Assembly (NCBI RefSeq): GCF_015277855.1
Contig: NZ_CP063812.1
Coordinates: forward strand, 62,001 to 126,000
Direction of reading: 5' to 3'
DNA: 64,000 nucleotides
From: Microbacterium cremeum
Lineage (GTDB): Bacteria > Actinomycetota > Actinomycetes > Actinomycetales > Microbacteriaceae
Made by a program: the position numbers and the translations under genes. The notes under the pieces are model-generated. The model saw only the letters and a list, made by a program, of their open reading frames with translations. It had not been told where the DNA came from and did not search any database. Numbering within the stretch: position 1 is the first letter of the stretch; every line of letters starts with the position of its first letter. Positions 1 to 64,000 of the stretch are shown one piece after another.

Positions 1-1531
<1,531 letters not shown>

Positions 1532-1620
1532 CTAGGCTGTGCGCGAGGTGCGTCTTTCGGTCGTCGTTCAGGTTTCGCAGGTGGCGGTCGGCGCGGCCGC
1601 CCACGTCGATCGGGGGAAGA

Positions 1621-4600
1621 GTGTTCTCTAAGGCGAGCTTCAAGACGGCCGCGGTGATCGCCGCTCTCGCGATCGCCGTGACGACTCTGACCACCCCGGG
1701 CGCGGCCGCCGCGCCTGTGCTCCCCGATCCTGCGCCCGGCGACATCACCGCCGTCGCGACGCTCGACAAGACCGCGTCCGTCACCGAGATCGCCCCGGGC
1801 GAGACGTTCACCTACACGCTCACCGTCGGCTGCTCGGCGATCACCGACCTCGGCTGTCGCGGCGCGGTCCTGAGCGACGTCGTGCCGGCGCCTTTCGTGG
1901 TCGTCGACGCCGTCGTCGGCGCCGGCGCGAACACCGCCGCCGCGCCCGTCATCGACGGCAACAGCGTCACGGTGACGTGGACCAGTCCGCTCGGCGACGG
2001 CACCGTCGGTCTCCTCGATGCGACGACGGGGATCGTCGAGATCACCGCGCAGCTCCCCGCCGACGCGTCGTACGACGTCAGCGGCATCGGCGTGGTCAAC
2101 GAGGCGGCGATCGAGGGCGTCAACTTCGCCGACGACACCGCCGAAGCCGAAGTGACCCCCGTCGTCCCGCTGGAGCTCGCGACGACGGCGTCGAAGTCGT
2201 TCGACCCGTCCGAGGCGGTCGCCACTGCGGGAACCCCGGTCGGTGCGGACCTGGGCGCGACCAACACCTCCAACGCGACCGTCGACTCGCTCGCGGTCCA
2301 GGATCCGGTCGATCCCGACGCGGCCCCGAACCCGTTCGATGCGCTCGCGTTCGACGGTTTCGGGGCGGTCTCGCCGCCGACGGGTGCCGATCCGGCCCTG
2401 ACGACCTATGAGGTCTATGTCGACGGCGCCTGGGTCGAGGCGCCCGGCGGCGCCCTCCCCGCCGGTGTGACGCCCGACGAGGTGAAGGGAACGCGCGTCA
2501 CCTTCCACGGCGCGATCCCCGCGGGTGCCACCGGGGCCGTCACGCTGAACCTGACGGTGACGGATGCCGCGGCATCCGCCCCCGACGGGACACAGGTCGC
2601 CAACGACGTGCTGTCGACCGTCGCCCTCGGCGACGAGACCGCGACGGGTGAGGCCGATGCGCTCTTCACGCTGCGGCAGAACGAGGTGTCGGTCGTCGCC
2701 GGAAAGTCGTTCGATCCGTTCCTCGTGATCGCCGGCGAGCCGAGCACCGTGACCATCGAGGGGCGCAACGCGTCGACGATCCCGATCGAGACGATGACGA
2801 TCACCGAGCCGGCCACCGGGTCGTTCCCCGACGTCTACACGTTCGGCGGCTTCACCGGTCCGGTCGACTGGCCGGCCGGCGCGGCCTCGGGCGAGGTCGT
2901 CTACACGCTCGCGGACGGATCCACCGAGACCGTGGCGTTCGCCGACGGGACGGTGCCGGCTCTGCCGGAGGGGATCGACCCCGCCGAGGTGACGTCGTTC
3001 CAGCTGGTGTTCACGGGCGCCATCGTGCCCGGCGCCGAGACGTCCGCGCCGTTCGCCGTGCAGACCGATCCCGACCTGGACGGGTTGCCGCTCATGACGA
3101 CCAACGTGGTCGGCGTCGACGGCGAGAACGCGGGAGTGACCGGCAGCGACACCGCGTCCGCCGACCTCTACGTCTACGACGAGGTGATCGAGCCGTACAT
3201 CTCGAAGCAGATCCGTCCGGGCGAGATCCTCGCCGTTCCGGGTGAGGTCGTCACGGTGACGCTCGCCGGCGGACTCACCGAGCGGCCCAGCCCGCCCGAG
3301 ACGCCCACCGGCACCACCGGCCGTGCGCAGCAGGTCGTGATCCAGGACCCCGAGGACCCGATCGAGGGCGACACGTGGTGGAACGCGTTCGATCTGACCG
3401 CCATCGCGCAGACGCCGGTTCCGGCGGACTCGACCCTGACGATCGAGTACTACGACACCACGACAGGCACGTGGGAGACGCTCGCCGGGCCCATCGCCGG
3501 GCCGCAGATCTACTCCCAGCAGGTGCCGGCCGACATCAGCGACGTCGCCGGCGGCGTGCGCTTCGTCTACGACTACACCGGCGACGACGGCGGCTTCGCG
3601 CCCGGCACCGACTTCTCGCCGAGCTTCACGTCGTCGCTGCGTCCCGACGGCCGGTACGTCCCCGGCCCGCCGTACAGCGACGACACCAGCACGTTCGTCG
3701 AGAACTGCGCGCAGACGGATGCCTCGAGCGCCAACCCGACGGTGTCTCCGGGGCAGGCGGTGCTCACCCCGCCCGACTGTCCGCAGGTGGAGCTGATCCC
3801 GGTGGATCCGGGCAGTGCCGACCTCATCGACAAGGCGTTCGGCACGTCGAGCTCCGGCGGTGTGAAGTCCGTCATCGCACGGTCGGGAGACACCATCCCG
3901 TCCACGCTGTCGTGGTCGACGGGCGGCTTCTCGAACCTCGAGCGCGTCGAGGTGACGGATGTCGCGGCCCCCGAGGACACCGCGATCACGGCCTCGATCT
4001 ACAACGCCTTCGACCTCGTGCGGGTCGAGCCCATCACGACCGCGACCGATCCGCTCATCGCCTACGACTCGGTGCTGCCGATCGAGCTCTACAACGGCAC
4101 GGAGTGGGTCGTCGCGACGAACAACCCGTGCGCCCCGACGTGCGACGGCCAGTTCCCCGGCATGGACCTGACGACGGCCGAGCGCGCCACGACCCTCGCC
4201 GTCCGGATCGCCTTCGTCGAGTACGAGGACGGCCGCATCGGAGACGACGTGCCGGTGACGGCCCCGCCCGTCGGTTCCGGCGTGGCCCGGTCGTTCGCCA
4301 ACGACCGCCCGATCACCCTGATCTGGCAGGTGCGAGACACCCGGCGCAGCGACGGCACCCCGGTGCTCGGCGACGAGCTCTACAACCTCACGATCGACGG
4401 GACGGTGCGCAACATCGCCAACGCGACGGGGTTCCCCGCCGACGGGAGCGCGCCGCTGACGACCGACGACCAGGACGACGTCATCATCATCGACGTGCCG
4501 CTCACCACGACCACCGACAAGAACTGGAGCGGCGGACCCCTCGCGGCGCCCACCGACCCCGATGTCGCGACCGGCCAGTTCCCGCTGAGCCGCATCACCG

Positions 4601-7600
4601 TGACGACCCGCAACACGACGCCCGCCAAGGTGGACATGCTGCAGATCACCGACACCGCACCGGGTTCGGTGACCCATCGCCGCGAGGATCCCTTCCAGGC
4701 GTTCACCCTCAACAACTTCTCCCGCATCGTGGTCCCGTCCGGAGCCACCGCCACGGTCGTCACCCTGTCGTGTCCCGACGGCTCCGCGGTCGAGCTGTCC
4801 AGGGACGAGGCGCTCGCCCTCACGCCCGCCACGATGCCCTGCGACGTATCGGGTGTCGAGGTGACCTTCACCGGTCGCATCGCCGCGAACGCCGCCGGCG
4901 TCGTCGAGTTCGACCTGCGGCTGCGGCCCTACTGGCGCGGCACGACCGAGCGCGTCTCGCCCGCGGACTCGCCGATCGCCAACGTGGCGCAGGGCGTCGT
5001 CGCCGACGTCGACCCGTTCCTGTCGTGCCCGCCGCCTCTCGGCGCTCGCTGGGCGTGCGACACCGCCGCGGCGACGATCGCGATCGAGGAGCCCAGCTTC
5101 TCGGTCACGGCGGGCAAGACCATCTCGCCCGCACAGCAGAAGGAGGACGACTTCTCGCCGGTGACCGTGACGCTCACCGGACAGCCCGGCGGATCCGCGC
5201 GCGCTCAGACGATGATCATGACCGACGACGACCCGACGTTCTGGAACGCCATGGACTTCGTCGGGCCCGATCCCGCGTGGGAGCTGCCGGCGCCGGTCGC
5301 GAAGGTCCAGGTCTGCTACCTCGACGGAGGCACCTTCACCGACCTGACCGTGACGGCCGGGGTCGTCGGCGGGACGTGGACGTGCATGCCGCGCCTCGGA
5401 GACCTCTCCATCGACGCGGCGAAGGCGTTCCTCGCGGCGGCCCCCGACACCCTGCACGGCCTGAGCTTCCAGTTCTGGTCGGCGGCCGAGCTCGGCTGGC
5501 TGAACCCGATCAACCCCGTGGTGAACGTGCCGTTCCTCGTCGAGCGTCGCGTCGATCTGCGGACCGGTGAGCCGACGCCGACGACGCGCAGCGACCAGGT
5601 CCCGGCGCCCGGAGAAGAAGAGGCCGGCATCTTCTTCGACACGATGACGGTCGAGGGTGCCTCGGCCGAGATCGCCCCCGGCGTGAGGCTGACCGATGAG
5701 CAGACCGCCGAGGCGGAATACCGCAACCTGCACCTGCAGGCATCGGTCAACGTGCTGAAGTCGCCGACCGGCGATGTGCGCCCCGGCACCGAGATCCCCT
5801 TCACGCTGGCGTACACCAACACCGGTGAGCGTGCGCTCACCGAGGTCGTGTTCACCGACCAACTGCCGCTGGACGCGAACGGCCGGCCGCAGTTGATCTT
5901 CGACCCGGATCGCGATCCGAGCGTGCCGCCGTGGTCGTTCGCGCTGACAGGGCCGGCGCCGACCCCGCCGAACGGCGATCCTCTGCCCGTCGATCCGGAC
6001 CTCGTCGACGTGCAGGACCTCGGCACGAGCATCGTGTTCACGATGCCGGCCGGCGCGGTGCTCGAACCCGGGCAGACCTACACGATCACCCTGCGGATGA
6101 TGCTGCGACCCGGCCTCACGCCCAACGACACGGTCACGAACGAGGCGTCGATCGACATCGCCGAGCCGCTGGACGAGTGCGTCCCGAGCTATGACCCGGT
6201 GACCGGGCTCTGCTCCGACACCGCGACGGTGCGCCCGCTCGCCGTGCCGGCGCTGTCGACGGTGAAGTACGTGCGAGCCGACAACCCGCCCGGGCTCCCC
6301 GGCATCCCGGATGTGCGCAGCGACGACACGAACTTCGACTGCGCCGGAACCGCTGACGCCGAAGGGTTCTATCGCTTCCCGTGCGTGCCGCTGACTCTTC
6401 CCGGTGACACCGAGACGTGGCGGGTGCGCGTCACCAACGCCGGGACGCTGCCGATCTCGCAGCTCGTCTCGATCGACAACCTCCCGACCCCGGGCGATCA
6501 GGGCCTCATCGTCGTCCTTCCTCGCGGGAGCCAATGGCAGCCGACCTACGCGGGCGGGGCGGCTCTCGTCGTCGACCCGACGACGCCGGCGAACGCTCAG
6601 ATCACGCTCTTCTATTCGACCTCGTCGACGCCGTGCACCGCCGACCTCAACCCGGTGGGCACCCCCTGTGCGCCGGGAGCATGGCTCCCGCTGGACGACA
6701 GCGTCGACCCCACGATCGTGCGCAGCGTGAAGGTGCAGGTGGACTTCCCCGGCGAGGAGAAGTTCGAGCCCGGCGACTCGCTCACGCTGCAGTTCCAGAC
6801 GCGGACGACGCCCGGCGCTCTCGTCGCCGACGACCAGCCGACCGCCTACAACACCGTCGCGACCGGCGGGGCGGCGCTCAACGGTGCGACGACCGTGGCG
6901 GTGCCGGCCACAGAGGGCCGCAGGGTCGGAGTCGCCTACCCGACCGGGAGCATCGCCCTCGAGAAGGAGGTGACCGGCCCGGCCTCGGAGTTCGCACCGG
7001 AGTCGTTCCCGGTGCAGCTGACGTGCACGATCGACGGCGATCCGGTCCAGGGGCTCCCCGAGGTCGTGCTCGTCCCCGGCGAAGACCCCGTGGAGGTCTC
7101 GGGGCTGCCGCTCGGCGCCGAATGCACGGCGACCGAGGGCCAGTGGGGCCAGACCGAGACCATCATCGGGACGGCGACCGTGGGCCTCGAGACCGAGGAG
7201 ATCGGTCTCGTCACGGTCGAGAACGTCTACGACGTCGCCGACCTCCGCGTCCGCAAGGCGGTCGAGACGGACGCCGTCGACAGCTCCGGCGACCCCGTCC
7301 CGTACGGTCCGTTCGCGTTCGAGGTGGAGTGCGAGTTCAACGGCCAGCCCGCGTACGCCGTGGGGTACGGGCCGGACGAGCCGATGGTCGCGGAGCTCAC
7401 GCCCGAGCAGTCGTGGGCCCTCGGCGGCCTGCCCGTCGGGGCGTCCTGCACGGTCACCGAGACCGACGATCTCGACGCCGAAGCCACGACGATGCACGTG
7501 ACGGTCGGAGGCGATGCCCAGGAGCCCGTCGACGGCACCTCCGTCGACGTGGTGATCGCGGAGGGGACGGCGGTGGAGGTCGTGGCCGTCAACGCGTTCG

Positions 7601-8679
7601 GCGCCGGGTCGTTCGATCTCGTCAAGGAGCGCGAGGGCGAGGCGGCGGACGACTTCGGCGCCGGTCCCTTCGAGTTCGCCGTCGTGTGCACGCTCGACAC
7701 CGGAAGCGGTGATCGCATCGTGTGGGCGGGATTCCTCGAGCTCGATGACGGCAACGGCTACCGGACCGAGGTCGCGAACGTCGCCGCCGGGGCCACGTGC
7801 TCGGTGAGGGAGAGCGACGACGGAGGCGCGACGTCGGTCGAGATCACGCCGTCGACCTTCACCATCGGATCGGACCAGACCGTCGAGATCGTGGCCGTCA
7901 ACACGTTCGACGCCGGGAGCCTCGTGGTGACGAAGGTCGTCGACGGAGAGGGTGCCGAGCTGTGGGGCGCGGGACCCTTCGAGGTGACACTCGACTGCGT
8001 CGACCATTCGGGCGCCTCGGTGGCGATCCCCGGCGGCGCGGCGCGGCTCCTCGACTCGTCGAACGACTACACGACGACCTACTCCCCGCTGCTCATCGGC
8101 CTCGAGTGCACGCTCACCGAGACCGACACCGGCGGCGCGCAGGCGACGACCATCACCGACGCCGAGGGCGCTCCCGTCGAGATGGTCGAGATCGTCGACG
8201 GCGAGACCGCGCTCACGGTCACCAACACGTTCGACGTCGGCTCGATCGAGATCGTCAAGACCGTGTCGGGGACGGATGCCGCGGCCCACCGTGACGACTC
8301 GTTCCAGGTGACCGCCTCCTGCGTGTGGGACGACGCGGCGATCGCGGTGCCCGGCGGCGCGGAGCGCACGCTCACCACCGCCGCGCCCGTCGTCTACGAC
8401 GACCTGCCCGTCGGCGCGGAGTGCACGATCACCGAGACCGGCACCGGTGGCGCCGCTGCGGTCGCGTACACGCCGGCGGACCCGGCGGATGCGGGCCGGG
8501 CGCTGGTCGTGGTCGGGGCCGGGACCGCGGCATCCGTGACCGTCGACAACCGGTTCGACGCACCGTTGCCGGCCACCGGCACCGACGGCATGCTGGCGGC
8601 GGGGGCGATGGCGGCGGCGACTCTGCTGCTCGGCGGCGTGCTCGCGGTGGTCGGGGCGAGGCGCCGGCGACTGGGCTGA
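1621..8679 (+). CDS. Large LPXTG-anchored surface protein with DUF11-like and DUF5979/Cna-B-like repeats
   Basis: A protein of 2352 residues, probably an adhesin or stalk anchored to the cell wall by sortase. I chose GTG 1621 because it follows GGGGGAAGA and begins a clear signal peptide (KTAAVIAALAIAVTTLTTPGAAAA). Residues about 35-1770 hold roughly eight beta-sandwich units resembling DUF11, each opening with K(S/T) and PG-type motifs (for example TASKSFDPSEAV, VAGKSFDPFLVI, VLKSPTGDVRPG). Residues about 1776-2313 are five DUF5979-like repeats of 97-123 residues. The C-terminus has LPATG (8566-8580), a hydrophobic helix and RRRR, the standard sorting signal. No sortase gene is in the window. 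A TAGGCT box at 1533-1538 is a possible promoter. The ligand is unknown. Confidence 0.9.
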   Translation: MFSKASFKTAAVIAALAIAVTTLTTPGAAAAPVLPDPAPGDITAVATLDKTASVTEIAPGETFTYTLTVGCSAITDLGCRGAVLSDVVPAPFVVVDAVVGAGANTAAAPVIDGNSVTVTWTSPLGDGTVGLLDATTGIVEITAQLPADASYDVSGIGVVNEAAIEGVNFADDTAEAEVTPVVPLELATTASKSFDPSEAVATAGTPVGADLGATNTSNATVDSLAVQDPVDPDAAPNPFDALAFDGFGAVSPPTGADPALTTYEVYVDGAWVEAPGGALPAGVTPDEVKGTRVTFHGAIPAGATGAVTLNLTVTDAAASAPDGTQVANDVLSTVALGDETATGEADALFTLRQNEVSVVAGKSFDPFLVIAGEPSTVTIEGRNASTIPIETMTITEPATGSFPDVYTFGGFTGPVDWPAGAASGEVVYTLADGSTETVAFADGTVPALPEGIDPAEVTSFQLVFTGAIVPGAETSAPFAVQTDPDLDGLPLMTTNVVGVDGENAGVTGSDTASADLYVYDEVIEPYISKQIRPGEILAVPGEVVTVTLAGGLTERPSPPETPTGTTGRAQQVVIQDPEDPIEGDTWWNAFDLTAIAQTPVPADSTLTIEYYDTTTGTWETLAGPIAGPQIYSQQVPADISDVAGGVRFVYDYTGDDGGFAPGTDFSPSFTSSLRPDGRYVPGPPYSDDTSTFVENCAQTDASSANPTVSPGQAVLTPPDCPQVELIPVDPGSADLIDKAFGTSSSGGVKSVIARSGDTIPSTLSWSTGGFSNLERVEVTDVAAPEDTAITASIYNAFDLVRVEPITTATDPLIAYDSVLPIELYNGTEWVVATNNPCAPTCDGQFPGMDLTTAERATTLAVRIAFVEYEDGRIGDDVPVTAPPVGSGVARSFANDRPITLIWQVRDTRRSDGTPVLGDELYNLTIDGTVRNIANATGFPADGSAPLTTDDQDDVIIIDVPLTTTTDKNWSGGPLAAPTDPDVATGQFPLSRITVTTRNTTPAKVDMLQITDTAPGSVTHRREDPFQAFTLNNFSRIVVPSGATATVVTLSCPDGSAVELSRDEALALTPATMPCDVSGVEVTFTGRIAANAAGVVEFDLRLRPYWRGTTERVSPADSPIANVAQGVVADVDPFLSCPPPLGARWACDTAAATIAIEEPSFSVTAGKTISPAQQKEDDFSPVTVTLTGQPGGSARAQTMIMTDDDPTFWNAMDFVGPDPAWELPAPVAKVQVCYLDGGTFTDLTVTAGVVGGTWTCMPRLGDLSIDAAKAFLAAAPDTLHGLSFQFWSAAELGWLNPINPVVNVPFLVERRVDLRTGEPTPTTRSDQVPAPGEEEAGIFFDTMTVEGASAEIAPGVRLTDEQTAEAEYRNLHLQASVNVLKSPTGDVRPGTEIPFTLAYTNTGERALTEVVFTDQLPLDANGRPQLIFDPDRDPSVPPWSFALTGPAPTPPNGDPLPVDPDLVDVQDLGTSIVFTMPAGAVLEPGQTYTITLRMMLRPGLTPNDTVTNEASIDIAEPLDECVPSYDPVTGLCSDTATVRPLAVPALSTVKYVRADNPPGLPGIPDVRSDDTNFDCAGTADAEGFYRFPCVPLTLPGDTETWRVRVTNAGTLPISQLVSIDNLPTPGDQGLIVVLPRGSQWQPTYAGGAALVVDPTTPANAQITLFYSTSSTPCTADLNPVGTPCAPGAWLPLDDSVDPTIVRSVKVQVDFPGEEKFEPGDSLTLQFQTRTTPGALVADDQPTAYNTVATGGAALNGATTVAVPATEGRRVGVAYPTGSIALEKEVTGPASEFAPESFPVQLTCTIDGDPVQGLPEVVLVPGEDPVEVSGLPLGAECTATEGQWGQTETIIGTATVGLETEEIGLVTVENVYDVADLRVRKAVETDAVDSSGDPVPYGPFAFEVECEFNGQPAYAVGYGPDEPMVAELTPEQSWALGGLPVGASCTVTETDDLDAEATTMHVTVGGDAQEPVDGTSVDVVIAEGTAVEVVAVNAFGAGSFDLVKEREGEAADDFGAGPFEFAVVCTLDTGSGDRIVWAGFLELDDGNGYRTEVANVAAGATCSVRESDDGGATSVEITPSTFTIGSDQTVEIVAVNTFDAGSLVVTKVVDGEGAELWGAGPFEVTLDCVDHSGASVAIPGGAARLLDSSNDYTTTYSPLLIGLECTLTETDTGGAQATTITDAEGAPVEMVEIVDGETALTVTNTFDVGSIEIVKTVSGTDAAAHRDDSFQVTASCVWDDAAIAVPGGAERTLTTAAPVVYDDLPVGAECTITETGTGGAAAVAYTPADPADAGRALVVVGAGTAASVTVDNRFDAPLPATGTDGMLAAGAMAAATLLLGGVLAVVGARRRRLG
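6946..8562 (+). repeat. Five Cna-B/DUF5979-like protein repeats inside the surface protein
   Basis: Repeat units start at about 6946, 7237, 7606, 7915 and 8239. Each begins with G-S-x-x-V-x-K or a variant (ALEKEV, RVRKAV, DLVKER, VVTKVV, EIVKTV), has a central C-T-x-T-E-T or variant (CTATEG, CTVTETD, CSVRESD, CTLTETD, CTITETG) and ends with V-x-N-x-F/Y (VENVY, VNAF, VNTF, TNTF, DNRF). Lys, Glu and Asn are therefore kept in all five. This is the residue pattern of intramolecular isopeptide domains in Gram-positive surface proteins; that bonds actually form is inference. Confidence 0.75.
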
Positions 8680-8721
8680 GCGGAGAATCCTGAAAGTTCG
8701 CTCGGAGAAACGAACGCGGGT

Positions 8722-8743
8722 GTGTCCCCCTTAAGGGGGACAC
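8722..8743. promoter_or_regulatory. Perfect 22-bp palindrome, putative operator
   Basis: The two 11-bp halves GTGTCCCCCTT and AAGGGGGACAC are exact reverse complements with no spacer. The site lies 42 nt after the stop of the surface-protein gene and is followed at once by GCTAGCCTGAT, which contains a TAGCCT -10-like box. A dimeric regulator site controlling a short transcript to the right is my reading; the regulator is unknown. There is no T-run, so a terminator is less likely. Confidence 0.55.
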
Positions 8744-8756
8744 GCTAGCCTGATCC

Positions 8757-8885
8757 CAGGCAGGGCGTCGGCACTGGGGGCCGATACCGATGCCCGCTGG
8801 GGGACCCCTGGGCTGGGGCCACGGGTTCTCCCCGCAAACTGTGGGTCACCTCGGGCGCGCCGTACTGCAGACGGCGCGCCCGAGG
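8757..8885 (+). ncRNA. Possible small RNA between the surface protein and the membrane protein gene
   Basis: This stretch has a -10-like box just upstream (TAGCCT, about 8745-8750), several CTGGGG blocks at 8775-8818 that could pair with the CCCC runs, and ends in a very strong hairpin. No convincing reading frame fills it. The family is not recognised. It could instead be an untranslated 3' region with its terminator. Confidence 0.35.
8849..8885 (+). terminator. Strong hairpin terminator
   Basis: A perfect 15-bp stem (CCTCGGGCGCGCCGT with its complement) encloses a 7-nt loop ACTGCAG. It lies between the convergent surface-protein and membrane-protein genes and can serve both directions. Confidence 0.7.
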
Positions 8886-8924
8886 TCGTCCCGGGCCGGT
8901 TCTGAGGCGGTGGCGTGGCCGGCG

Positions 8925-9674
8925 TCAGGGCACGACGGCCGACGAGCCGGCGGCTTCGACGGATGCCTCGGGCTCCGGCATCCGTCGGCCCACGCGCCGG
9001 CCCCACCACACCACGAGCGCGCCGACGCCGACGATGGCGAGGGCGATGCCGATCATGTACACGATGACCGACGGCCAACCGCCCGCACCGTTCGGATTGA
9101 GGAACGGGTACGGGTACCAGAACGGGTCACCGCTGGCGGGGTTGGTGGTGAGGGGCCCGCGGATCATCGTGTAGACGACCCAGATCATCGGGAAGGCGAC
9201 GACGGCCCAGACCGCACGCCACGGCAGAGCTCTGCGGAGCGGCCCGACGAAGAGATCGGCGAGCAGGAACAGCGGGGCGATGAGGTGCAGCACCTCGTTG
9301 GACCAGGGGATCGGCTGGCTCCCCTGAGGCAGCTCGATGTTCCGCAGCAGCGTGTTGTACACGACCCCGGTGATGATCATGTACGTGGTGACGCACGCCA
9401 GGCCGACCGCGAGTGCGGTCGGCTCGGCATCCGCCCGGCGACCCCTCGTCCAGTACCAGACCGCCGCCCACAGCAGCACGATCGCCGCAGAGAGGTTGGA
9501 GAGGATGGTGAAGAAGCTGAAGAAGTTCGCGAAGGTCGTGCCGACATCGCGACCGAGCTCGATCGCCGTGGAGATCGACTTGGTGAGCTGGGCGATGATC
9601 GCCGCGAGGATCACGCCGGACATGACGGCGCGAGCAACCGACCAGATCCGCATCCATGCCGAGGAACGCATCAT
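8925..9674 (-). CDS. Pr6Pr-like integral membrane protein
   Basis: A 249-residue membrane protein with about six to seven hydrophobic helices (for example IWSVARAVMSGVILAAIIAQL, FSFFTILSNLSAAIVLLWAAVWYW, ALAVGLACVTTYMIITGVVY). The N-terminal FSFFTILSNL and the later HLIAPLFLLADLF and YPFLNP motifs are those of the Pr6Pr/FAR-17a-like family of unknown function. I chose ATG 9672-9674 because TATGGT (9681-9686) lies exactly 6 nt before it, the leaderless pattern common here; an upstream ATG at 9707 has no ribosome site. It is divergent from purA. No substrate can be assigned. Confidence 0.75.
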   Translation of the reverse strand: MMRSSAWMRIWSVARAVMSGVILAAIIAQLTKSISTAIELGRDVGTTFANFFSFFTILSNLSAAIVLLWAAVWYWTRGRRADAEPTALAVGLACVTTYMIITGVVYNTLLRNIELPQGSQPIPWSNEVLHLIAPLFLLADLFVGPLRRALPWRAVWAVVAFPMIWVVYTMIRGPLTTNPASGDPFWYPYPFLNPNGAGGWPSVIVYMIGIALAIVGVGALVVWWGRRVGRRMPEPEASVEAAGSSAVVP

Positions 9675-9680
9675 GCGGTC

Positions 9681-9686
9681 ACCATA
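9681..9686 (-). promoter_or_regulatory. -10 box TATGGT, leaderless start of the Pr6Pr-like gene
   Basis: TATGGT is separated from ATG by GACCGC (6 nt), so transcription would begin at or within a base of the start codon. Confidence 0.5.
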
Positions 9687-9710
9687 TCGGGCCGTCAGCC
9701 CGCGCATCGA

Positions 9711-9716
9711 TAGGAT
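9711..9716 (+). promoter_or_regulatory. -10 box TAGGAT of purA
   Basis: TAGGAT lies about 35 nt before the purA start and is followed by the ribosome site GGGGGAG (9739-9745). The -35 is not clear. Confidence 0.45.
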
Positions 9717-9751
9717 GGGGTGTAACCGTCCAATAAACGGGGGAGCAGCCC

Positions 9752-11038
9752 ATGCCAGGCATCGTGATCGTCGGAGTCCAATGGGGAGACGAGGGCAAGG
9801 GCAAGGCCACCGACCTTCTCGGTGAGCGCACCGACTGGGTCGTCAAGTTCAACGGCGGCAACAACGCGGGTCATACCGTCGTGATCGGCGACGAGAAGTA
9901 CGCGCTGCACCTCCTGCCCTCCGGCATCCTGTCGCCCGGCGTGAACGCCGTCATCGGCAACGGCGTGGTGGTCGACCTCGAGGTGCTGTTCGCCGAGCTC
10001 GAGGCGCTGCACGCGCGCGGCGTCGACACATCGCGGCTCAAGGTCAGCGCCAACGCGCACCTCATCACGCACTACCACCGCACGCTCGACAAGGTCACCG
10101 AGCGCTTCCTCGGCAAGCGCCAGATCGGCACCACGGGCCGCGGCATCGGCCCGGCGTACGCCGACAAGATCAACCGCGTCGGCATCCGCGTGCAGGATCT
10201 CTTCGACGAGAACATCCTGCGGCAGAAGGTCGAGGGCGCCCTCGACCAGAAGAACCACCTGCTCGTGAAGGTCTTCAACCGCCGCGCGATCACGTGCGAC
10301 GAGATCGTCGACGACCTGCTGTCGTACGCCGAGCGCCTGCGGCCGATGGTCGATGACACCGCGCTGCTGCTCAACGACGCGCTCGATCGCGGCGATGTCG
10401 TCGTGTTCGAGGGCGGACAGGCGACCATGCTCGACGTCGACCACGGCACGTACCCGTTCGTCACGTCGTCTTCGGCGACGGCGGGCGGCGCGTCGACCGG
10501 TTCCGGCGTCGGACCGAACCGCCTGGACCGCATCGTCGGCATCGTGAAGGCCTACACGACGCGTGTGGGCTCCGGGCCGTTCCCGACCGAGCTCTTCGAC
10601 GAGCAGGGCGAGTGGCTGCGCTCGCGCGGGTTCGAGTTCGGCACGACGACGGGTCGCCCGCGCCGCGTCGGCTGGTACGACGCTCCGATCACGCGCTATG
10701 CGACGCGCATCAACGGCATCACCGATCTGGTGCTCACCAAGCTCGACATCCTCACGGGCCTCGACCGCATCCCCGTCTGCGTCGCGTACGACGTCGACGG
10801 CGAGCGGTTCGACGAGGTGCCCGTGAACCAGTCCGACTTCCACCACGCCAAGCCGATCCTCGAGTACTTCCCGGGATGGAAGCAGGACATCTCGGGGGCG
10901 CGCACCTTCGAGGACCTGCCCGTCGAGGCGCAGGACTACGTGCTCGCCCTCGAAGCCATGAGCGGCACCCGCATCTCGGTGATCGGCGTCGGTGCGGCCC
11001 GCGACGCGGTGATCGTGCGCCACGATCTCGTCGACTGA
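9752..11038 (+). CDS. purA: Adenylosuccinate synthetase
   Basis: This 428-residue enzyme makes adenylosuccinate from IMP, aspartate and GTP in the AMP branch of purine synthesis. The GTP loop QWGDEGKGK is at residues 10-18, followed by [12 protein letters not shown], the IMP-site block [11 protein letters not shown], the family signature region [14 protein letters not shown] and [11 protein letters not shown]. Length is normal for the family. The start has a good ribosome site (GGGGGAGCAGCCC-ATG). The next gene begins one base after the stop, so the two are probably one transcript and translationally coupled. The purine genes purL and apt also lie in this window but are not linked to it. Confidence 0.98.
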
Positions 11039-11039
11039 C

Positions 11040-12284
11040 GTGAGATTCCTGCTGGGCGGGTACACCGCCGACATGGACGGGAACGCATCGGGAATCGGGA
11101 TGCTGCTGGCCGGTGCCGCCGACGACGCGTCGGCCGGCGGTGCCCTGGCCTTCACCGGCGAGGTCGTCGCCGCAGACTCGCCGTCGTGGCTGGCGCCCCA
11201 CCCCGGGTCGCCGAGCCTGTCGAAGGGCGACGTCGTGTACGCCGCACTCGAGCAGCGGCAGGCAGTGCAGGCCTTCCGCCGCACCGGCGAGTCGACGTTC
11301 GTGCCGCTCGGCGATCCGGTGCCCGCCGGCGAGGCAGTGTGCCACGTCGCGGTCGCGCCCGACGGCCGCTCGCTCGTGGCGAGCTGCTGGGGTGACGGGC
11401 GCGTCGTGATGATGGCGCTGGATGCTTCGGGCCGGCCGTCTGCGCCGGTCATCGCGCCGGCGAGCATCGACCCGTACGGCCCTGACGCATCCGCGGACAC
11501 CATGCCCGACATCGATCTGGCTGCGGCGGCCCGCGCTCTGCGCGAGGCGGCGGGCTCGGAGTTCGCGCACCTGGTCCCGGAACACGATCGCGACGAGACC
11601 GGTGCCGCGCCGGACGAGCCGGGGGTGTCGACGGAGGATCGCGACGCGCTCGCACGCTCGCCACTCGATCCCGCGGCCGGGGCCGCCCGGCGCTCGAGGG
11701 CGCACCAGGCGGTGTTCCTGCCGGACGGACTCATCGTGACGACCGACCTCGGTCACGACCTCGTGCGATTCTGGCGGGCCGGTGCGCGGGGGCTGCGTGC
11801 GGTGCAGCAGGTCGCGCTGCCCCGGGGCAGCGGCCCGCGACACCTGGTTCACCACCCGAGCGGGCACCTGTACGTCGTGACCGAGCTGTCGTGCGAGCTG
11901 TTCGTGCTCGCCCCGGCGGTCGATGGAACGTGGCGGCTCGTCGGAGGGTCTCCGCTCGGCGCGGGGACTCTGCCCACCGACTCCGCCGCCGAACTCGCCC
12001 TGTCGCGCGACGCGGAGTTCGTCTACGCCGGTGTGCGGGGCAGCAACACGATCGCGACGCTCCGCGTCCGCGGCGCCGGAGAGACGGTCGAGCCCGTCGC
12101 GCTCGCCGACGCCGGCGCGGACTGGCCGCGCCACCACCTCGTCGTCCGCGACACCCTGCTCGTCGCCGGTCAGCTCTCCGACGAGGTCGTCTCGTTGACG
12201 CTCGATCTGCGCACCGGCGTGCCCGGCCGTGTGCGCCACCGCACAGCGGCACCGTCGCCGACCTGCATCGTTCCCGTCCGCTGA
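11040..12284 (+). CDS. Lactonase-family beta-propeller protein (6-phosphogluconolactonase-like)
   Basis: A 414-residue protein starting with GTG one base after the purA stop. RFLLGGYT at the N-terminus, HVAVAPDGRSLVAS, AHQAVFLPDGLIVTTDLGHDLVRFW, GPRHLVHHPSGHLYVVTEL and ELALSRDAEFVYAGVRGSNTIATLRV are propeller blades of the Pgl-type lactonase family, which in some bacteria hydrolyse 6-phosphogluconolactone. About 65 extra residues rich in Asp, Glu and Ala (about 145-215) interrupt the blades before AHQAVFLPDG. There is no signal peptide, so it is probably cytosolic. The substrate is not certain. No pentose-phosphate gene lies beside it. Confidence 0.8.
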   Translation: MRFLLGGYTADMDGNASGIGMLLAGAADDASAGGALAFTGEVVAADSPSWLAPHPGSPSLSKGDVVYAALEQRQAVQAFRRTGESTFVPLGDPVPAGEAVCHVAVAPDGRSLVASCWGDGRVVMMALDASGRPSAPVIAPASIDPYGPDASADTMPDIDLAAAARALREAAGSEFAHLVPEHDRDETGAAPDEPGVSTEDRDALARSPLDPAAGAARRSRAHQAVFLPDGLIVTTDLGHDLVRFWRAGARGLRAVQQVALPRGSGPRHLVHHPSGHLYVVTELSCELFVLAPAVDGTWRLVGGSPLGAGTLPTDSAAELALSRDAEFVYAGVRGSNTIATLRVRGAGETVEPVALADAGADWPRHHLVVRDTLLVAGQLSDEVVSLTLDLRTGVPGRVRHRTAAPSPTCIVPVR

Positions 12285-12297
12285 CGCGCCGCCGCCG

Positions 12298-12336
12298 GCC
12301 TCACGCGTTCACGCCGGGCGTGCACACGCGTGAGGC
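12298..12336. terminator. Bidirectional hairpin terminator
   Basis: An 11-bp perfect stem (GCCTCACGCGT and its complement) with a 17-nt loop lies between the convergent lactonase and AI-2E transporter genes. Confidence 0.7.
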
Positions 12337-12341
12337 TCCCG

Positions 12342-13541
12342 TCAGAGCTTGGCGTCTTGGCGGGGGATGAAGACCTGCTTGATGATGAGCAGGATCGAGG
12401 CCGTCACCGGGATCGCGACGAGTGCACCCAGCAGGCCCAGCAGGGTGCCTCCGACCATCGCGCCGATGACGACGAGCGCGCCCGGCACCGCGATCGCCTT
12501 GTTCATCACGCGGGGAGTCAGCACATACGCCTCGAGCTGCATGTAGATGAGGTAGACGATCGCGAAGATCAGCGCGGGAACCCATCCGGTGAACAGCGCG
12601 AGGGTCGTCGCGGTGATCCAGTACAGCACCGAACCGATGAGCGGGATCAGCGTGATGAGGAAGGCCAGCACGCCCATGAGCGCGGGGAACGGCAGGCCCA
12701 GGAACAGGTGCAGCAGGAACGCGACGATCGAGTTGCAGAACGCCAGCACCACCATGCCCATGAGGTAGGCGCCGATCGAGTCCGTGATCTGGTTCGTCAT
12801 CGCCGTCGCCTTGCGCCGGTTGCGCGCCGGGGCGAACTGGATGAACGCCGTCTTCATCGTGGGAAGGCCCGCGAGGAAGTACAGGCTCAGCACGAGGACG
12901 ATGATCAGGCCCGAGATCGTCGTGCCCACGCTGATGGCGAAGTTCAGCACACCGCCGCCGATCGCCGCGAGGTTCGCCGGGTTCGTGAGGAAGGACTCGA
13001 CCTGCGACACGATGTCGCCGACCTGGTCGCCGAACGTGGAGTTGAGCCACGAGTAGAAGCCGGATGCCTGGAACTCGGAGATGAGGCCGGGGATGTCGCT
13101 GAAGAACTGGCCGATTTGCCGGACCAGTGTCGGGACCACCAGCAGCAGCACGAGAGCGAACACGAGCGCGAACGCGCCGTACACGATGACGATCGCCCAC
13201 GGCCGCGAGATGCCGCGCTTGCCGAGGAACCGCACCACCGGGTCGAGCCCGAGCGCGGCGAACAGCGCGAAGACGACGTAGATGATGATCGTCGAGAGGT
13301 TCCAGAAGGCGAGCCCCAGCGCGAGAGCGGCGAGGCCGCCCAGCGTGATCAGCAGGCCGAGCGAGAACGGATTGTTCAGGTTCGCCCAGAACGTCTTGCC
13401 TGCCGGCGCCTCCCCCGTGAACACCGTCGGGTCCGCTTCGACGGCGGATGCCGTCACGGCCTGATCCGTCACAGCCTCCTGCGGACCGTCGGCCTCGTCG
13501 TGCGGCCGTTCGGCGCGGGGGGCACTGGTGTCTTGCGTCAT
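12342..13541 (-). CDS. AI-2E family (UPF0118) membrane transporter
   Basis: A 399-residue inner-membrane protein. About 80 hydrophilic residues precede roughly eight membrane helices (LGLLITLGGLAALALGLAFW, IIIYVVFALFAALGLDPV, WAIVIVYGAFALVFALVLLLVVP and others). The C-terminal PALMGVLAFLITLIPLIGSV and YVLTPRVMNKAIAVPGALVVIGAMVGGTLLGLLGALVAIPVTAS blocks are hallmarks of the AI-2E/PerM-like exporter family. Members move diverse solutes or ions and few have a proven substrate, so the family name should not be read as function. TAGAGT at 13548-13553 lies 6 nt before ATG 13541, suggesting a leaderless mRNA. It is divergent from the chorismate mutase gene. Confidence 0.88.
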   Translation of the reverse strand: MTQDTSAPRAERPHDEADGPQEAVTDQAVTASAVEADPTVFTGEAPAGKTFWANLNNPFSLGLLITLGGLAALALGLAFWNLSTIIIYVVFALFAALGLDPVVRFLGKRGISRPWAIVIVYGAFALVFALVLLLVVPTLVRQIGQFFSDIPGLISEFQASGFYSWLNSTFGDQVGDIVSQVESFLTNPANLAAIGGGVLNFAISVGTTISGLIIVLVLSLYFLAGLPTMKTAFIQFAPARNRRKATAMTNQITDSIGAYLMGMVVLAFCNSIVAFLLHLFLGLPFPALMGVLAFLITLIPLIGSVLYWITATTLALFTGWVPALIFAIVYLIYMQLEAYVLTPRVMNKAIAVPGALVVIGAMVGGTLLGLLGALVAIPVTASILLIIKQVFIPRQDAKL

Positions 13542-13547
13542 GGTGAC

Positions 13548-13553
13548 ACTCTA
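13548..13553 (-). promoter_or_regulatory. -10 box TAGAGT, leaderless start of the AI-2E family gene
   Basis: TAGAGT is separated from the ATG by GTCACC (6 nt). Confidence 0.5.
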
Positions 13554-13621
13554 GGCCCAGACCCATCGTCTGATTTGGGTGATTTCCGCCTCGGGTATCG
13601 TCGTGGTGCGAGGAGGACGCC

Positions 13622-13930
13622 ATGACCGAGGATCCGACGACGACGCTCACCCGGCTGCGCAGCAGCATCGACAACATCGACGCCGCCCTGGTGTACCTGC
13701 TCGCCGAGCGGTTCAAGGCCACCAAGCAGGTCGGCCACCTGAAGGCGGAGCACGGCATGCCGCCGTCCGACCCGGCCCGCGAGGAGCAGCAGGTCGCACG
13801 GCTGCGCAACCTCGCCGAGCAGGCCGACCTCGACCCCGCGTTCGCCGAGAAGTGGTTCAACTTCGTCGTCGCCGAGGTGATCCGCCACCACGAGGTGCTG
13901 CGCGACGGCAACGGCGCAGCCGGGCTCTGA
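13622..13930 (+). CDS. Chorismate mutase (AroQ type)
   Basis: A 102-residue all-helical enzyme that turns chorismate into prephenate for phenylalanine and tyrosine synthesis. The AroQ pattern is visible: RLRSSIDNIDAALVYLLAERFKATKQVGHLKAEHG (residues about 11-46), then DPAREEQQVARLRNLAEQADLDPAF and a final helix FNFVVAEVIRHHE. Length is that of a stand-alone monofunctional AroQ domain with no dehydratase or dehydrogenase fused. The start has an excellent ribosome site (GAGGAGGACGCC-ATG). The stop is directly adjacent to the stop of the convergent ABC permease gene, with no intergenic base and no room for a terminator. Confidence 0.92.
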   Translation: MTEDPTTTLTRLRSSIDNIDAALVYLLAERFKATKQVGHLKAEHGMPPSDPAREEQQVARLRNLAEQADLDPAFAEKWFNFVVAEVIRHHEVLRDGNGAAGL

Positions 13931-14626
13931 CTAGGGAACCGCGCGCCGCAGCGTCAGGTACGAGATCGCGGCGAGCACGGCGCCGAGCAGCAGCCCCCAC
14001 AGGGCGAGCCCGAGGGCGCCCTGGTCGCCGAACCAGGCGAACAGCTGCGCCCACGCCTGCATCTGACCCACCAGGAACAGGCCGAGGACGAGCAGCGCGG
14101 CGATGCCCACGAGCACCGTCGTCAGCGCGACCGAGCCGAAGCGCTTGTAGATCGTGGCCGCCCAGAACCCGGCGATGAAGAACAGCATCGCGACGGTGAA
14201 GTAGAAGACGCCCGCCCCGAGCGGGCCGGTCTCCCAGATCCACGGCAGGTAGAAGAAGTAGCCGTTCATGCCCCAGCCGCCGGTGGCCTCTTCGATCAGA
14301 CCGCCCAGGACGAAGATGAGCGCGAGGATCGCTCCGGTGAGGACCGACGTCAGCAGCGTCCCGATGTAGAACTCGCGGCGCGTCACGCTCATCGCCTGCG
14401 AGAACGGGAAGGTGAGGGTGAGCGCCTGGACGCCCACGATGCCGAAGTACCACAGTGGGGCCTGCGCGCCGCCCCCGTACATCGGGCCCTCGACGCCGGC
14501 GTTGATCAGGATCGCGTAGATCGCCAGGGTGATGGCGACGGCTCCGCCGAGCACCACGAGCGGTACCCAGATGTAGGTCTGGCGGTTGACCAGCTGCATG
14601 CGGATCACGCTGACGGTGCGGTTCAT
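13931..14626 (-). CDS. ABC transporter membrane subunit of the YtrA-type operon
   Basis: A 231-residue membrane protein with about six helices (TYIWVPLVVLGGAVAITLAIYAILI, LLTSVLTGAILALIFVLGGLI, FYFTVAMLFFIAGFWAATIYKRFG, VALTTVLVGIAALLVLGLFLV, LGLALWGLLLGAVLAAISYLTL). It overlaps the ATPase gene by 4 bases (ATGA), and both follow a GntR regulator in one operon. The MSVTRREFYIGTLL segment is typical of the permeases paired with such ATPases. The exported compound cannot be read from sequence; relatives often respond to cell-envelope stress or lantibiotic-like agents. Confidence 0.8.
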   Translation of the reverse strand: MNRTVSVIRMQLVNRQTYIWVPLVVLGGAVAITLAIYAILINAGVEGPMYGGGAQAPLWYFGIVGVQALTLTFPFSQAMSVTRREFYIGTLLTSVLTGAILALIFVLGGLIEEATGGWGMNGYFFYLPWIWETGPLGAGVFYFTVAMLFFIAGFWAATIYKRFGSVALTTVLVGIAALLVLGLFLVGQMQAWAQLFAWFGDQGALGLALWGLLLGAVLAAISYLTLRRAVP

Positions 14627-15567
14627 CGGAGTGCTCCTTCGTCGAGATCGGCGTCGACGGCGGGAGCGGATGCCTGCCCCCCGGCCTCGGCCGCGTGCTG
14701 GGTGGTGCGCACGATGAGCTGCTGGAGCGACACCGGCGCGACGTCGAGTCCTGCCGCCGCCAGTCGTGCGCGGTCGTCGGCGGTCAGCCCGCCGAGGACG
14801 GTGACCGACGACACGTGGCCGAGGCTCTCGCGGTGGATGACCTCACGGCCCTGGACGAACGCCTCGACGGCTGCCGTGTCGCCCACGATGTTCGCCGCAC
14901 GGTCGCGGACGGCATCCGTCGACTCGTCCATGATGATGCGGCCCTGATCGATCACGAGGACCCGCTCGATGAGGTTCGACACCTCGTCGATGAGGTGGCT
15001 CGAGAGGATCACGGTGCGCGGGTGCTCGGCGTAGTCCTCGAGCAGCCGGTCGTAGAAGATCTGCCGGGCGACGGCGTCGAGGCCGAGGTAGGGCTCGTCG
15101 AAGAACGTGATCTCGGCCCGCGATGCGAGCCCGATGATGACGCCCACGGCCGACAGCTGTCCGCGCGAGAGCTTCTTGATGCGCTGCTTGATCGGCAGCT
15201 GGAAGTCGGCGATCAGCCGGTCGGCGAGCTCCTGGCTCCAGTTCGGGAAGAACAGCCGTGCGGTCTCGAACGCGTGGCGCGGGAGCGCGTCGTCCGGGTA
15301 CTTCTGGCTCTCGCGCACGAAGCACATGCGTGAGAGGACCCGGGCGTTCTCGTACGGATCCATGCCGAACACGCGCACGTCGCCGCGAGTGGCGAAGTTC
15401 TGGGCGGTGAGGATCGACATGACCGTCGTCTTGCCGGCGCCGTTGCGGCCCAGCAGTCCGTAGATGGTGTCCTTCTCGATGGTGAAGCTCACGTCGTCCA
15501 CCGCGAGCGTCTCGCGGTAGCGCTTCGTGAGGTTCCTCACCTCGACGACGTGGTTCGCGGTCGTCAT
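14623..15567 (-). CDS. ABC transporter ATP-binding protein
   Basis: A 314-residue ATPase that would power the adjacent membrane subunit. Walker A GRNGAGKTT is at residues 39-47 and Walker B is ITFFDEPYLGLD. The signature is LSRGQLSAVGV instead of LSGGQ, a deviation kept in some exporter ATPases of this kind. The switch His is in ILSSHLIDEV. The final 100 residues are a divergent domain outside the canonical fold. Start ATG 15567 overlaps the GntR stop by 4 bases, so regulator, ATPase and permease are translationally coupled. Confidence 0.9.
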   Translation of the reverse strand: MTTANHVVEVRNLTKRYRETLAVDDVSFTIEKDTIYGLLGRNGAGKTTVMSILTAQNFATRGDVRVFGMDPYENARVLSRMCFVRESQKYPDDALPRHAFETARLFFPNWSQELADRLIADFQLPIKQRIKKLSRGQLSAVGVIIGLASRAEITFFDEPYLGLDAVARQIFYDRLLEDYAEHPRTVILSSHLIDEVSNLIERVLVIDQGRIIMDESTDAVRDRAANIVGDTAAVEAFVQGREVIHRESLGHVSSVTVLGGLTADDRARLAAAGLDVAPVSLQQLIVRTTQHAAEAGGQASAPAVDADLDEGALR

Positions 15568-15956
15568 CGTGTGGTCCCTTCGGTGGTGATCGCGGTGAGC
15601 GCCTCAGCGCGATCGCGGATGAGCAGTGCCAGGTCTTCGGGTCCGAGTCCGAGCTTGCGCGCCTCGGCCAGCAGCGGATCGATGAAGCGGTCGGTGAAGG
15701 CGGACCGCCGCTCGCGCAGCAGCAGCTCGCGGGCGCCCGGCGCGACGAACATGCCGATGCCGCGCCGCTTGTACAGCACGCCTTTGTCGGCGAGCATCGC
15801 GACCCCCTTGGCGGCGGTCGCGGGGTTGATGCGGTAGAACGCGGCGAGCTCGTTGGTCGAGGGCGCACGCTCTTCTTCGGCGAGCGAGCCCTCGACGATC
15901 GAGTCCTCCATGCTCTCGGCGATCTGGAGGAACAGCGCTCTTCCTTCTTCGATCAC
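15564..15956 (-). CDS. GntR regulator, YtrA subfamily
   Basis: A 130-residue DNA-binding repressor. The winged helix lies in residues about 5-75 (LFLQIAESMEDSIVEGSLAEEERAPSTNELAAFYRINPATAAKGVAMLADKGVLYKRRGIGMFV), with the small C-terminal tail of the YtrA subfamily rather than an FCD or UTRA ligand domain. GTG 15956 follows GAGGTGCCGC. It heads the operon with the ABC genes it very likely represses. The inverted repeat at 15975-15998 is its probable operator. Confidence 0.9.
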   Translation of the reverse strand: MIEEGRALFLQIAESMEDSIVEGSLAEEERAPSTNELAAFYRINPATAAKGVAMLADKGVLYKRRGIGMFVAPGARELLLRERRSAFTDRFIDPLLAEARKLGLGPEDLALLIRDRAEALTAITTEGTTR

Positions 15957-15974
15957 GCGGCACCTCGCCTATTC

Positions 15975-15998
15975 GGTTACTTACTTGACTAACTAACC
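15975..15998. promoter_or_regulatory. Putative YtrA/GntR operator
   Basis: A 24-bp imperfect inverted repeat with arms GGTTACTTA and TAACTAACC around CTTGAC lies 18 bp upstream of the GntR start codon. A TTGCAT -35-like element sits beside it on the minus strand, so binding would block the promoter. This spacing and arm type fit autoregulation by YtrA-like repressors. Confidence 0.65.
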
Positions 15999-16315
15999 AT
16001 GCAACGAAGTCGCGTGCGTGTCAAGCCCATAACGAACGGATCACCTTCCGGTGCTCGGTTTTGATCGCGGCGACAACGCCGCTAGCGTAGGCGAGGCCCT
16101 TCCGGGCCCTGACGACCAGTCCGCGGCCGTCGCGCGAGACGATCCTTGGGGGATCGCGTGTGCCGGACGTATGGTCGGCGGTCTGGGCGACGAACCCGAT
16201 GTACGTCGCCGGATGCGCCTCCGCGTCACCCGACGACGCGGCTTCGGCGCCGGTGACCGTCACCCGGGCGTAACCGATGCCGAGCGCGTTCCGCGCGCCG
16301 CGGAGGTGAAGCAAC
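15999..16315. other. 317-bp intergenic leader between GntR and betaine transporter operons
   Basis: No supported gene lies here. The left end faces the GntR promoter. A possible promoter for the transporter is at 16061-16088, leaving a leader of about 220 nt, unusually long for this window. I found no known riboswitch fold by eye. The ribosome site GGAGGTGA (16301-16308) ends the stretch. Confidence 0.5.
16061..16088 (+). promoter_or_regulatory. Putative promoter of the glycine betaine operon
   Basis: TTGATC (16061-16066) and TAGCGT (16083-16088) are 16 nt apart. The spacer itself is a perfect inverted repeat (GCGGCG-ACAA-CGCCGC), a possible operator. Confidence 0.4.
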
Positions 16316-17644
16316 GTGACCGTCGAACCCGCCCTCGAGGCGCGCAATCTGTTCAAGGTGTTCGCGAAGAATCCGAAAGCGATCGTCGACCGGCTGAAGG
16401 CGGGTGAGACACGCACCGACGTGGCGGATGCCGGAACCGCCGCCGTCATCGATGCGGGCTTCACCGTCCAGCGCGGTGAGATCTTCGTGATCATGGGCCT
16501 GTCCGGCTCCGGCAAGTCGACCATCATCCGCATGCTCAACGGACTTCTCGAGCCCACCGCCGGGGATGTGACCGTGCAGGGGCGCAGCATCGGCACGGCT
16601 TCGCCGAAGGAGCTGCGCGAGATCCGGCGCTCGTCGATCTCGATGGTGTTCCAGCACTTCGCCCTGCTGCCGCACCGCACCGTGATCGACAACGCCGCGT
16701 ACGCGCTCGAGATCCAGGGCGTACCGCGCGCCGAGCGTCGTCGCCGCGCGATGGAGATCCTCGAGAAGGTCGGCCTCGCAGACCGGGCTGAGGCGATGCC
16801 CGACGAGCTGTCGGGGGGCATGCGGCAGCGCGTCGGCCTCGCCCGCGCACTGACCGCGGGCACCGACATCCTGCTGATGGACGAGGCGTTCTCGGCCTTG
16901 GATCCGCTCATCCGCCGCGAGATGCAGGAGCAGCTCGTCGAGCTGCAGCGGGAGCTCGGCCGCACAATCATCTTCATCACGCACGATCTGAACGAGGCGA
17001 TGTTCCTCGGCGATCGGATCGCCGTGATGCGCGACGGCCGGATCGTGCAGAACGGCACGCCGGAGGAGATCCTCACCGATCCCGCGAACGACTACGTCGC
17101 CCAGTTCGTGCAGGACGTCGACCGGGCCCGCGTCCTGACCGCGGGATCGGTCATGGCGCCGGCCCTCGCCACCACCCCCGTCAGCGCGGGCGTGCGCGGT
17201 GCGCTGCGCGTGATGCGCGACCGGCAGGTCGGCTCCGTCGCCGTGACCGAGAACCGCCGCTACCTCGGAACCGTGACCGACCGCGTCGTCGTGCGCGCCG
17301 TCAAGGAGGGCAAGACCGACCTGCGGTCCCTGGTCGACCGCACCCTGCCGGTCGTGAACACCGACGAACCGCTCAGCGACGTCGTCGAGCGAGCCGTCGA
17401 GAGCCCCCTTCCCATCGCCGTCGTGGACGCTGACTGGCGTCTGCTCGGCATGATCCCGCGTGTCACGCTGCTGGCCGCTCTCGGCAACGTCGACCCGCAG
17501 ACCACGCCGATCCCGATCGTGGGGGCGCCGGTGTCGGTGCCCGAGGCGGAGTTCGCGCAGACGCTCGTCGCCGTCGGCGAATCGGCGACGATGGCTCCGG
17601 TCGCCGCCGTGGCGGTCGCCGAACCGGCGGAAGGGGGCGTGTGA
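16316..17644 (+). CDS. Glycine betaine/proline-type ABC ATPase with CBS domains
   Basis: A 442-residue ATPase of the ProV/OpuAA class energising uptake of compatible solutes. Walker A is GLSGSGKST (about residues 62-70), the signature is LSGGMRQRV, Walker B is ILLMDEAFSALD and the switch is FITHDLNEA. Residues about 270-395 form the pair of CBS domains that sense ionic strength in OpuA-type transporters. GTG 16316 follows GGAGGTGA at good spacing. The stop overlaps the permease start (TGATG). Family assignment is firm. The solute (betaine, proline or another osmolyte) is inferred from the family. Confidence 0.92.
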   Translation: MTVEPALEARNLFKVFAKNPKAIVDRLKAGETRTDVADAGTAAVIDAGFTVQRGEIFVIMGLSGSGKSTIIRMLNGLLEPTAGDVTVQGRSIGTASPKELREIRRSSISMVFQHFALLPHRTVIDNAAYALEIQGVPRAERRRRAMEILEKVGLADRAEAMPDELSGGMRQRVGLARALTAGTDILLMDEAFSALDPLIRREMQEQLVELQRELGRTIIFITHDLNEAMFLGDRIAVMRDGRIVQNGTPEEILTDPANDYVAQFVQDVDRARVLTAGSVMAPALATTPVSAGVRGALRVMRDRQVGSVAVTENRRYLGTVTDRVVVRAVKEGKTDLRSLVDRTLPVVNTDEPLSDVVERAVESPLPIAVVDADWRLLGMIPRVTLLAALGNVDPQTTPIPIVGAPVSVPEAEFAQTLVAVGESATMAPVAAVAVAEPAEGGV

Positions 17645-18603
17645 TGGAGAACCTCAGACTGCCTCTCGGCGCGTGGATCGAGGCGTTCGTCGACTTCCTC
17701 GGCGACGTGTTCGGCTGGCTCTTCGACGCCGTCGCGGCCGTGCTCGGCGCGGTGTACGGCGCCCTCGACTGGGTGCTGATCACTCCCCCGTTCTGGGTGG
17801 TCATCGTCGTGTTCGCCGCCCTGTCGTTCTGGGTGAGAGGCTGGCGGCTCGCGCTCGGCACCGCGTTCGGCCTCCTGGTGATCGTGCTCGTCGATCAGTG
17901 GGACAACGCGATGGACACTCTGGCGCTCGTGCTCGTCGCCTCGCTCATCGCGACGGCCATCAGCATCCCCGTCGGGATCTGGGCGGCCCGCAACGACCAC
18001 GTGTCGCGCGTCGTGCGGCCGATCCTGGACTTCCTGCAGACGATGCCGGCGTTCGTGTACCTGATCCCCGCCATCATCTTCTTCGGGGTCGGCGCCGTGC
18101 CCGGCATGATCGCCACCATCCTGTTCGCCCTCGCCCCCGGCGTGCGCCTCACCGAGCTCGGCATCCGGGGCGTCGACCGCGAGGTGGTCGAGGCCGGCCA
18201 TGCCTTCGGCGCGACCCCCGGGCGCATCCTCCGCCAGATCCAGCTGCCGCTCGCGCTGCCGAGCATCATGGCCGGCGTCAACCAGATCATCATGCTGAGC
18301 CTGTCGATGGTCGTGATCGCCGGGATCGTCGGCGCCGGCGGCCTCGGCGGCGAGATCACCCGCGCCATCGGCCGCATCAACGTCGGCCTCGGGTTCGAAG
18401 CGGGCATCTCGATCGTGATCATCGCGATGATCCTCGACCGGATCACGTCCGCCTTCGCCGACCCCGACCGTGCGCGCGCGAAGAGAGCCGCGACGCGTTC
18501 GACGCGCGGCTCGTCGACGGAGGAGAAGACGGATGCGGCCGGAGCCGAGGCCGATCGCGAGCGCCTGCTCACGTCGCCCCGTCGCGCTCCGATCGCCGGC
18601 TGA
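17644..18603 (+). CDS. Glycine betaine/proline-type ABC permease
   Basis: A 319-residue membrane subunit of the ProW/OpuAB kind. It has several N-terminal helices, then the binding-protein-dependent permease core (TLALVLVASLIATAISIPVGIWAA to ISIVIIAMILDRIT) with the EAA-loop region EAGHAFGATPGRILRQIQLPLALPSIMAGVNQ. The hydrophilic tail of about 45 residues is rich in Arg and Glu. I chose ATG 17644, which overlaps the ATPase stop, over GTG 17641. Two hairpins separate it from the binding protein gene, so the lipoprotein may be expressed at another level. Confidence 0.92.
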   Translation: MENLRLPLGAWIEAFVDFLGDVFGWLFDAVAAVLGAVYGALDWVLITPPFWVVIVVFAALSFWVRGWRLALGTAFGLLVIVLVDQWDNAMDTLALVLVASLIATAISIPVGIWAARNDHVSRVVRPILDFLQTMPAFVYLIPAIIFFGVGAVPGMIATILFALAPGVRLTELGIRGVDREVVEAGHAFGATPGRILRQIQLPLALPSIMAGVNQIIMLSLSMVVIAGIVGAGGLGGEITRAIGRINVGLGFEAGISIVIIAMILDRITSAFADPDRARAKRAATRSTRGSSTEEKTDAAGAEADRERLLTSPRRAPIAG

Positions 18604-18611
18604 CGAACGGT

Positions 18612-18640
18612 GACGGATGCCGCGGCTCGCGGCATCCGTC
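18612..18640 (+). terminator. Hairpin after the permease gene
   Basis: A 13-bp perfect stem GACGGATGCCGCG with a 3-nt loop lies 9 nt after the stop. It lies inside the transporter operon, before the binding-protein gene, so it may attenuate or stabilise rather than end all transcription. Confidence 0.6.
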
Positions 18641-18674
18641 ATTCCCTGACCAGGCGGGTGCATCAGCCCGCCGG

Positions 18675-18697
18675 AGACACGCGAGATTCGCGTGTCT
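18675..18697. promoter_or_regulatory. Second inverted repeat upstream of the binding protein gene
   Basis: A perfect 10-bp inverted repeat (AGACACGCGA - GAT - TCGCGTGTCT) ends 46 nt before the lipoprotein start. It may be an operator or an mRNA hairpin; no promoter boxes are clear. Confidence 0.45.
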
Positions 18698-18743
18698 TGA
18701 CCAAGACCGATCCGCGCACACCGCGGATGGAGAGGAAGTCGAC

Positions 18744-19649
18744 ATGATGACCAAGAGAAAGCACCTCGTCTCGGGAATCGCGCTCGCCGGAGCCGCCGCG
18801 CTCGTGCTGACCGGATGCGCCGGCGGCGACGACGCGGGTTCGGGCTCATCCGAGGGCGGTGCGGATCGTCCCATCGAACTCGCCGTATTCAACGGCTGGG
18901 ACGAGGGGATCGCCGCCTCGCAGCTGTGGGCCGCGATCCTCGAGGAGCAGGGATACGACGTCGAGCTCACCTACGCCGACGTCGCCCCCGTCTACGCGGG
19001 CCTCGCGCGCGGCGACTTCGATCTCGTGCTCGACACGTGGCTGCCGATCACGCACGCCGACTACCTGGAGCAGTACGGCGACGACATCGTCGACCTCGGC
19101 TCGTGGAACGACGAGGCCAAGCTCACCATCGCGGTGAACGAGGACGCTCCGATCGACTCGCTCGACGAGCTCGCGGCGAACGCCGACGCCTTCGGCAACC
19201 GGATCGTCGGGATCGAGCCCGGCTCGGGACTCATGCGGATCACGGGTGACGAGGTCGTGCCGGGCTACAGCCTGGACGGCATGACGCTCATCGAGTCCTC
19301 CACGCCGGCGATGCTCGCCGAACTGCAGTCGGCGACCGACGCGGGCGAGAACGTCGTCGTGACGCTGTGGCGTCCGCACTGGGCGTACAACGCGTTCCCG
19401 GTGAAGGATCTCGAGGACCCGCAGGGCCTCCTCGGCGACGCCGAGGGCATCCACTCGGTCGCGGCCACGAGCTTCGAGGAGGACTTCCCCGAGGTGTTCG
19501 AGTGGATCTCGAACTTCAAGATGCCCAGCGACGTGCTGTACTCGCTCGAGGACGCGATGTTCAACCAGTACGACGGCGACGACTACGGACCCGTCGTCGA
19601 GCAGTGGATCGCCGACAACCAGGAGTACGTCGACGCGCTGACCTCCTGA
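18744..19649 (+). CDS. Glycine betaine-type substrate-binding lipoprotein
   Basis: A 301-residue OpuAC/ProX-class protein tethered outside the membrane. The lipobox LVLTGC places the lipid Cys at residue 25. The mature part has the type-F pocket features ELAVFNGWDEG, DLVLDTWLP and VTLWRPHWAYN, whose Trp residues would form the aromatic box for a quaternary amine. It ends in SLEDAMFNQYDGDDYGPVVEQWIADNQEYVDAL. ATG 18744 (or 18747) follows GAGAGGAAG. It completes the transporter with the two genes to the left. Specificity is inferred. Confidence 0.93.
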   Translation: MMTKRKHLVSGIALAGAAALVLTGCAGGDDAGSGSSEGGADRPIELAVFNGWDEGIAASQLWAAILEEQGYDVELTYADVAPVYAGLARGDFDLVLDTWLPITHADYLEQYGDDIVDLGSWNDEAKLTIAVNEDAPIDSLDELAANADAFGNRIVGIEPGSGLMRITGDEVVPGYSLDGMTLIESSTPAMLAELQSATDAGENVVVTLWRPHWAYNAFPVKDLEDPQGLLGDAEGIHSVAATSFEEDFPEVFEWISNFKMPSDVLYSLEDAMFNQYDGDDYGPVVEQWIADNQEYVDALTS

Positions 19650-19668
19650 CCCGGCATCGCACCGCGCG

Positions 19669-19705
19669 CGGCACGCCGTCTCGACCTCGGTCGGGCGGCG
19701 TGCCG
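19669..19705 (+). terminator. Terminator after the binding protein gene
   Basis: A 10-bp stem CGGCACGCCG with a 17-nt loop is followed by TTT, 19 nt after the stop. Confidence 0.65.
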
Positions 19706-19721
19706 TTTCGCGTGGTCGGGA

Positions 19722-20657
19722 TCAACCCGAAGGGCGGCTCTTGGGGTGCACCACGCGTCCGGGAGCGCCGGGCGAGCGCGCCGGGATGGGCCACGTCTTG
19801 GGCTCCGGCGCGGTGGATGCGGCGGGGTCGGCCGCGGGATTCGCGGCGGGTGCGGCCGCGGCATCCGTCGTCTCGGCTTCGGCGGACGGCGCGAGCTCGA
19901 GCATCACCTTCTTCTCGAGCACCTCGATCGCCTCGTCCGAGATCGAGATCAGCCCGTCGAGCTCTTCCCGGACCCGGCGGTAGGCGAGCTGGCGCTCGGC
20001 CGGCGTCGCGGCGTCGTCGACGGCGACGGTCAGCAGCTGCTTCGCGGTCTCGAGACGCTTGCGCTCGACCTCGCTGAAGCTCGAGTCGCGGAGGCGCCGG
20101 GCGTCGCGCTCGGCGACGTCGAAGGCGACCTCGAAGTCGGCGACCGCGTTGCGGTACTCGGTGAGCTGCTCATTGGTGATGCGGGCCTTCGCCGAGGCGG
20201 GCCGCAGACCGTCGGCGATGCGCTTGGCGCGCAGGAACGCGGCGGTGAGCGGCTGGCGCCCATCGCTCATGGCCGGGAACGCGATGATCTTCGCGACGTC
20301 CAGCTCGTACTCGAGCCACCGCGCGGTGACCGCGTCGTGCGTCGCGAAGAGCCGCTCGAGCTGGGTCGCCTGCGTCTCGCCCGCGACCGGAGGGAGGGAT
20401 GATCTCGATGCGCTCGCAAGCCCGCTGCTCGATCCGGCGGCCGCGTTGTGCACCGGCTTGCCGCGGGCCGCCGCCTGCGCGGCCTTCAGCTCGGCCTTCG
20501 CGTGGAGCACCTCGAGGCGCCGCTTGTGGCGTCGGCGCGCGCTCTGCTCCCACGCGCTGCCCACCCACCCGACCACGCCGAGGGCCGGGAAGATCACCCA
20601 CCAGTTGCCGCCGAGCCAGTTGAAGAACGGTGAGAGCGCCTCGAAGATCTGCTCCAC
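19722..20657 (-). CDS. Uncharacterised membrane-anchored protein, paralogue A
   Basis: A 311-residue protein of unknown function. One hydrophobic helix (NWWVIFPALGVVGWVGSAW, residues about 18-36) is followed by a basic, coiled-coil-like stretch (RRRHKRRLEVLHAKAELKAAQAAA) and a cytosolic helical domain. It shares with the neighbouring upstream gene the block RL-F/Y-A-x-HDAV-x-ARWL-x-YE-x-DV-x-K, then AFP and FLRA-x-R (about residues 100-155), and a later EYR-AV-x-x-x-E-x-A helix. The Ala/Pro-rich tail is low complexity. GTG 20657 is set by TACCAT 6 nt upstream. I do not recognise the family. Confidence 0.8.
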   Translation of the reverse strand: MEQIFEALSPFFNWLGGNWWVIFPALGVVGWVGSAWEQSARRRHKRRLEVLHAKAELKAAQAAARGKPVHNAAAGSSSGLASASRSSLPPVAGETQATQLERLFATHDAVTARWLEYELDVAKIIAFPAMSDGRQPLTAAFLRAKRIADGLRPASAKARITNEQLTEYRNAVADFEVAFDVAERDARRLRDSSFSEVERKRLETAKQLLTVAVDDAATPAERQLAYRRVREELDGLISISDEAIEVLEKKVMLELAPSAEAETTDAAAAPAANPAADPAASTAPEPKTWPIPARSPGAPGRVVHPKSRPSG

Positions 20658-20663
20658 CCTGTC

Positions 20664-20669
20664 ATGGTA
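20664..20669 (-). promoter_or_regulatory. -10 box TACCAT before paralogue A
   Basis: TACCAT-GACAGG-GTGGAG here matches TAGCAT-GACAGG-GTGGAG before paralogue B, so the start context was duplicated with the gene. Confidence 0.5.
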
Positions 20670-20697
20670 GCCGTCGGGTACGCCCGCAGGCCCGGCC

Positions 20698-21519
20698 TCA
20701 AGGCGCCCTGTCAGGCGGGACGTCGCCGCCTCGCGCGGCCGGCGGCTTCGCGAGCAGCTCGGGAAGGCGCCCGGCGAGGTCGGCCAGCGCGGCTGCCGCG
20801 GCCGAGACATTGGCGGCCGCCGTGACGGCAGCGGCGGCCGCGGAGGCCGCGGGCGACGCCGGCGCAGGACCCGACCCCGGCACTCCGGCCTGCCGCTCCG
20901 CCTCGGTGAGCGCGGCCTCGAGCGCCTGCACGGCGGCGCGGTACTCGGCGTACTGCTGCGGCGAGACGCGGTCGCGCAGCATCGGGCGACGAGCGAGTGC
21001 TTCGCGCTGCGCGCGCAGGAACGTGACGGTCGACGGATGCCGCGTGTCGGTCAGCTGCGGAAAAGCGAGGGCCTTGTCGACGTCGGTCTCGTACGTCAGC
21101 CACCGTGCGTTGACGGCATCGTGCGCGGCGTACAGCCGGTCGATGGGCAGCGGGTCGCGGGAGGACGAGGCGACGTACTCGGCTCGCACGCCCTTCACGC
21201 GCGACCGCGTGGCGCGGAGGGCGAGCGATGCGGACTTCTCGGACTGCTTCGCGGACTGCAGGGCGTGCCTCGCGCCGACGGCGTGACCGCCGCCGTGAGC
21301 CTTGGCGGAGAGCAGATCGGCGTGCGCGGCACGGACGCGCGCCTTCGCGGCGACCAGCTCCCGGTACGCGCGGGACTCCTCGTGCCGTGCGGCGTCGAGT
21401 TCGAGCCGCCGGGCCCGGCGGCTGCGCGTCGTCAAGCCGGCGTAGGACACCGCTCCGACGCCGGCGGCTGCCGGAGCGACCCACCACCAGCTCGACACGA
21501 TGAGCAGGATCGCCTCCAC
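20698..21519 (-). CDS. Uncharacterised membrane-anchored protein, paralogue B
   Basis: A 273-residue relative of the gene 40 bp downstream. It starts with one membrane helix (VEAILLIVSSWWWVAPAAAGVGAVSYAGL), then a basic coiled-coil-like region (RRARRLELDAARHEESRAYRELVAAKARVRAAHADLL) and the shared block RLYAAHDAVNARWLTYETDVDKALAFPQLTD (about residues 123-153). The tail is Ala-rich and differs from paralogue A. GTG 21519 is fixed by TAGCAT 6 nt upstream. The two genes probably arose by tandem duplication; function is unknown. Confidence 0.8.
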   Translation of the reverse strand: MEAILLIVSSWWWVAPAAAGVGAVSYAGLTTRSRRARRLELDAARHEESRAYRELVAAKARVRAAHADLLSAKAHGGGHAVGARHALQSAKQSEKSASLALRATRSRVKGVRAEYVASSSRDPLPIDRLYAAHDAVNARWLTYETDVDKALAFPQLTDTRHPSTVTFLRAQREALARRPMLRDRVSPQQYAEYRAAVQALEAALTEAERQAGVPGSGPAPASPAASAAAAAVTAAANVSAAAAALADLAGRLPELLAKPPAARGGDVPPDRAP

Positions 21520-21525
21520 CCTGTC

Positions 21526-21531
21526 ATGCTA
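21526..21531 (-). promoter_or_regulatory. -10 box TAGCAT before paralogue B
   Basis: Followed by GACAGG and the GTG start, giving a leaderless mRNA. Confidence 0.5.
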
Positions 21532-21581
21532 ACCGCGGACCGGCCACGCGTCGCAGGGAGTCTGCCGAGCGTTCGGTGCGG

Positions 21582-21758
21582 TCAGTGCGAGCCGATGCCC
21601 ATCGAGCCGCCGCTGCGGCGACGATCCGTCGCCTCGTACACCGGGTTCGCGGGGCCCTCGACGGATGCGTCCGGGCGGGCCTGACGGGTGTCGTAGGTCT
21701 CCCGCGGGGGAGAGATGAAGTGCGTGATCCGCGTCCACAGCGACTGCTTCTTGGCCAT
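21582..21758 (-). CDS. Small hypothetical protein, 58 residues
   Basis: Starts MAKKQSLWTRITHFISPPRE after a strong ribosome site (GGAGGTCCTC-ATG) and continues with a polar stretch ending GGSMGIGSH. The first 15 residues could form an amphipathic helix; the rest looks disordered. It begins 20 bp after the 45-residue gene upstream and probably shares its mRNA. No family is recognised, but the ribosome site and codon pattern support a real gene. Confidence 0.6.
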   Translation of the reverse strand: MAKKQSLWTRITHFISPPRETYDTRQARPDASVEGPANPVYEATDRRRSGGSMGIGSH

Positions 21759-21778
21759 GAGGACCTCCTGGCCGAAGC

Positions 21779-21916
21779 CTAGCCGAAGAGGAGCGCGAAG
21801 ACGGTGGCGCCGCCGCCGACGAGGATGAGGGCGACGATCGTCACCCACGCGATCACCTTGACGCGGCGCTGCCGCGTGTCGTTGAAACCGCTGTACTCTT
21901 CGTCTTCCGCCGCCAT
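21779..21916 (-). CDS. Small single-pass membrane protein, 45 residues
   Basis: Sequence MAAEDEEYSGFNDTRQRR is followed by VKVIAWVTIVALILVGGGATVFALLFG, so a short acidic N-terminus precedes one membrane helix reaching the C-terminus. ATG 21916 lies 6 nt after TAGGAT (21923-21928), the leaderless pattern. Too short for most gene finders. Function is unknown. Confidence 0.65.
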   Translation of the reverse strand: MAAEDEEYSGFNDTRQRRVKVIAWVTIVALILVGGGATVFALLFG

Positions 21917-21922
21917 GCGTCC

Positions 21923-21928
21923 ATCCTA
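21923..21928 (-). promoter_or_regulatory. -10 box TAGGAT of the 45-residue gene
   Basis: Separated from the ATG by GGACGC, 6 nt. Confidence 0.5.
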
Positions 21929-21938
21929 GAGTCTCGGA

Positions 21939-22081
21939 CGTTTCGTCTCGCTCGTTCCTCGCTCGCTCAACGACCGGGGTCTCGCACGCTCAACGACCGG
22001 GGTCTCGATCGTTCCTGGCTCGCTCGGCGACTGAGGTCCCGGTCGTTGAGCGAAGGGCGCTCTGGCGCCCGAGACGAAACG
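21939..22081. repeat. Interspersed intergenic repeat cluster, site 1
   Basis: Between purL and the small genes lie a 39-bp unit (21939-21977, starting CGTTTCGTCTCGCTCG and ending CAACGACCGG), two further CTCAACGACCGGGGTCTCG words, and an inverted related unit at 22039-22081. The 39-bp unit recurs exactly, in reverse, at 56322-56360. Hairpin formation between the opposed units is possible, so it may act as a bidirectional terminator. Confidence 0.75.
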
Positions 22082-22088
22082 CAGTGAG

Positions 22089-24419
22089 TCAGGCGACGGG
22101 CTCGGCGACCGTGGCGCCGAAGGCCGCCGGGAGCGTCGAGGTCGCGAGGTCGCGCAGCTCGGCGAGGGGCACCGTGAACAGGCCCTGCACCTCGAGCGCG
22201 GGGTCGTCGCCGGCCGCAGCATCGGTCACGCCGATCCGCAGCACGGGGTAGCCCCGGCCCTCGCACAGGCCGCGGAACTTCACGTCGTCCTCGCGCGGCA
22301 CCGAGACGATGACGCGGCCGGTGGACTCCGAGAAGAGGGCGGTTGCGGCATCCACCCCGTCGCGCTCCATGATCTCGTCGAGCCAGACGCGCGCGCCGAC
22401 GCCGAAGCGCATGACGGCCTCCGCGAGGGCCTGGGCCAGGCCGCCCGACGATAGGTCGTGCGCCGACGACACGAGCGACTGCTGGCCCGCGGCGTGCAGC
22501 AGCTCGGCGAGCTTCTTCTCGTGCGCGAGGTCGACGGCCGGCGGACGACCGCCGAGGTGGCCGTGGATCGTGCCCGCCCACTGCGAGCCCGAGAGCTCCG
22601 TCGCGGTGACGCCGAGCAGGTAGATGTTCTCGCCCGCGTCCTGCCACCCCGACGGGATGCGGCGCGCGACGTCGTCGATGATCCCGAGCACGCCGACGAC
22701 CGGCGTCGGGAAGATCGGCTGGTCGCCGGTCTGGTTGTAGAACGAGACGTTGCCGCCGGTGACGGGGATGCCGAGTTCGAGGCATCCGTCCGACAGTCCT
22801 TCGACCGCCTGCGAGAACTGCCACATCACCTCGGGGTTCTCGGGGCTGCCGAAGTTGAGGCAGTCGGTGACCGCCGTCGGCACGGCGCCGGTGACGGCGA
22901 CGTTGCGGTACGCCTCGGCGAGCGCGAGCTTCGCGCCCTGCGCGGGGTCGAGCTGGCAGTAGCGGCCGTTGCAGTCGGTCGCGATCGCGAAGCCGAGACC
23001 CGAGTGCTCGTCGACGCGGATCATGCCGGCGTCGTCGGGGAACGACAGCGCCGTGTTGCCCAGGACGTAGTAGTCGTACTGGTTCGTCACCCACGACGTG
23101 TCGGCGAGGTTGGGGCTCGCGACGAGCTGGGTGAACTGGCGGCGCAGGGTGTCGGCGTCGAGATCGCGGGGGAGGGCGGATGCCGAGTCCTCGCGCAGCG
23201 CGTCGATCCACGTGGGGTAGGCGACCGGCCGTTCGTACACCGGGCCGTCGACCGCGACGGTCGAGGGGTCGACGTCGACGATCTGCTCGCCGTGCCAGAA
23301 GATCTGCAGGCGGCCGTCGCCGGTCACCTCGCCGAGGACGCTGGTCTCGACATCCCACTTCTTGACGACCTCGAGGAACGCGTCGAGCTTCTCGGGCGCG
23401 ACGATCGCCATCATGCGCTCCTGGCTCTCGCTCATGAGGATCTCTTCGGGCGTGAGCGTGGGATCGCGCAGCAGCACCCTCTCGAGGTCGACGCGCATGC
23501 CCGAGCCGCCGTTGGCGGCGAGTTCGGAGGTGGCGCACGAGATGCCGGCGGCGCCGAGGTCCTGGATCGCTTCGACGAGCTCGCCCTGGTACAGCTCGAG
23601 GCAGCACTCGATGAGCACCTTCTCGGCGAACGGGTCGCCCACCTGCACCGCAGGGCGCTTGGTCGGGCCGCCATCGGCGAACGTGTCGGAGGCGAGGATC
23701 GACGCGCCGCCGATGCCGTCGCCGCCGGTGCGGGCGCCGAAGAGCACGACCTTGTTGCCGGCACCCGACGCGTTGGCGAGCTTGAGGTCCTCGTGGCGCA
23801 GCACGCCGACCGCGAGCGCGTTGACGAGCGGGTTGCCCTGGTAGACCGCGTCGAACACGGTCTCGCCGCCGATGTTGGGCAGGCCCAGGCAGTTGCCGTA
23901 GAACGAGATGCCGCTCACCACGCCGTGCACGACGCGGGCGGTGTCGGGGTGGTCGATGGCGCCGAAGCGCAGCTGATCCATCACCGCGACCGGCCGGGCG
24001 CCCATCGAGATGATGTCGCGGACGATGCCGCCGACGCCGGTCGCGGCGCCCTGGAACGGCTCGATGTAGCTGGGGTGGTTGTGCGACTCGACCTTGAAGG
24101 TGACCGCCCAGCCCTCGCCGATGTCGACGACGCCGGCGTTCTGGCCCATGCCGACCATGAGCCGTTCCTTCATCTCCTCCGACACCTTCTGGCCGAACTG
24201 GCGAAGGTAGATCTTCGAGGACTTGTAGGAGCAGTGCTCCGACCACATCACCGAGTACATCGCCAGCTCGCCCGACGTGGGGCGGCGGCCGAGGATCTCG
24301 CGGATCTTCGCGTACTCGTCGTCCTTGAGGCCGAGCGCCGCGTACGGCTGCTCCTTCTCGGGCGTGGCCTCGGCGTTCGAGACGGTGTCGGCCAGGGCCT
24401 TCGAAGAGGGGGTGGTCAC
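22089..24419 (-). CDS. purL: Phosphoribosylformylglycinamidine synthase, large subunit
   Basis: This 776-residue enzyme converts FGAR to FGAM with ATP and ammonia in purine synthesis. The length is that of the small PurL, which works with separate PurQ and PurS; neither is in the window. Motifs include [61 protein letters not shown] and [18 protein letters not shown] 24419 follows CTGGAG at good spacing. It is divergent from the lipoprotein gene. Confidence 0.97.
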
Positions 24420-24581
24420 GCGGCTCAACTCCAGGAATTCGGGGGATGCCGGACCCGACCAGTCTAGTTCGGCCGCGGCATCCGTCGGTCTCGTGTGGCG
24501 CCCGGCCGACGCGGCGGTGCGTACGACCGCGCGCGGCTGGGAATGGGCTGACGGGTGGCGGGGGTCGATCCCGGCCGACAG

Positions 24582-24587
24582 TAGGGT
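24582..24587 (+). promoter_or_regulatory. -10 box TAGGGT of the META-like lipoprotein
   Basis: Six nt (CTGAGG) before ATG 24594, giving a probable leaderless transcript. Confidence 0.5.
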
Positions 24588-24593
24588 CTGAGG

Positions 24594-25451
24594 ATGCGAC
24601 GCACCCCGGTGTTCGTGGCGGCACTCGCCATCGCCCTCGCCCTGTCGGCCTGCGCGAGCGGGCCCGGCGGCCCGCCGCCTTCCGGACCGTCGGTGGTGCC
24701 GTCGGCGCCTCATGCCGAAGGCGGCCCGATCGATCTGGTCGGACTGTGGCGGGTCGCGGACGCCGCGGGAGAGGCCGACGCCACCTGGCTGCGCCTGGAC
24801 GCCGGCGAGTTCCAGCTCTGGCGCGACTGCGGCATGGTCATGGGCTCGTGGCGGGCAGGGCACGAGCTGATCGCCGCGTTCGCCTACGCCGCCAGTGGCG
24901 AGTGCACGGCCGGCGGAGCGGTCCCCGCAGTGCCGTGGCTCGACGCGACGGTGAGCTATGAGAAGGACGGCGATCGCTGGATCCTGCGGGATGCCGAGGG
25001 CGACGTCACGGCCTCGCTCTTCGTCGACGGCGCGCCGGAGCCGATAGAGACGGCGGCCGAGTTCTACACCGAGCCCCCCGTGATCGATGCGCGCGTGCGC
25101 GAGCATTTCGCCGCAGCATCCGCCCTCCCACCCGCCCTCGAGCCGGTCACGACCGAGTCGCTCGTGGGTCGATGGGTGCCGCGCGAGTCGTATCCCAGCG
25201 ATCCGCACGTCGACGTCTCGCCGGAGGGGACCTGGACGGGGAGCGACGGATGCAATGGCGGCAGCGGTCGATGGGCGATCGGCGACGCCGGCGACCTGTT
25301 CGTGACGGCCGGGCCCTCGACCCTCATCGGATGCGAGGGCGTGAACGTGCCGTGGCTCTTCGCGAACGCGTCACTGGCCGGGTTCGACGGCGGCGAACTC
25401 GTCCTCCTCGACCGCGACGCCGAAGAACTCGGGCGACTCACGCGCGGCTGA
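24594..25451 (+). CDS. META/HslJ-like lipoprotein
   Basis: A 285-residue secreted lipoprotein. The lipobox is ALSAC with the lipid Cys at residue 19, followed by a Pro/Gly linker. Two similar halves are visible: LVGLWRV to [20 protein letters not shown], and LVGRWVP to [60 protein letters not shown]. The second half has the META hallmarks ([12 protein letters not shown], the paired Cys, and a final strand of the xLxLLDxxG type). META proteins are linked to heat shock or envelope roles but have no fixed activity. It converges on the response regulator gene with 5 bp between stops. Confidence 0.75.
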
Positions 25452-25456
25452 CCGGA

Positions 25457-26131
25457 TCAGCCGTCGCCACCGGTTCGCCGCGCCGCCTGCGTGGGCTGCT
25501 CGGCCGCCCAGATCGCGAGTTCGACGCGATTGCGCGCGCCGAGCTTCGCCATCAGGCTGCCGATGTGCGTCTTGACGGTGCTGAGCGAGATGTGCAGTTC
25601 GCGGCCGATCTCGGCATTGCCGAGGCCGCGCGCCACGGCGGCGAGCACCTCCTCCTCGCGGTCGGTCAAAGGTGATGCCGGTGCCCGGCGCGCGGAGCGC
25701 GACGAGCCGGCGAACGCCTCGATGAGCCGCACCGTGACGTTCGGATCGATGAGGGCGTCGCCGCGGGCGGCGGCATGCACCGCCTCGCGCAGCAGCACCG
25801 GCCCCGCGTTCTTGAGCAGGAATCCGCGCGCACCCGAGCGCAGCGCCTCGTACACGTACTCGTCGAGATCGAAGGTCGTGATGACCACGACCGGGATCGG
25901 GTCGGCCACCTCAGGGCCCGCGACGGCGCGGGTGGCCGCGAGGCCGTCGGCGCGCGGCATCCGGATGTCGAACAGGCACACGTCGGGCCGCAGCTCCCGC
26001 GCGAGGGCGACGGCACGCTCGCCGTCGGCGGCCTCGCCGATCACCTCGATGTCGGGCTGCGCATCGAGGATCGCGCGCAGGCCCGCGCGCACCAGGTCCT
26101 GGTCGTCGGCGAGGAGCACGCGCACCGTCAT
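25457..26131 (-). CDS. NarL/LuxR-type response regulator
   Basis: A 224-residue two-component regulator. The receiver domain (VRVLLADDQDLVRAGLRAIL, phospho-Asp in CLFDIRMP, Thr in VVITTFD, Lys in LLKNAGP) is joined to a LuxR helix-turn-helix (PLTDREEEVLAAVARGLGNAEIGRELHISLSTVKTHIGSLMAKLGARNRVEL). I chose ATG 26131, which overlaps the kinase stop by 4 bases. No target promoter is evident nearby. Confidence 0.93.
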   Translation of the reverse strand: MTVRVLLADDQDLVRAGLRAILDAQPDIEVIGEAADGERAVALARELRPDVCLFDIRMPRADGLAATRAVAGPEVADPIPVVVITTFDLDEYVYEALRSGARGFLLKNAGPVLLREAVHAAARGDALIDPNVTVRLIEAFAGSSRSARRAPASPLTDREEEVLAAVARGLGNAEIGRELHISLSTVKTHIGSLMAKLGARNRVELAIWAAEQPTQAARRTGGDG

Positions 26132-27249
26132 GCCCGTGCCCCTGACGTCGGCAGTTCGGCAGCGACCACCCAGCCGCCGTCCGGCGCCGGGCCCGCCGTG
26201 CACGCGCCGCCGAGCATCGTCGCGCGCTCGATCATGCCGGTGATGCCGAAGCCGGGACGAACGGATGCCGCGGCCTCGCCGTCGTCGCGCACCTCGAGCC
26301 GTACCCGGTCAGGGGCGATGCCGACGGTCACATCGACCAGCGTGGCATGCCGGGCGTGGCGTCGCGCGTTCGTGACCGCCTCCTGGGCGATGCGGAAGAC
26401 CGTGGTGCCGAGCGGAGAAGGCAGCGCGCCAGCACTTCCGGTCACCGTCACCTGCACGGCAGGGGGCCCGGCGGCGGTCAGCCGATCGAGTTCCGCGATA
26501 CCGGGTGACGGTTCGAGGTCTGCGTCGCCGGCCTGACGCAGCACGCGCACCATCGACCGCATCTCGGACAGGGTGCGAGCCGCTTCGTCCTCGATCACGC
26601 GCAGGGCCGCGGTTGCGGCATCCGGATCGTCCGCTCCGAGCACCGTGCCCGCCTGCGCCTGGATGGCGATCGCCGACACATGGTGTGCCACCGTGTCGTG
26701 GAGCTCACGCGCGAGCTCCGCGCGCTCGAGCAGCCGGACGCGGTCGAGCTCTCGTGCACGCACGGCCGCGCGCCAGCGGAGTGCCGCGGCGATGCTGCAC
26801 GTGCTGACGATGACAGCGAGGCTGCCGACGACATCCCCCGGCGTGGTCGGGCGGAGCACAGACACCAGCCAGCCGCCCGTCACGACCAGCCCGCCCCCGA
26901 CCATGGCGCGGCCGCTGCCCCACCGCATCACGGCGTACAGCAGCACGATCACGTACGCGGTCGTGTAGAGCTGCGGGTCGGCGCCCGCGAACAGGCCCAC
27001 CACCGAGGTCGCGGCGAACGCGATCGCGAGCATCGTGAATGGCCGGGTGCGCCGCCACAGCAGCGTCGGCAGCAACGCCACGAGCACGGCGGCCCAGATC
27101 CAGCGCCCCGGCACCTCGGGGCGCGCCGCGGCCTCGACGACGATGAGCGGCCCGAGCACCCCGACCAGCACCCAGTCGCGCCACACCCGAGCGGGCGGCG
27201 CGGGCACGGCGGCGGGAGTGTTCCACAGCGCCCGCACGGGGCTCGTCAT
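26128..27249 (-). CDS. NarL-type sensor histidine kinase
   Basis: A 373-residue membrane kinase. About five N-terminal helices (WVLVGVLGPLIVVEAA to VVGSLAVIVSTCSIAAAL) with short loops suggest intramembrane sensing. The HisKA_3 box is ERAELARELHDTVAHHVSAIAIQAQ with the phospho-His in ELHD. The HATPase N-box is FRIAQEAVTNARRHA, and GFGITGMIERATMLGG is the G region. ATG 27249 lies 6 nt after TATCAT (27256-27261), a box that sits across the stop of the upstream DUF2306 gene. The kinase is therefore either leaderless or coupled to that gene. Confidence 0.92.
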   Translation of the reverse strand: MTSPVRALWNTPAAVPAPPARVWRDWVLVGVLGPLIVVEAAARPEVPGRWIWAAVLVALLPTLLWRRTRPFTMLAIAFAATSVVGLFAGADPQLYTTAYVIVLLYAVMRWGSGRAMVGGGLVVTGGWLVSVLRPTTPGDVVGSLAVIVSTCSIAAALRWRAAVRARELDRVRLLERAELARELHDTVAHHVSAIAIQAQAGTVLGADDPDAATAALRVIEDEAARTLSEMRSMVRVLRQAGDADLEPSPGIAELDRLTAAGPPAVQVTVTGSAGALPSPLGTTVFRIAQEAVTNARRHARHATLVDVTVGIAPDRVRLEVRDDGEAAASVRPGFGITGMIERATMLGGACTAGPAPDGGWVVAAELPTSGARA

Positions 27250-27253
27250 GCCC

Positions 27254-27949
27254 TCATGATAGGTGGGTGCCGGCGGGAGCCGTGCGCGGCTGCGGCGTAC
27301 GCGTACGCCGGCGCGACCGCCGGGCTCGCCGGCGGATCACGACCTCGGCCACGGCGAGATTGATCGCCCACCCGAGTCCCATCAGCACGGTGTTCGCGAG
27401 CTCGTCCGGCGGCCCGGCCAGTGCGACCCAGGGTGCCAGCGTGAACACCTGGGTTCCGGCGCCCAGCCCGATCGCGTAGGCGCGGGTCATCCACGCGCTG
27501 TGGGTCGGCACATCCCGTCGCAGGATCGCGACGAACGCCAAGACGATGCCGGCCGCCATCACGGTGCCGAGGACGAGGCGCATGAGCATGAGCGCGAGGC
27601 CGCTGTGGGCGGGAAGGTCGTACGCGACCGCCATCCACATGCCCGACAGGGCGGAGACGAGTCCCGCCGGCACGAGCACGCGCCCCACGATCCGGTGCCA
27701 GCGCCGCCGGCGCAGCGACGGCGCGAACTGGAGGGCCCCGAGCAGCAGATAAACCGAGGATCCGACGATGTGCGCGATCACCGGGAGGGGCGAGTCGAAG
27801 AAGCGCGCGTTCTCTGCGGTCACCGCAGCGCCCGTCGACAGCTGTGTCAGGCGCGAGGCGCCCGCGATCATCGGCACGAGCGAGAGCGCGATGAGCCCCG
27901 CGGGGGCGAGCCATTCGCGGCGGGAGCGTGGGGGCGCGGAGGAGGTCAT
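27254..27949 (-). CDS. DUF2306 membrane protein
   Basis: A 231-residue integral membrane protein with seven or so helices. The FDSPLPVIAHIVGSSVYLLLGALQFAPSLRRRRWHRIVGR block, with H-I and RRRWHR, is characteristic of DUF2306 proteins, as is PTHSAWMTRAYAIGLGAGTQ. I chose ATG 27949 (MTSSAPPRSRREW) with GGGAG upstream; an ATG at 28078 would add 43 unrelated residues. It is 4 bp from the kinase start, so the three genes likely form an operon. Biochemical role is unknown. Confidence 0.82.
   Translation of the reverse strand: MTSSAPPRSRREWLAPAGLIALSLVPMIAGASRLTQLSTGAAVTAENARFFDSPLPVIAHIVGSSVYLLLGALQFAPSLRRRRWHRIVGRVLVPAGLVSALSGMWMAVAYDLPAHSGLALMLMRLVLGTVMAAGIVLAFVAILRRDVPTHSAWMTRAYAIGLGAGTQVFTLAPWVALAGPPDELANTVLMGLGWAINLAVAEVVIRRRARRSRRRTRTPQPRTAPAGTHLS
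27256..27261 (-). promoter_or_regulatory. -10 box TATCAT of the sensor kinase
   Basis: Overlaps the stop of the upstream gene and lies 6 nt (GAGGGC) before ATG 27249. Confidence 0.45.
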
Positions 27950-28155
27950 CCCTCGATGCTCCCGGCCTGGCGACGGCAGGACATCGGCCGAGAGGCCCGG
28001 GTTCCTCGGCCGAAAGTCCGAGGTCGCATGCGACGACAAGTCTTGTCGGAATCGGGCTGGCGTGACACTGAATGTCACCCAGGAGAGTCCGTCTGACGTA
28101 TTCCCCGTTCCCCTTGCGGTGACACTCTCCTGATCGCCCGAGATTGCCGTAGGGC
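27950..28155. other. Intergenic stretch rich in inverted repeats, no gene
   Basis: It holds several perfect inverted repeats: CGGCCGAG/CTCGGCCG (27985-28012), CGACAAG-T-CTTGTCG (28034-28048), GTGACA-CTGAA-TGTCAC (28062-28078) and CAGGAGAGT/ACTCTCCTG (28080-28132). The first could terminate a transcript. The last two, with GTGACAC repeated, sit at the broken edge of the following pseudogene and could be a scar of a lost mobile element. Confidence 0.4.
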
Positions 28156-28575
28156 ACCCTTCATGAATGGGGCAGCCTCAACGCCCACCTGCACTTCGAC
28201 CACCTGGGCGGCAATCACCTGTTCCGGGGCGTTCCGATCCACGTCCAGCGGCAGGATCTCCACGAAGCCGCCACGACGAGGGATACACGATCCCCGAGTG
28301 GGTCGCTCCGCCCGGCGCGTGGTGTGTGCCCGACGACGGCGAGGTCGAGCTGCTCCCGGGCGGCTGCCTCGTGCCGGCGGCGGCCCACGCCCGCGCCACG
28401 CAGATCGTCGTCGACGCCATCGACGGGTGGACGATCATCGCCGGCACACGGCCGTCTGGTTCGGCGAGCTCGAAGAGCCCACGAGCGCGGGCCCACTGCT
28501 CATCCACTCGCTGAATCCCGCACGCATGTGGCTCAGCCACGAGCGCGAACGGTCGTCTCCCGCGTGGCGAGGTCG
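28156..28575 (+). pseudogene. Remnant of an AHL-lactonase-like metallo-beta-lactamase-fold gene
   Basis: Three pieces in three frames line up in order with MBL-fold lactonases. Frame 1 (to about 28270) has LNAHLHFDHLGGNHLFRGVPIHVQRQDLHEA with the metal motif HLHFDH. Frame 2 (about 28275-28445) has DEGYTIPEWVAPPGAW, DGEVELLPGGCLVPAAAHA and GWTIIAG. Frame 3 (about 28448-28570) has TAVWFGELEEPTSAGPLL and MWLSHERERSSPAW. Two single-base deletions explain the shifts. The N-terminal third is missing after an in-frame TAG. The original probably hydrolysed a lactone, perhaps an acyl-homoserine lactone. Confidence 0.75.
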
Positions 28576-28589
28576 CCAAACGGGGGAGA

Positions 28590-28978
28590 GCTCAACGCCG
28601 CGCGGAGATACAGCGGCCCCGTTCGGGATGCATCGAGACGCCGCTGACCCATCGCCCGCCGAGAGTGTCCTCCCACTCGTCGTGCTCGGGGAGCAGGGTC
28701 CCGGCGACGTGCAAGGCGAGCAGCGGGCCGTGGTAGCCCGCCGGAATGCTCGCGAGTCGATCGTCGAGAGGATGCGGCGCAGGGTGACCTCCCGGCGTTC
28801 ACGACCAGCAGGTCGGCCGCGTCGAGCCCGCGGGACAAGGCGTCGAGGGTGTCGACCACCGCGACGTCGTGGCCGTCGTCGCTCAGGATCGCGGACACGC
28901 TCGCGGTGGTCTCGGCGAATGGATGCCACGGATCGACGTAGTCGCCGCCGCCGGAGAAGAGGAGGATGCGGCTTACGA
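28590..28978 (-). pseudogene. Remnant of a ThuA-like gene
   Basis: The piece downstream of the DeoR/LacI regulator reads ILLFSGGGDYVDPWHPFAE, then ILSDDGHDVAVVDTLDALSRGLDAADLLVVNAG in one frame. It shifts near 28805 and again near 28757 to give YHGPLLALHVAGTLLPEHDEWEDTLGGRWVSGVSMHPE. These are the ordered motifs of ThuA-like (trehalose-utilisation) glutamine-amidotransferase-fold proteins. No start codon remains, and the C-terminal part after MHPE is lost. It is convergent with the lactonase remnant. Confidence 0.7.
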
Positions 28979-30037
28979 CGCCTGAGCGGTCGATGCGCGC
29001 AAGACGAGGCGGGGCTCGACTTGGATTTGGAGCGGAGGCTCGGCGCTCGGCTCCCGGATGAGATCGATCAGCAGTCGCGTCGCGAGAGCGCCCACGCGTC
29101 GGCGGTCAGGAGCGACGGCCGAGATCGGCGGGTCGGCGTGTGCCGACACGTCATCGTCATAGGCCACGATCGAGAGTCGCTCGGGCACCGCGAGGCCGCG
29201 GGGGCGTGCGCTCTGCAGGAGGCCGAACAGGGAGTTCTCGTCGCCGTGGCAGAACAGGGCCGTGGCCCCGATGCGCTCGACGGTGTCGAGCACGACGTCG
29301 GCGCTCCCGCGCTCCCACCGGGGGCCGGCGCCGAGTTCGTCCGGCCCGAGGATGACGCTCTCCTCGTCCATGCCGAGTCGGCCCATCGCGTCGCGCCATC
29401 CCCGTCGTACGAATTCCGAGCTCTGCGAGCTTCCGCGGCTCACCATGACCAGGCGGCGATGACCGAGATCGTGGAGATGGCTCAGCGCACCGAGCGCTCC
29501 CCGCTCATGGGCCGAGCGCACGGACGAGACCGAGCCCAGCCCGCCGCCGGGCATCTCGCGCTCGACGAAAACCACCGGCACCTGCAGCCGTTCGACGGTC
29601 TCGCGGAACTCGGCGGGCGCCTCGCGCTCCGACACCGTGGGAACCCAGAGGAGTCCGTCGACGCCCTCGCGGACGAGTTCGTCGACGAGCCGGTACTCCT
29701 CCTCGAGGTCGTACTCGGAGATCACGAGCTTCATGTCGCCGCCGAGGGCGAGGGCATCGTCGATCCCCTCGACGACGTAGCGGTAGTAGTACGAGGTCGG
29801 GACGACGACGCCGATCGTGCCGGTGAAGGTCTCACGAGCCTGGCGGGGAGCATGGTCGCCGCGGAGGACGGCCCCGCCGCGCACCTTGTCGAGGATCCGC
29901 TCGGCGACGAGCGCGTCGAGGTCACGACGGATAGTGACATGGGAGACGCCGATGTCATTCACCAGAGAGGCGATGCGCACGGCGCCATCATGCTGAGCGC
30001 GATCGAGGATCAGTGCCCGTCGCTCGGCTGCGAGCAT
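28973..30037 (-). CDS. Regulator with DeoR-type HTH and LacI-type sugar-binding domain
   Basis: A 354-residue transcription factor. Residues 1-60 are a DeoR helix-turn-helix (MLAAERRALILDRAQHDGAVRIASLVNDIGVSHVTIRRDLDALVAERILDKVRGGA). Residues about 75-345 are a LacI/GalR periplasmic-binding-like sensor (IGVVVPTSYYYRYVVEGIDDAL, DGLLWVPTVS, VPVVFVERE, GHRRLVMVSRG, TALFCHGDENSLFGLLQ, LSIVAYDDD). ATG 30037 follows AAGGAGGGGAAT. It is divergent from the GH9 gene and probably controls the island, with a sugar or oligosaccharide as effector. A palindrome at 30084-30100 may be its own operator. Confidence 0.88.
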   Translation of the reverse strand: MLAAERRALILDRAQHDGAVRIASLVNDIGVSHVTIRRDLDALVAERILDKVRGGAVLRGDHAPRQARETFTGTIGVVVPTSYYYRYVVEGIDDALALGGDMKLVISEYDLEEEYRLVDELVREGVDGLLWVPTVSEREAPAEFRETVERLQVPVVFVEREMPGGGLGSVSSVRSAHERGALGALSHLHDLGHRRLVMVSRGSSQSSEFVRRGWRDAMGRLGMDEESVILGPDELGAGPRWERGSADVVLDTVERIGATALFCHGDENSLFGLLQSARPRGLAVPERLSIVAYDDDVSAHADPPISAVAPDRRRVGALATRLLIDLIREPSAEPPLQIQVEPRLVLRASTAQAS

Positions 30038-30083
30038 ATTCCCCTCCTTGGGCTGAGCCGGTGACCCCATCATAGGGCGGCGA

Positions 30084-30100
30084 ACGGTATCGATCACCGT
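30084..30100. promoter_or_regulatory. Palindrome before the DeoR/LacI regulator
   Basis: ACGGT-ATCGATC-ACCGT lies 47 bp upstream of the regulator start. An autoregulatory operator is plausible. Confidence 0.35.
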
Positions 30101-30135
30101 TGCGCCAAAAGCGGCCAACATGTGGCAGCAAGTAT

Positions 30136-30172
30136 ACAAACCTTGCGCTTGGTTTCGATATGTGTCGATACT
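30136..30172 (+). promoter_or_regulatory. Putative GH9 promoter and operator
   Basis: The word ACAAACCTTGCG (30136-30147) contains a TTGCGC -35-like element; GATACT (30167-30172) is 18 nt downstream. The inverted repeat AAACC-TTGCGCTT-GGTTT (30138-30155) covers the -35. The same layout recurs before the transporter operon at 34243-34278. Confidence 0.5.
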
Positions 30173-30216
30173 GGGGCGCCGGCGATGACGCCGACTCAAC
30201 CTTCGAAGGAGAAGTC

Positions 30217-33072
30217 ATGTCCCGACGACGAGCGAGCGCGATGTGGAGAGGGGTGGCGGTCGTCACGGCTGCCGTGCTGGGCGGGACGGTGATCGCAGCG
30301 CCGCCCGCCGCTGCCGCCACGATCGAACAGGTCGCGGTGAGCCAGGGCGGCTACAGCGCCGGCGGCTACAAGGTCGGCTTCGCTGTCGCCGACGGTGCCA
30401 TGCCAGGCGCGACGAGCTGCCGCGTCCTGCAGGGTGAGACCGTCGTGCTTCCGTCGTGCACGCTTCTGGATCGCGGCATGACCTGGGGCGACCGCGTGTA
30501 CCAGGTCGACTTCAGCGCCTTCGACGACGTCGGGACCGACTTCGCGCTCGAGATCGGGGGCGTTCGTTCCTCCCGCTTCGCGATCGAGGAGAACGTATGG
30601 GCGGGCTACCTCGACGAGATGACGGCGTTCTACCGGCTGCAGCGCTCGGGCGTGGATACCGAGGACGCCTACCCTGCGGGCTACAGCAGCATCGCCCCCT
30701 CGGACAAGGTCTTCCATGCAGCCGGTCACCTCGACGACGCCGCATCCGAGGACGGCACGCAGCACTACGACCTCACGGGCGGCTGGTACGACGCCGGCGA
30801 CTACGGCATCTACGGCGGCAACCAGTGGGTCGCGGGCAACATCGCTATCACCTACCTGCGCTACGGCGACACCCCCGAGGTCGCTTTTGACGGAGACTCG
30901 AACGGCGTGCCGGACCTCGTCGACGAGGCCTGGTTCGGCAGCGAGTATCTGCTCCGGATGCTCGACGCGTTCGGCGGCCCGTTCTGGGATGTCAAGGGCA
31001 GCGGCGGGTTCCAGCATCCCGAGGACCACACCGACGGAGTGATCGGCACGGCCGACGACCGGCGCATCTCGGGCATGGGCGTCGGCGGTTCGGCCAAGGC
31101 GGCAGGCTCGCTCGCCGCCACCGCGCGGGCGATCAGAGCCGCGATCGACAGCGGCGACATCGCCGCCGGGGACGCCACGGCGTGGGAGGCGCTGGCGGCG
31201 GAGGCCGAGGACGGCGCGGTCGCGTTCTACGACTACGCGGACACGCACCGCGGAGACCCGCTCGGCGGGTACTCGACCACGCGTGGCGGCATCTCGAACT
31301 CGCTCCTCTACGCCGAAGTGCAACTGCACCTTCTGACGGGTGACGCGGCGTATCGCACGTCGGCTGAGGCGACGATCGCGGCGACGCCGTTCACGATCCT
31401 GTCCAACACGAACTACTGGGACATGGGGCCGTTGTCGATGGCGGAGCTGTATCCGGCGGCGACCGCGACCGGCAAGACCAATATCCAGCGCTACCTCAAG
31501 AAGCAGCTGGACTACGTTCTCTCGTCCACCGACGACACCCCGTACGGCGTGATCAACCAGTTCAAGAACTTCGGCGTGAACGAGCCGCACGTCTCCTACA
31601 TGGCCGACACGCTGCGTTACTGGGAGCTGTTCGGCGACCAGCGTGCGCTGCGAGCCGTGCAGAAGGGGATGTACTGGGTGTTCGGGAACAACCCCTGGGG
31701 AACGAGCTGGGTCTCGGGTGTGGGCGAGAAGCACACGATGTTCCTGCACACCAGGCTCGACGAGCAGGCGCAGACCCCGGGCGGAACGGGAGTCGTCCTT
31801 CCTGGAGCGCTCGTGTCGGGCCCGAACGTGAAGGACCCGCTCGATGCGACCAGCGCGAGCCCCTGGTACGAAGATCGCCCCGGCTCCGCCGACGTCGGCC
31901 AGCAGTGGCGGTACAACGAGTACAGCGTCAGCATCCAGTCGGGGCTGTTCTCCGCCATGTTCGGACTCACCGCCGCTGGCGATGCGCCCTGGTCGACCGG
32001 AACGCCGCCGACAGCGCTGACGATCGGATCGCCGCAGATCGGTCAGTACGTCACCGACGAGGTGACGGTGTTCGCCCAGAGCGGCTCATCGCTCACGGGA
32101 CACGCGCTCGGACCGGACTGGACGCCGATGACTTCATCCGCCGGTGTCTCCACCGGAGTGGTCGATGTGAGCGGGCTCGCGCCGTACACGAATGCCCGCA
32201 TCGACGTGCGCGGCACGCAGGCGAGCGGAGCGCACAGCTACAGCTCCGCCCACTACACGGTCGCGCCGCCTCTGCCGACACCCGACGCTCCGCTGCTCTA
32301 CGACGGGTTCGGCCGTGACGGTCTGTTCGGCGTGCAGGGCTACACGTGGGCCAACTGGTACAACAACCACGCGGGCGTGGGGCAGGTGACCAACACCACC
32401 GTCGACGGGCGCACTGCGGGCCGGTTCTTCCAGAATCCCGCCACCGCGATGTCGCAGGCGAAGTTTCAGCCGTGGCATCACTCGGTGGATGCCGACGGGT
32501 ACCGCTATCTATCGGTGACCATGCGCAGTCCGTCGTCGAATCTCCGCTTGCGGATCGAGGTGTCGGACGGAGACTCGAACCACCGTGTGACCGGGACGAC
32601 GCCGATCGCGATCTCGAACGACTGGACGACGTACGACTTCGATCTCGCGGCGTTCCCCGGATTGGATCGCTCGCAGGCCAAGATCGTGTTCTGGTTGCAG
32701 CAGACGGCCGACACCGACGGCGAGCTGTTCGTCGACGCCGTGGAGTTCACGAACGACGCCGCCGGTACCGCGCCCGTCCTCTCGGACGTGAGTCACACGG
32801 CGGGCTCGTTGACGCCGTCCACGCCGGTGACGGTCGAGGCGACGTACACCGACGCCGACGGAGCGGCTCCGTTCGCGGTCGAACTCGTCGTCGACGGCGT
32901 GATCCACCGGATGTCGCCCGTCGACCCCGGCGACACCGACGTGACCGACGGCGCGCAGTACGCCGTCGCCGTTTCACTCGTGAAGGGAGTGCACAGCTAC
33001 TTCGTGCGCACCACCGACACGACCTCCGCAGTCGTCGAGACTCCAGTGGTGACCGGCGTCGCCGTGGGCTGA
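30217..33072 (+). CDS. Secreted GH9 endoglucanase-type enzyme, candidate endoxanthanase
   Basis: A 951-residue exported protein. The signal peptide ends near AAPPAAAA (residue about 34). It is followed by a CelD_N Ig-like domain (about 35-127) and a GH9 (alpha/alpha)6 barrel (about 128-588). GGWYDAGDY (residues 188-196) gives the catalytic-base Asp192 and Asp195, and NEYSVSIQSG gives the acid Glu568. GVNEPHVSYMADTLRYWELFGD and FGNNPWGTSWVSGVGEKH are family blocks. The C-terminus adds a second Ig-like unit, a sandwich module (about 690-850, YDGFGRDGLFGVQGYTWANWYNN) likely to bind carbohydrate, and another Ig-like unit. ATG 30217 follows GAAGGAGAAG. GH9 cuts beta-1,4-glucan; xanthan as target is inferred from the neighbours. 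Confidence 0.9.
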   Translation: MSRRRASAMWRGVAVVTAAVLGGTVIAAPPAAAATIEQVAVSQGGYSAGGYKVGFAVADGAMPGATSCRVLQGETVVLPSCTLLDRGMTWGDRVYQVDFSAFDDVGTDFALEIGGVRSSRFAIEENVWAGYLDEMTAFYRLQRSGVDTEDAYPAGYSSIAPSDKVFHAAGHLDDAASEDGTQHYDLTGGWYDAGDYGIYGGNQWVAGNIAITYLRYGDTPEVAFDGDSNGVPDLVDEAWFGSEYLLRMLDAFGGPFWDVKGSGGFQHPEDHTDGVIGTADDRRISGMGVGGSAKAAGSLAATARAIRAAIDSGDIAAGDATAWEALAAEAEDGAVAFYDYADTHRGDPLGGYSTTRGGISNSLLYAEVQLHLLTGDAAYRTSAEATIAATPFTILSNTNYWDMGPLSMAELYPAATATGKTNIQRYLKKQLDYVLSSTDDTPYGVINQFKNFGVNEPHVSYMADTLRYWELFGDQRALRAVQKGMYWVFGNNPWGTSWVSGVGEKHTMFLHTRLDEQAQTPGGTGVVLPGALVSGPNVKDPLDATSASPWYEDRPGSADVGQQWRYNEYSVSIQSGLFSAMFGLTAAGDAPWSTGTPPTALTIGSPQIGQYVTDEVTVFAQSGSSLTGHALGPDWTPMTSSAGVSTGVVDVSGLAPYTNARIDVRGTQASGAHSYSSAHYTVAPPLPTPDAPLLYDGFGRDGLFGVQGYTWANWYNNHAGVGQVTNTTVDGRTAGRFFQNPATAMSQAKFQPWHHSVDADGYRYLSVTMRSPSSNLRLRIEVSDGDSNHRVTGTTPIAISNDWTTYDFDLAAFPGLDRSQAKIVFWLQQTADTDGELFVDAVEFTNDAAGTAPVLSDVSHTAGSLTPSTPVTVEATYTDADGAAPFAVELVVDGVIHRMSPVDPGDTDVTDGAQYAVAVSLVKGVHSYFVRTTDTTSAVVETPVVTGVAVG

Positions 33073-33082
33073 TCCCGAGAAG

Positions 33083-33116
33083 CGGATGCGGCGGGGGAGC
33101 TTCCCCGCCGCATCCG
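33083..33116. terminator. Bidirectional terminator after GH9
   Basis: A 14-bp perfect stem CGGATGCGGCGGGG with loop GAGCTT lies between the convergent GH9 and dehydrogenase genes. Confidence 0.7.
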
Positions 33117-33135
33117 TCTGTCTCTGCCCGTTCTG

Positions 33136-34176
33136 TCAGGCGATGATGCCCAGCGACTCTCCCTCGACGCGGTGCGCGGGCGGGAGGCCACGACGCAGTC
33201 GCTCGATCTCATCGAGCGCCGAGTCGGCCAGCCGCCCGGTCTCGGCGTGCATCGCACCAGCGATGTGCGGGCTGAGCACGATTCCTGGTGTATCGAACAG
33301 GTCCGAGTCCGGCGGGAGTGGTTCCGGATCGGTCACGTCGAGGATCGCACGGAGAGTGCCGGCGCGGCAGCGCCGGACAAGGGCGTCGGTGTCGATGAGC
33401 GTTCCGCGGGCCGTGTTGATCACGACGGCATGCGGGCGCAGCAGTGCGATCCGACGCTCGTCCAGCAGATGGTGCGTGTCTGGCAGCTCGGGGGCGTGCA
33501 CGCTGACGATGTCACTCGCCGAGAGCATCGTGTCGAGATCGACGAGGCGGGCGCCGACGGCGGATGCCTCGTCGGCGCTGGCGTGCGGATCGGCGACGAG
33601 CACCTCGAGCTCGAACGCGCGCAGGAGTTCGGCGACGCGACGACCGACCCGCGACAGGCCGATGATGCCCACGGTTCCGCCGAAGTTGACAGCGGAGGGA
33701 ATCGTGTCGCGCCAGGCTCCGCCGACCTCTCGGTGACGTCGGTACCCGTCGATATAGGTCGCGGCGCGCTTGCCTTCGAGGAGGATCGTGGCGAGCGTGA
33801 ACTCGGCGACGGGGATCGCGTTGGCGTCGGCGGCGCTCGTGACGAGGATGCCGTGATCCCAGAACGCGGGCGAGACATGCTGTTTGACCGAGCCGCCGGT
33901 GTGGATGACCGCACGGAGTGCGGGAGCCGCCGCCAGGGTGTCGGGGCCGAGCACAGGAGATCCCCATCCGGTCACCAGGATCTCGGCGTGTGCGAGGCGG
34001 GGCGCCGCGGCGGGATCGTGCAGGTCGTCGAGGCGGATCGGGTCGTCGAGGGCGACCAGCCGATGCAATCTCGCGAGGCGGCCGGGGTCGAAGAGGTCGG
34101 TGAACGCGCGCGCACTCATCAGCAGGAGGCCCGAGGGGCGGTCCGGACCTAGGTGCTCTCCGCTGAGGTGTGCCAT
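33136..34176 (-). CDS. D-isomer-specific 2-hydroxyacid dehydrogenase
   Basis: A 346-residue NAD(P)-dependent oxidoreductase. The Rossmann region VNFGGTVGIIGLSRVGRRVAELLRAFELEVLVADPHA (about residues 165-200) has GxxxxG-type turns. The signature blocks are LPDTHHLLDERRIALLRPHAVVINTARGTLID (catalytic Arg region), DVTDPEPLPPDSDLFDTPGIVLSPHIAG (catalytic Glu and His). It stands divergently from the sugar transporter operon, whose promoter region it faces, so it likely belongs to the same catabolic regulon. It might reduce a keto acid from uronate or pyruvyl groups; the substrate is not known. Confidence 0.87.
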   Translation of the reverse strand: MAHLSGEHLGPDRPSGLLLMSARAFTDLFDPGRLARLHRLVALDDPIRLDDLHDPAAAPRLAHAEILVTGWGSPVLGPDTLAAAPALRAVIHTGGSVKQHVSPAFWDHGILVTSAADANAIPVAEFTLATILLEGKRAATYIDGYRRHREVGGAWRDTIPSAVNFGGTVGIIGLSRVGRRVAELLRAFELEVLVADPHASADEASAVGARLVDLDTMLSASDIVSVHAPELPDTHHLLDERRIALLRPHAVVINTARGTLIDTDALVRRCRAGTLRAILDVTDPEPLPPDSDLFDTPGIVLSPHIAGAMHAETGRLADSALDEIERLRRGLPPAHRVEGESLGIIA

Positions 34177-34242
34177 GCCGACAATGAGAGCACAGAGACG
34201 ACAAAGTTCACAAGATTGAAAGACAAATGGAACCAAATGATC

Positions 34243-34278
34243 ACAAAGGTTGCGAACTGTTCCGACTGTCTGCATACT
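34243..34278 (+). promoter_or_regulatory. Putative promoter of the carbohydrate operon
   Basis: ACAAAGGTTGCG (34243-34254) contains TTGCGA (34250-34255) as a -35-like element. CATACT (34273-34278) follows after 17 nt and is followed by GGGCGG. The upstream 45 bp are unusually A-rich (repeated CAAA words). The layout matches the GH9 promoter. Confidence 0.55.
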
Positions 34279-34378
34279 GGGCGGGACGCACGACGTGGTG
34301 TTTGACCGGAGCCTCCGGACGCCGCCTGTCGGCGACCATCGCGGCTGCAGCAGGCGGCCGCGCCGAAACGGAGGAATC

Positions 34379-35761
34379 ATGCATCGACGCAACCGACGTG
34401 CTCTCGCGGCGCTCGTCGTGGTCCCGCTCCTCGCAGGCACTGCTGCCTGCTCGAGCAGCCCGAACGAAGGCCCTGACGAGGCCGGCGACGAACAAGTCAC
34501 CATTACCGTCATGGGCAAGCCCGCGGCGACCAACACGGCAGCGGTGGAGTTGTTCGAGCGTCAGGTCGAGGAGTTCGAGGAGGCGAACCCGAACATCACC
34601 GTCGAGGCATCCGACGTGCCGTGGGACGCGAAGACCTTCGCCACGCGACTCGCCGGTGGCAGCGCCCCCACGCTCCTGCGCGTACCTCTCACCGAACCCC
34701 CCGCGCTCATCGAGCGCGGTCAGGTGGCCGACATCGCCGATGTGGCGTCGGAACTCGACAGTTTCGACGACCTCAACCCGCGCGTCATGCAGTTCCTGGA
34801 GCGAGACGGCGCGGTCTACGGCATCCCTGAGAAGAGCTATGCCTTCGGCCTGGTCTACAACCGGGATCTGTTCGAGCAGGCCGGTCTCGATCCCGACAGC
34901 CCGCCGGAGACCTGGGACGAGGTGCGTGAGTACGCCGCGCAGATCGCCGAGACGACGGGCAAGACCGGGTTCGGCGAGATCACCACGAACAACAGCGGTG
35001 GGTGGCACCTCACGGGATACGACTACACCTTCGGTGGGCGCATCATCGAGCAGGACTCCAGCGGCGAGTGGAAGGCGTCGTTCAACGACGACAGCACGCG
35101 CGAGGTGCTGGAGCTGTGGAAGGCGATGCGGTGGGAAGACGACTCGCTGGGCGACAACGTGCTCGGCAAGCAGGAGGACCTCGTGGCTGAGTTCACCGCC
35201 GGCAACGTCGGCATGTGGGTCTCCGCTCCGCCGGACGTCTACCCCAACTACATCGCCGCGGGTGGCGACCCGGAGGCGTTCGGCGCTGGCCCGATGCCTC
35301 AGGGGGGTGCCGATGCGACCCTCGCGGGTGCGACGGTCCTCATGGTGAACGCTCAGGCGACCGAGGCCGAGAAGGCCGCCGCCGTGAAGTGGATCGATTG
35401 GCGGGCGCTTCGACCGAACTACGACCTGGAGGTCGCTGCCGAGACGGCAGAGGCTTCGGCCGCTGACGGGCTCCCCGTCGGTGTGCCCATCGCTCCGATC
35501 TTCAGCGACGAGGCGTACGCGGCGTACCGGGAGGCGATCGACGAGTACGTCAACGTCCCGGTCGCGAACTTCGCCCCTTACGTCGAATCGCTCGACGCGT
35601 TCGAGTACGTCCCCGAGCCCGAGGTCGCCTCGCAGGAGATCTACGCGGCGCTCGACCCCCTCGTCCAGGCGATCCTGACCGACCCCAACGCGGACATCGA
35701 CGCCCTCCTCGGCGACGCCGAGACCCGGGTCAACGCGATCCTGGCCCAGTACGCGTCATGA
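34379..35761 (+). CDS. Sugar ABC transporter substrate-binding lipoprotein
   Basis: A 460-residue extracellular binding protein of the family 1 (CUT1) type. The lipobox LLAGTAAC places the lipid Cys at residue 24. The mature region has ITVMGKPAATNTAAVELFERQVEEFEEANPNI, DVPWDAKTFATRLAGG, YGIPEKSYAFGLVYNRDLFEQAGLDPDSPPETWDEV and FTAGNVGMWVSAPPDVYPNY, all typical of oligosaccharide-binding proteins. ATG 34379 follows GGAGGAATC. The stop overlaps the first permease by 4 bases. No ATPase gene is in this operon, so it probably uses a shared MsiK-like ATPase, as many actinobacterial CUT1 systems do. The ligand is inferred to be a xanthan-derived oligosaccharide. Confidence 0.92.
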   Translation: MHRRNRRALAALVVVPLLAGTAACSSSPNEGPDEAGDEQVTITVMGKPAATNTAAVELFERQVEEFEEANPNITVEASDVPWDAKTFATRLAGGSAPTLLRVPLTEPPALIERGQVADIADVASELDSFDDLNPRVMQFLERDGAVYGIPEKSYAFGLVYNRDLFEQAGLDPDSPPETWDEVREYAAQIAETTGKTGFGEITTNNSGGWHLTGYDYTFGGRIIEQDSSGEWKASFNDDSTREVLELWKAMRWEDDSLGDNVLGKQEDLVAEFTAGNVGMWVSAPPDVYPNYIAAGGDPEAFGAGPMPQGGADATLAGATVLMVNAQATEAEKAAAVKWIDWRALRPNYDLEVAAETAEASAADGLPVGVPIAPIFSDEAYAAYREAIDEYVNVPVANFAPYVESLDAFEYVPEPEVASQEIYAALDPLVQAILTDPNADIDALLGDAETRVNAILAQYAS

Positions 35762-36714
35762 CGATCGCTCCCGAGCGCCTGGGTGGTGCGGTCCTCGACC
35801 GTGCCGCCCAGGCGGCGGTGGTGGAGCGGCACCGCCGCAGCCCGTCGCGCCGCCGGGCCGCGCTCGCCGCACTGGTGTTCCTGATCCCCGCGCTGGTGAC
35901 CTTCGGCTACTTCGCCTGGTGGCCGATCCTCCAAAGCGCCATGCTTGCCTTCCAGCAGACGAATCTGGTCGAGCCCGCGGAATGGGTGGGCCTTCGCAAT
36001 TTCGAGATGCTGTTCGCTGATCCGCTGCTGCCGAAAGCCGCGCTGAACACCCTGTGGTTCACCCTTCTCTCGCTCGCCATCGGCTTGCCCGTGCCCCTTC
36101 TCTGCGCAGTTCTCATGTCCGAGTTGCGCCGTGGTGGCACGCTCGCCCGCGTGCTCGCCTACCTGCCCGTCGTAGTGCCGCCAGTGGTCGCCGTGCTCCT
36201 GTGGAAGGTGTTCTTCAGCCCAGGCGAGACCGGAGTCGTGAACTCGCTCCTCGCCCTCATCGGCATCGGCCCGCTGCCATGGCTTCAATCGCCTGAACTC
36301 GCGATGCCGAGCCTCGTCATCGTGGCGACCTGGTCGGGGGCGGGCACCGCGATCCTCATCTACCTCGCTGCACTCGCGGGTGTCAGCACCGAGCTCTACG
36401 AGGCGGCCGAGCTCGACGGTGCCTCGGTCTGGCAGCGCGTGCGCTACATCACCCTGCCGCAGATGCGGGGCATCATCCTGGTGCTGCTGCTCCTCCAGAT
36501 CATCGGTGCGATCCAGGTGTTCACCGAGCCGTACGTGATGACCGATGGCGGGCCGGCGAACGCCACGGTCACCATCCTGCTGATGATCTACAGGTACGCC
36601 TTCCTCTTCGGCAATTACGGTGTCGCAACCGCCCTCAGCGTCCTGCTCGCAGTCGTCCTCATCATCGTCTCGGCCGCGTACCTCCGGTTGACCCGGTCCT
36701 GGAGCTCCCGATGA
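35758..36714 (+). CDS. Sugar ABC transporter permease 1
   Basis: A 318-residue MalF-type membrane subunit with six helices. The N-terminal cytosolic stretch ends in RRRAALAALVFLIPALVTFGYFAWWPI, and the coupling EAA loop is YEAAELDGASVWQRVRYITLPQMRG. It starts with ATG overlapping the binding-protein stop and ends overlapping permease 2, so the three are tightly co-translated. Confidence 0.93.
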   Translation: MTIAPERLGGAVLDRAAQAAVVERHRRSPSRRRAALAALVFLIPALVTFGYFAWWPILQSAMLAFQQTNLVEPAEWVGLRNFEMLFADPLLPKAALNTLWFTLLSLAIGLPVPLLCAVLMSELRRGGTLARVLAYLPVVVPPVVAVLLWKVFFSPGETGVVNSLLALIGIGPLPWLQSPELAMPSLVIVATWSGAGTAILIYLAALAGVSTELYEAAELDGASVWQRVRYITLPQMRGIILVLLLLQIIGAIQVFTEPYVMTDGGPANATVTILLMIYRYAFLFGNYGVATALSVLLAVVLIIVSAAYLRLTRSWSSR

Positions 36715-37634
36715 CCCGCACTGCGCCTTTCCGTCGTGCGCCGCGGCGCGAGTCCGGCACGTACGACCGCGGCCTGCTGTCATCCTTCGACTGGCGCCGA
36801 CCGCGCATCTTCGTCGGTTGGCGAGCCATGCACGTGGCCCTCTTCGCCGGCCTCGTCGCGTTCGGTGCGATCCCGATCGTGTGGATGGTGCGCGCCGCGA
36901 TCTCGAGCACCACCGACCTTGTGCAACGTCCGCTCAGCCTCGTCCCCGACCCCGCGCGCTGGGAGAACATCCCGACGGCGTGGGACCTCCTCGATATCGG
37001 CCACTACCTCATGAACACGGTGGTGCTCGTCGGGGGGTCCTGGGTGGTGCAGCTCGTCGTGTCGGCGACTGCCGGGTACGCGCTCGCCGTCATCCGGCCG
37101 TGGTACGGGAGGTTCGTGTACGGCGCTTTCCTCGTGACTCTCTTCGTCCCCGGCACGGTGACGCTCATCGCCCTTTATCTGACCGTGCTCGACATGCCGC
37201 TCCTCGGGGTCGGGCTCACCGACACGCCGTGGGCCGTGTGGCTCCCCGCAGGGGCGAACGCGTTCACCATCCTCCTCGTGAAGCAATTCTTCGAAGAGAT
37301 CCCGCGCGACCTGTTCGAAGCGGCTCAGCTCGACGGCGCCGGGTGGTGGACGATCTTCTGGCGGATCGTGCTCCCGATGTCACGGCCGATCCTCGCAGTG
37401 GTGTCGCTCCTGTCGATCATGACGGCCTGGAAGGAATTCCTCTGGCCCCTGATCGTGCTCACCGACCCGACCACCCAGCCACTGGCCGTGGCGCTTCCCC
37501 GTCTCGCCCAGGCCACCGACCCCGCCTACTTGATCGCAGGGATGCTGATCGCCAGCATCCCTCCGATCCTGATCTTCCTGATCTTCCAGCGCTCCATCGT
37601 GCGCGGGATCGGATTCACCGGCCTCAAGGGCTGA
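36711..37634 (+). CDS. Sugar ABC transporter permease 2
   Basis: A 307-residue MalG-type subunit. It has a hydrophilic start, six helices beginning MHVALFAGLVAFGAIPIVWMV, and the EAA loop FEAAQLDGAGWWTIFWRIVLPMSRP. ATG 36711 overlaps the previous stop by 4 bases. GH3 follows after 31 bp. Confidence 0.93.
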   Translation: MTRTAPFRRAPRRESGTYDRGLLSSFDWRRPRIFVGWRAMHVALFAGLVAFGAIPIVWMVRAAISSTTDLVQRPLSLVPDPARWENIPTAWDLLDIGHYLMNTVVLVGGSWVVQLVVSATAGYALAVIRPWYGRFVYGAFLVTLFVPGTVTLIALYLTVLDMPLLGVGLTDTPWAVWLPAGANAFTILLVKQFFEEIPRDLFEAAQLDGAGWWTIFWRIVLPMSRPILAVVSLLSIMTAWKEFLWPLIVLTDPTTQPLAVALPRLAQATDPAYLIAGMLIASIPPILIFLIFQRSIVRGIGFTGLKG

Positions 37635-37665
37635 CCCCGTTCGACCCCGAAAGGACTGCACCGCC

Positions 37666-39552
37666 GTGCCCGCACACCTCCCCGCCACCGGTTCTCCCAC
37701 CGACCTCGTGTGGCGCGACCTCAACGGCAACGGACGCCTCGATCCCTATGAGGATCCGAGGCTGACTCCTGAGGAGCGCACCGCCGACCTCCTCGCGAGG
37801 CTGAGCCTCGAGGAGAAGGTCGGGCTCATGTTCCACACGGTCATCGAGGCCGGTCCGGAGGGAGCGCTCCTTGAGACCCCCGGCGCATTGAGCAAGTCGC
37901 CGACGAGCGCGGTGGTGCTCGGCAAGCGCATGAATCACTTCAACGTCCATGCGCTGGGGAGGGCCCGCGACGCGGCGCGGTGGGCGAATGCGCTGCAACG
38001 CCTGGCCGCGCAGACACCCCACGGTATTCCGGTCACGATCAGCACCGACCCCCGTCACGGCTTCTTCGAGAACGAGGGGACCTCGTTCGCCGCGGGGTCG
38101 TTCTCGCAGTGGCCGGAGCCGCTCGGGCTGGCCACACTGGGTGACGACGACATCCGCGAGTTCGCGGGCATTGCGCGCCGCGAATACCTCGCTGTGGGGA
38201 TTCGGATGGCATTGCATCCCCAGGTCGACCTTGCGACAGAACCGCGCTGGGGGCGGCAACTGCACACGTTCGGCTCAGATCCCGAGCGCACGTGCCGCGC
38301 GCTCGCCGCTTACATCGACGGTTTCCAAGGTCCTGCCCTCGGTCCGGGATCGGTCGCGTGCGTCACGAAGCACTTCCCAGGCGCGGGCCCGCAGAAGGAT
38401 GGCGAGGACGCGCACTTCCCGTACGGCCGGGAGCAGGTTTACCCGGGAGGCGCGTTCGACGTTCATCTCGAACCCTTCCGCACGGCGATCGAGGCCGGCA
38501 CGGCCGGGATGATGCCGTACTACGGGATGCCGATCGGCCTCGAACGTCACGGGGTGCCGGTCGAGGCCGTCGGCTTCGGGTACAACCGCCAGATCGTGAC
38601 GGGGTTGCTCCGAGAGGAGCTCGGGTTCGACGGGGTGGTCGTCACCGATTGGGAGCTCGTCAACGACAACGTCGCCCAAGGGCAGGTACTCCCCGCGAAG
38701 GCATGGGGGGTGGAGCATCTCGACCCTGCGGAACGGCTTCTCGCTGTGCTCGACGCGGGCTGCGATCAGTTCGGCGGCGAGGAGTGCGTCGACCTCCTGA
38801 TCGACCTCGTGCGCGAGGGCAGGGTGAGCGAGTCCCGCATCGACGAGTCGGCGCGGCGCCTGCTGGAGCTGAAGTTCCGTCTGGGTCTGTTCGACGCTCC
38901 CTTCGTCGATGAGGATGCCGCCGAAGACGTCGTCGGCTGCCCCGAGCACCGCGCTTCGGGCCTGCGCGCGCAGGGGGAGGCTGTCGCGGTCCTCCGCGAC
39001 AGCGGGCCGGACGGCATGCCGCTGCTGCCGCTCGCCCGGACGCCCGGCCGCCGCGTCTACGTCGAGGGAATCGACCCGGCTGCGGCGAGAGTCCTGGGCG
39101 TCGTCGTCGAGCGGCCCGAGGACGCTGACTTCGCCGTGGTGCGCATCGCGGCGCCGTTCGAGCCGCGCGACGATCTGCTGTTCGAGTCGCGGTTCCGTCA
39201 GGGGTCGCTCGATTTCCGGCCAGGACTCGTGGCGCGACTCTCGCGCATCGCCGCGCTCGTGCCCCTCGTGCTCGACGTCGCACTGGACCGGCCAGCGATC
39301 CTCACCCCTCTCGTGCCGCTGACCTCCGCGCTGGTCGCCACCTTCGGGACGAGTGACGCCGCGCTGATCGCAGCACTCACCGGAGCCGTCGAGCCGCGCG
39401 GCCGGCTGCCCTTCGAGATCCCCCGGTCGATGGATGCAGTGCGGCATTCGCGAGAGGACGTGCCGGACGACACCGCCGACCCGCTCTATCCGGTCGGTTT
39501 CTCCCGCGCCGTCGCTCCTGCGTCTCCGAACCTCGCCGCGTCCGCGCACTGA
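37666..39552 (+). CDS. GH3 family beta-glucosidase-like enzyme
   Basis: A 628-residue glycoside hydrolase without signal peptide, so probably cytosolic. LSLEEKVGLMFHTV opens the barrel. VTKHFPGAGPQKDGEDAHF (Lys235-His236) and GFDGVVVTDWELV (nucleophile Asp328) are the GH3 substrate-binding and catalytic blocks. The second alpha/beta domain covers about 430-600. GTG 37666 follows AAAGGA at somewhat long spacing. In the operon it would remove beta-1,4-glucose units from imported fragments. GH3 also contains beta-xylosidases and others, so the sugar is inferred. Confidence 0.9.
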   Translation: MPAHLPATGSPTDLVWRDLNGNGRLDPYEDPRLTPEERTADLLARLSLEEKVGLMFHTVIEAGPEGALLETPGALSKSPTSAVVLGKRMNHFNVHALGRARDAARWANALQRLAAQTPHGIPVTISTDPRHGFFENEGTSFAAGSFSQWPEPLGLATLGDDDIREFAGIARREYLAVGIRMALHPQVDLATEPRWGRQLHTFGSDPERTCRALAAYIDGFQGPALGPGSVACVTKHFPGAGPQKDGEDAHFPYGREQVYPGGAFDVHLEPFRTAIEAGTAGMMPYYGMPIGLERHGVPVEAVGFGYNRQIVTGLLREELGFDGVVVTDWELVNDNVAQGQVLPAKAWGVEHLDPAERLLAVLDAGCDQFGGEECVDLLIDLVREGRVSESRIDESARRLLELKFRLGLFDAPFVDEDAAEDVVGCPEHRASGLRAQGEAVAVLRDSGPDGMPLLPLARTPGRRVYVEGIDPAAARVLGVVVERPEDADFAVVRIAAPFEPRDDLLFESRFRQGSLDFRPGLVARLSRIAALVPLVLDVALDRPAILTPLVPLTSALVATFGTSDAALIAALTGAVEPRGRLPFEIPRSMDAVRHSREDVPDDTADPLYPVGFSRAVAPASPNLAASAH

Positions 39553-39596
39553 CGGGACGAGACGCATCGTGCATTCCGATCCTCGCCGCGTCCGCG
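39531..39596 (+). repeat. 16-bp direct repeat across the GH3/GH38 junction
   Basis: CCTCGCCGCGTCCGCG occurs at 39531-39546 in the GH3 C-terminus and at 39581-39596 in the GH38 N-terminus, exactly 50 bp apart. It gives the codons for LAAS in one and for PRRVR in the other frame. It may mark the joining of the two genes or be chance in GC-rich coding DNA. Confidence 0.5.
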
Positions 39597-42500
39597 ACCG
39601 GCTCACCCGCTTTGTGGAGGAGAGCCTGCGTGGTGCCGTCCATACCCGCACCGCACCGCTCGAGATCTCGAGCTGGGAGGTGCCTGACGAACCGGTGCCG
39701 TTCGCCGAAGCGCGGAGGCAGAGTTTTCAGCCGTTCGCCGTCGGCACGAGGTGGGGAAGGCCATGGAGCACGCGGTGGCTGCGCGTGCGTGGCGCGGTTC
39801 CCGACGACTGGACTCTCGACACGCGCCACCGCGCCGAGGTCACGATCGACCTGGGCTTCGACGGTCTCGCCCCCGGGTTCCAGGCCGAGGCGCTCGCGTT
39901 CCGGCCCGACGGAACCATCGTCAAGGGCGTATCGCCGCGCAACTCGCATCTTCCCGTCGATCCCGGTGGAGCGGTGGATGTTTTCCTCGAGCTCGCCGCG
40001 AACCCCGGAATCCCGCCGGAGTCCCACTGGCTGGCAACCGGGCTCGGGGACAAGGCCACGGCCGGCGCGGAAGAGCTGTATCGCCTGCGCACGCTGGAGC
40101 TGGCGCTCGTCGACCACGAGGTCTGGGAGCTGCTGCAGGACCTCGACGTCGTGCGCGGCCTCGCTGGCCAGTTGCCTGCCGACCACCCGCGAGCGGCACA
40201 GCTGTGGGCAGCGCTGGACGACATGCTCGACATCGCCGACCCGGATGCGGTCGGAGCGACGGCATCTGCGGCCCGCGCTGTGCTCGCACCGGCGCTCGCG
40301 GTCCCGACTGCGTCAAGCGCTCACACCGTGGTGGCAACAGGCCACGCGCACATCGACTCGGCGTGGCTCTGGCCGGTGCGTGAGACGGTGCGCAAGTGCG
40401 CAAGGACCTTCTCCAATGTCCTGGCGCTCATGGACGAGCATCCCGATTTCCGCTTCGCCTGCTCCTCTGCGCAGCAACTCGCCTGGGTGAAGGAGAGCTA
40501 TCCCGATCTGTTCGCCCGAATCAGGGAGAAGGTGGCCGCCGGGCAGTTCGTGCTGGTCGGCGGACAGTGGGTCGAGCCGGACACGAACATGCCAGGCGCT
40601 GAGTCGACGGTGCGGCAGCTCGTGCACGGAAAGAAGTTCTTCCTCGAGGAGTTCGGCGTCGAGACGACCGAAGTGTGGCTTCCCGACACATTCGGGTACA
40701 CCGCGTCCCTGCCCCAGATCGTTCGCCTATCCGGATCGGACTGGTTCATGACGCAGAAGATCTCATGGAACCAGACCAACGCCATGCCGCACCACACGTT
40801 CTGGTGGGAGGGCATCGATGGCACCCGGGTCTTCACCCACTTCCCGCCGATCGAGACATACAACGCGGAGCTCTCGCCGGCCGAGCTGGCCCACGCGCAG
40901 CGGACGTATCGCGACCACGGTGCGGGCACGGTCTCGCTCGCCCCGTTCGGCTGGGGCGACGGCGGCGGTGGCCCCACGCGCGAGATGATGGCCGCAGCAC
41001 ACCGCCAGGCCGATCTCGACGGGTCGCCGCGCGTGCACCTCGGAACCCCGCGCGAGTTCTACGAGCGGGCACGTGCCGAGCGCGACGAGCTGCCGGTCTG
41101 GTCCGGAGAGATGTATCTCGAACTGCACCGCGGAACCCTCACCAGTCAGCTGCGCACCAAGCAGGGCAACCGCCGGGTCGAACGGCTCCTGCGTGAGGCG
41201 GAGCTCTGGTCGACCACCGCTTCGATCGTCCTCGGCTCTCCCTACCCCTACGAAGATCTCGAGCGGATCTGGCGGAGGACGCTGCTTCTGCAATTCCACG
41301 ACATCCTGCCGGGCAGCTCCATCGCGTGGGTGCACCGGGAGGCAGAAGCGGATCACGAACGCCTCGCCGGCGAGCTGGAGGCGCTGGTGGAGAACGCGAT
41401 CCTTGCGCTCACCGGCCGGGGGGATCGGCGCTTCGTGGCGAACTCGGCGCCCGTTTCGCTCGCCGGAACGGCAGCGGCAGCGATCACGGCACCGCCGTCC
41501 GCTCAGCCCGCCCCGGCGGAGATCCGCCCCGCGGATCACAGCGACGACGCCCGCGGCGGGTGGGTGCTCGACAACGGACGGGTGCGTGCGGTCGTCGACG
41601 TCGACGGGCTTCTGCAGTCCGTCTGCGACGCGTCCGGGCGCGACGCCATCGCGCCCGGTGAACGCGGAGCGCTGCTGCGGCTCCATCGTGACGTGCCCGA
41701 CAAATGGGACGCATGGGACATCGACCGGCATTACCTCGCCACAGCGGTCGACCTCGACTCGGCGGACGAGATCTCGGCATCGATCCGCGACGGCGTCGCG
41801 GTGGTCGAGGCCATCCGCCGCATCGGCACGTCGGTCGTCGTCCAGACGATCGCGCTCGAGCCGGGCCGGGATGCCGTCGACATCACGCTCGAGGTCGACT
41901 GGCACGAACGCCACAAGCTCCTGAAGCTCGTCTTCCCCCTCGACGTGCATGCCGACCGTTCGACCTCTGAGATCCAGTTCGGACACCTGGACCGGCCGAC
42001 TCACGCCAACACCTCCTGGGATGAAGCACGGTTCGAGGTCGTGGCACACCGCTGGATACGGGTCGCCGAAGACGGCTACGGAGTCGCGATCGCCAACGAC
42101 TCGACGTTCGGGCACTCCGTCACGCGCGACACCAGGCCCGACGGCGGGACCACGACGCGGGTGGGGCTATCGGTGCTCCGGGCCCCGACGTTCCCCGACC
42201 CGGAGTCGGATCAGGGTCGGCACATCCTCCGGTTCGCGCTCCGACCCGATGCGTCCGTCGCGGATGCGGCCGCCGAGGGCTATCGCTTGGATCGGTCCCT
42301 CCGTGATGTCGTGGGCGTCCGCGAGGTCGCACCGTTGGTCTGGTCGACCGATCCGGCCGTGCGGATCGAGACGATCAAGCTGGCCGAGGACCGCACCGGA
42401 GACCTGATCGTGCGTCTGTATGAATCGAGTGGGGGACGTCGCTCCACGGTGGTCGCGACCGATGCCGCGGTGGATCATGTGCAGATCGTCGACCTGCTCG

Positions 42501-42628
42501 AGCGTCCCCTCTCCGACGCTGTGCCGTTCGTCGGGGATCCGTGTCGCGTGACCCTCGAGACTCGTCCATTCCAGATCGTCACCCTGCGGTACCGGATGAG
42601 ACCGACCGCATCAGCCCCTGCCGCATGA
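39569..42628 (+). CDS. GH38 alpha-mannosidase
   Basis: A 1019-residue cytosolic glycoside hydrolase. The zinc site block TGHAHIDSAWLWP puts His259, His261 and Asp263 early; WLPDTFGYTASLPQI has the nucleophile Asp373. HHTFWWEGIDGTRVFTHFPP and LLLQFHDILPGSSIAWVHREAE (the further zinc His in FHD) complete the class II mannosidase fold. Residues about 590-1010 form the beta-sandwich domains. I chose GTG 39569, 16 bp after the GH3 stop. The enzyme fits removal of alpha-linked mannose from an imported side chain. Confidence 0.92.
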   Translation: MHSDPRRVRDRLTRFVEESLRGAVHTRTAPLEISSWEVPDEPVPFAEARRQSFQPFAVGTRWGRPWSTRWLRVRGAVPDDWTLDTRHRAEVTIDLGFDGLAPGFQAEALAFRPDGTIVKGVSPRNSHLPVDPGGAVDVFLELAANPGIPPESHWLATGLGDKATAGAEELYRLRTLELALVDHEVWELLQDLDVVRGLAGQLPADHPRAAQLWAALDDMLDIADPDAVGATASAARAVLAPALAVPTASSAHTVVATGHAHIDSAWLWPVRETVRKCARTFSNVLALMDEHPDFRFACSSAQQLAWVKESYPDLFARIREKVAAGQFVLVGGQWVEPDTNMPGAESTVRQLVHGKKFFLEEFGVETTEVWLPDTFGYTASLPQIVRLSGSDWFMTQKISWNQTNAMPHHTFWWEGIDGTRVFTHFPPIETYNAELSPAELAHAQRTYRDHGAGTVSLAPFGWGDGGGGPTREMMAAAHRQADLDGSPRVHLGTPREFYERARAERDELPVWSGEMYLELHRGTLTSQLRTKQGNRRVERLLREAELWSTTASIVLGSPYPYEDLERIWRRTLLLQFHDILPGSSIAWVHREAEADHERLAGELEALVENAILALTGRGDRRFVANSAPVSLAGTAAAAITAPPSAQPAPAEIRPADHSDDARGGWVLDNGRVRAVVDVDGLLQSVCDASGRDAIAPGERGALLRLHRDVPDKWDAWDIDRHYLATAVDLDSADEISASIRDGVAVVEAIRRIGTSVVVQTIALEPGRDAVDITLEVDWHERHKLLKLVFPLDVHADRSTSEIQFGHLDRPTHANTSWDEARFEVVAHRWIRVAEDGYGVAIANDSTFGHSVTRDTRPDGGTTTRVGLSVLRAPTFPDPESDQGRHILRFALRPDASVADAAAEGYRLDRSLRDVVGVREVAPLVWSTDPAVRIETIKLAEDRTGDLIVRLYESSGGRRSTVVATDAAVDHVQIVDLLERPLSDAVPFVGDPCRVTLETRPFQIVTLRYRMRPTASAPAA

Positions 42629-42664
42629 CCACCCCACACAACCGCCACCGAGAAGACGAGGACG

Positions 42665-45600
42665 ATGATGTTCAAGATCTGGATGAAGAGCGCGACGAAA
42701 CCGACGGTCGCGCTCATGGTCACGACCGCCCTGCTGTTCACTCCGGTCGACGCACGAGCTGACGTGGCTCCCGAGACGAACGTCAGCGGGTTCTCGGCGG
42801 ACGCGACCGTCGCGGATGAGTTCGACGGGCTCAGGCAGAAGTACAGGACCATGCTGACCGGGGGGACGGGCTACAGCCTCTCCGATCCCGACATCGCCGC
42901 AAGAATCGCTCACATCACAGACACGGCGCAGGGCCACTGGGACACCATGCAGAAGGCGCCCGACCGCTTGCGTCTGTGGAACGATGCCCCGTTCGGCAAC
43001 GACTCGGCGAGCATGACGGCGACGTACAGCCGTCTCAAGGACATGGCGCTCGCCTACGAGACTCATGGCTCCGAGCTGGAGGGGGACCTCGCGCTCAAGA
43101 CCGACCTGATCAGCGCGCTGGACTGGATGAACGCCAACAAGTTCTTCGATGGCGTCACCATGTATCAGAACTGGTGGCACTGGCAGATCGGCGCCCCGCT
43201 CGCCCTGAACGACATCGTCGCGCTGATCTACGACGAGTTGACCCCGACTCAGGTCTCCGACTACATGGCGGCTGTCTCCTACGCCCAGCCGAGCGTGACG
43301 ATGAGCGGAGCCAACCGACTGTGGGAGAGCCAGGTCATCGCACTCTCGGGTATCAACGACAAGGACTCAGCCCGGGTCGCCGCGGGGCGGGACGGATTGA
43401 GCGCCTTGTTCCCCTATGTCACGGCAGGGGACGGCTTCTCGACCGACGGATCCTTCGTCCAGCACAACTTCTACGCGTACAACGGCGGCTACGGCGTATC
43501 CCTGCTCGCGGGGATCTCCGACCTCCTGTATCTGCTGGACGGTTCCACCTGGGAGGTCGTCGACCCGAACAAGGCCAACGTGTTCCAGTGGATCTACGAC
43601 TCGTACGAGCCTTTCGTCTACAAGGGAAATCTGATGGACATGGTGCGGGGCAGGGAGATATCTCGCCATGGGGCCCAGGACCTCTACGAGGCCGTCGACG
43701 TCGTGGCAGCCATCATCCGGCTGTCCGAGGTCGCTCCGGCCGCGGATGCCGGCGCATTCGGGAGCATGACCAAGTACTGGCTGCAGCTCGATACGGACAA
43801 GACCTTCCTCGAGCTTGTCCCGGTCGATCTGATCGTCGCTGCGAAAGAGATTCTGAGCGATCCCTCCATCACGGCTCGTGGCGAGCTCACGACGCACCGC
43901 CAGTTCTCCGCCATGGATCGCGCCGTCCATCTCCGACCCGACTTCGGGTTCGGCATCAGCATGTCCTCCAGCCGCATCGGCAACTACGAGGCGATCAACT
44001 CGGAGAACAACAAGGGCTGGCACACCGGCGACGGCATGACCTACCTGTACAACGACGATCTGAGCCAGTTCAACGACAACTTCTGGCCGACGGTCGACAG
44101 CTATCGGCTGCCGGGCACCACCGTGCTGCAGAACACCACCCAGGCCGCCAACACCCGGAACGACAAGGACTGGGTCGGCGGCGCCGGCCTGCGCGGACAG
44201 TACGGCGTCACAGGCATGGAACTGCACCCGATGGGACGGAGTCTGGAAGCCAAGAAGTCCTGGTTCATGTTCGATGACGAGATCGTCGCGCTCGGAGCGG
44301 GGATCAGCAGCACCGACGGGATCGCCACCGAGACGATCGTGGAGAACCGGAAGCTCAACGGCGCGGGCGATAACGCGCTCACCGTGAACGGCGCGGCAGA
44401 GCCGACCGCACTCGGATGGTCGGAGACGCTGACCGGTGTCGACTACGCGCACCTCGCGGGCACCGTGCCCGGTTCGGACATCGGCTACTACTTCCCGGGA
44501 GGTGCAACGGTCAACGGGTTGCGGGAGGCACGGACGGGGAACTGGAAGCAGCTCAACTCGTCCTCCGCCTGGGGCGATTCGACTCCCCACACCCGGAACT
44601 ACATGGCCCTGGCGGTCGGCCACGGAACGAACCCGACGGACCAGTCCTACTCCTACGTCCTGCTTCCGGACAAGACGAGCTCGCAGGTGGGCGACTACGC
44701 GGCGGCGCCCGACATCAGCATCTTGGAGAACTCCGATTCCGTGCAGGCGGTGCGGGAGAACAGCCTGGATGTCACAGGGATCAACTTCTGGAAGGACGAA
44801 CCGACCACCGCGGGCCTGGTCACCTCCGACAGCAAAGCATCGGTCATGATGAGCAAGACGGCCGACGAACTCGAGCTCTCGGTCTCCGACCCGACACAGA
44901 AGAACGTCGGCACGATCTACCTGACAGTAGACACGAGCGCGACGGGGCTGATCTCCAAGGACCCCGAAGTCACCGTCATCCAATACCACCCCACGGTCAT
45001 GCTCAAGGTGGATGTGAACAGCACGCGAGGCAAGGCTCTCACGGTGAAGTTCTCGCTGAGCGGCGCGCAGGCGCCGAACCCCGCGCCTATCGCGATCCCG
45101 GACGTGTACGAGGCCGAAGCGCTGCCCGTGCACTTCCGCACGGACTCCGTCTCGATCTACACCGACGCGAACGCCAGCGGGGGAGGAAAGCTGGGCATCA
45201 ACAACAACGCGGTCGGCGACTATGTCGAGTTCAGCGTCGATGTGACGCAACCGGGGACCTACGATGTCATCGCCAGGGTGCTGAAGGCGAGTAACAACGG
45301 CACTTACCAGCTCTCGGTCGATGGGGTGGATGCAGGAGCGCCCCAGGACCTGTTCTGGAACACCTCCGAGACCCGGAAGGACTTCGATCTCGGCTCGCAC
45401 ACCTTCGCGACGCCTGGCAGCCACCTGTTCCGGCTGACGACGACAGGCAAGAACGCGAACGCCTCGGGCTACAAGCTGATGCTGGACTACCTCAGCCTGA
45501 TTCCGGCTGCCGCCGGCGTCAGCGAAAGGCTGGAGGCCGAGGTGCTGACCGCCAGCACGGGGGTCATCAAGAGCAATGCGGACGCCAGCGGAGGTCAGTA

Positions 45601-45922
45601 CCGCATCTTCAATGCGTACGGCGTCGCGGAGCACATCGATTATGCGGTGCCTGTAAGTCAAGCCGGGACCTACCATCTCGCCGTCGGAGTCATGAGATTC
45701 AGCGACAGCGGCACGTACCAGCTGCAGATCGACGGGAACGACTTCGGCGATCCCATAGATCTGTATCGACCGTCGGGGAAGGTGGTCGAGGTCGATCTGG
45801 GGAACGTGACCATGAGCGCGGGAGTCCATCAGTTCACGTTCACAGCCATAGGGAAGAACGCGAGCTCACACGGCTACAAGCTTCCTCTCGACTACATTCA
45901 GCTGGACGCCGCCGTCGAGTAG
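42665..45922 (+). CDS. Secreted polysaccharide lyase family 8 enzyme with two CBM-like domains
   Basis: A 1085-residue exported lyase. The signal peptide is KPTVALMVTTALLFTPVDARA (cleavage near residue 32). The alpha-toroid (about 45-380) shows the aromatic patch NWWHWQIG (Trp170-Trp171), TMSGANRLW (Asn217), DGSFVQHNFYAYNGGYG (His267, Tyr276) and RGREISR (Arg330, Arg334). These are the PL8 catalytic residues at family-like spacing. The beta domains follow to about 805. Two CBM6/35-like modules follow at about 815-935 (YEAEAL to LDYLSLIP) and 945-1083 (LEAEVL to LDYIQL). PL8 includes xanthan, hyaluronate and chondroitin AC lyases; operon context favours xanthan. It uses some ATA codons, rare nearby. 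Confidence 0.92.
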   Translation: MMFKIWMKSATKPTVALMVTTALLFTPVDARADVAPETNVSGFSADATVADEFDGLRQKYRTMLTGGTGYSLSDPDIAARIAHITDTAQGHWDTMQKAPDRLRLWNDAPFGNDSASMTATYSRLKDMALAYETHGSELEGDLALKTDLISALDWMNANKFFDGVTMYQNWWHWQIGAPLALNDIVALIYDELTPTQVSDYMAAVSYAQPSVTMSGANRLWESQVIALSGINDKDSARVAAGRDGLSALFPYVTAGDGFSTDGSFVQHNFYAYNGGYGVSLLAGISDLLYLLDGSTWEVVDPNKANVFQWIYDSYEPFVYKGNLMDMVRGREISRHGAQDLYEAVDVVAAIIRLSEVAPAADAGAFGSMTKYWLQLDTDKTFLELVPVDLIVAAKEILSDPSITARGELTTHRQFSAMDRAVHLRPDFGFGISMSSSRIGNYEAINSENNKGWHTGDGMTYLYNDDLSQFNDNFWPTVDSYRLPGTTVLQNTTQAANTRNDKDWVGGAGLRGQYGVTGMELHPMGRSLEAKKSWFMFDDEIVALGAGISSTDGIATETIVENRKLNGAGDNALTVNGAAEPTALGWSETLTGVDYAHLAGTVPGSDIGYYFPGGATVNGLREARTGNWKQLNSSSAWGDSTPHTRNYMALAVGHGTNPTDQSYSYVLLPDKTSSQVGDYAAAPDISILENSDSVQAVRENSLDVTGINFWKDEPTTAGLVTSDSKASVMMSKTADELELSVSDPTQKNVGTIYLTVDTSATGLISKDPEVTVIQYHPTVMLKVDVNSTRGKALTVKFSLSGAQAPNPAPIAIPDVYEAEALPVHFRTDSVSIYTDANASGGGKLGINNNAVGDYVEFSVDVTQPGTYDVIARVLKASNNGTYQLSVDGVDAGAPQDLFWNTSETRKDFDLGSHTFATPGSHLFRLTTTGKNANASGYKLMLDYLSLIPAAAGVSERLEAEVLTASTGVIKSNADASGGQYRIFNAYGVAEHIDYAVPVSQAGTYHLAVGVMRFSDSGTYQLQIDGNDFGDPIDLYRPSGKVVEVDLGNVTMSAGVHQFTFTAIGKNASSHGYKLPLDYIQLDAAVE

Positions 45923-45944
45923 CTCCACGACAACGAGTCAACGG

Positions 45945-45990
45945 TTGACATCAGTCCGCGGCATCCGTAATCTACAACCAAATGGTTGTA
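45945..45990 (+). promoter_or_regulatory. Sigma-70 promoter and ArsR operator over the start codon
   Basis: TTGACA (45945-45950) and TAATCT (45968-45973) are 17 nt apart, a near-consensus promoter. The 18-bp inverted repeat TACAACC-AAAT-GGTTGTA (45973-45990) overlaps the -10, the expected start site and the ATG at 45982. Repressor binding would shut this promoter fully, and the mRNA is probably leaderless. Confidence 0.8.
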
Positions 45991-46410
45991 CGAACGGAAC
46001 TCAGTGATGAACAGATCGACCGCGTGTTCCACGCGCTCGCGGCGGCGACGCGGCGCGACATCCTCCGTCGCACCATCGAGGGCGAGCACTCGGTGTCAGC
46101 GCTCGCACGCGACTACGACATGTCGTTCGCCGCGGTGCAGAAGCATGTCGCGGTGCTCGAAGAGGCCGGTCTCATCATCAAGCGCGCCGAAGGGCGCGAA
46201 CGTCTCGTCCGGGCGGATCCCGCGATGATCGCCCGGGCCCGCGCGCTGCTCGCGCGGTACGAGGAGCTGTGGCGGTCCCGCATCGACCGTCTCGACGCGC
46301 TCCTGGCCGAGCCGCGGACGGCGGATGCGGCATCCGCCGACGCCGTCGACTCGACCGACCGACCCTCACGCAAGAGCCAGACACGCACGAACCCCGAGCA
46401 AGGAGAATGA
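45982..46410 (+). CDS. ArsR-family transcriptional regulator
   Basis: A 142-residue winged-helix repressor. LSDEQIDRVFHALAAATRRDILRRTIEGEHSVSALARDYDMSFAAVQKHVAVLEEAGLIIKRAEGRERLVRADP covers residues about 7-80. The metal-site Cys motifs of SmtB/ArsR are absent, as in the ArsR subgroup paired with SRPBCC proteins. It overlaps the stop/start region of the SRPBCC gene and has a clear operator at its own start codon. The tail is polar and disordered. The effector is unknown. Confidence 0.9.
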   Translation: MVVRTELSDEQIDRVFHALAAATRRDILRRTIEGEHSVSALARDYDMSFAAVQKHVAVLEEAGLIIKRAEGRERLVRADPAMIARARALLARYEELWRSRIDRLDALLAEPRTADAASADAVDSTDRPSRKSQTRTNPEQGE

Positions 46411-46412
46411 CG

Positions 46413-47393
46413 ATGCCCGTCACCGATGTCACCACCGACCCCGAAGCGCTCACCATGTCGCTCACGGCCGAGTTCGCGGCCCCCGTCGAGCGGCTGTGGG
46501 AGGCCTTCACCGACCCCCAGCAGCTCGAGCGGTTCTGGGGCCCTCCCGGCTGGCCGGCGACCTTCACGTCGTTCGACTTCGAGCCCGGCGGCCGCGCGAC
46601 CTACTACATGACCAGCCCGCGCGGCGAGAAGTCGGGCGGGTCGTGGGAGTTCCTCTCGATCGACGAGCCGCGCGGCTTCGAGGTGCTCGACGCGTTCGCC
46701 GATGAGAGCGGCACGCCGATTCCCGACATGCCCGCTTCGCGGATGGTCTTCAGCTTCGAGAGCACCGACGAGGGCTCGCGGCTGCGCAACGTCACGCACT
46801 TCACGACCGCCGATGCCCTCGAGCAGGTCCTCGCGATGGGCATGGTCGAGGGCGCCACGATGGCCATGAGCCAGCTCGACCGCGTGCTCGAGGGCCTGCG
46901 CGCGTACGCCGCCGGCAAGGGTACGCAGACCGAGATCCTCGACGACACGCACGTGCGCATCACGCGGCTCATCGAGGGCCCGATCGACCTCGTGTGGCGC
47001 GCCCACCACGAGCCCGAGCTGCTGAAGGAGTGGATGCTCGGGCCCGACGGCTGGAGCCTCGTCGAGTGCGAGGTCGCGCCGGCCGTCGGCGACAAGTACC
47101 GCTACGTGTGGGAGCCCGGCGAGGGCGTCGAAGGCGAGCGCTTCGGCTTCGACGGCGAGACGCTACTCGTCGACGCCCCGCGCCGCGCCGTGACGACGGA
47201 GCACATGACGGGCACCGACTTCCCGTCCACGCTCAACGACCTCAACCTCTACGAGGAGGACGGCGCGACGCTCATCACGATCCTCATCGAGTACCCCGAC
47301 GCGCAGACCCGCGACATGGTGCTCGCCACCGGCATGACCGAGGGCATGGAGGCCAGCTACGCACGCCTCGAGGGCGTGCTGGCGGCCGTCTGA
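46413..47393 (+). CDS. Tandem SRPBCC (AHSA1-like) domain protein
   Basis: A 326-residue cytosolic protein with two START/Bet v1-like cavities. The first covers about 10-160 (TAEFAAPVERLWEAFTDPQQLERFWGPPGWPATFTSFDFEPGGRATYYM) and the second about 170-325 (ITRLIEGPIDLVWRAHHEPELLKEWMLGPDGW). Each ends in a long helix with GMxEG. ATG 46413 is preferred over 46407 because AAGGAG lies at proper distance. It is the usual partner of an ArsR repressor; such pairs are thought to bind or sense a hydrophobic ligand. Confidence 0.87.
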   Translation: MPVTDVTTDPEALTMSLTAEFAAPVERLWEAFTDPQQLERFWGPPGWPATFTSFDFEPGGRATYYMTSPRGEKSGGSWEFLSIDEPRGFEVLDAFADESGTPIPDMPASRMVFSFESTDEGSRLRNVTHFTTADALEQVLAMGMVEGATMAMSQLDRVLEGLRAYAAGKGTQTEILDDTHVRITRLIEGPIDLVWRAHHEPELLKEWMLGPDGWSLVECEVAPAVGDKYRYVWEPGEGVEGERFGFDGETLLVDAPRRAVTTEHMTGTDFPSTLNDLNLYEEDGATLITILIEYPDAQTRDMVLATGMTEGMEASYARLEGVLAAV

Positions 47394-47405
47394 CCACACG
47401 GACTG

Positions 47406-47444
47406 GAAGATCCGGATGCCTTGTGCCGAGGCATCCGGATCTTC
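47406..47444 (+). terminator. Terminator after the SRPBCC gene
   Basis: A 15-bp perfect stem GAAGATCCGGATGCC with a 9-nt loop lies 12 nt after the stop. Confidence 0.75.
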
Positions 47445-47449
47445 GTCCG

Positions 47450-47455
47450 TATTGT
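47450..47455 (+). promoter_or_regulatory. -10 box TATTGT of the TerC gene
   Basis: Seven nt before GTG 47463 and directly after the terminator stem. Confidence 0.45.
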
Positions 47456-47462
47456 GGTCCCC

Positions 47463-48365
47463 GTGGACTTCTCCTTCGCCTTCACGCCCGACCTGATCGC
47501 CGTCTTCCTGACGCTGTTCGTTCTGGAAGTGGTGCTGGGCGTCGACAACGTCATCTTCATCTCGATCCTCGCCTCCAAGCTCCCCAAGGAGCAGCAGGCG
47601 AAGGCGCGCAACCTGGGTCTGACGCTCGCGATGGTGATGCGGGTGGTCCTGGTGCTCTTCGCGGGGTGGATCATCACGCTCAAGGAGGACGTCTTCTTCC
47701 TCGGGGCGATGGGCTTCTCGTGGAAGGACCTCATCCTCATCGCGGGTGGCCTCTTCCTCGTGTACAAGGCCGTCACCGAGATCCACCACAAGCTCGAGGG
47801 CGCCGAGGAGGGGCACGACGGCGGGGCTCGCAAGGGTGTGACGTTCGGATCGGTGCTCGCGCAGATCCTCGCCCTCGACATCGTCTTCTCGCTGGACTCC
47901 GTCATCACCGCGGTCGGCATGACCGAGAACCTCGTCGTCATCATCACCGTCGTGGTGCTGTCGTTCGGCATCATGCTGTTCGCCGCGCGCTTCATCTTCG
48001 CGTTCGTCAACAAGCACCCCACGGTGAAGATGCTGGCGCTGTCGTTCCTCCTGCTGATCGGCGTCTTCCTCGTCGCCGAGGGTTTCGGGTTCCACATCGA
48101 CAAGGCGTTCATCTACGGCCCAATGGCGTTCGCGATCTTCGTCGAGGCGCTCAACCTGTGGGCCGCGGCCTCGCGGGCCAAGCGCGAGCGTCGCCGCAGC
48201 ACGGCCGTGCAGCTGCGGCCGCAGTACCCCGACGTCGACGAGTCCGTCGCCGTCGCGGCCGCCCTGTCGAAGGACCCGCACGCCGGGTCGGTGGGCCTGT
48301 CAGGCAAGCCGGTGGCCGGTGACGTGCCGCCCGCGCCGGGCGAGGAGCGTCAGGGCCTCGGCTGA
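47463..48365 (+). CDS. TerC family integral membrane protein
   Basis: A 300-residue membrane protein. The acidic helices VFLTLFVLEVVLGVDNVIFISILASKLP and VLAQILALDIVFSLDSVITAVGM are the paired family signatures. About seven helices are present, then a polar 60-residue tail. TerC relatives are tied to tellurite resistance or to manganese export and metal loading of secreted proteins; the exact role here is not known. GTG 47463 is set by TATTGT 7 nt upstream. Confidence 0.92.
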   Translation: MDFSFAFTPDLIAVFLTLFVLEVVLGVDNVIFISILASKLPKEQQAKARNLGLTLAMVMRVVLVLFAGWIITLKEDVFFLGAMGFSWKDLILIAGGLFLVYKAVTEIHHKLEGAEEGHDGGARKGVTFGSVLAQILALDIVFSLDSVITAVGMTENLVVIITVVVLSFGIMLFAARFIFAFVNKHPTVKMLALSFLLLIGVFLVAEGFGFHIDKAFIYGPMAFAIFVEALNLWAAASRAKRERRRSTAVQLRPQYPDVDESVAVAAALSKDPHAGSVGLSGKPVAGDVPPAPGEERQGLG

Positions 48366-48390
48366 GCCCGGCGCGCGGGGTGGTCGCGGC

Positions 48391-48453
48391 TGAGCCCCGG
48401 GTGCTCGGGCGGAGCCCCGGGTGGAGCGGTCGCGGTGGAGCCCCGGGTGCTCG
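48391..48453 (+). repeat. Short GC-rich tandem repeat
   Basis: The word (T/G)GAGCCCCGGGTG occurs three times, at about 48391, 48411 and 48437, just after terC. It is adjacent to the repeat array at 48473. Confidence 0.6.
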
Positions 48454-48472
48454 CGGCGCTTTCTGGCGGGCG

Positions 48473-48531
48473 CTGCAGTTTGCGCCGTAGCGGGTGCCGG
48501 GAACTGTAGCGGTCGCCGTCGCGAAGTGGCG
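48473..48531. repeat. Short-repeat array 3' of the DUF559-like gene
   Basis: Degenerate copies of CGTCGCAAAGTGCAG: an inverted copy CTGCAGTTTGCGCCG (48473-48487, 13/15 match), a weak copy near 48496-48509, and CGTCGCGAAGTGGCG (48517-48531, 12/15). Spacing is 21-23 bp. It mirrors the array on the other side of the gene. Confidence 0.6.
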
Positions 48532-48553
48532 CGGACGCCGGAGGTTGCGGCGC

Positions 48554-49516
48554 TCACCGACCCGGGCGCGGCTTCGAGGTGGGGAGTCCGGCCCCGTGGA
48601 GGATGTCGTAGAGGAGGCGGGGCGAATTCAGCGCCGGCACGCGCCAGCGGGAGAATGCGTCCGACTGTCGGCGGAGCGCGTCCTCGCGGTCCTTTTCAGC
48701 CAGGAGCACCTCTTCGGGCGTCCGGCCCCTGAGGAGGGCGGGATCCCGATACTTGCCCGCGCCGTCGAACTCCCCGATGTGCCGGTGTTCGCGCCAGAAG
48801 AAGTCGGTGAAAGCCTCGCGGCCGTGAGCGAGAACGAATCGCGCCTGGAGTTCGGGCGGCGGAAACCCCATCACCGAGATGAGCACGCGGCTCTGCGATT
48901 CGCGCACGCTGTCGGAGAGGTGGGTGGCGAACTCGGCGGCTCGCACGGTGCGCGCAGCTGCACGCCCCCCCACACTGTGCGCGGCCTCGAGGAGTTCGGC
49001 ACCCTCCACCAAGGCGCCCGCGGATCGACGTGCCCATAACGCTTGGTCTGCGATGGCGACACCGGTGACGTAGCGCACCGATCCGATCAGGTCGATCGTC
49101 GTCTGGAGCGGCGTGGTCACCCTGTGCCGACCCCAGGTCGCGGTCGCGAGGACCTCGATGTCGCGCGGATGTCGACGGATGGTCCCGCTCGAGCGTCCTC
49201 CCGACGCGTCCGCGATGGACACATCGAAGGTGGGGGGCCAGTTGCCGAGGATGTCGATGCCGTGGAGGGCAGCTGCCGCGAAATGCGACACCGTCTGCCC
49301 CGGCGACATGCGAGCGGCGCACTCCCACACGAGCTGGGCGTGGCGCGCGATCGGGGTGAGGGAGCGCCAGGCCGTGCGGTCCGCGTACACGCCGCGGGCG
49401 ATCCGTTCGATTTCACCGGTTGCGATGCGGCTGCGCAGGCGGCGATCGTTGACCGGCTCACCCTCGTTCTCGTTCCGGCGGAACACGGTGCGAAGTGGAG
49501 GTTGTTCAAGCCACAT
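48554..49516 (-). CDS. AbiEi-like winged-helix / DUF559-like nuclease-fold protein
   Basis: A 320-residue protein. The N-terminus RRLRSRIATGEIERIARGVYADRTAW resembles the winged-helix domain of AbiEi antitoxins. The middle resembles proteins annotated as type IV toxin-antitoxin AbiEi family. The C-terminus has the acidic pattern of a Vsr/DUF559 nuclease: SQSRVLISVMGFPPPELQARF, then FTDFFWREHRHIGEFDGAGKYRD, giving D, E and K candidates. No AbiEii toxin is adjacent. I chose ATG 49516; no clear ribosome site precedes it, and NDRRLRS could be nearer the true start. Flanked by repeat arrays on both sides. Confidence 0.7.
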   Translation of the reverse strand: MWLEQPPLRTVFRRNENEGEPVNDRRLRSRIATGEIERIARGVYADRTAWRSLTPIARHAQLVWECAARMSPGQTVSHFAAAALHGIDILGNWPPTFDVSIADASGGRSSGTIRRHPRDIEVLATATWGRHRVTTPLQTTIDLIGSVRYVTGVAIADQALWARRSAGALVEGAELLEAAHSVGGRAAARTVRAAEFATHLSDSVRESQSRVLISVMGFPPPELQARFVLAHGREAFTDFFWREHRHIGEFDGAGKYRDPALLRGRTPEEVLLAEKDREDALRRQSDAFSRWRVPALNSPRLLYDILHGAGLPTSKPRPGR

Positions 49517-49587
49517 GGTTTGACCTTCGCGTGCGGGAGACGCGCCGCTGCGCGACCGTCCAGGATCTGTGGACTCTTCCCCGCGCG

Positions 49588-49617
49588 ACCCGGCTGGGGA
49601 GGACCCGGCTGGGGAGG
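49588..49617 (+). repeat. Perfect 15-bp tandem duplication
   Basis: ACCCGGCTGGGGAGG occurs twice in direct succession (49588-49602, 49603-49617), upstream of the nuclease-like gene. Confidence 0.7.
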
Positions 49618-49626
49618 AACCCCGCG

Positions 49627-49704
49627 CTGCACTTCACGACGCCCGCGGCGTCGCGAAACGTCACGTTCGTCGCAAAGTGCAGCTGGCACCGTCGCAAAGT
49701 GCAG
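49627..49704. repeat. Short-repeat array 5' of the DUF559-like gene
   Basis: Two exact copies of CGTCGCAAAGTGCAG (49668-49682, 49690-49704), a degenerate copy CGTCGCGAAACGTCA (49649-49663) and an inverted copy CTGCACTTCACGACG (49627-49641, 13/15). Spacing is 22, 19 and 22 bp. The order, inverted copy first then direct copies, is the same as in the array at 48473-48531. Confidence 0.75.
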
Positions 49705-49811
49705 CGGACGCGAGAGCGTGGCGCGCGCTCCGCGCGCTGCAGCGAACGAGGCTCGGCGGGGCGGCCCGGAGACCCAAGCCTCCGGGCGAACGGCGGGTCG
49801 CGCCCGGAGGG

Positions 49812-50486
49812 TCAGTCGGTGAGCAGGCGGTAGCCCATGCCGGACTCGGTCAGCAGGTGACGCGGGTGCGCGGGATCGGCCTCGAGCTTCTTCCGCAGCT
49901 GCGACATGTACAGCCGCAGGTACCCGGTGTCGGTGACCTGGTCCGAGCCCCAGATGCGCTTCAGCAGCGTCTGCCGCGTCACGAGCGAACCCGGGTTGCG
50001 CACCAGGAATTCCAGGATCCGCCACTCGGTCGGCGTCAGGTGCACGCGCTCGCCGCCCCGCGTCACCGAGGTCGTCGAGAGGTCGACGATGACGTCGCCG
50101 AACGTCACGACCGGTTCATCGGATGCCGCGACCGCGCGCCGCGCGAGCGCCCGCAGTCGAGCGAGCAGCTCGTCGACCTGGAACGGCTTGGTGACATAGT
50201 CATCGGCGCCGGCATCGAGGGCCTCCACCTTGTCGGCCGAACCCGTGCGGCCCGACACCACGATGATCGGCGCCGTGGACCAGCCCCGCACCGCCTCGAT
50301 GAGGCCGATGCCGTCGAGGCGGGGCATCCCGAGGTCGACGATGTAGATGTCGGGCCGTTCCTTCACGGCCAGGGTGATGGCCGACGCGCCGTCGGGGGCG
50401 GCGACGACCTCGTAGCCGTGTGCGCCGAGGGTGATGCGCAGCGCGCGCACGAGCTGAGGGTCGTCGTCGGCGATCAGCACCTTCAC
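49812..50486 (-). CDS. OmpR-type response regulator, KdpE-like
   Basis: A 224-residue regulator. The receiver has KVLIADDDPQLVRALRITL, phospho-Asp in IYIVDLGMPRLDG, and KPFQVDELLARLRALARR. The winged helix is VHLTPTEWRILEFLVRNPGSLVTRQTLLKRIWG to TESGMGYRLLTD. LTPTEWRILEFLVRNPGSLVT and the YLRLYMSQLRKKLE block are as in KdpE. GTG 50486 overlaps the kinase stop. No kdpFABC lies in the window. Confidence 0.92.
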   Translation of the reverse strand: MKVLIADDDPQLVRALRITLGAHGYEVVAAPDGASAITLAVKERPDIYIVDLGMPRLDGIGLIEAVRGWSTAPIIVVSGRTGSADKVEALDAGADDYVTKPFQVDELLARLRALARRAVAASDEPVVTFGDVIVDLSTTSVTRGGERVHLTPTEWRILEFLVRNPGSLVTRQTLLKRIWGSDQVTDTGYLRLYMSQLRKKLEADPAHPRHLLTESGMGYRLLTD

Positions 50487-52009
50487 GATCGGGCGTCCCC
50501 GTCGGATGCTCCCGGCGCGCCATACCGCGTGGCGCCCCGCGTCGCTCCACGCGGTGCGGAGCGCTCGGCGCGGGGGTCTGCCACGGGGGTCAGCGCGATG
50601 AGCATCGTGAGCCCGCCGCCCGGCGTGCCGGTGGCGGCGATCGTGCCGCCCATCCCCTCGGTGAAGCCCTTCGAGAGCGCGAGGCCCAGGCCGAGGCCGG
50701 TGTCGTTGTCGGTGTCGCCGAGGCGCTGGAACGGCGCGAACACGTCGTCGCGACGCTCGGGCTCGATGCCCGGCCCCCGGTCGACGACCGCGATCTCGAC
50801 CGCCCCGCGTCGGGCAGCCGTGACGATGCGCACGCGCGCTCCGGTGGGGCTGTGCCGCACCGCGTTGGTGAGCACGTTGACGATCACGCGCTGCAGCAGC
50901 ACCGGGTCCGCGTTCGCTGCGGGCGGCGCGGGGTCGAGATCGAGCTCGATCTCGTCGGGCCCGAGGCCGAGCTCGTCGACCGCCGCCGCCACGACCTCCG
51001 CGACGTCGACCGGCCGCAGCGACACCGCGAGCACCCCCGCCTGCACGCGGCTCACATCGAGGAGGTCGGTCACCAGACGCGAGAGCGTGGTGAGCGACTC
51101 GCCCGCCGTGGCAAGCAGCTCGGCGCGGTCGTCGTCCGACAGCTCGCCGCCCGCGGAGCGCAGTCCGCCCACCGCGGCGACGGCGGCCGCGAGGGGCCGG
51201 CGCAGGTCGTGGCTCACCGCCGACAGCAGGGCCGCGCGCACCCGGTCGGTCTCGGCGAGCACCTCGGCGGCTCGTGCGGTCTCGGTGAGCTCGGCACGCT
51301 CGAGGGCGGCGCCGAGCTGGGCGACCACGACGTCGAGCATGCGGCGCTCCGAGGCATCCAGCGTCCCGCCGTGAAGCTCGAGGGTCGCCCCGGTGCCGTG
51401 CCCGACCGACACCGCGATCACGCGGCCGTCGGGCACCGGCTCACCGTCGGTCGCGAGGACGCCGCCGTCGGCGGACACGAGCCGCACGCCCGTCATTCCG
51501 AAGGCCTCGCGCGCCTTCGACACGAGCGTCGGCGCGGCGCTCTCGCCGCGCAGCACGCTCCCTGCGACCGCCGTGAGCAGCTCGGCCTCGGCCGTCGCCC
51601 GGACGGCGGCACGCTCTCGCCGCGCGGCCTGATCGACGATGTAGCTGACGAGCACCGCGATCACGACGTAGAGACACAGGGCCCACAGGTGCAGGGGGTC
51701 GGCGATCGCGATCTGGAACTGCGGCGCCACGAAGAGGAAGTCGAGCGTCAACCCAGACAGCACCGCGGCGAACACGGCCGGCCAGATTCCGCCCACCAGG
51801 GCGACGACCACCACCAGCAGCTGGTACGACAGCACGTCCGACGTGATCGACTCGGGGGTGCGCACCGAGTACAGCAGCCACGTGAGCAGCGGACCGCCGA
51901 CGAGGGCGATCACGAACCCGGCGATGATGCGCCGTCGGGTCAGGGCCCCGCCCGTCATGCGGGGAAGGGCGCGGAGGGCGCCGGTCGACGGCCGGTCTGT
52001 GGCCTGCAC
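50483..52009 (-). CDS. Sensor histidine kinase with DUF4118, truncated KdpD-like
   Basis: A 508-residue kinase. It starts with the four-helix DUF4118 domain (IIAGFVIALVGGPLLTWLLYSV, LLVVVVALVGGIWPAVFAAVLSGLTLDFLFVAP, WALCLYVVIAVLVSYIVDQAARRE), then a GAF-like region (about 150-250). HisKA follows in LLSAVSHDLRRPLAAAVAAVGGL, and the HATPase has RVIVNVLTNAVRHSP, VDRGPGIEP and GLGLALSKGFTEGMGG. The N-terminal KdpD and USP domains of full KdpD (about 370 residues) are missing. GTG 52009 is fixed by TAGGCT at 52017-52022. It pairs with the KdpE-like regulator. Confidence 0.9.
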   Translation of the reverse strand: MQATDRPSTGALRALPRMTGGALTRRRIIAGFVIALVGGPLLTWLLYSVRTPESITSDVLSYQLLVVVVALVGGIWPAVFAAVLSGLTLDFLFVAPQFQIAIADPLHLWALCLYVVIAVLVSYIVDQAARRERAAVRATAEAELLTAVAGSVLRGESAAPTLVSKAREAFGMTGVRLVSADGGVLATDGEPVPDGRVIAVSVGHGTGATLELHGGTLDASERRMLDVVVAQLGAALERAELTETARAAEVLAETDRVRAALLSAVSHDLRRPLAAAVAAVGGLRSAGGELSDDDRAELLATAGESLTTLSRLVTDLLDVSRVQAGVLAVSLRPVDVAEVVAAAVDELGLGPDEIELDLDPAPPAANADPVLLQRVIVNVLTNAVRHSPTGARVRIVTAARRGAVEIAVVDRGPGIEPERRDDVFAPFQRLGDTDNDTGLGLGLALSKGFTEGMGGTIAATGTPGGGLTMLIALTPVADPRAERSAPRGATRGATRYGAPGASDGDARS

Positions 52010-52016
52010 GCTGAGA

Positions 52017-52022
52017 AGCCTA
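52017..52022 (-). promoter_or_regulatory. -10 box TAGGCT of the KdpD-like kinase
   Basis: Seven nt before GTG 52009, leaderless pattern. Confidence 0.45.
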
Positions 52023-52097
52023 GATCGACGGATGCCGCCCCCGGCCGCTTCTCGCCGTGCCCTCACGGAATCCATGCGGCGCGCCGGCACCCGCGTG

Positions 52098-53908
<1,811 letters not shown>

Positions 53909-53911
53909 TCA

Positions 53912-53917
53912 AGGCTA
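53912..53917 (-). promoter_or_regulatory. -10 box TAGCCT of sufS
   Basis: Separated from GTG 53905 by TGAGGT, 6 nt. Confidence 0.5.
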
Positions 53918-53963
53918 CGCGGGATGCCTGGGTGCCGGGCGGGCGCTCTGGGAGACTACCGAC

Positions 53964-55028
53964 GTGCACGAACAGGTCCTTCTGGGCGGGCTCGCCGTCA
54001 CCGCAGGGGTGGCGCTGGCCGTGCTGCTGTTCGTGCCGTTCGTGGCGCTGAGCTATCGCCGCCGCGGCGGGTTCGGCGTCGGTCGCTTCGTGGTGTGGGG
54101 CGCGGCGCTGGTGTACCTCATGGCGGTCTGGATCTACACGCTCCTGCCGCTCCCCGACCCGGATGTCCTCCGCTGCGCCGGGGTCAACCTCGACCTCGGG
54201 GCGTTCGCCGGCGGGATCCGGGACGCGCTCTCGCGCCGCGGCGGCGACGCGCTCACCGATCCCGCCGTCCTGCAGGTGCTGCTGAACGTGCTGCTGTTCG
54301 TGCCGCTCGGCTTCTTCGTGCGGGTCCTCGCCGGCCGCGGCATCCCCACCGCCCTCGTCGCCGGGCTCGCGGTCTCGGCGCTCGTCGAGACCACCCAGCT
54401 CACCGCGGTCTGGGGTCTATACCCGTGCGCGTACCGCGTGTTCGACGTCGACGACCTGCTCGCCAACACGTGCGGGGCCCTGGCCGGGTCGCTGCTGGCG
54501 CTGCTGGTGCCGCGACGGCTCTGGGGGACGCCGCGCTTCCCCGATGCGGAGGCGCCGCGGCCGGTGACGCGCGCGCGGCGGTTCCTGGCGATGCTGTGCG
54601 ACGTGCTCGGGGCGTGGCTGACCGCGCTCGCGGTGTCGGTCGTCTTCCAGCTGGCGCTGTGGGCGCTCGGCGCCCACGCCGCGCTGCAGGACGGATCCGC
54701 CGCGGGCCTCGTGGGCCGGGCCGCGCCGGTGCTCGTGTGGCTCGTCGTCGTGATGGCGACCGGCCGCACCGTCGGCGATCTCGCGGTGCAGCTGCGCTAC
54801 GCCGGCGGGCCGCTGCCTGTCGGGCTCGCGCGGTTCCTGCGGTTCGCCGGCGGCATCGGCGGGTATCTCGTGCTGCTCGCGCTGCCCGGTGCCTGGGGGC
54901 TCGTCGCCGGAGTGTTCGCCGTCGCGTCGGTCACGCTCGTGCTGACCACTCCCGACCGTCGCGGTCTTCCCGGCATCGTGTCGGGTCAGCGGCTGGTCGA
55001 CGCGCGCGCCGCTGCCGACTCGCCCTGA
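53964..55028 (+). CDS. VanZ-like and RDD-like membrane protein
   Basis: A 354-residue integral membrane protein. The first half is VanZ-like: four helices with VWIYTLLPLPDP, NVLLFVPLGFFVRVLAGRG, ALVETTQL and DVDDLLANTCGALAGSLLALLVPRR. The second half (about 195-340: RARRFLAMLCDVLGAWLTALAVSVVFQLALWA to GRTVGDLAVQLRY) resembles RDD-type membrane domains. VanZ proteins relate to glycopeptide tolerance in some bacteria, but most homologues have no proven function. GTG 53964 follows GGGAG. No van genes are near. Confidence 0.78.
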   Translation: MHEQVLLGGLAVTAGVALAVLLFVPFVALSYRRRGGFGVGRFVVWGAALVYLMAVWIYTLLPLPDPDVLRCAGVNLDLGAFAGGIRDALSRRGGDALTDPAVLQVLLNVLLFVPLGFFVRVLAGRGIPTALVAGLAVSALVETTQLTAVWGLYPCAYRVFDVDDLLANTCGALAGSLLALLVPRRLWGTPRFPDAEAPRPVTRARRFLAMLCDVLGAWLTALAVSVVFQLALWALGAHAALQDGSAAGLVGRAAPVLVWLVVVMATGRTVGDLAVQLRYAGGPLPVGLARFLRFAGGIGGYLVLLALPGAWGLVAGVFAVASVTLVLTTPDRRGLPGIVSGQRLVDARAAADSP

Positions 55029-55065
55029 GCGCGGGGCTCCGGGACGCGTGGGCCCGCGGTCGTGC

Positions 55066-56295
55066 TCAGGCCTCGGCGGGCTGGGCGAGGAACTCGCGCG
55101 CAGCGACCACGAGCGCGTCGACGCCGCGCGAGAGCGTCGGCTGCAGCACGGGCGCGAAGAACGGCGAGTGGTTGGTCGGGATGTCGCGCTCGATCGTCCC
55201 GGCCGCCTGTGCCGCCGCGAACGCCTCCGGGTCGACACCGCCCCAGAACCAGAACACCAGCGGCACGTCGGCTTCGCGCGCGAACCACGAGACGTCCTCG
55301 CTGCCGGTGAACATGCCGGGGTCGATGACGGTGCCCTCGCCGAACGCCGCGTCGAAGGCCAGCACGAGCCGGGCGGTGGCGTGGACGTCGTTGATCGTCG
55401 GCGGCAGGGTGTGGTCGGTGACGATCACCGGCGGCTCTTCGGCGCCGGACGCCTGCGCCTCGGCGCGGACGATCCGCTCCACCTTCTCGAGCACGGCGGT
55501 GCGCGCCTCGTCGTCGGGATATCGCAGGCTGAGCTCGAGCCGTGCCTCGGCGGGGATGATGTTGTTCTTCAGCCCGGCGTGGATCGATCCGACCGTGACG
55601 ACCGCCACATCGCGCGGGTCGACCTCGCGCGACACGATCGTCTGCAGCCGCATCACGGTGGCCGCCGCCATGACCACCGGGTCGATCGTCGCCTGGGGGC
55701 GCGAGCCGTGGCCGCCGCGACCCAGCAGCGTGATGCTGAGGCCGTCGGATGCCGCCATCTGGGTGCCGCTGCGCACGCCGATGGTGCCCGCGGGCAGCGG
55801 TGTGACGTGCTGGCCGAGCACGATGTCGGGCCGGGGGAAGCGCTCGAGCACGCCGTCGGCGATCATCGCCTGCGAGCCGGCCCCGTACTCCTCGGCGGGC
55901 TGGAAGACGGCGACGATCGTGCCCGACCACTCCTCCTTCGTGGCGACCAGGCGCTCGAGAGCGCCGATCAGCGCCGTGACGTGCATGTCGTGGCCGCACG
56001 CGTGCATCACCGGAACATCCGTTCCCGCCGGATCGGTGCCGCGGGCCGTGCTCGCGTACTCGAGTCCGGTCTGCTCGGGAACCGGCAGCGCGTCCATGTC
56101 GGCGCGCAGCCACACCACGGGCCCCTCGCCGTTGCGCACGACGGCCGCGACCCCGGTCTTGCCGATGCCCTCTTCGAACTCGATGCCGAGGTCCGTCAGA
56201 TGCTTCGTGACGACTCCGGCCGTCCGCGTCTCCTGGAAGGACAGCTCCGGATGCCGGTGCAGGTCGATGTAGAGGGCCTCGAGGTCGATCGTCAT
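55066..56295 (-). CDS. M20-family amidohydrolase
   Basis: A 409-residue metal-dependent hydrolase of the N-acyl amino acid amidohydrolase group. It has LHRHPELSFQETRTA, WLRADMDALPVPEQTG, the metal block HACGHDMHVTALIGA, the catalytic Glu in FQPAEEYGAGSQAMI and the lid-domain GRGGHGSRPQATIDPV. A late metal His lies in IPTNHSPFFAP. Substrates in this family include N-acetyl and hippuryl amino acids and auxin conjugates; specificity cannot be read here. ATG 56295 lies 7 nt after TAGGCT (56303-56308). Confidence 0.9.
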   Translation of the reverse strand: MTIDLEALYIDLHRHPELSFQETRTAGVVTKHLTDLGIEFEEGIGKTGVAAVVRNGEGPVVWLRADMDALPVPEQTGLEYASTARGTDPAGTDVPVMHACGHDMHVTALIGALERLVATKEEWSGTIVAVFQPAEEYGAGSQAMIADGVLERFPRPDIVLGQHVTPLPAGTIGVRSGTQMAASDGLSITLLGRGGHGSRPQATIDPVVMAAATVMRLQTIVSREVDPRDVAVVTVGSIHAGLKNNIIPAEARLELSLRYPDDEARTAVLEKVERIVRAEAQASGAEEPPVIVTDHTLPPTINDVHATARLVLAFDAAFGEGTVIDPGMFTGSEDVSWFAREADVPLVFWFWGGVDPEAFAAAQAAGTIERDIPTNHSPFFAPVLQPTLSRGVDALVVAAREFLAQPAEA

Positions 56296-56302
56296 GCGGT
56301 CG

Positions 56303-56308
56303 AGCCTA
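56303..56308 (-). promoter_or_regulatory. -10 box TAGGCT of the amidohydrolase
   Basis: Seven nt before ATG 56295. Confidence 0.45.
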
Positions 56309-56321
56309 TCCGCGGCCCGAG

Positions 56322-56433
56322 CCGGTCGTTGAGCGAGCGAGGAACGAGCGAGACGAAACGCATCGGCTCTCCGTCGTCGGGCGGTCCGGGGCGTTTCGTC
56401 TCGGTCGCTGGCGCTCCCTCGCTCAACGACCGG
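56322..56433. repeat. Interspersed intergenic repeat, site 2
   Basis: Two opposed units: 56322-56360 (exact reverse copy of 21939-21977) and a related inverted unit at 56392-56433 that ends directly at the LacI stop codon. Together they can form a long hairpin between the LacI and amidohydrolase genes. It contains no gene. Confidence 0.8.
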
Positions 56434-57453
56434 TCACGAGACCAGGCGGGCAGTGGAGCCGCGCACGATGAGCTCGAACGGCAGGTCGCCGGGCCGGTGC
56501 GCGGGGGTCTCGCCGGGCGTGGGCTCGAGCGCGGCGAGGATCGCGTCGGCGGCGCGCTCACCCTGGCCGAGCGGGAACTGGTCGACGGTGGTCAGGCGGA
56601 AGAACTCGCCCAGCTCGTGGCCGTCGATGCCGATGACCGAGAGGTCCTCGGGCACGCGGTAGCCGAGCTCGCGGGCGGCGAGGAGGGCACCGATGGCCAT
56701 CTCGTCGGATGCCGCGAAGATCGCGGTCGGACGGCCCCCGGGCTGGCCGAGCAGCTGCTTGGCCGCCCGGAACCCGCCTTCGATCGTAAAGTCGGCGGGC
56801 TCGTACAGCGACGGCTTCACCGGGATCCCGGCATCCGCCAACGCCTGCTCGAATCCCTGCCGGCGATGCGTCGGGATGTGGAAGTCGATGTCGAACTCGG
56901 GGCTCGCGCCGATGTGGGCGATCTCGCGATGGCCGAGGGCGAGCAGGTGCTCGGTCGCCAGGCGCGCCACCGCGACGTCGTCGACGGTCAGGGTGGTTAG
57001 CCTCGGGTTCGGACCGCCGATCGCGATCACCGGCAGGTCGAGCTCCAGCAGGTGCTCGGTCTCTTCCTGGCCGAGCTCGATCGCGATCGCGATCACGCCG
57101 TCCACGCGCTGGCGCCGCAGGAACGTGTCGAAGATGTCGCGGCGCTCGGCCCGGTCGGCGGTGAGGCTGTAGAGGGTGATGTCGTACCCGCGGCGCATGA
57201 GCGCCGACGCGATGCCGCTCAGCACCGTCGAGAAGAACCAGCGGTCGAGGAACGGCACGAGCACCCCGATGTTGCGCGTGCGGCCCGAGGCGAGGCTCGA
57301 CGCCGACGCCGAGACGACGTACCCGAGGCTCTTCGCCGCGGCCTCGACCTTGGCCTTGGCGCCGGCCGAGACGTGACCGCGTCCGCTGAGGGCGCGCGAC
57401 ACGGTCGCGGTCGAGACGCCCGCCGCGCGAGCGACCTCGTCGATGCTGACCAC
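56434..57453 (-). CDS. LacI-family regulator of the adjacent glucosidase
   Basis: A 339-residue repressor. The helix-turn-helix and hinge are SIDEVARAAGVSTATVSRALSGRGHVSAGAKAKVEAAAKSLGYVVSASASSLASGRTRNIGVLVP. The sugar-binding domain follows (DGVIAIAIELG, GHREIAHIGA, AIFAASDEMAIGALLAARELGYRVPEDLSVIGIDGHEL). GTG 57453 follows AAGGAGAGGTGACGAC. It lies 74 bp downstream of the GH13 gene on the same strand and very likely binds the LacI-type site at 59224-59237. Confidence 0.92.
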   Translation of the reverse strand: MVSIDEVARAAGVSTATVSRALSGRGHVSAGAKAKVEAAAKSLGYVVSASASSLASGRTRNIGVLVPFLDRWFFSTVLSGIASALMRRGYDITLYSLTADRAERRDIFDTFLRRQRVDGVIAIAIELGQEETEHLLELDLPVIAIGGPNPRLTTLTVDDVAVARLATEHLLALGHREIAHIGASPEFDIDFHIPTHRRQGFEQALADAGIPVKPSLYEPADFTIEGGFRAAKQLLGQPGGRPTAIFAASDEMAIGALLAARELGYRVPEDLSVIGIDGHELGEFFRLTTVDQFPLGQGERAADAILAALEPTPGETPAHRPGDLPFELIVRGSTARLVS

Positions 57454-57527
57454 GTCGTCACCTCTCCTTAGCGCGACCGCCACCCGGTCGACTGACGGGA
57501 TGCCGAGCCCGGCATCCCGTCGTGGGC

Positions 57528-59210
57528 TCAGCCGATCGCCACCCAGACCGTCGTGTCGGCCGGCACCTCGCCGTCGGTGAGCGGTCCGCTCGCTGCGATC
57601 ACGATACCGTCCGGCACCGGGATCGGCGCCGAGCCGGTGTTCGCCACCACGGTCACATTCCCGTTGCGGAATGCCACGGCATCCGTTCCGAATCCGTCGA
57701 CCCATTCGAGCGTGCCCGCCCCGAGGTCGCGAGCGCGGCGCTCGGCGAGAAGCAGGCGGTACAGCTCGAGCGTCGAGCCCTCGACACCGGCCTGACGGTC
57801 GCGCGCGAGCTCGGCCCACTCGGCCGGCTGGGGCAGCCACGACGCACCCGTCGGGCTGAAGCCGTACGCCGGCGCATCCGCGTGCCACGGGATCGGCACG
57901 CGGCAGCCGTCGCGGCCGTAGCGTTCGCCGTTCGTGCGGAACCACGTCGGGTCCTGGCGAGCCTCGCCGGGGATGTCGATGACCTCGGGAAGCCCGAGCT
58001 CCTCGCCCTGGTAGAGGTAGGCCGACCCGGGGAGGGCGAGCATGAGCGCCGTGGCGGCGCGGGCGCGCCGCAGGCCGACCTCGGGCATCGGCTTGCCGGG
58101 CGAGTCGGGACCGATGCCGTGACCCTGCGGGTTCTCGGCCGTGAGCGCGAGGCGCGACGCGTGGCGCACCACGTCGTGGTTCGACAGCACCCACGTGCTG
58201 GGGGCGCCGACGCCCGGGAACGCCCGCAGCGACTCGGAGATCACCTCGCGCAGCTCGGCCGCGTCCCATTCGGTCTGCAGGTAGGGGAAGTTGAACGCCT
58301 GGTGCATCTCGTCGGAGCGCACCCACAGCGCCGTCCGGTCGGCCGTGGGCAGCCACGCCTCGGCGGCGAGAGCACGGTCGCCCTCGTACTCGGCCAGGAT
58401 CCGGCGCCAGTCCCGATAGACCTCGTGCACGCCCTCCTGACCCCAGTACGGGACGTTCTCCTCTTCGCCGCCCATCGAGCCGGCCTCGGGCGTCGGGATG
58501 TAGTCGGGCAGGCCCTCGGCCTTCACCAGGCCGTGGGCGACGTCGACGCGGAATCCGTCGACGTGACGGTCGAGCCAGAAGCGCAGGATGCGGCGGAACT
58601 CCTCGCGGACCTCTTCGTTGGACCAGTCGAAGTCGGGCTGCGACGAGTCGAACAGGTGCAGGTACCACTGGCCGGGCGTGCCGTCGGCTTCGGTCACGCG
58701 CGTCCAGGCGGGACCGCCGAAGACCGAGTCCCAGTTGTTGGGCGGCAGTTCGCCGTGCTCGCCCTTGCCGTCGCGGAACATGTACCGCGCGCGCTCGGGG
58801 CTCCCGGGGCGGGCGGCCAGCGCCTGCTGGAACCACTCGTGCTGGTCGGACGAGTGGTTCGGGACCAGATCGACGATGACCCGGATGCCGCGCTCGTGCG
58901 CTGCGGCGAGCATCGCGTCGAAGTCGGCGAGGGTGCCGAAGAGCGGGTCGACGTCGCAGTAGTCGCTGACGTCGTAGCCGGCGTCCTTCTGCGGCGAGCG
59001 CTGGAACGGGCTCAGCCAGATCGCGTCGACGCCGAGCCGGGCCAGGTCGTCGAGGTGCGACGTGATGCCCGGGAGGTCGCCGATGCCGTCGCCGGAGGCG
59101 TCCGCGAAGGAACGGGGGTAGATCTGATAGATCACTGCGGTGCGCCACCACTCGCCACCGACGGTGGTGAGAAACGCGTCCGTGCGCTCTGCGGTCTCTG
59201 CGGAGGTCAT
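57528..59210 (-). CDS. GH13 alpha-glucosidase (oligo-1,6-glucosidase type)
   Basis: A 560-residue cytosolic enzyme acting on alpha-glucosidic oligosaccharides. VIYQIYPRSFADASGDGIGDLPGI, DLVPNHSSDQHEWFQ, DGFRVDVAHGL (nucleophile Asp223), LAAEAWLP (acid Glu284) and VLSNHDVVRH (Asp346) are the GH13 conserved regions. TAGACT 6 nt before ATG 59210 and a LacI operator right behind it give a simple sugar-inducible promoter. Exact linkage preference is not certain. Confidence 0.93.
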   Translation of the reverse strand: MTSAETAERTDAFLTTVGGEWWRTAVIYQIYPRSFADASGDGIGDLPGITSHLDDLARLGVDAIWLSPFQRSPQKDAGYDVSDYCDVDPLFGTLADFDAMLAAAHERGIRVIVDLVPNHSSDQHEWFQQALAARPGSPERARYMFRDGKGEHGELPPNNWDSVFGGPAWTRVTEADGTPGQWYLHLFDSSQPDFDWSNEEVREEFRRILRFWLDRHVDGFRVDVAHGLVKAEGLPDYIPTPEAGSMGGEEENVPYWGQEGVHEVYRDWRRILAEYEGDRALAAEAWLPTADRTALWVRSDEMHQAFNFPYLQTEWDAAELREVISESLRAFPGVGAPSTWVLSNHDVVRHASRLALTAENPQGHGIGPDSPGKPMPEVGLRRARAATALMLALPGSAYLYQGEELGLPEVIDIPGEARQDPTWFRTNGERYGRDGCRVPIPWHADAPAYGFSPTGASWLPQPAEWAELARDRQAGVEGSTLELYRLLLAERRARDLGAGTLEWVDGFGTDAVAFRNGNVTVVANTGSAPIPVPDGIVIAASGPLTDGEVPADTTVWVAIG

Positions 59211-59216
59211 CGCGCC

Positions 59217-59222
59217 AGTCTA
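59217..59222 (-). promoter_or_regulatory. -10 box TAGACT of the GH13 gene
   Basis: Six nt (GGCGCG) before ATG 59210. Confidence 0.55.
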
Positions 59223-59223
59223 C

Positions 59224-59237
59224 TGCAAGCGCTTACA
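59224..59237. promoter_or_regulatory. LacI-type operator of the GH13 gene
   Basis: TGTAAGCGCTTGCA (minus strand) has the CG-centred palindrome of LacI/GalR sites. It lies one base upstream of the -10 box, in the promoter spacer, where repressor binding blocks RNA polymerase. Confidence 0.8.
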
Positions 59238-59292
59238 CACGCCAGTCGCCGCCACATCCCGCTCCTCGCGGGCCCGCTCCTCCGGGCGGGCG

Positions 59293-59298
59293 TAGGGT
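59293..59298 (+). promoter_or_regulatory. -10 box TAGGGT of apt
   Basis: Six nt (GGGCGG) before GTG 59305. Confidence 0.5.
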
Positions 59299-59304
59299 GG
59301 GCGG

Positions 59305-59823
59305 GTGCTCTCCGAGGCCCTGACGCGCGCCGAGTCCCTCATCCGGACGATCCCCGACTACCCCGAGCCGGGGGTGCTGTTCCGCGACATCACGCCCTTG
59401 CTGGCGGATGCCCGTGCCCTCCGCACGGTCATCCACGCCATGATCGCCCCGTTCGAGGGGTCGTTCGACGTCGTCGCCGGGGTGGAGGCGCGCGGGTTCC
59501 TGCTCGCGGGCGCCGCGGCCATGGAGGCCGGTGCCGGCCTCGTGCCGATCCGCAAGGCGGGCAAGCTGCCGCGGCCCGCGGCATCCGTCGCCTATTCCCT
59601 CGAGTACGGCACCGCCGCCATCGAGGCGCACGACGACATCACGGCCGGCATGCGCGTGCTGCTCGTCGACGACGTGCTCGCCACCGGCGGCACCCTGGTC
59701 GCGGCGCGCGAGCTCGTCCAGACCCTGGGCGGCGACGTCGTCGGCACGGCCGTGCTCATGGAGCTGACGGCCCTCGGCGGCCGCGACGTCGTCGGCGACG
59801 TGCACACGGTCTTCACCGCATAG
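59305..59823 (+). CDS. apt: Adenine phosphoribosyltransferase
   Basis: A 172-residue purine salvage enzyme making AMP from adenine and PRPP. IRTIPDYPEPGVLFRDITPLLADA at the N-terminus, VVAGVEARGFLLAGAAA, VPIRKAGKLPR and the PRPP loop VLLVDDVLATGGTL (about residues 113-126) are diagnostic. GTG 59305 is fixed by the TAGGGT box. Divergent from the GH13 gene. Confidence 0.96.
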   Translation: MLSEALTRAESLIRTIPDYPEPGVLFRDITPLLADARALRTVIHAMIAPFEGSFDVVAGVEARGFLLAGAAAMEAGAGLVPIRKAGKLPRPAASVAYSLEYGTAAIEAHDDITAGMRVLLVDDVLATGGTLVAARELVQTLGGDVVGTAVLMELTALGGRDVVGDVHTVFTA

Positions 59824-59851
59824 CCGGGGCGGCATCGGTCCATCGACGCGG

Positions 59852-59882
59852 ACCGGGCCGTGTCGCAAGGACACGGCCCGGT
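59852..59882. terminator. Terminator after apt
   Basis: A 13-bp perfect stem ACCGGGCCGTGTC with loop GCAAG lies between the convergent apt and sugar dehydrogenase genes. Confidence 0.75.
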
Positions 59883-59954
59883 CGGTGAGCGGGGGTGCGG
59901 CCGGCGGATCCCGCCAAGGTCTGAGTGCTCCGGCCGCACCGGTCTCTCTTCGGG

Positions 59955-62726
59955 TTACTCCTGTGCTCTCGGCTGCTCGAGATCGGCGATCACGGCGTCG
60001 ACGGCCCGCTGCAGCACCGCGCGCGCGTCGAGGTTCTCGACCCGCTCGGGCAGCTGCGTCCGCACGAACCGCAGCTCGGTGAGCGCGGCCGGCACGTCAC
60101 CCGCGTCGAGCGCCGCGATGGCGCGATCGAGACGGAGGCGGAGCGACACCATCGCGCCGTTGGTCACGGTGCCCTGTGACCGCAGCGCCGCCAGCGTCGC
60201 CTTCACGTCCGGTACCGAGGTCGTGAACAGGAAGCGGTCGAGCTCGACCCCTCCCGTCGAGGTCACGACGACCTGACCGGTGCCCTCGGGCACCTTGATC
60301 AGCGGCACCGAGACGAGCGACCAGCCCGCGGAGTCCACCGCGAACGTCGCGAACGGGGTGGCGCCCGCGTCGCCCCAGTGCAGCGACACCTCGCCGGCGC
60401 CGGCCGCGCGCAGCTCGACGCCGGTGATGCCGCCGAACTCGATCGGGTCGTAGGTGAGGGACTCGCCCGACCCGAGGCCGGTGAGCTTGCGGAAGCCCGA
60501 TGCGCTCTCGTCGTCGACCACCGTCGTCCCGCCGGTGCGGGCGTCGGCGTGCTCGGCCTGCAGCTCGCGCGGGTTGAGGAGAGTCACGTCATCGCCGGTC
60601 AGCGCGGGTGCGGTCGCGCCGCCCGCGTCGGTGTACGAGGCCCCGATCTGACCGTAGATGTTCTCGGTCTCGCCGTGCCCCGCCTCGAGTGCGGTCTCGA
60701 TCGACGCGGTGCAGCCCGACCCCGTGAACAGGGGGTGCGTGTGGGTGTTGTCGTGGCCGAGGCCGTAGCTCCACAGCACGCGGCTGCAGTCGATCGTCTC
60801 CTCGGGGTCGGTCACGCGCACCTCGAACTGGACGATGTCGCCCCAGTCCGTGAACGAGCCGTTGACGGGAGTGACGATCTCGACGACCGGTGCGGTGTTG
60901 CCCACCGTGATCGTGACCGAGGCGAGGCTCACGCGGCCGGCGGAGTCGGTCACCTGCACGCGTGCCGCGTACTGGCCGTCGCCGGTGTAGGTGTGCGACG
61001 TGGTCGCCGTGCCGGGGGTGAAGGTGCCGTCGCCCTCGACATCCCACGCGAAGGTCAGCGCGAGCCCGTCGGGGTGCGTCGAGCCGGCCGCCGAGAACTC
61101 GACCGACAGCGGACCTTGGCCCGAGGTGACCGACGCGGTCAGATCGACGCGGGGGCCCTTGGTGCCCTCGACGTAGTCGACGCGGTACAGCCCCGCATCG
61201 GGGTTCGGGCGGAAGAAGCCGTCGCCGTAGTCGAGCACGTAGAGCGAGCCGTCGGCGCCGAACTCCAGGTCCATGGGGTTGTCCCACGGGGGCATCCCCG
61301 ATGCGTTCAGCGCGGCGTTGGGCAGGAAGTCCTGGATGCGGGTCACCGCGCCGTCGGGGTCGTCCTGGGTGTAGACGAACACGCGATCGCGCGAGAACTC
61401 GCCCATGAACGACTTGCCGTCCCAGTACTGCGGGAACTTCGTGGTCGCCGGGTTCTCCTCGTCGTAGCGGTAGGTCGGGCCGCCCATGGGTCCCTGGCCG
61501 CCCGAGCCGAACTCCGGCCACGGCTGGTGCGTCGGCTGGTCGCCGTAGTACAGCTGCGGCGCCGTCGCGCTCGGAAGCGTCGACAGGCCGGTGTTGTACG
61601 GGCTGTCGTTGACCAGCGTGCCGTCGCAGTCGTACCAGTCGCCGGGCACGAGCAGCTCGTAGTCCCAGTCGTTGTAGTTCGCGTTCGGCCCGTGGCAGAA
61701 CGGCCAGCCGCCGTTGAGGGCCACCGTCGTGGACTGCCACTCGACGTAGCCCATCGGCCCGCGCTGCGGGTTGGCGGTGCCGGCGTCGGGACCGTAGTCG
61801 CCCCACGTGATCGCGCCCGTCACCGGGTCGGCGTCGATGCGGAACGGGTTGCGCAGGCCCATCGCGAAGATCTCGGCGCGCGCCCCGGCGGTTCCCGGCG
61901 CGAACAGGTTGCCGGCGGGGATCGTGTAGCTGCCGTCCTCCTGCACGTCGATCCGCAGGATCTTGCCGCGCAGGTCGTTGGTGTTGCCGGCGCCGCGGCG
62001 TGCGTCGAGGCCGGGGTTGTACCCGACCCGGTCGTTCATCGGCGCCATGCCGTTCGCGCCGGGTGTGCCGGCGGGGGTGTTGTCGCCGGTGGCGAGGAGC
62101 AGGTTGCCGTCCTTGTCGAAGGCGACGTCGCCGGCCACGTGGCAGCACTGGCCGCGCTGCACCTCGACGCGGATGATGTCCTGCTGCGTCGACAGGTCCA
62201 GCGAGTCCGTCGCGTCGTCCCACTTGAAGCGGCTGAGCTGGTTGTAGCCCTTCCACTGCTCCCAGTACGACGTGTCGGCACCGGCCGGAAGCGTGTTGGG
62301 CGCCGATCCTGCAGCCGTCGTGGTCGGGTAGGGGGCCGCCATCACGCGGGGCGCGTAGTAGAGGTACACCCACTTGTTGTTCGCGAAGTCGGGGTCGAGG
62401 GTGACCGTCTGCAGCCCGTCCTCGGAGTTCGAGTAGACATCGATGGTGTTGACGACCGTGGTCGTGCCCTGCGCGGGGTCGGTCAGGCGCACCTGCCCGT
62501 TGCGGGTGGTGTGCAGCACGCGCGAGTCGGGGAGGACGGCGAGGTCGATGGGCTCGCCGACGTCCTTCGAGAGGGTCACGCGTTCGTAGTTGGCCCAGGT
62601 GGTGGCTGAGATCTCGTCGCCGTGGTCGTGGCCGGGGTGAGCGGCCGCGGGGGTGGCGACGAGGACGGATGCTGCGGCGAGAAGGCCCGTCGCGAGTGCC
62701 ACAAGTCGTGGCGCGGCATTGCGCAT
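59955..62726 (-). CDS. Secreted PQQ-dependent sugar dehydrogenase-like protein with PKD and CBM-like domains
   Basis: A 923-residue exported protein. The signal peptide is LVALATGLLAAASVLVATPAAAH. The beta-propeller (about 45-520) resembles soluble glucose/sorbosone dehydrogenase (GEPIDLAVLPDSRVLHTTRNGQVRL, GQCCHVAGDVAFDKDGNLLLATGDN, DLRGKILRIDVQEDGSYTIP, ALNGGWPFCHGPN, PMDLEFGADGSLYVLDYGDGF). A PKD domain follows (about 535-620, PLSVEFSAAGSTHPDGLALTFAWD), a CBM6-like module (about 720-835, LQAEHADARTGG) and a helical tail. ATG 62726 follows GGAG. Neighbour of an exported TIM-barrel protein. Whether PQQ or another cofactor is used is not visible. Confidence 0.85.
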   Translation of the reverse strand: MRNAAPRLVALATGLLAAASVLVATPAAAHPGHDHGDEISATTWANYERVTLSKDVGEPIDLAVLPDSRVLHTTRNGQVRLTDPAQGTTTVVNTIDVYSNSEDGLQTVTLDPDFANNKWVYLYYAPRVMAAPYPTTTAAGSAPNTLPAGADTSYWEQWKGYNQLSRFKWDDATDSLDLSTQQDIIRVEVQRGQCCHVAGDVAFDKDGNLLLATGDNTPAGTPGANGMAPMNDRVGYNPGLDARRGAGNTNDLRGKILRIDVQEDGSYTIPAGNLFAPGTAGARAEIFAMGLRNPFRIDADPVTGAITWGDYGPDAGTANPQRGPMGYVEWQSTTVALNGGWPFCHGPNANYNDWDYELLVPGDWYDCDGTLVNDSPYNTGLSTLPSATAPQLYYGDQPTHQPWPEFGSGGQGPMGGPTYRYDEENPATTKFPQYWDGKSFMGEFSRDRVFVYTQDDPDGAVTRIQDFLPNAALNASGMPPWDNPMDLEFGADGSLYVLDYGDGFFRPNPDAGLYRVDYVEGTKGPRVDLTASVTSGQGPLSVEFSAAGSTHPDGLALTFAWDVEGDGTFTPGTATTSHTYTGDGQYAARVQVTDSAGRVSLASVTITVGNTAPVVEIVTPVNGSFTDWGDIVQFEVRVTDPEETIDCSRVLWSYGLGHDNTHTHPLFTGSGCTASIETALEAGHGETENIYGQIGASYTDAGGATAPALTGDDVTLLNPRELQAEHADARTGGTTVVDDESASGFRKLTGLGSGESLTYDPIEFGGITGVELRAAGAGEVSLHWGDAGATPFATFAVDSAGWSLVSVPLIKVPEGTGQVVVTSTGGVELDRFLFTTSVPDVKATLAALRSQGTVTNGAMVSLRLRLDRAIAALDAGDVPAALTELRFVRTQLPERVENLDARAVLQRAVDAVIADLEQPRAQE

Positions 62727-62855
62727 GTCGTGCTCCAGTCGGATGGGAGGGTGGCGGGATCCGTTGCTGGAGCCGGTCCCGAGCGAGCCGGGGGACCGGT
62801 GCGCCGGGTCACGCGCGTGACCCGGCGGCTGCTGCGGGGAAGGGCAGCGGAGGAG

Positions 62856-62893
62856 GCGAGAGGGCGGGCGGAGTGCGCCGTCCGCCCTCTCGC
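62856..62893 (-). terminator. Terminator after the TIM-barrel gene
   Basis: A 12-bp stem GCGAGAGGGCGG with a 14-nt loop lies 8 nt beyond the stop of the minus-strand gene at 62902. Confidence 0.65.
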
Positions 62894-62901
62894 GGGATGA
62901 C

Positions 62902-64000
62902 TCAGCCGCGCAGTGCGGCCAGGCTCCGGTACGACGTCGCGGCGTTCTGGAGCGACATGCCCGGCGACGCGGCGGGGACCGACGCGGCGTTGTCCTGCTC
63001 GTACATCGCGTTGTGGTAGCCCTTCGCGCCGATGCGCCGGAAGAACGCGGTGTAGTCGATGTCGCCCTGCCCGAACGGGACGATGCTGTACCCCGCGGCG
63101 AGGTCCGGCCGCGAAGCGCCGTCCTTCGCGTGGAACAGCGGGAATCGTATCGTCTGCTCGGCGACCAGACCCGCCGGGTCGAACATGTCGGCCACCACGG
63201 TGCCGTCGGGAGCCGTGAAGCTCTGGAATCGGTACTGCGCGACGTGCGCCCAGTAGACGTCCATCTCGAGGTACACGTAGTTCGGATCGGTGTTCTGCAG
63301 GAACCACTCCAGTCGCCGCACACCGCTCGAGCGGGTGGGCCGTCCCTGCGAGTCGAGCGGTCCGCTGTCGAGCAGGAAGCTGTAGGCCGCGTCGTGGTTG
63401 TGCGTGTACAGCTTCAGGCCGTGGGTCGCGGCGCGCTCGCCGAGGATGTTCCAGCGGTCTGCTGCGGCCTGCCAGTCGGCGAGGTACGCGCTGCTGGTGG
63501 GGTCGTTGCCCGTGCCGATGTGGCCGAATCCGAGGATGTTGGCGATCTCGCACGCCGCGTCGAACTGGGCGAGCGTGGCGTCGGTGATCTGACCCGGAAT
63601 GCTGCCGTGGTTGCCCTCGGCTTCGAGCCCGTTGTCGTCGAGCCACTGGCGCAGCTGCTGTGCGCCGGCGATCGAGTTGACGTTGCCGCCCTCGGCGTTC
63701 GCGTGCTGGTTGTATCCGGCGAACTCGATCTGCTTGTAGCCGATCCGCGCGAGCTCCTGGAGGACCTCCTTGAACCCCGACGGCAGGTCGGTCGTGTTCG
63801 GGTCGCGGCCGATGGCGTCCCGCACCGTGTAGAGGATGATGCCGCGCTTGCCGGGCGGCACCAGCACGCCGTTGCCGTTGGACTGGGCGGCGGCCGCACC
63901 GGTCGCCACGCCCGAATGGGCGTGCGCACTGCCGCCGCCGAGGCCGACGACCGCGGCTGCGGCGAGGCCCGTGGTGGCCGCCAGAAGCTGCCGCCTGCTG
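62902..64000 (-). CDS. Tat-exported sugar isomerase/epimerase-like TIM-barrel protein, 5' end outside window
   Basis: At least 366 residues are present; the start lies beyond the right edge. The visible N-terminus SRRQLLAATTGLAAAAVVGLGGG is a twin-arginine signal, so a folded, probably metal-containing protein is exported. The AP-endonuclease-2/xylose isomerase-like barrel shows GIILYTVRDAIG, ARIGYKQIEFAGYN, HGSIPGQ, KLYTHNHDAAY, VYLEMDVYWAH and FPLFHAKDGA, with Glu, His and Asp placed to bind a metal. It lies upstream of the sugar dehydrogenase gene on the same strand, with a terminator between. Substrate is unknown. Confidence 0.85.
   Translation of the reverse strand, partial: SRRQLLAATTGLAAAAVVGLGGGSAHAHSGVATGAAAAQSNGNGVLVPPGKRGIILYTVRDAIGRDPNTTDLPSGFKEVLQELARIGYKQIEFAGYNQHANAEGGNVNSIAGAQQLRQWLDDNGLEAEGNHGSIPGQITDATLAQFDAACEIANILGFGHIGTGNDPTSSAYLADWQAAADRWNILGERAATHGLKLYTHNHDAAYSFLLDSGPLDSQGRPTRSSGVRRLEWFLQNTDPNYVYLEMDVYWAHVAQYRFQSFTAPDGTVVADMFDPAGLVAEQTIRFPLFHAKDGASRPDLAAGYSIVPFGQGDIDYTAFFRRIGAKGYHNAMYEQDNAASVPAASPGMSLQNAATSYRSLAALRG

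Follow-up and report, generated by a model that had tools for sequence, protein, structure and literature searches.

A predicted chromosomal xanthan utilisation locus in Microbacterium cremeum, orthologous to the XT11 locus

The window analyzed here, a 64,000-nucleotide stretch of the Microbacterium cremeum genome, very probably (at roughly 0.9) carries a chromosomal xanthan utilisation locus orthologous to that of XT11, for which a degradation pathway can be proposed from sequence comparisons. The locus comprises nine genes (28973-45922). A Pfam domain search recovered every gene that the first-pass annotation had named in this region at its assigned place, including the PL8 lyase with its two C-terminal binding modules. 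The main catalytic domains scored well over the Pfam cut-offs, with the GH3 C-terminal domain (30.1 vs 31) and the dehydrogenase PF00389 domain (20.5 vs 24.6) falling below theirs and the first PL8 binding module barely clearing the CBM6 cut-off (29.2 vs 28.9). Earlier gene calls were corrected at two genes, as the probable start codons of the regulator (30037) and the dehydrogenase (34176) both lie inside the longest frames. Neither an importer ATPase nor an acetyl esterase was found among the nine locus genes.

Table 1. Genes, modules and candidate control elements of the locus (window coordinates).
Feature	Position	Strand	Basis
Transcriptional regulator, DeoR-type HTH and LacI-type sugar-sensing domain	28973..30037	-	PF08220, PF13377
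Secreted GH9, predicted endoxanthanase (MiXen type)	30217..33072	+	PDB 6FHJ match; signal peptide read by eye
D-2-hydroxyacid dehydrogenase	33136..34176	-	PF02826
Candidate operator, conserved box of TTCACAAG..T..AAA type, upstream of binding-protein gene	34205..34221	+	
Promoter-like TTGCGA-N17-CATACT	34250..34280	+	positions counted by hand
GCACGACG..GTG box, after promoter-like element	34288-34300	+	positions counted by hand
Sugar-binding lipoprotein of CUT1-type importer	34379..35761	+	PF01547
Importer permease 1	35758..36714	+	PF00528
Importer permease 2	36711..37634	+	PF00528
GH3 lacking a signal peptide; predicted beta-glucosidase orthologous to XT11 Mibgl3	37666..39552	+	PF00933
GH38 alpha-mannosidase without signal peptide	39569..42628	+	PF01074, PF07748; GTG start chosen by alignment
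Secreted PL8, predicted xanthan lyase	42665..45922	+	PDB matches, tree; signal peptide read by eye
CBM6-like module of PL8	45143..45457	+	PF03422, residues 827-931
Predicted xanthan-binding module (MiXBM) of PL8	45509..45919	+	PDB 7EHG match

The PL8 family also includes hyaluronan and chondroitin lyases, and this genome carries GH88 and KduD genes such as a locus for either of those polymers would call for. However, among solved structures the window PL8 scored highest against two xanthan lyases (6F2P, 1463 bits; 2E24, 806 bits), compared with 418 bits for the best other lyase, from Streptomyces, 356 bits for chondroitin AC lyase and at most 278 bits for streptococcal hyaluronate lyases. A PL8 phylogeny, the check proposed at first pass, agreed: the window protein fell in a 13-row clade with 6F2P, a Paenibacillus xanthan lyase (support 100/100), joined at 97/94 to a sister clade (2E24) of the Bacillus GL1 xanthan lyase and the PL8s of Paenibacillus/Cohnella xanthanase loci. 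The Streptomyces lyase 2WCO, which is partial and the sole non-xanthan solved reference in this tree, lay outside the xanthan-lyase clades together with ten other Microbacterium PL8s, in concordance with the direct bit scores. GH9 and GH38, moreover, have no known place in hyaluronan or chondroitin breakdown. On the PL8 scores and tree we rejected these substrates, which had been judged a poor fit from the start, as having next to no likelihood.

The window PL8 is predicted to release (pyruvylated) mannose from xanthan. Its Asn217, His267 and Tyr276 (the Tyr position was counted by hand) align with the residues of the GL1 lyase 2E24 that we take to be catalytic. A point against the xanthan reading is that Tyr315 of the GL1 lyase, presumably part of its pyruvate site, is replaced by glycine in the window PL8, and likewise in 6F2P. 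The C-terminal module matched the XT11 xanthan-binding module 7EHG over 137 residues (235 bits, 81% identity).

The endoxanthanase type suggested for GH9 was borne out by a 960-bit match to 6FHJ over 914 residues, the next solved GH9 scoring 78 bits. Thirteen of the 80 GH9 relatives kept, from Paenibacillus/Cohnella and Paenibacillaceae bins, were 45-52% identical and the other 67 at most 33%, and identity to the XT11-like genome G169 was 92%; by these comparisons the window GH9 falls with the endoxanthanases. GH3 (88% identical to its G169 counterpart) matched 9UL7 at 874 bits and then SN243 at 269 bits, 237 of them over the N-terminal part and with a weak C-terminal match. We take SN243 to be the metagenomic beta-glucuronidase of Neun 2022; it is the second-closest solved relative of the locus GH3, a match that does not by itself imply a shared specificity. 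The GH3 subfamily is common, with 211 of 366 congeners matching at E 1e-60, and the locus GH3 is a predicted beta-glucosidase, with release of the glucuronyl residue as a possible extra role. For GH3, AlphaFold given 11 close sequences yielded a poor model (mean pLDDT of 45), on which no conclusion is based. GH38 matched the alpha-mannosidase 7UFS at 765 bits.

All nine genes follow the XT11 locus gene order and their proteins are 85-93% identical to those of G169, which together with the PL8 and GH9 clades argues for a xanthan-degrading locus; the first-pass annotation had inferred xanthan or a close relative as the substrate. G169 is taken as XT11 or a near twin, its PL8 end being identical to the XT11 module 7EHG over 137 residues. 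Both G169 and the window show the order regulator, GH9, dehydrogenase, binding protein, permeases, GH3, GH38 and PL8, with the dehydrogenase and regulator on the opposite strand, and the XT11 cluster has the same gene chain and orientation according to PMC10881899 and PMC12772297, through which Yang 2016 and Sun 2019 are cited. The window locus differs in lying in another genome and at another chromosomal place, and in being accompanied by an unlinked GH88 gene, whereas G169 gave no match to PF07470. The first-pass annotation had named xanthan-degrading Microbacterium strains and not the published XT11 cluster.

Expression data have been reported for orthologous genes, in XT11 as induction by xanthan (Sun 2019 as cited in PMC10881899) and in Paenarthrobacter as a proteome on xanthan (PMC12772297). 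The latter source describes a pPANIL_6C region of Paenarthrobacter ilicis 6C that likewise holds PL8, GH38, GH3, an importer, a hydroxyacid dehydrogenase and GH9 and lacks GH88, but is plasmid-borne and has about 17 genes; its PL8 is only 40% identical to that of XT11. Bacillus sp. GL1 and Paenibacillus taichungensis resemble the window in having PL8 and a backbone cutter outside the cell and a mannosidase and an unsaturated glucuronyl hydrolase inside (PMC10881899 and PMC12827396). The P. taichungensis cluster includes GH88 and not GH3, whereas the window locus has GH3 in and GH88 out; the GH88 expected of a GL1-type pathway is present here elsewhere in the genome.

From these assignments we infer the following order of steps and imported species. 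Outside the cell, PL8 would take off the terminal (pyruvylated) mannose, leaving unsaturated glucuronate, and GH9 would cut the backbone. The lipoprotein would then capture an unsaturated tetrasaccharide, which the two permeases, together with an ATPase from elsewhere, would carry into the cell. There, GH3 would cleave off glucose of the backbone and GH38 would take away the inner alpha-mannose. The enzyme removing unsaturated glucuronate would be the unlinked GH88, GH3 (an activity reported for its XT11 orthologue) or the two together; the freed product would go through KduD and probably also a kinase.

The GH88 unsaturated glucuronyl hydrolase gene lies outside the locus, at C1:3835992 (some 240 kb from it, should the contig be circular), and its protein matched both the streptococcal (319 bits) and the Bacillus GL1 (303 bits) enzyme. 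It is close to KduD, which clears the TIGR01832 cut-off. This GH88 is a new, unlinked candidate for unsaturated glucuronate removal that may serve the xanthan pathway. Against this, separate importer genes adjoin it, and its target may be another polymer. The family PF07470, matches to which are not subfamily-specific, was found in 7 of 10 GH9-bearing congeners (own genome counted) vs 63 of 356 others, with Fisher p-values that ignore relatedness; when close genomes were counted once by eye, GH88 was present in 7 of 11 lineages against an uncollapsed base of 58/350. Since the three remaining GH9-bearing congeners, G169 included, gave no PF07470 match, GH88 is not required. The idea that GH3 and GH88 strictly replace one another was not upheld: this genome carries both GH88 and a GH3 of the locus type, and 9 of 12 Paenibacillaceae genomes with GH9 have GH3 genes, at whatever distance from GH9, that hit the profile of the locus GH3 at E 1e-20. 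Unsaturated glucuronyl removal is credited to GH3 in XT11 (PMC10881899 and PMC12827396), and for XT11-type degraders without GH88 the step is called open in PMC12772297. The GH9-bearing congeners with and without PF07470 offer a natural comparison in which the contributions of GH3, GH88 and the locus dehydrogenase could be examined.

Ten further genomes (nine congeners and one from another genus) share the chain of regulator, GH9, dehydrogenase, importer, GH3 and GH38 with its order unchanged, so the arrangement is not due to chance. In six congeners the regulator and dehydrogenase are retained along with the importer, GH3 and GH38, again in unchanged order, with no GH9 match in any of the six and no PL8 match in five. 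These core-locus congeners are newly predicted here, from gene content, to be fragment scavengers eating only pieces made by others; no description of such loci was found in the open-licence papers searched. Stripped-down loci of this kind predict cross-feeding on a food polymer inside one genus. Two other genomes (G080 and G779) hold the importer and dehydrogenase with no locus-type GH9, PL8, GH3 or GH38 adjoining, so the ancestral substrate of the importer need not be xanthan. This would suit a locus directed at a xanthan-like exopolysaccharide of another bacterium, with the same backbone and a related side chain and with xanthan merely accepted, but the joint presence, as in XT11, of a xanthanase-clade GH9 and a PL8 that carries the xanthan-binding module of XT11 makes that alternative improbable, and xanthan remains the favoured reading. 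As for spread, the two flanks were never side by side among the matches listed in a DNA search of 58 genomes for an empty insertion site, and the gene that flanks the locus downstream is found in G169 some 17 kb past it. GH9 had no match in PLSDB plasmids, a search in which records near the window's genome were possibly left out.

The dehydrogenase, whose closest solved chain is a phosphoglycerate dehydrogenase (135 bits), was present in all 20 loci compared, which were sampled via matches to GH9, GH3 or locus DNA and not via the importer. A trio of Gfo/Idh, DUF993 and TIM-barrel genes lay beside 9 of 17 loci, an adjacency whose p-value assumes random placement; no account of DUF993 was found in the open-licence literature searched. 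The constant dehydrogenase and the frequent adjoining trio are new observations for xanthan loci. It is conceivable, though rather unlikely, that in GH88-less loci the dehydrogenase, Gfo/Idh, DUF993 and xylose-isomerase-like proteins form an undescribed route for the (unsaturated) glucuronate of xanthan fragments, and that lineages whose set is limited to the importer, dehydrogenase, GH3 and GH38 scavenge fragments that full degraders release.

In each of the 18 loci, full or core, the regulator sits at the same chain end; it would probably sense an oligosaccharide and act at the promoters of GH9 and of the binding-protein gene. Control of GH88 by this regulator was considered and dropped: the stricter form of the candidate operator, at up to one mismatch, has a single site in the whole genome and none near GH88, so no regulatory link between the locus and GH88 was found. 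A relaxed form of the same box occurs in 18/18 loci, the promoter-like element in 17/18 and the GCACGACG..GTG box in 16/18.

Nine genes at 28973-45922 form one set that belongs together, and the grouping proposed in the first-pass annotation (PL8, GH9, GH3 and GH38 enzymes with an importer, a regulator and a 2-hydroxyacid dehydrogenase) was recovered in full. By-eye reading placed signal peptides at the N-termini of GH9 and PL8 and a lipobox at the start of the binding protein, and saw no signal peptide in GH3 or GH38, in agreement with the annotated division into two secreted and two cytosolic enzymes. No importer ATPase was present among the nine genes.

Genes of the candidate xanthan utilisation locus (window positions)
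Feature	Position	Strand
Regulator (REG)	28973-30037	-
GH9	30217-33072	+
D-2-hydroxyacid dehydrogenase (HADH)	33136-34176	-
Sugar-binding lipoprotein (SBP) and two permeases (PERM)	34379-37634	+
GH3	37666-39552	+
GH38	39569-42628	+
PL8	42665-45922	+

The window PL8 scored 1463 bits against the Paenibacillus xanthan lyase 6F2P, 806 against the Bacillus GL1 xanthan lyase 2E24, 418 against the Streptomyces lyase 2WCO, 356 against chondroitin AC lyase 1RWA and at most 278 against streptococcal hyaluronate lyases, whereas a contrast PL8 from congener G234 scored near-equally (2WCO, 406; 6F2P, 389; 2E24, 381; 1RWA, 378 bits). A tree was built from the catalytic part of 30 rows, which included twelve other Microbacterium PL8s for contrast. 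The window PL8 shares a 13-row clade (100/100) with 6F2P, the PL8s of ten other loci and that of congener G347, and this clade was joined at 97/94 by one that holds 2E24 plus three PL8s of Paenibacillus and Cohnella xanthanase loci. Ten of the twelve contrast PL8s lay outside the xanthan side, with 2WCO, and the remaining two, G245's second PL8 and G086 on a very long branch, sat at its base (long branches were flagged by the tree program for G086, G042, 2WCO and G110). The phylogeny thus bears out the annotated xanthan lyase, whose final 137 residues correspond to the xanthan-binding module of Microbacterium strain XT11 (solved as 7EHG; 81% identity). The P. nanensis PL8 is nested, at an open fork, in an otherwise Microbacteriaceae clade. 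G+C of the window PL8 gene is 63%, against 67-70% in the other eight locus genes; together with the placement of the P. nanensis enzyme, this may hint at transfer between phyla.

The annotation of GH9 as an endoxanthanase also holds, as it scored 960 bits against 6FHJ, the structure of CBM84 of xanthanase PspXan9 (PMC10049358), and 78 bits against the next solved GH9. Among the best 80 of 532 confirmed relatives in a scan of named genomes, from which near records are possibly missing, 13 loci (Paenibacillus, Cohnella and Paenibacillaceae bins) encode a relative at 45-52% over nearly full length, and the remaining 67 relatives are at ≤33%.

The window locus belongs to the XT11 kind of xanthan locus. 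With PL8 among the xanthan lyases and GH9 beside 6FHJ, the first-pass reading of the whole locus as directed at xanthan is very probably correct. The XT11 cluster and its induction have been published (Yang 2016 and Sun 2019, as cited in PMC10881899 and PMC12772297), a plasmid-borne version is described in Paenarthrobacter (PMC12772297), and the genome of a further xanthan-degrading Microbacterium, UB-LE1, has been announced (PMC13348057). A stretch of G169 is identical to 7EHG across 137 residues, so this genome is taken as XT11 or nearly so, and the window organism is a different Microbacterium. Moderate interest beyond an XT11-type locus comes from an unlinked GH88, scavenger variants and the unexplained HADH.

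GH9 was found in 10/366 congeneric genomes and 3/398 genomes of a family-wide draw, the window's own included in both. Eleven loci, nine from congeners and two from other genera, were compared beside the window, and the order and orientation REG-GH9-HADH-SBP-PERM-PERM-GH3-GH38 was kept in ten; in the eleventh (G528, another genus) the chain is kept only through the second permease. The fetched 33 kb of G528 (L031, L163) contained GH9, the importer and, on the opposite strand, only a distant GH3 (about 30%), with no GH38 or PL8 match. PL8 directly follows GH38 in the window, G072, G169, G146, G248 and G115, lies about 1.2 kb further on, past GH38, in G458, is nearby in opposite orientation in G036 and G351, and is on a separate contig in G349 and G270. 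Across the genus, PL8 matched at E 1e-40 in 47/366 genomes and at ≥67% identity in only 11/366, namely the ten GH9-bearing genomes and G347. The latter, a congener with no GH9 match, carries its xanthan-type PL8 at G347:C9:11907-14750 (L172; 68%).

The GH3 subfamily is widespread in the genus (211/366 genomes at E 1e-60), and outside GH9-bearing genomes it reaches 75-87% identity in six congeners (G045, G245, G065, G220, G364 and G029). All six (L150-L155) retain an intact REG-HADH-SBP-PERM-PERM-GH3-GH38 chain that contains neither GH9 nor PL8. In five of them, including G029 with its single-contig genome, a genome-wide search at E 1e-40 gave no PL8 match; the exception, G245, has a PL8 at 51% elsewhere, which attaches basally to the xanthan lyases. 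On an unrooted tree of seven joined proteins, G065, G220, G364 and G029 cluster next to the full loci of the G248 group (100/100), and G045 and G245 lie near the window's group, where some forks are weak; on this tree the secreted enzymes would have undergone at least two changes. Most simply, these core loci would import and digest fragments that others release, and their bearers are predicted xanthan-fragment scavengers. In G080 (L208) and G779 (L209, another family) the chain is reduced to REG-HADH-SBP-PERM-PERM (58-83% identity), with none of the four carbohydrate enzymes beside it, which cautions that xanthan fragments may not be the importer's only cargo. Directly 3' of the G245 core locus (L151:13822-15937) are VanH-like D-lactate dehydrogenase and D-Ala-D-Lac ligase-like genes.

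HADH was present in 20/20 compared loci (the window, the 11 GH9-bearing loci compared with it, 6 core, G080 and G779), which were selected independently of it, a count that covers these loci and not importers in general; it is kept even in loci without an adjacent copy of any of the four carbohydrate-active enzymes. Among solved structures HADH comes closest to a phosphoglycerate dehydrogenase (135 bits), and it reaches no NCBIfam cut-off. Of 17 inspected genomes with a full or core locus, nine (G248, G036, G349, G351, G458, G065, G220, G364 and G029) carry, no more than about 2 kb from that locus, a trio of a Gfo/Idh/MocA oxidoreductase, DUF993 and a xylose-isomerase-like TIM barrel. In 7/17, the window's genome among them, the trio is not near the locus, and G270, owing to contig ends, is in neither count. 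The trio was located in L164:6535-9761, L152, L153, L154, L155, L161, L162, L017, L202 and L208, the last belonging to G080. In G458 the trio stands immediately after PL8 and on PL8's strand, and in G036, G349 and G351 it comes after GH38, with a glycerate-kinase family gene next in G351 (L161); in G072 it is immediately preceded by a relative of HADH at 47%. These positions suggest a HADH-trio link, and a reductase feeding glycerate kinase would, speculatively, fit the arrangement. DUF993 itself is common, being found in 29/32 genomes (the 17 full or core ones and 15 chosen from the top of the genome list), so the trio is not xanthan-specific.

Removal of the unsaturated glucuronate was also considered. 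According to PMC12772297, XT11 and those authors' own strain lack GH88 and the glucuronate-removing enzyme is unknown, and the XT11 GH3 Mibgl3 has been credited with cleavage at the glucuronyl residue (Gu 2022, as cited in PMC10881899 and PMC12827396). The window's genome has a single PF07470 gene (C1:3835992-3836741); should the contig prove circular, some 240 kb would separate it from the locus, counted through the contig ends. Scores of 319 and 303 bits against the streptococcal and Bacillus GL1 unsaturated glucuronyl hydrolases identify its product, by homology, as such an enzyme. Close by on the same strand are an FAH-family gene, KduD (which passes TIGR01832's cut-off but not those of NF005390 and NF006528) and permease and binding-protein genes, with a PfkB-type kinase further on (L039, G000:C1:3828000-3844500), an arrangement whose positions predict one operon. 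PF07470 occurs in 7/10 GH9-bearing congeners versus 63/356 others, the latter counted by family match in any subfamily (Fisher one-sided p 5e-4), and in 12/16 versus 58/350 with the six core-locus genomes added (p 1e-6), relatedness being ignored in both; with close relatives counted once by eye it occurs in 7/11 lineages (p about 6e-4, base uncollapsed). Eight GH88 copies from locus-bearing genomes form one subfamily (61-95% identical). The GH9-bearing G072, G169 and G248 have no PF07470 match, and a second route should therefore exist there, perhaps GH3. In the fetched flanks of the 13 Paenibacillaceae loci, several of them incomplete, GH88 was found in four and a locus-GH3 match in none; genome-wide searches of 12 of these genomes (that of L044 left out) found PF07470 genes in 12/12, 5 to 39 apiece, and at least one hit to the profile of the locus GH3 in 9/12, a pattern that favours neither GH88 nor GH3 for the step.

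Candidate regulatory elements were found between HADH and the SBP gene and before GH9. The former comprise a TTCACAAG..T..AAA-type box in 18/18 loci, a putative TTG-N(19-22)-CATACTGG promoter in 17/18 and, downstream of it, a putative GCACGACG..GTG box in 16/18. A candidate ATACTG element 5' of GH9 aligns in 11/12 loci, and a stricter form of the TTCACAAG..T..AAA-type box has a single site in the window's own genome.
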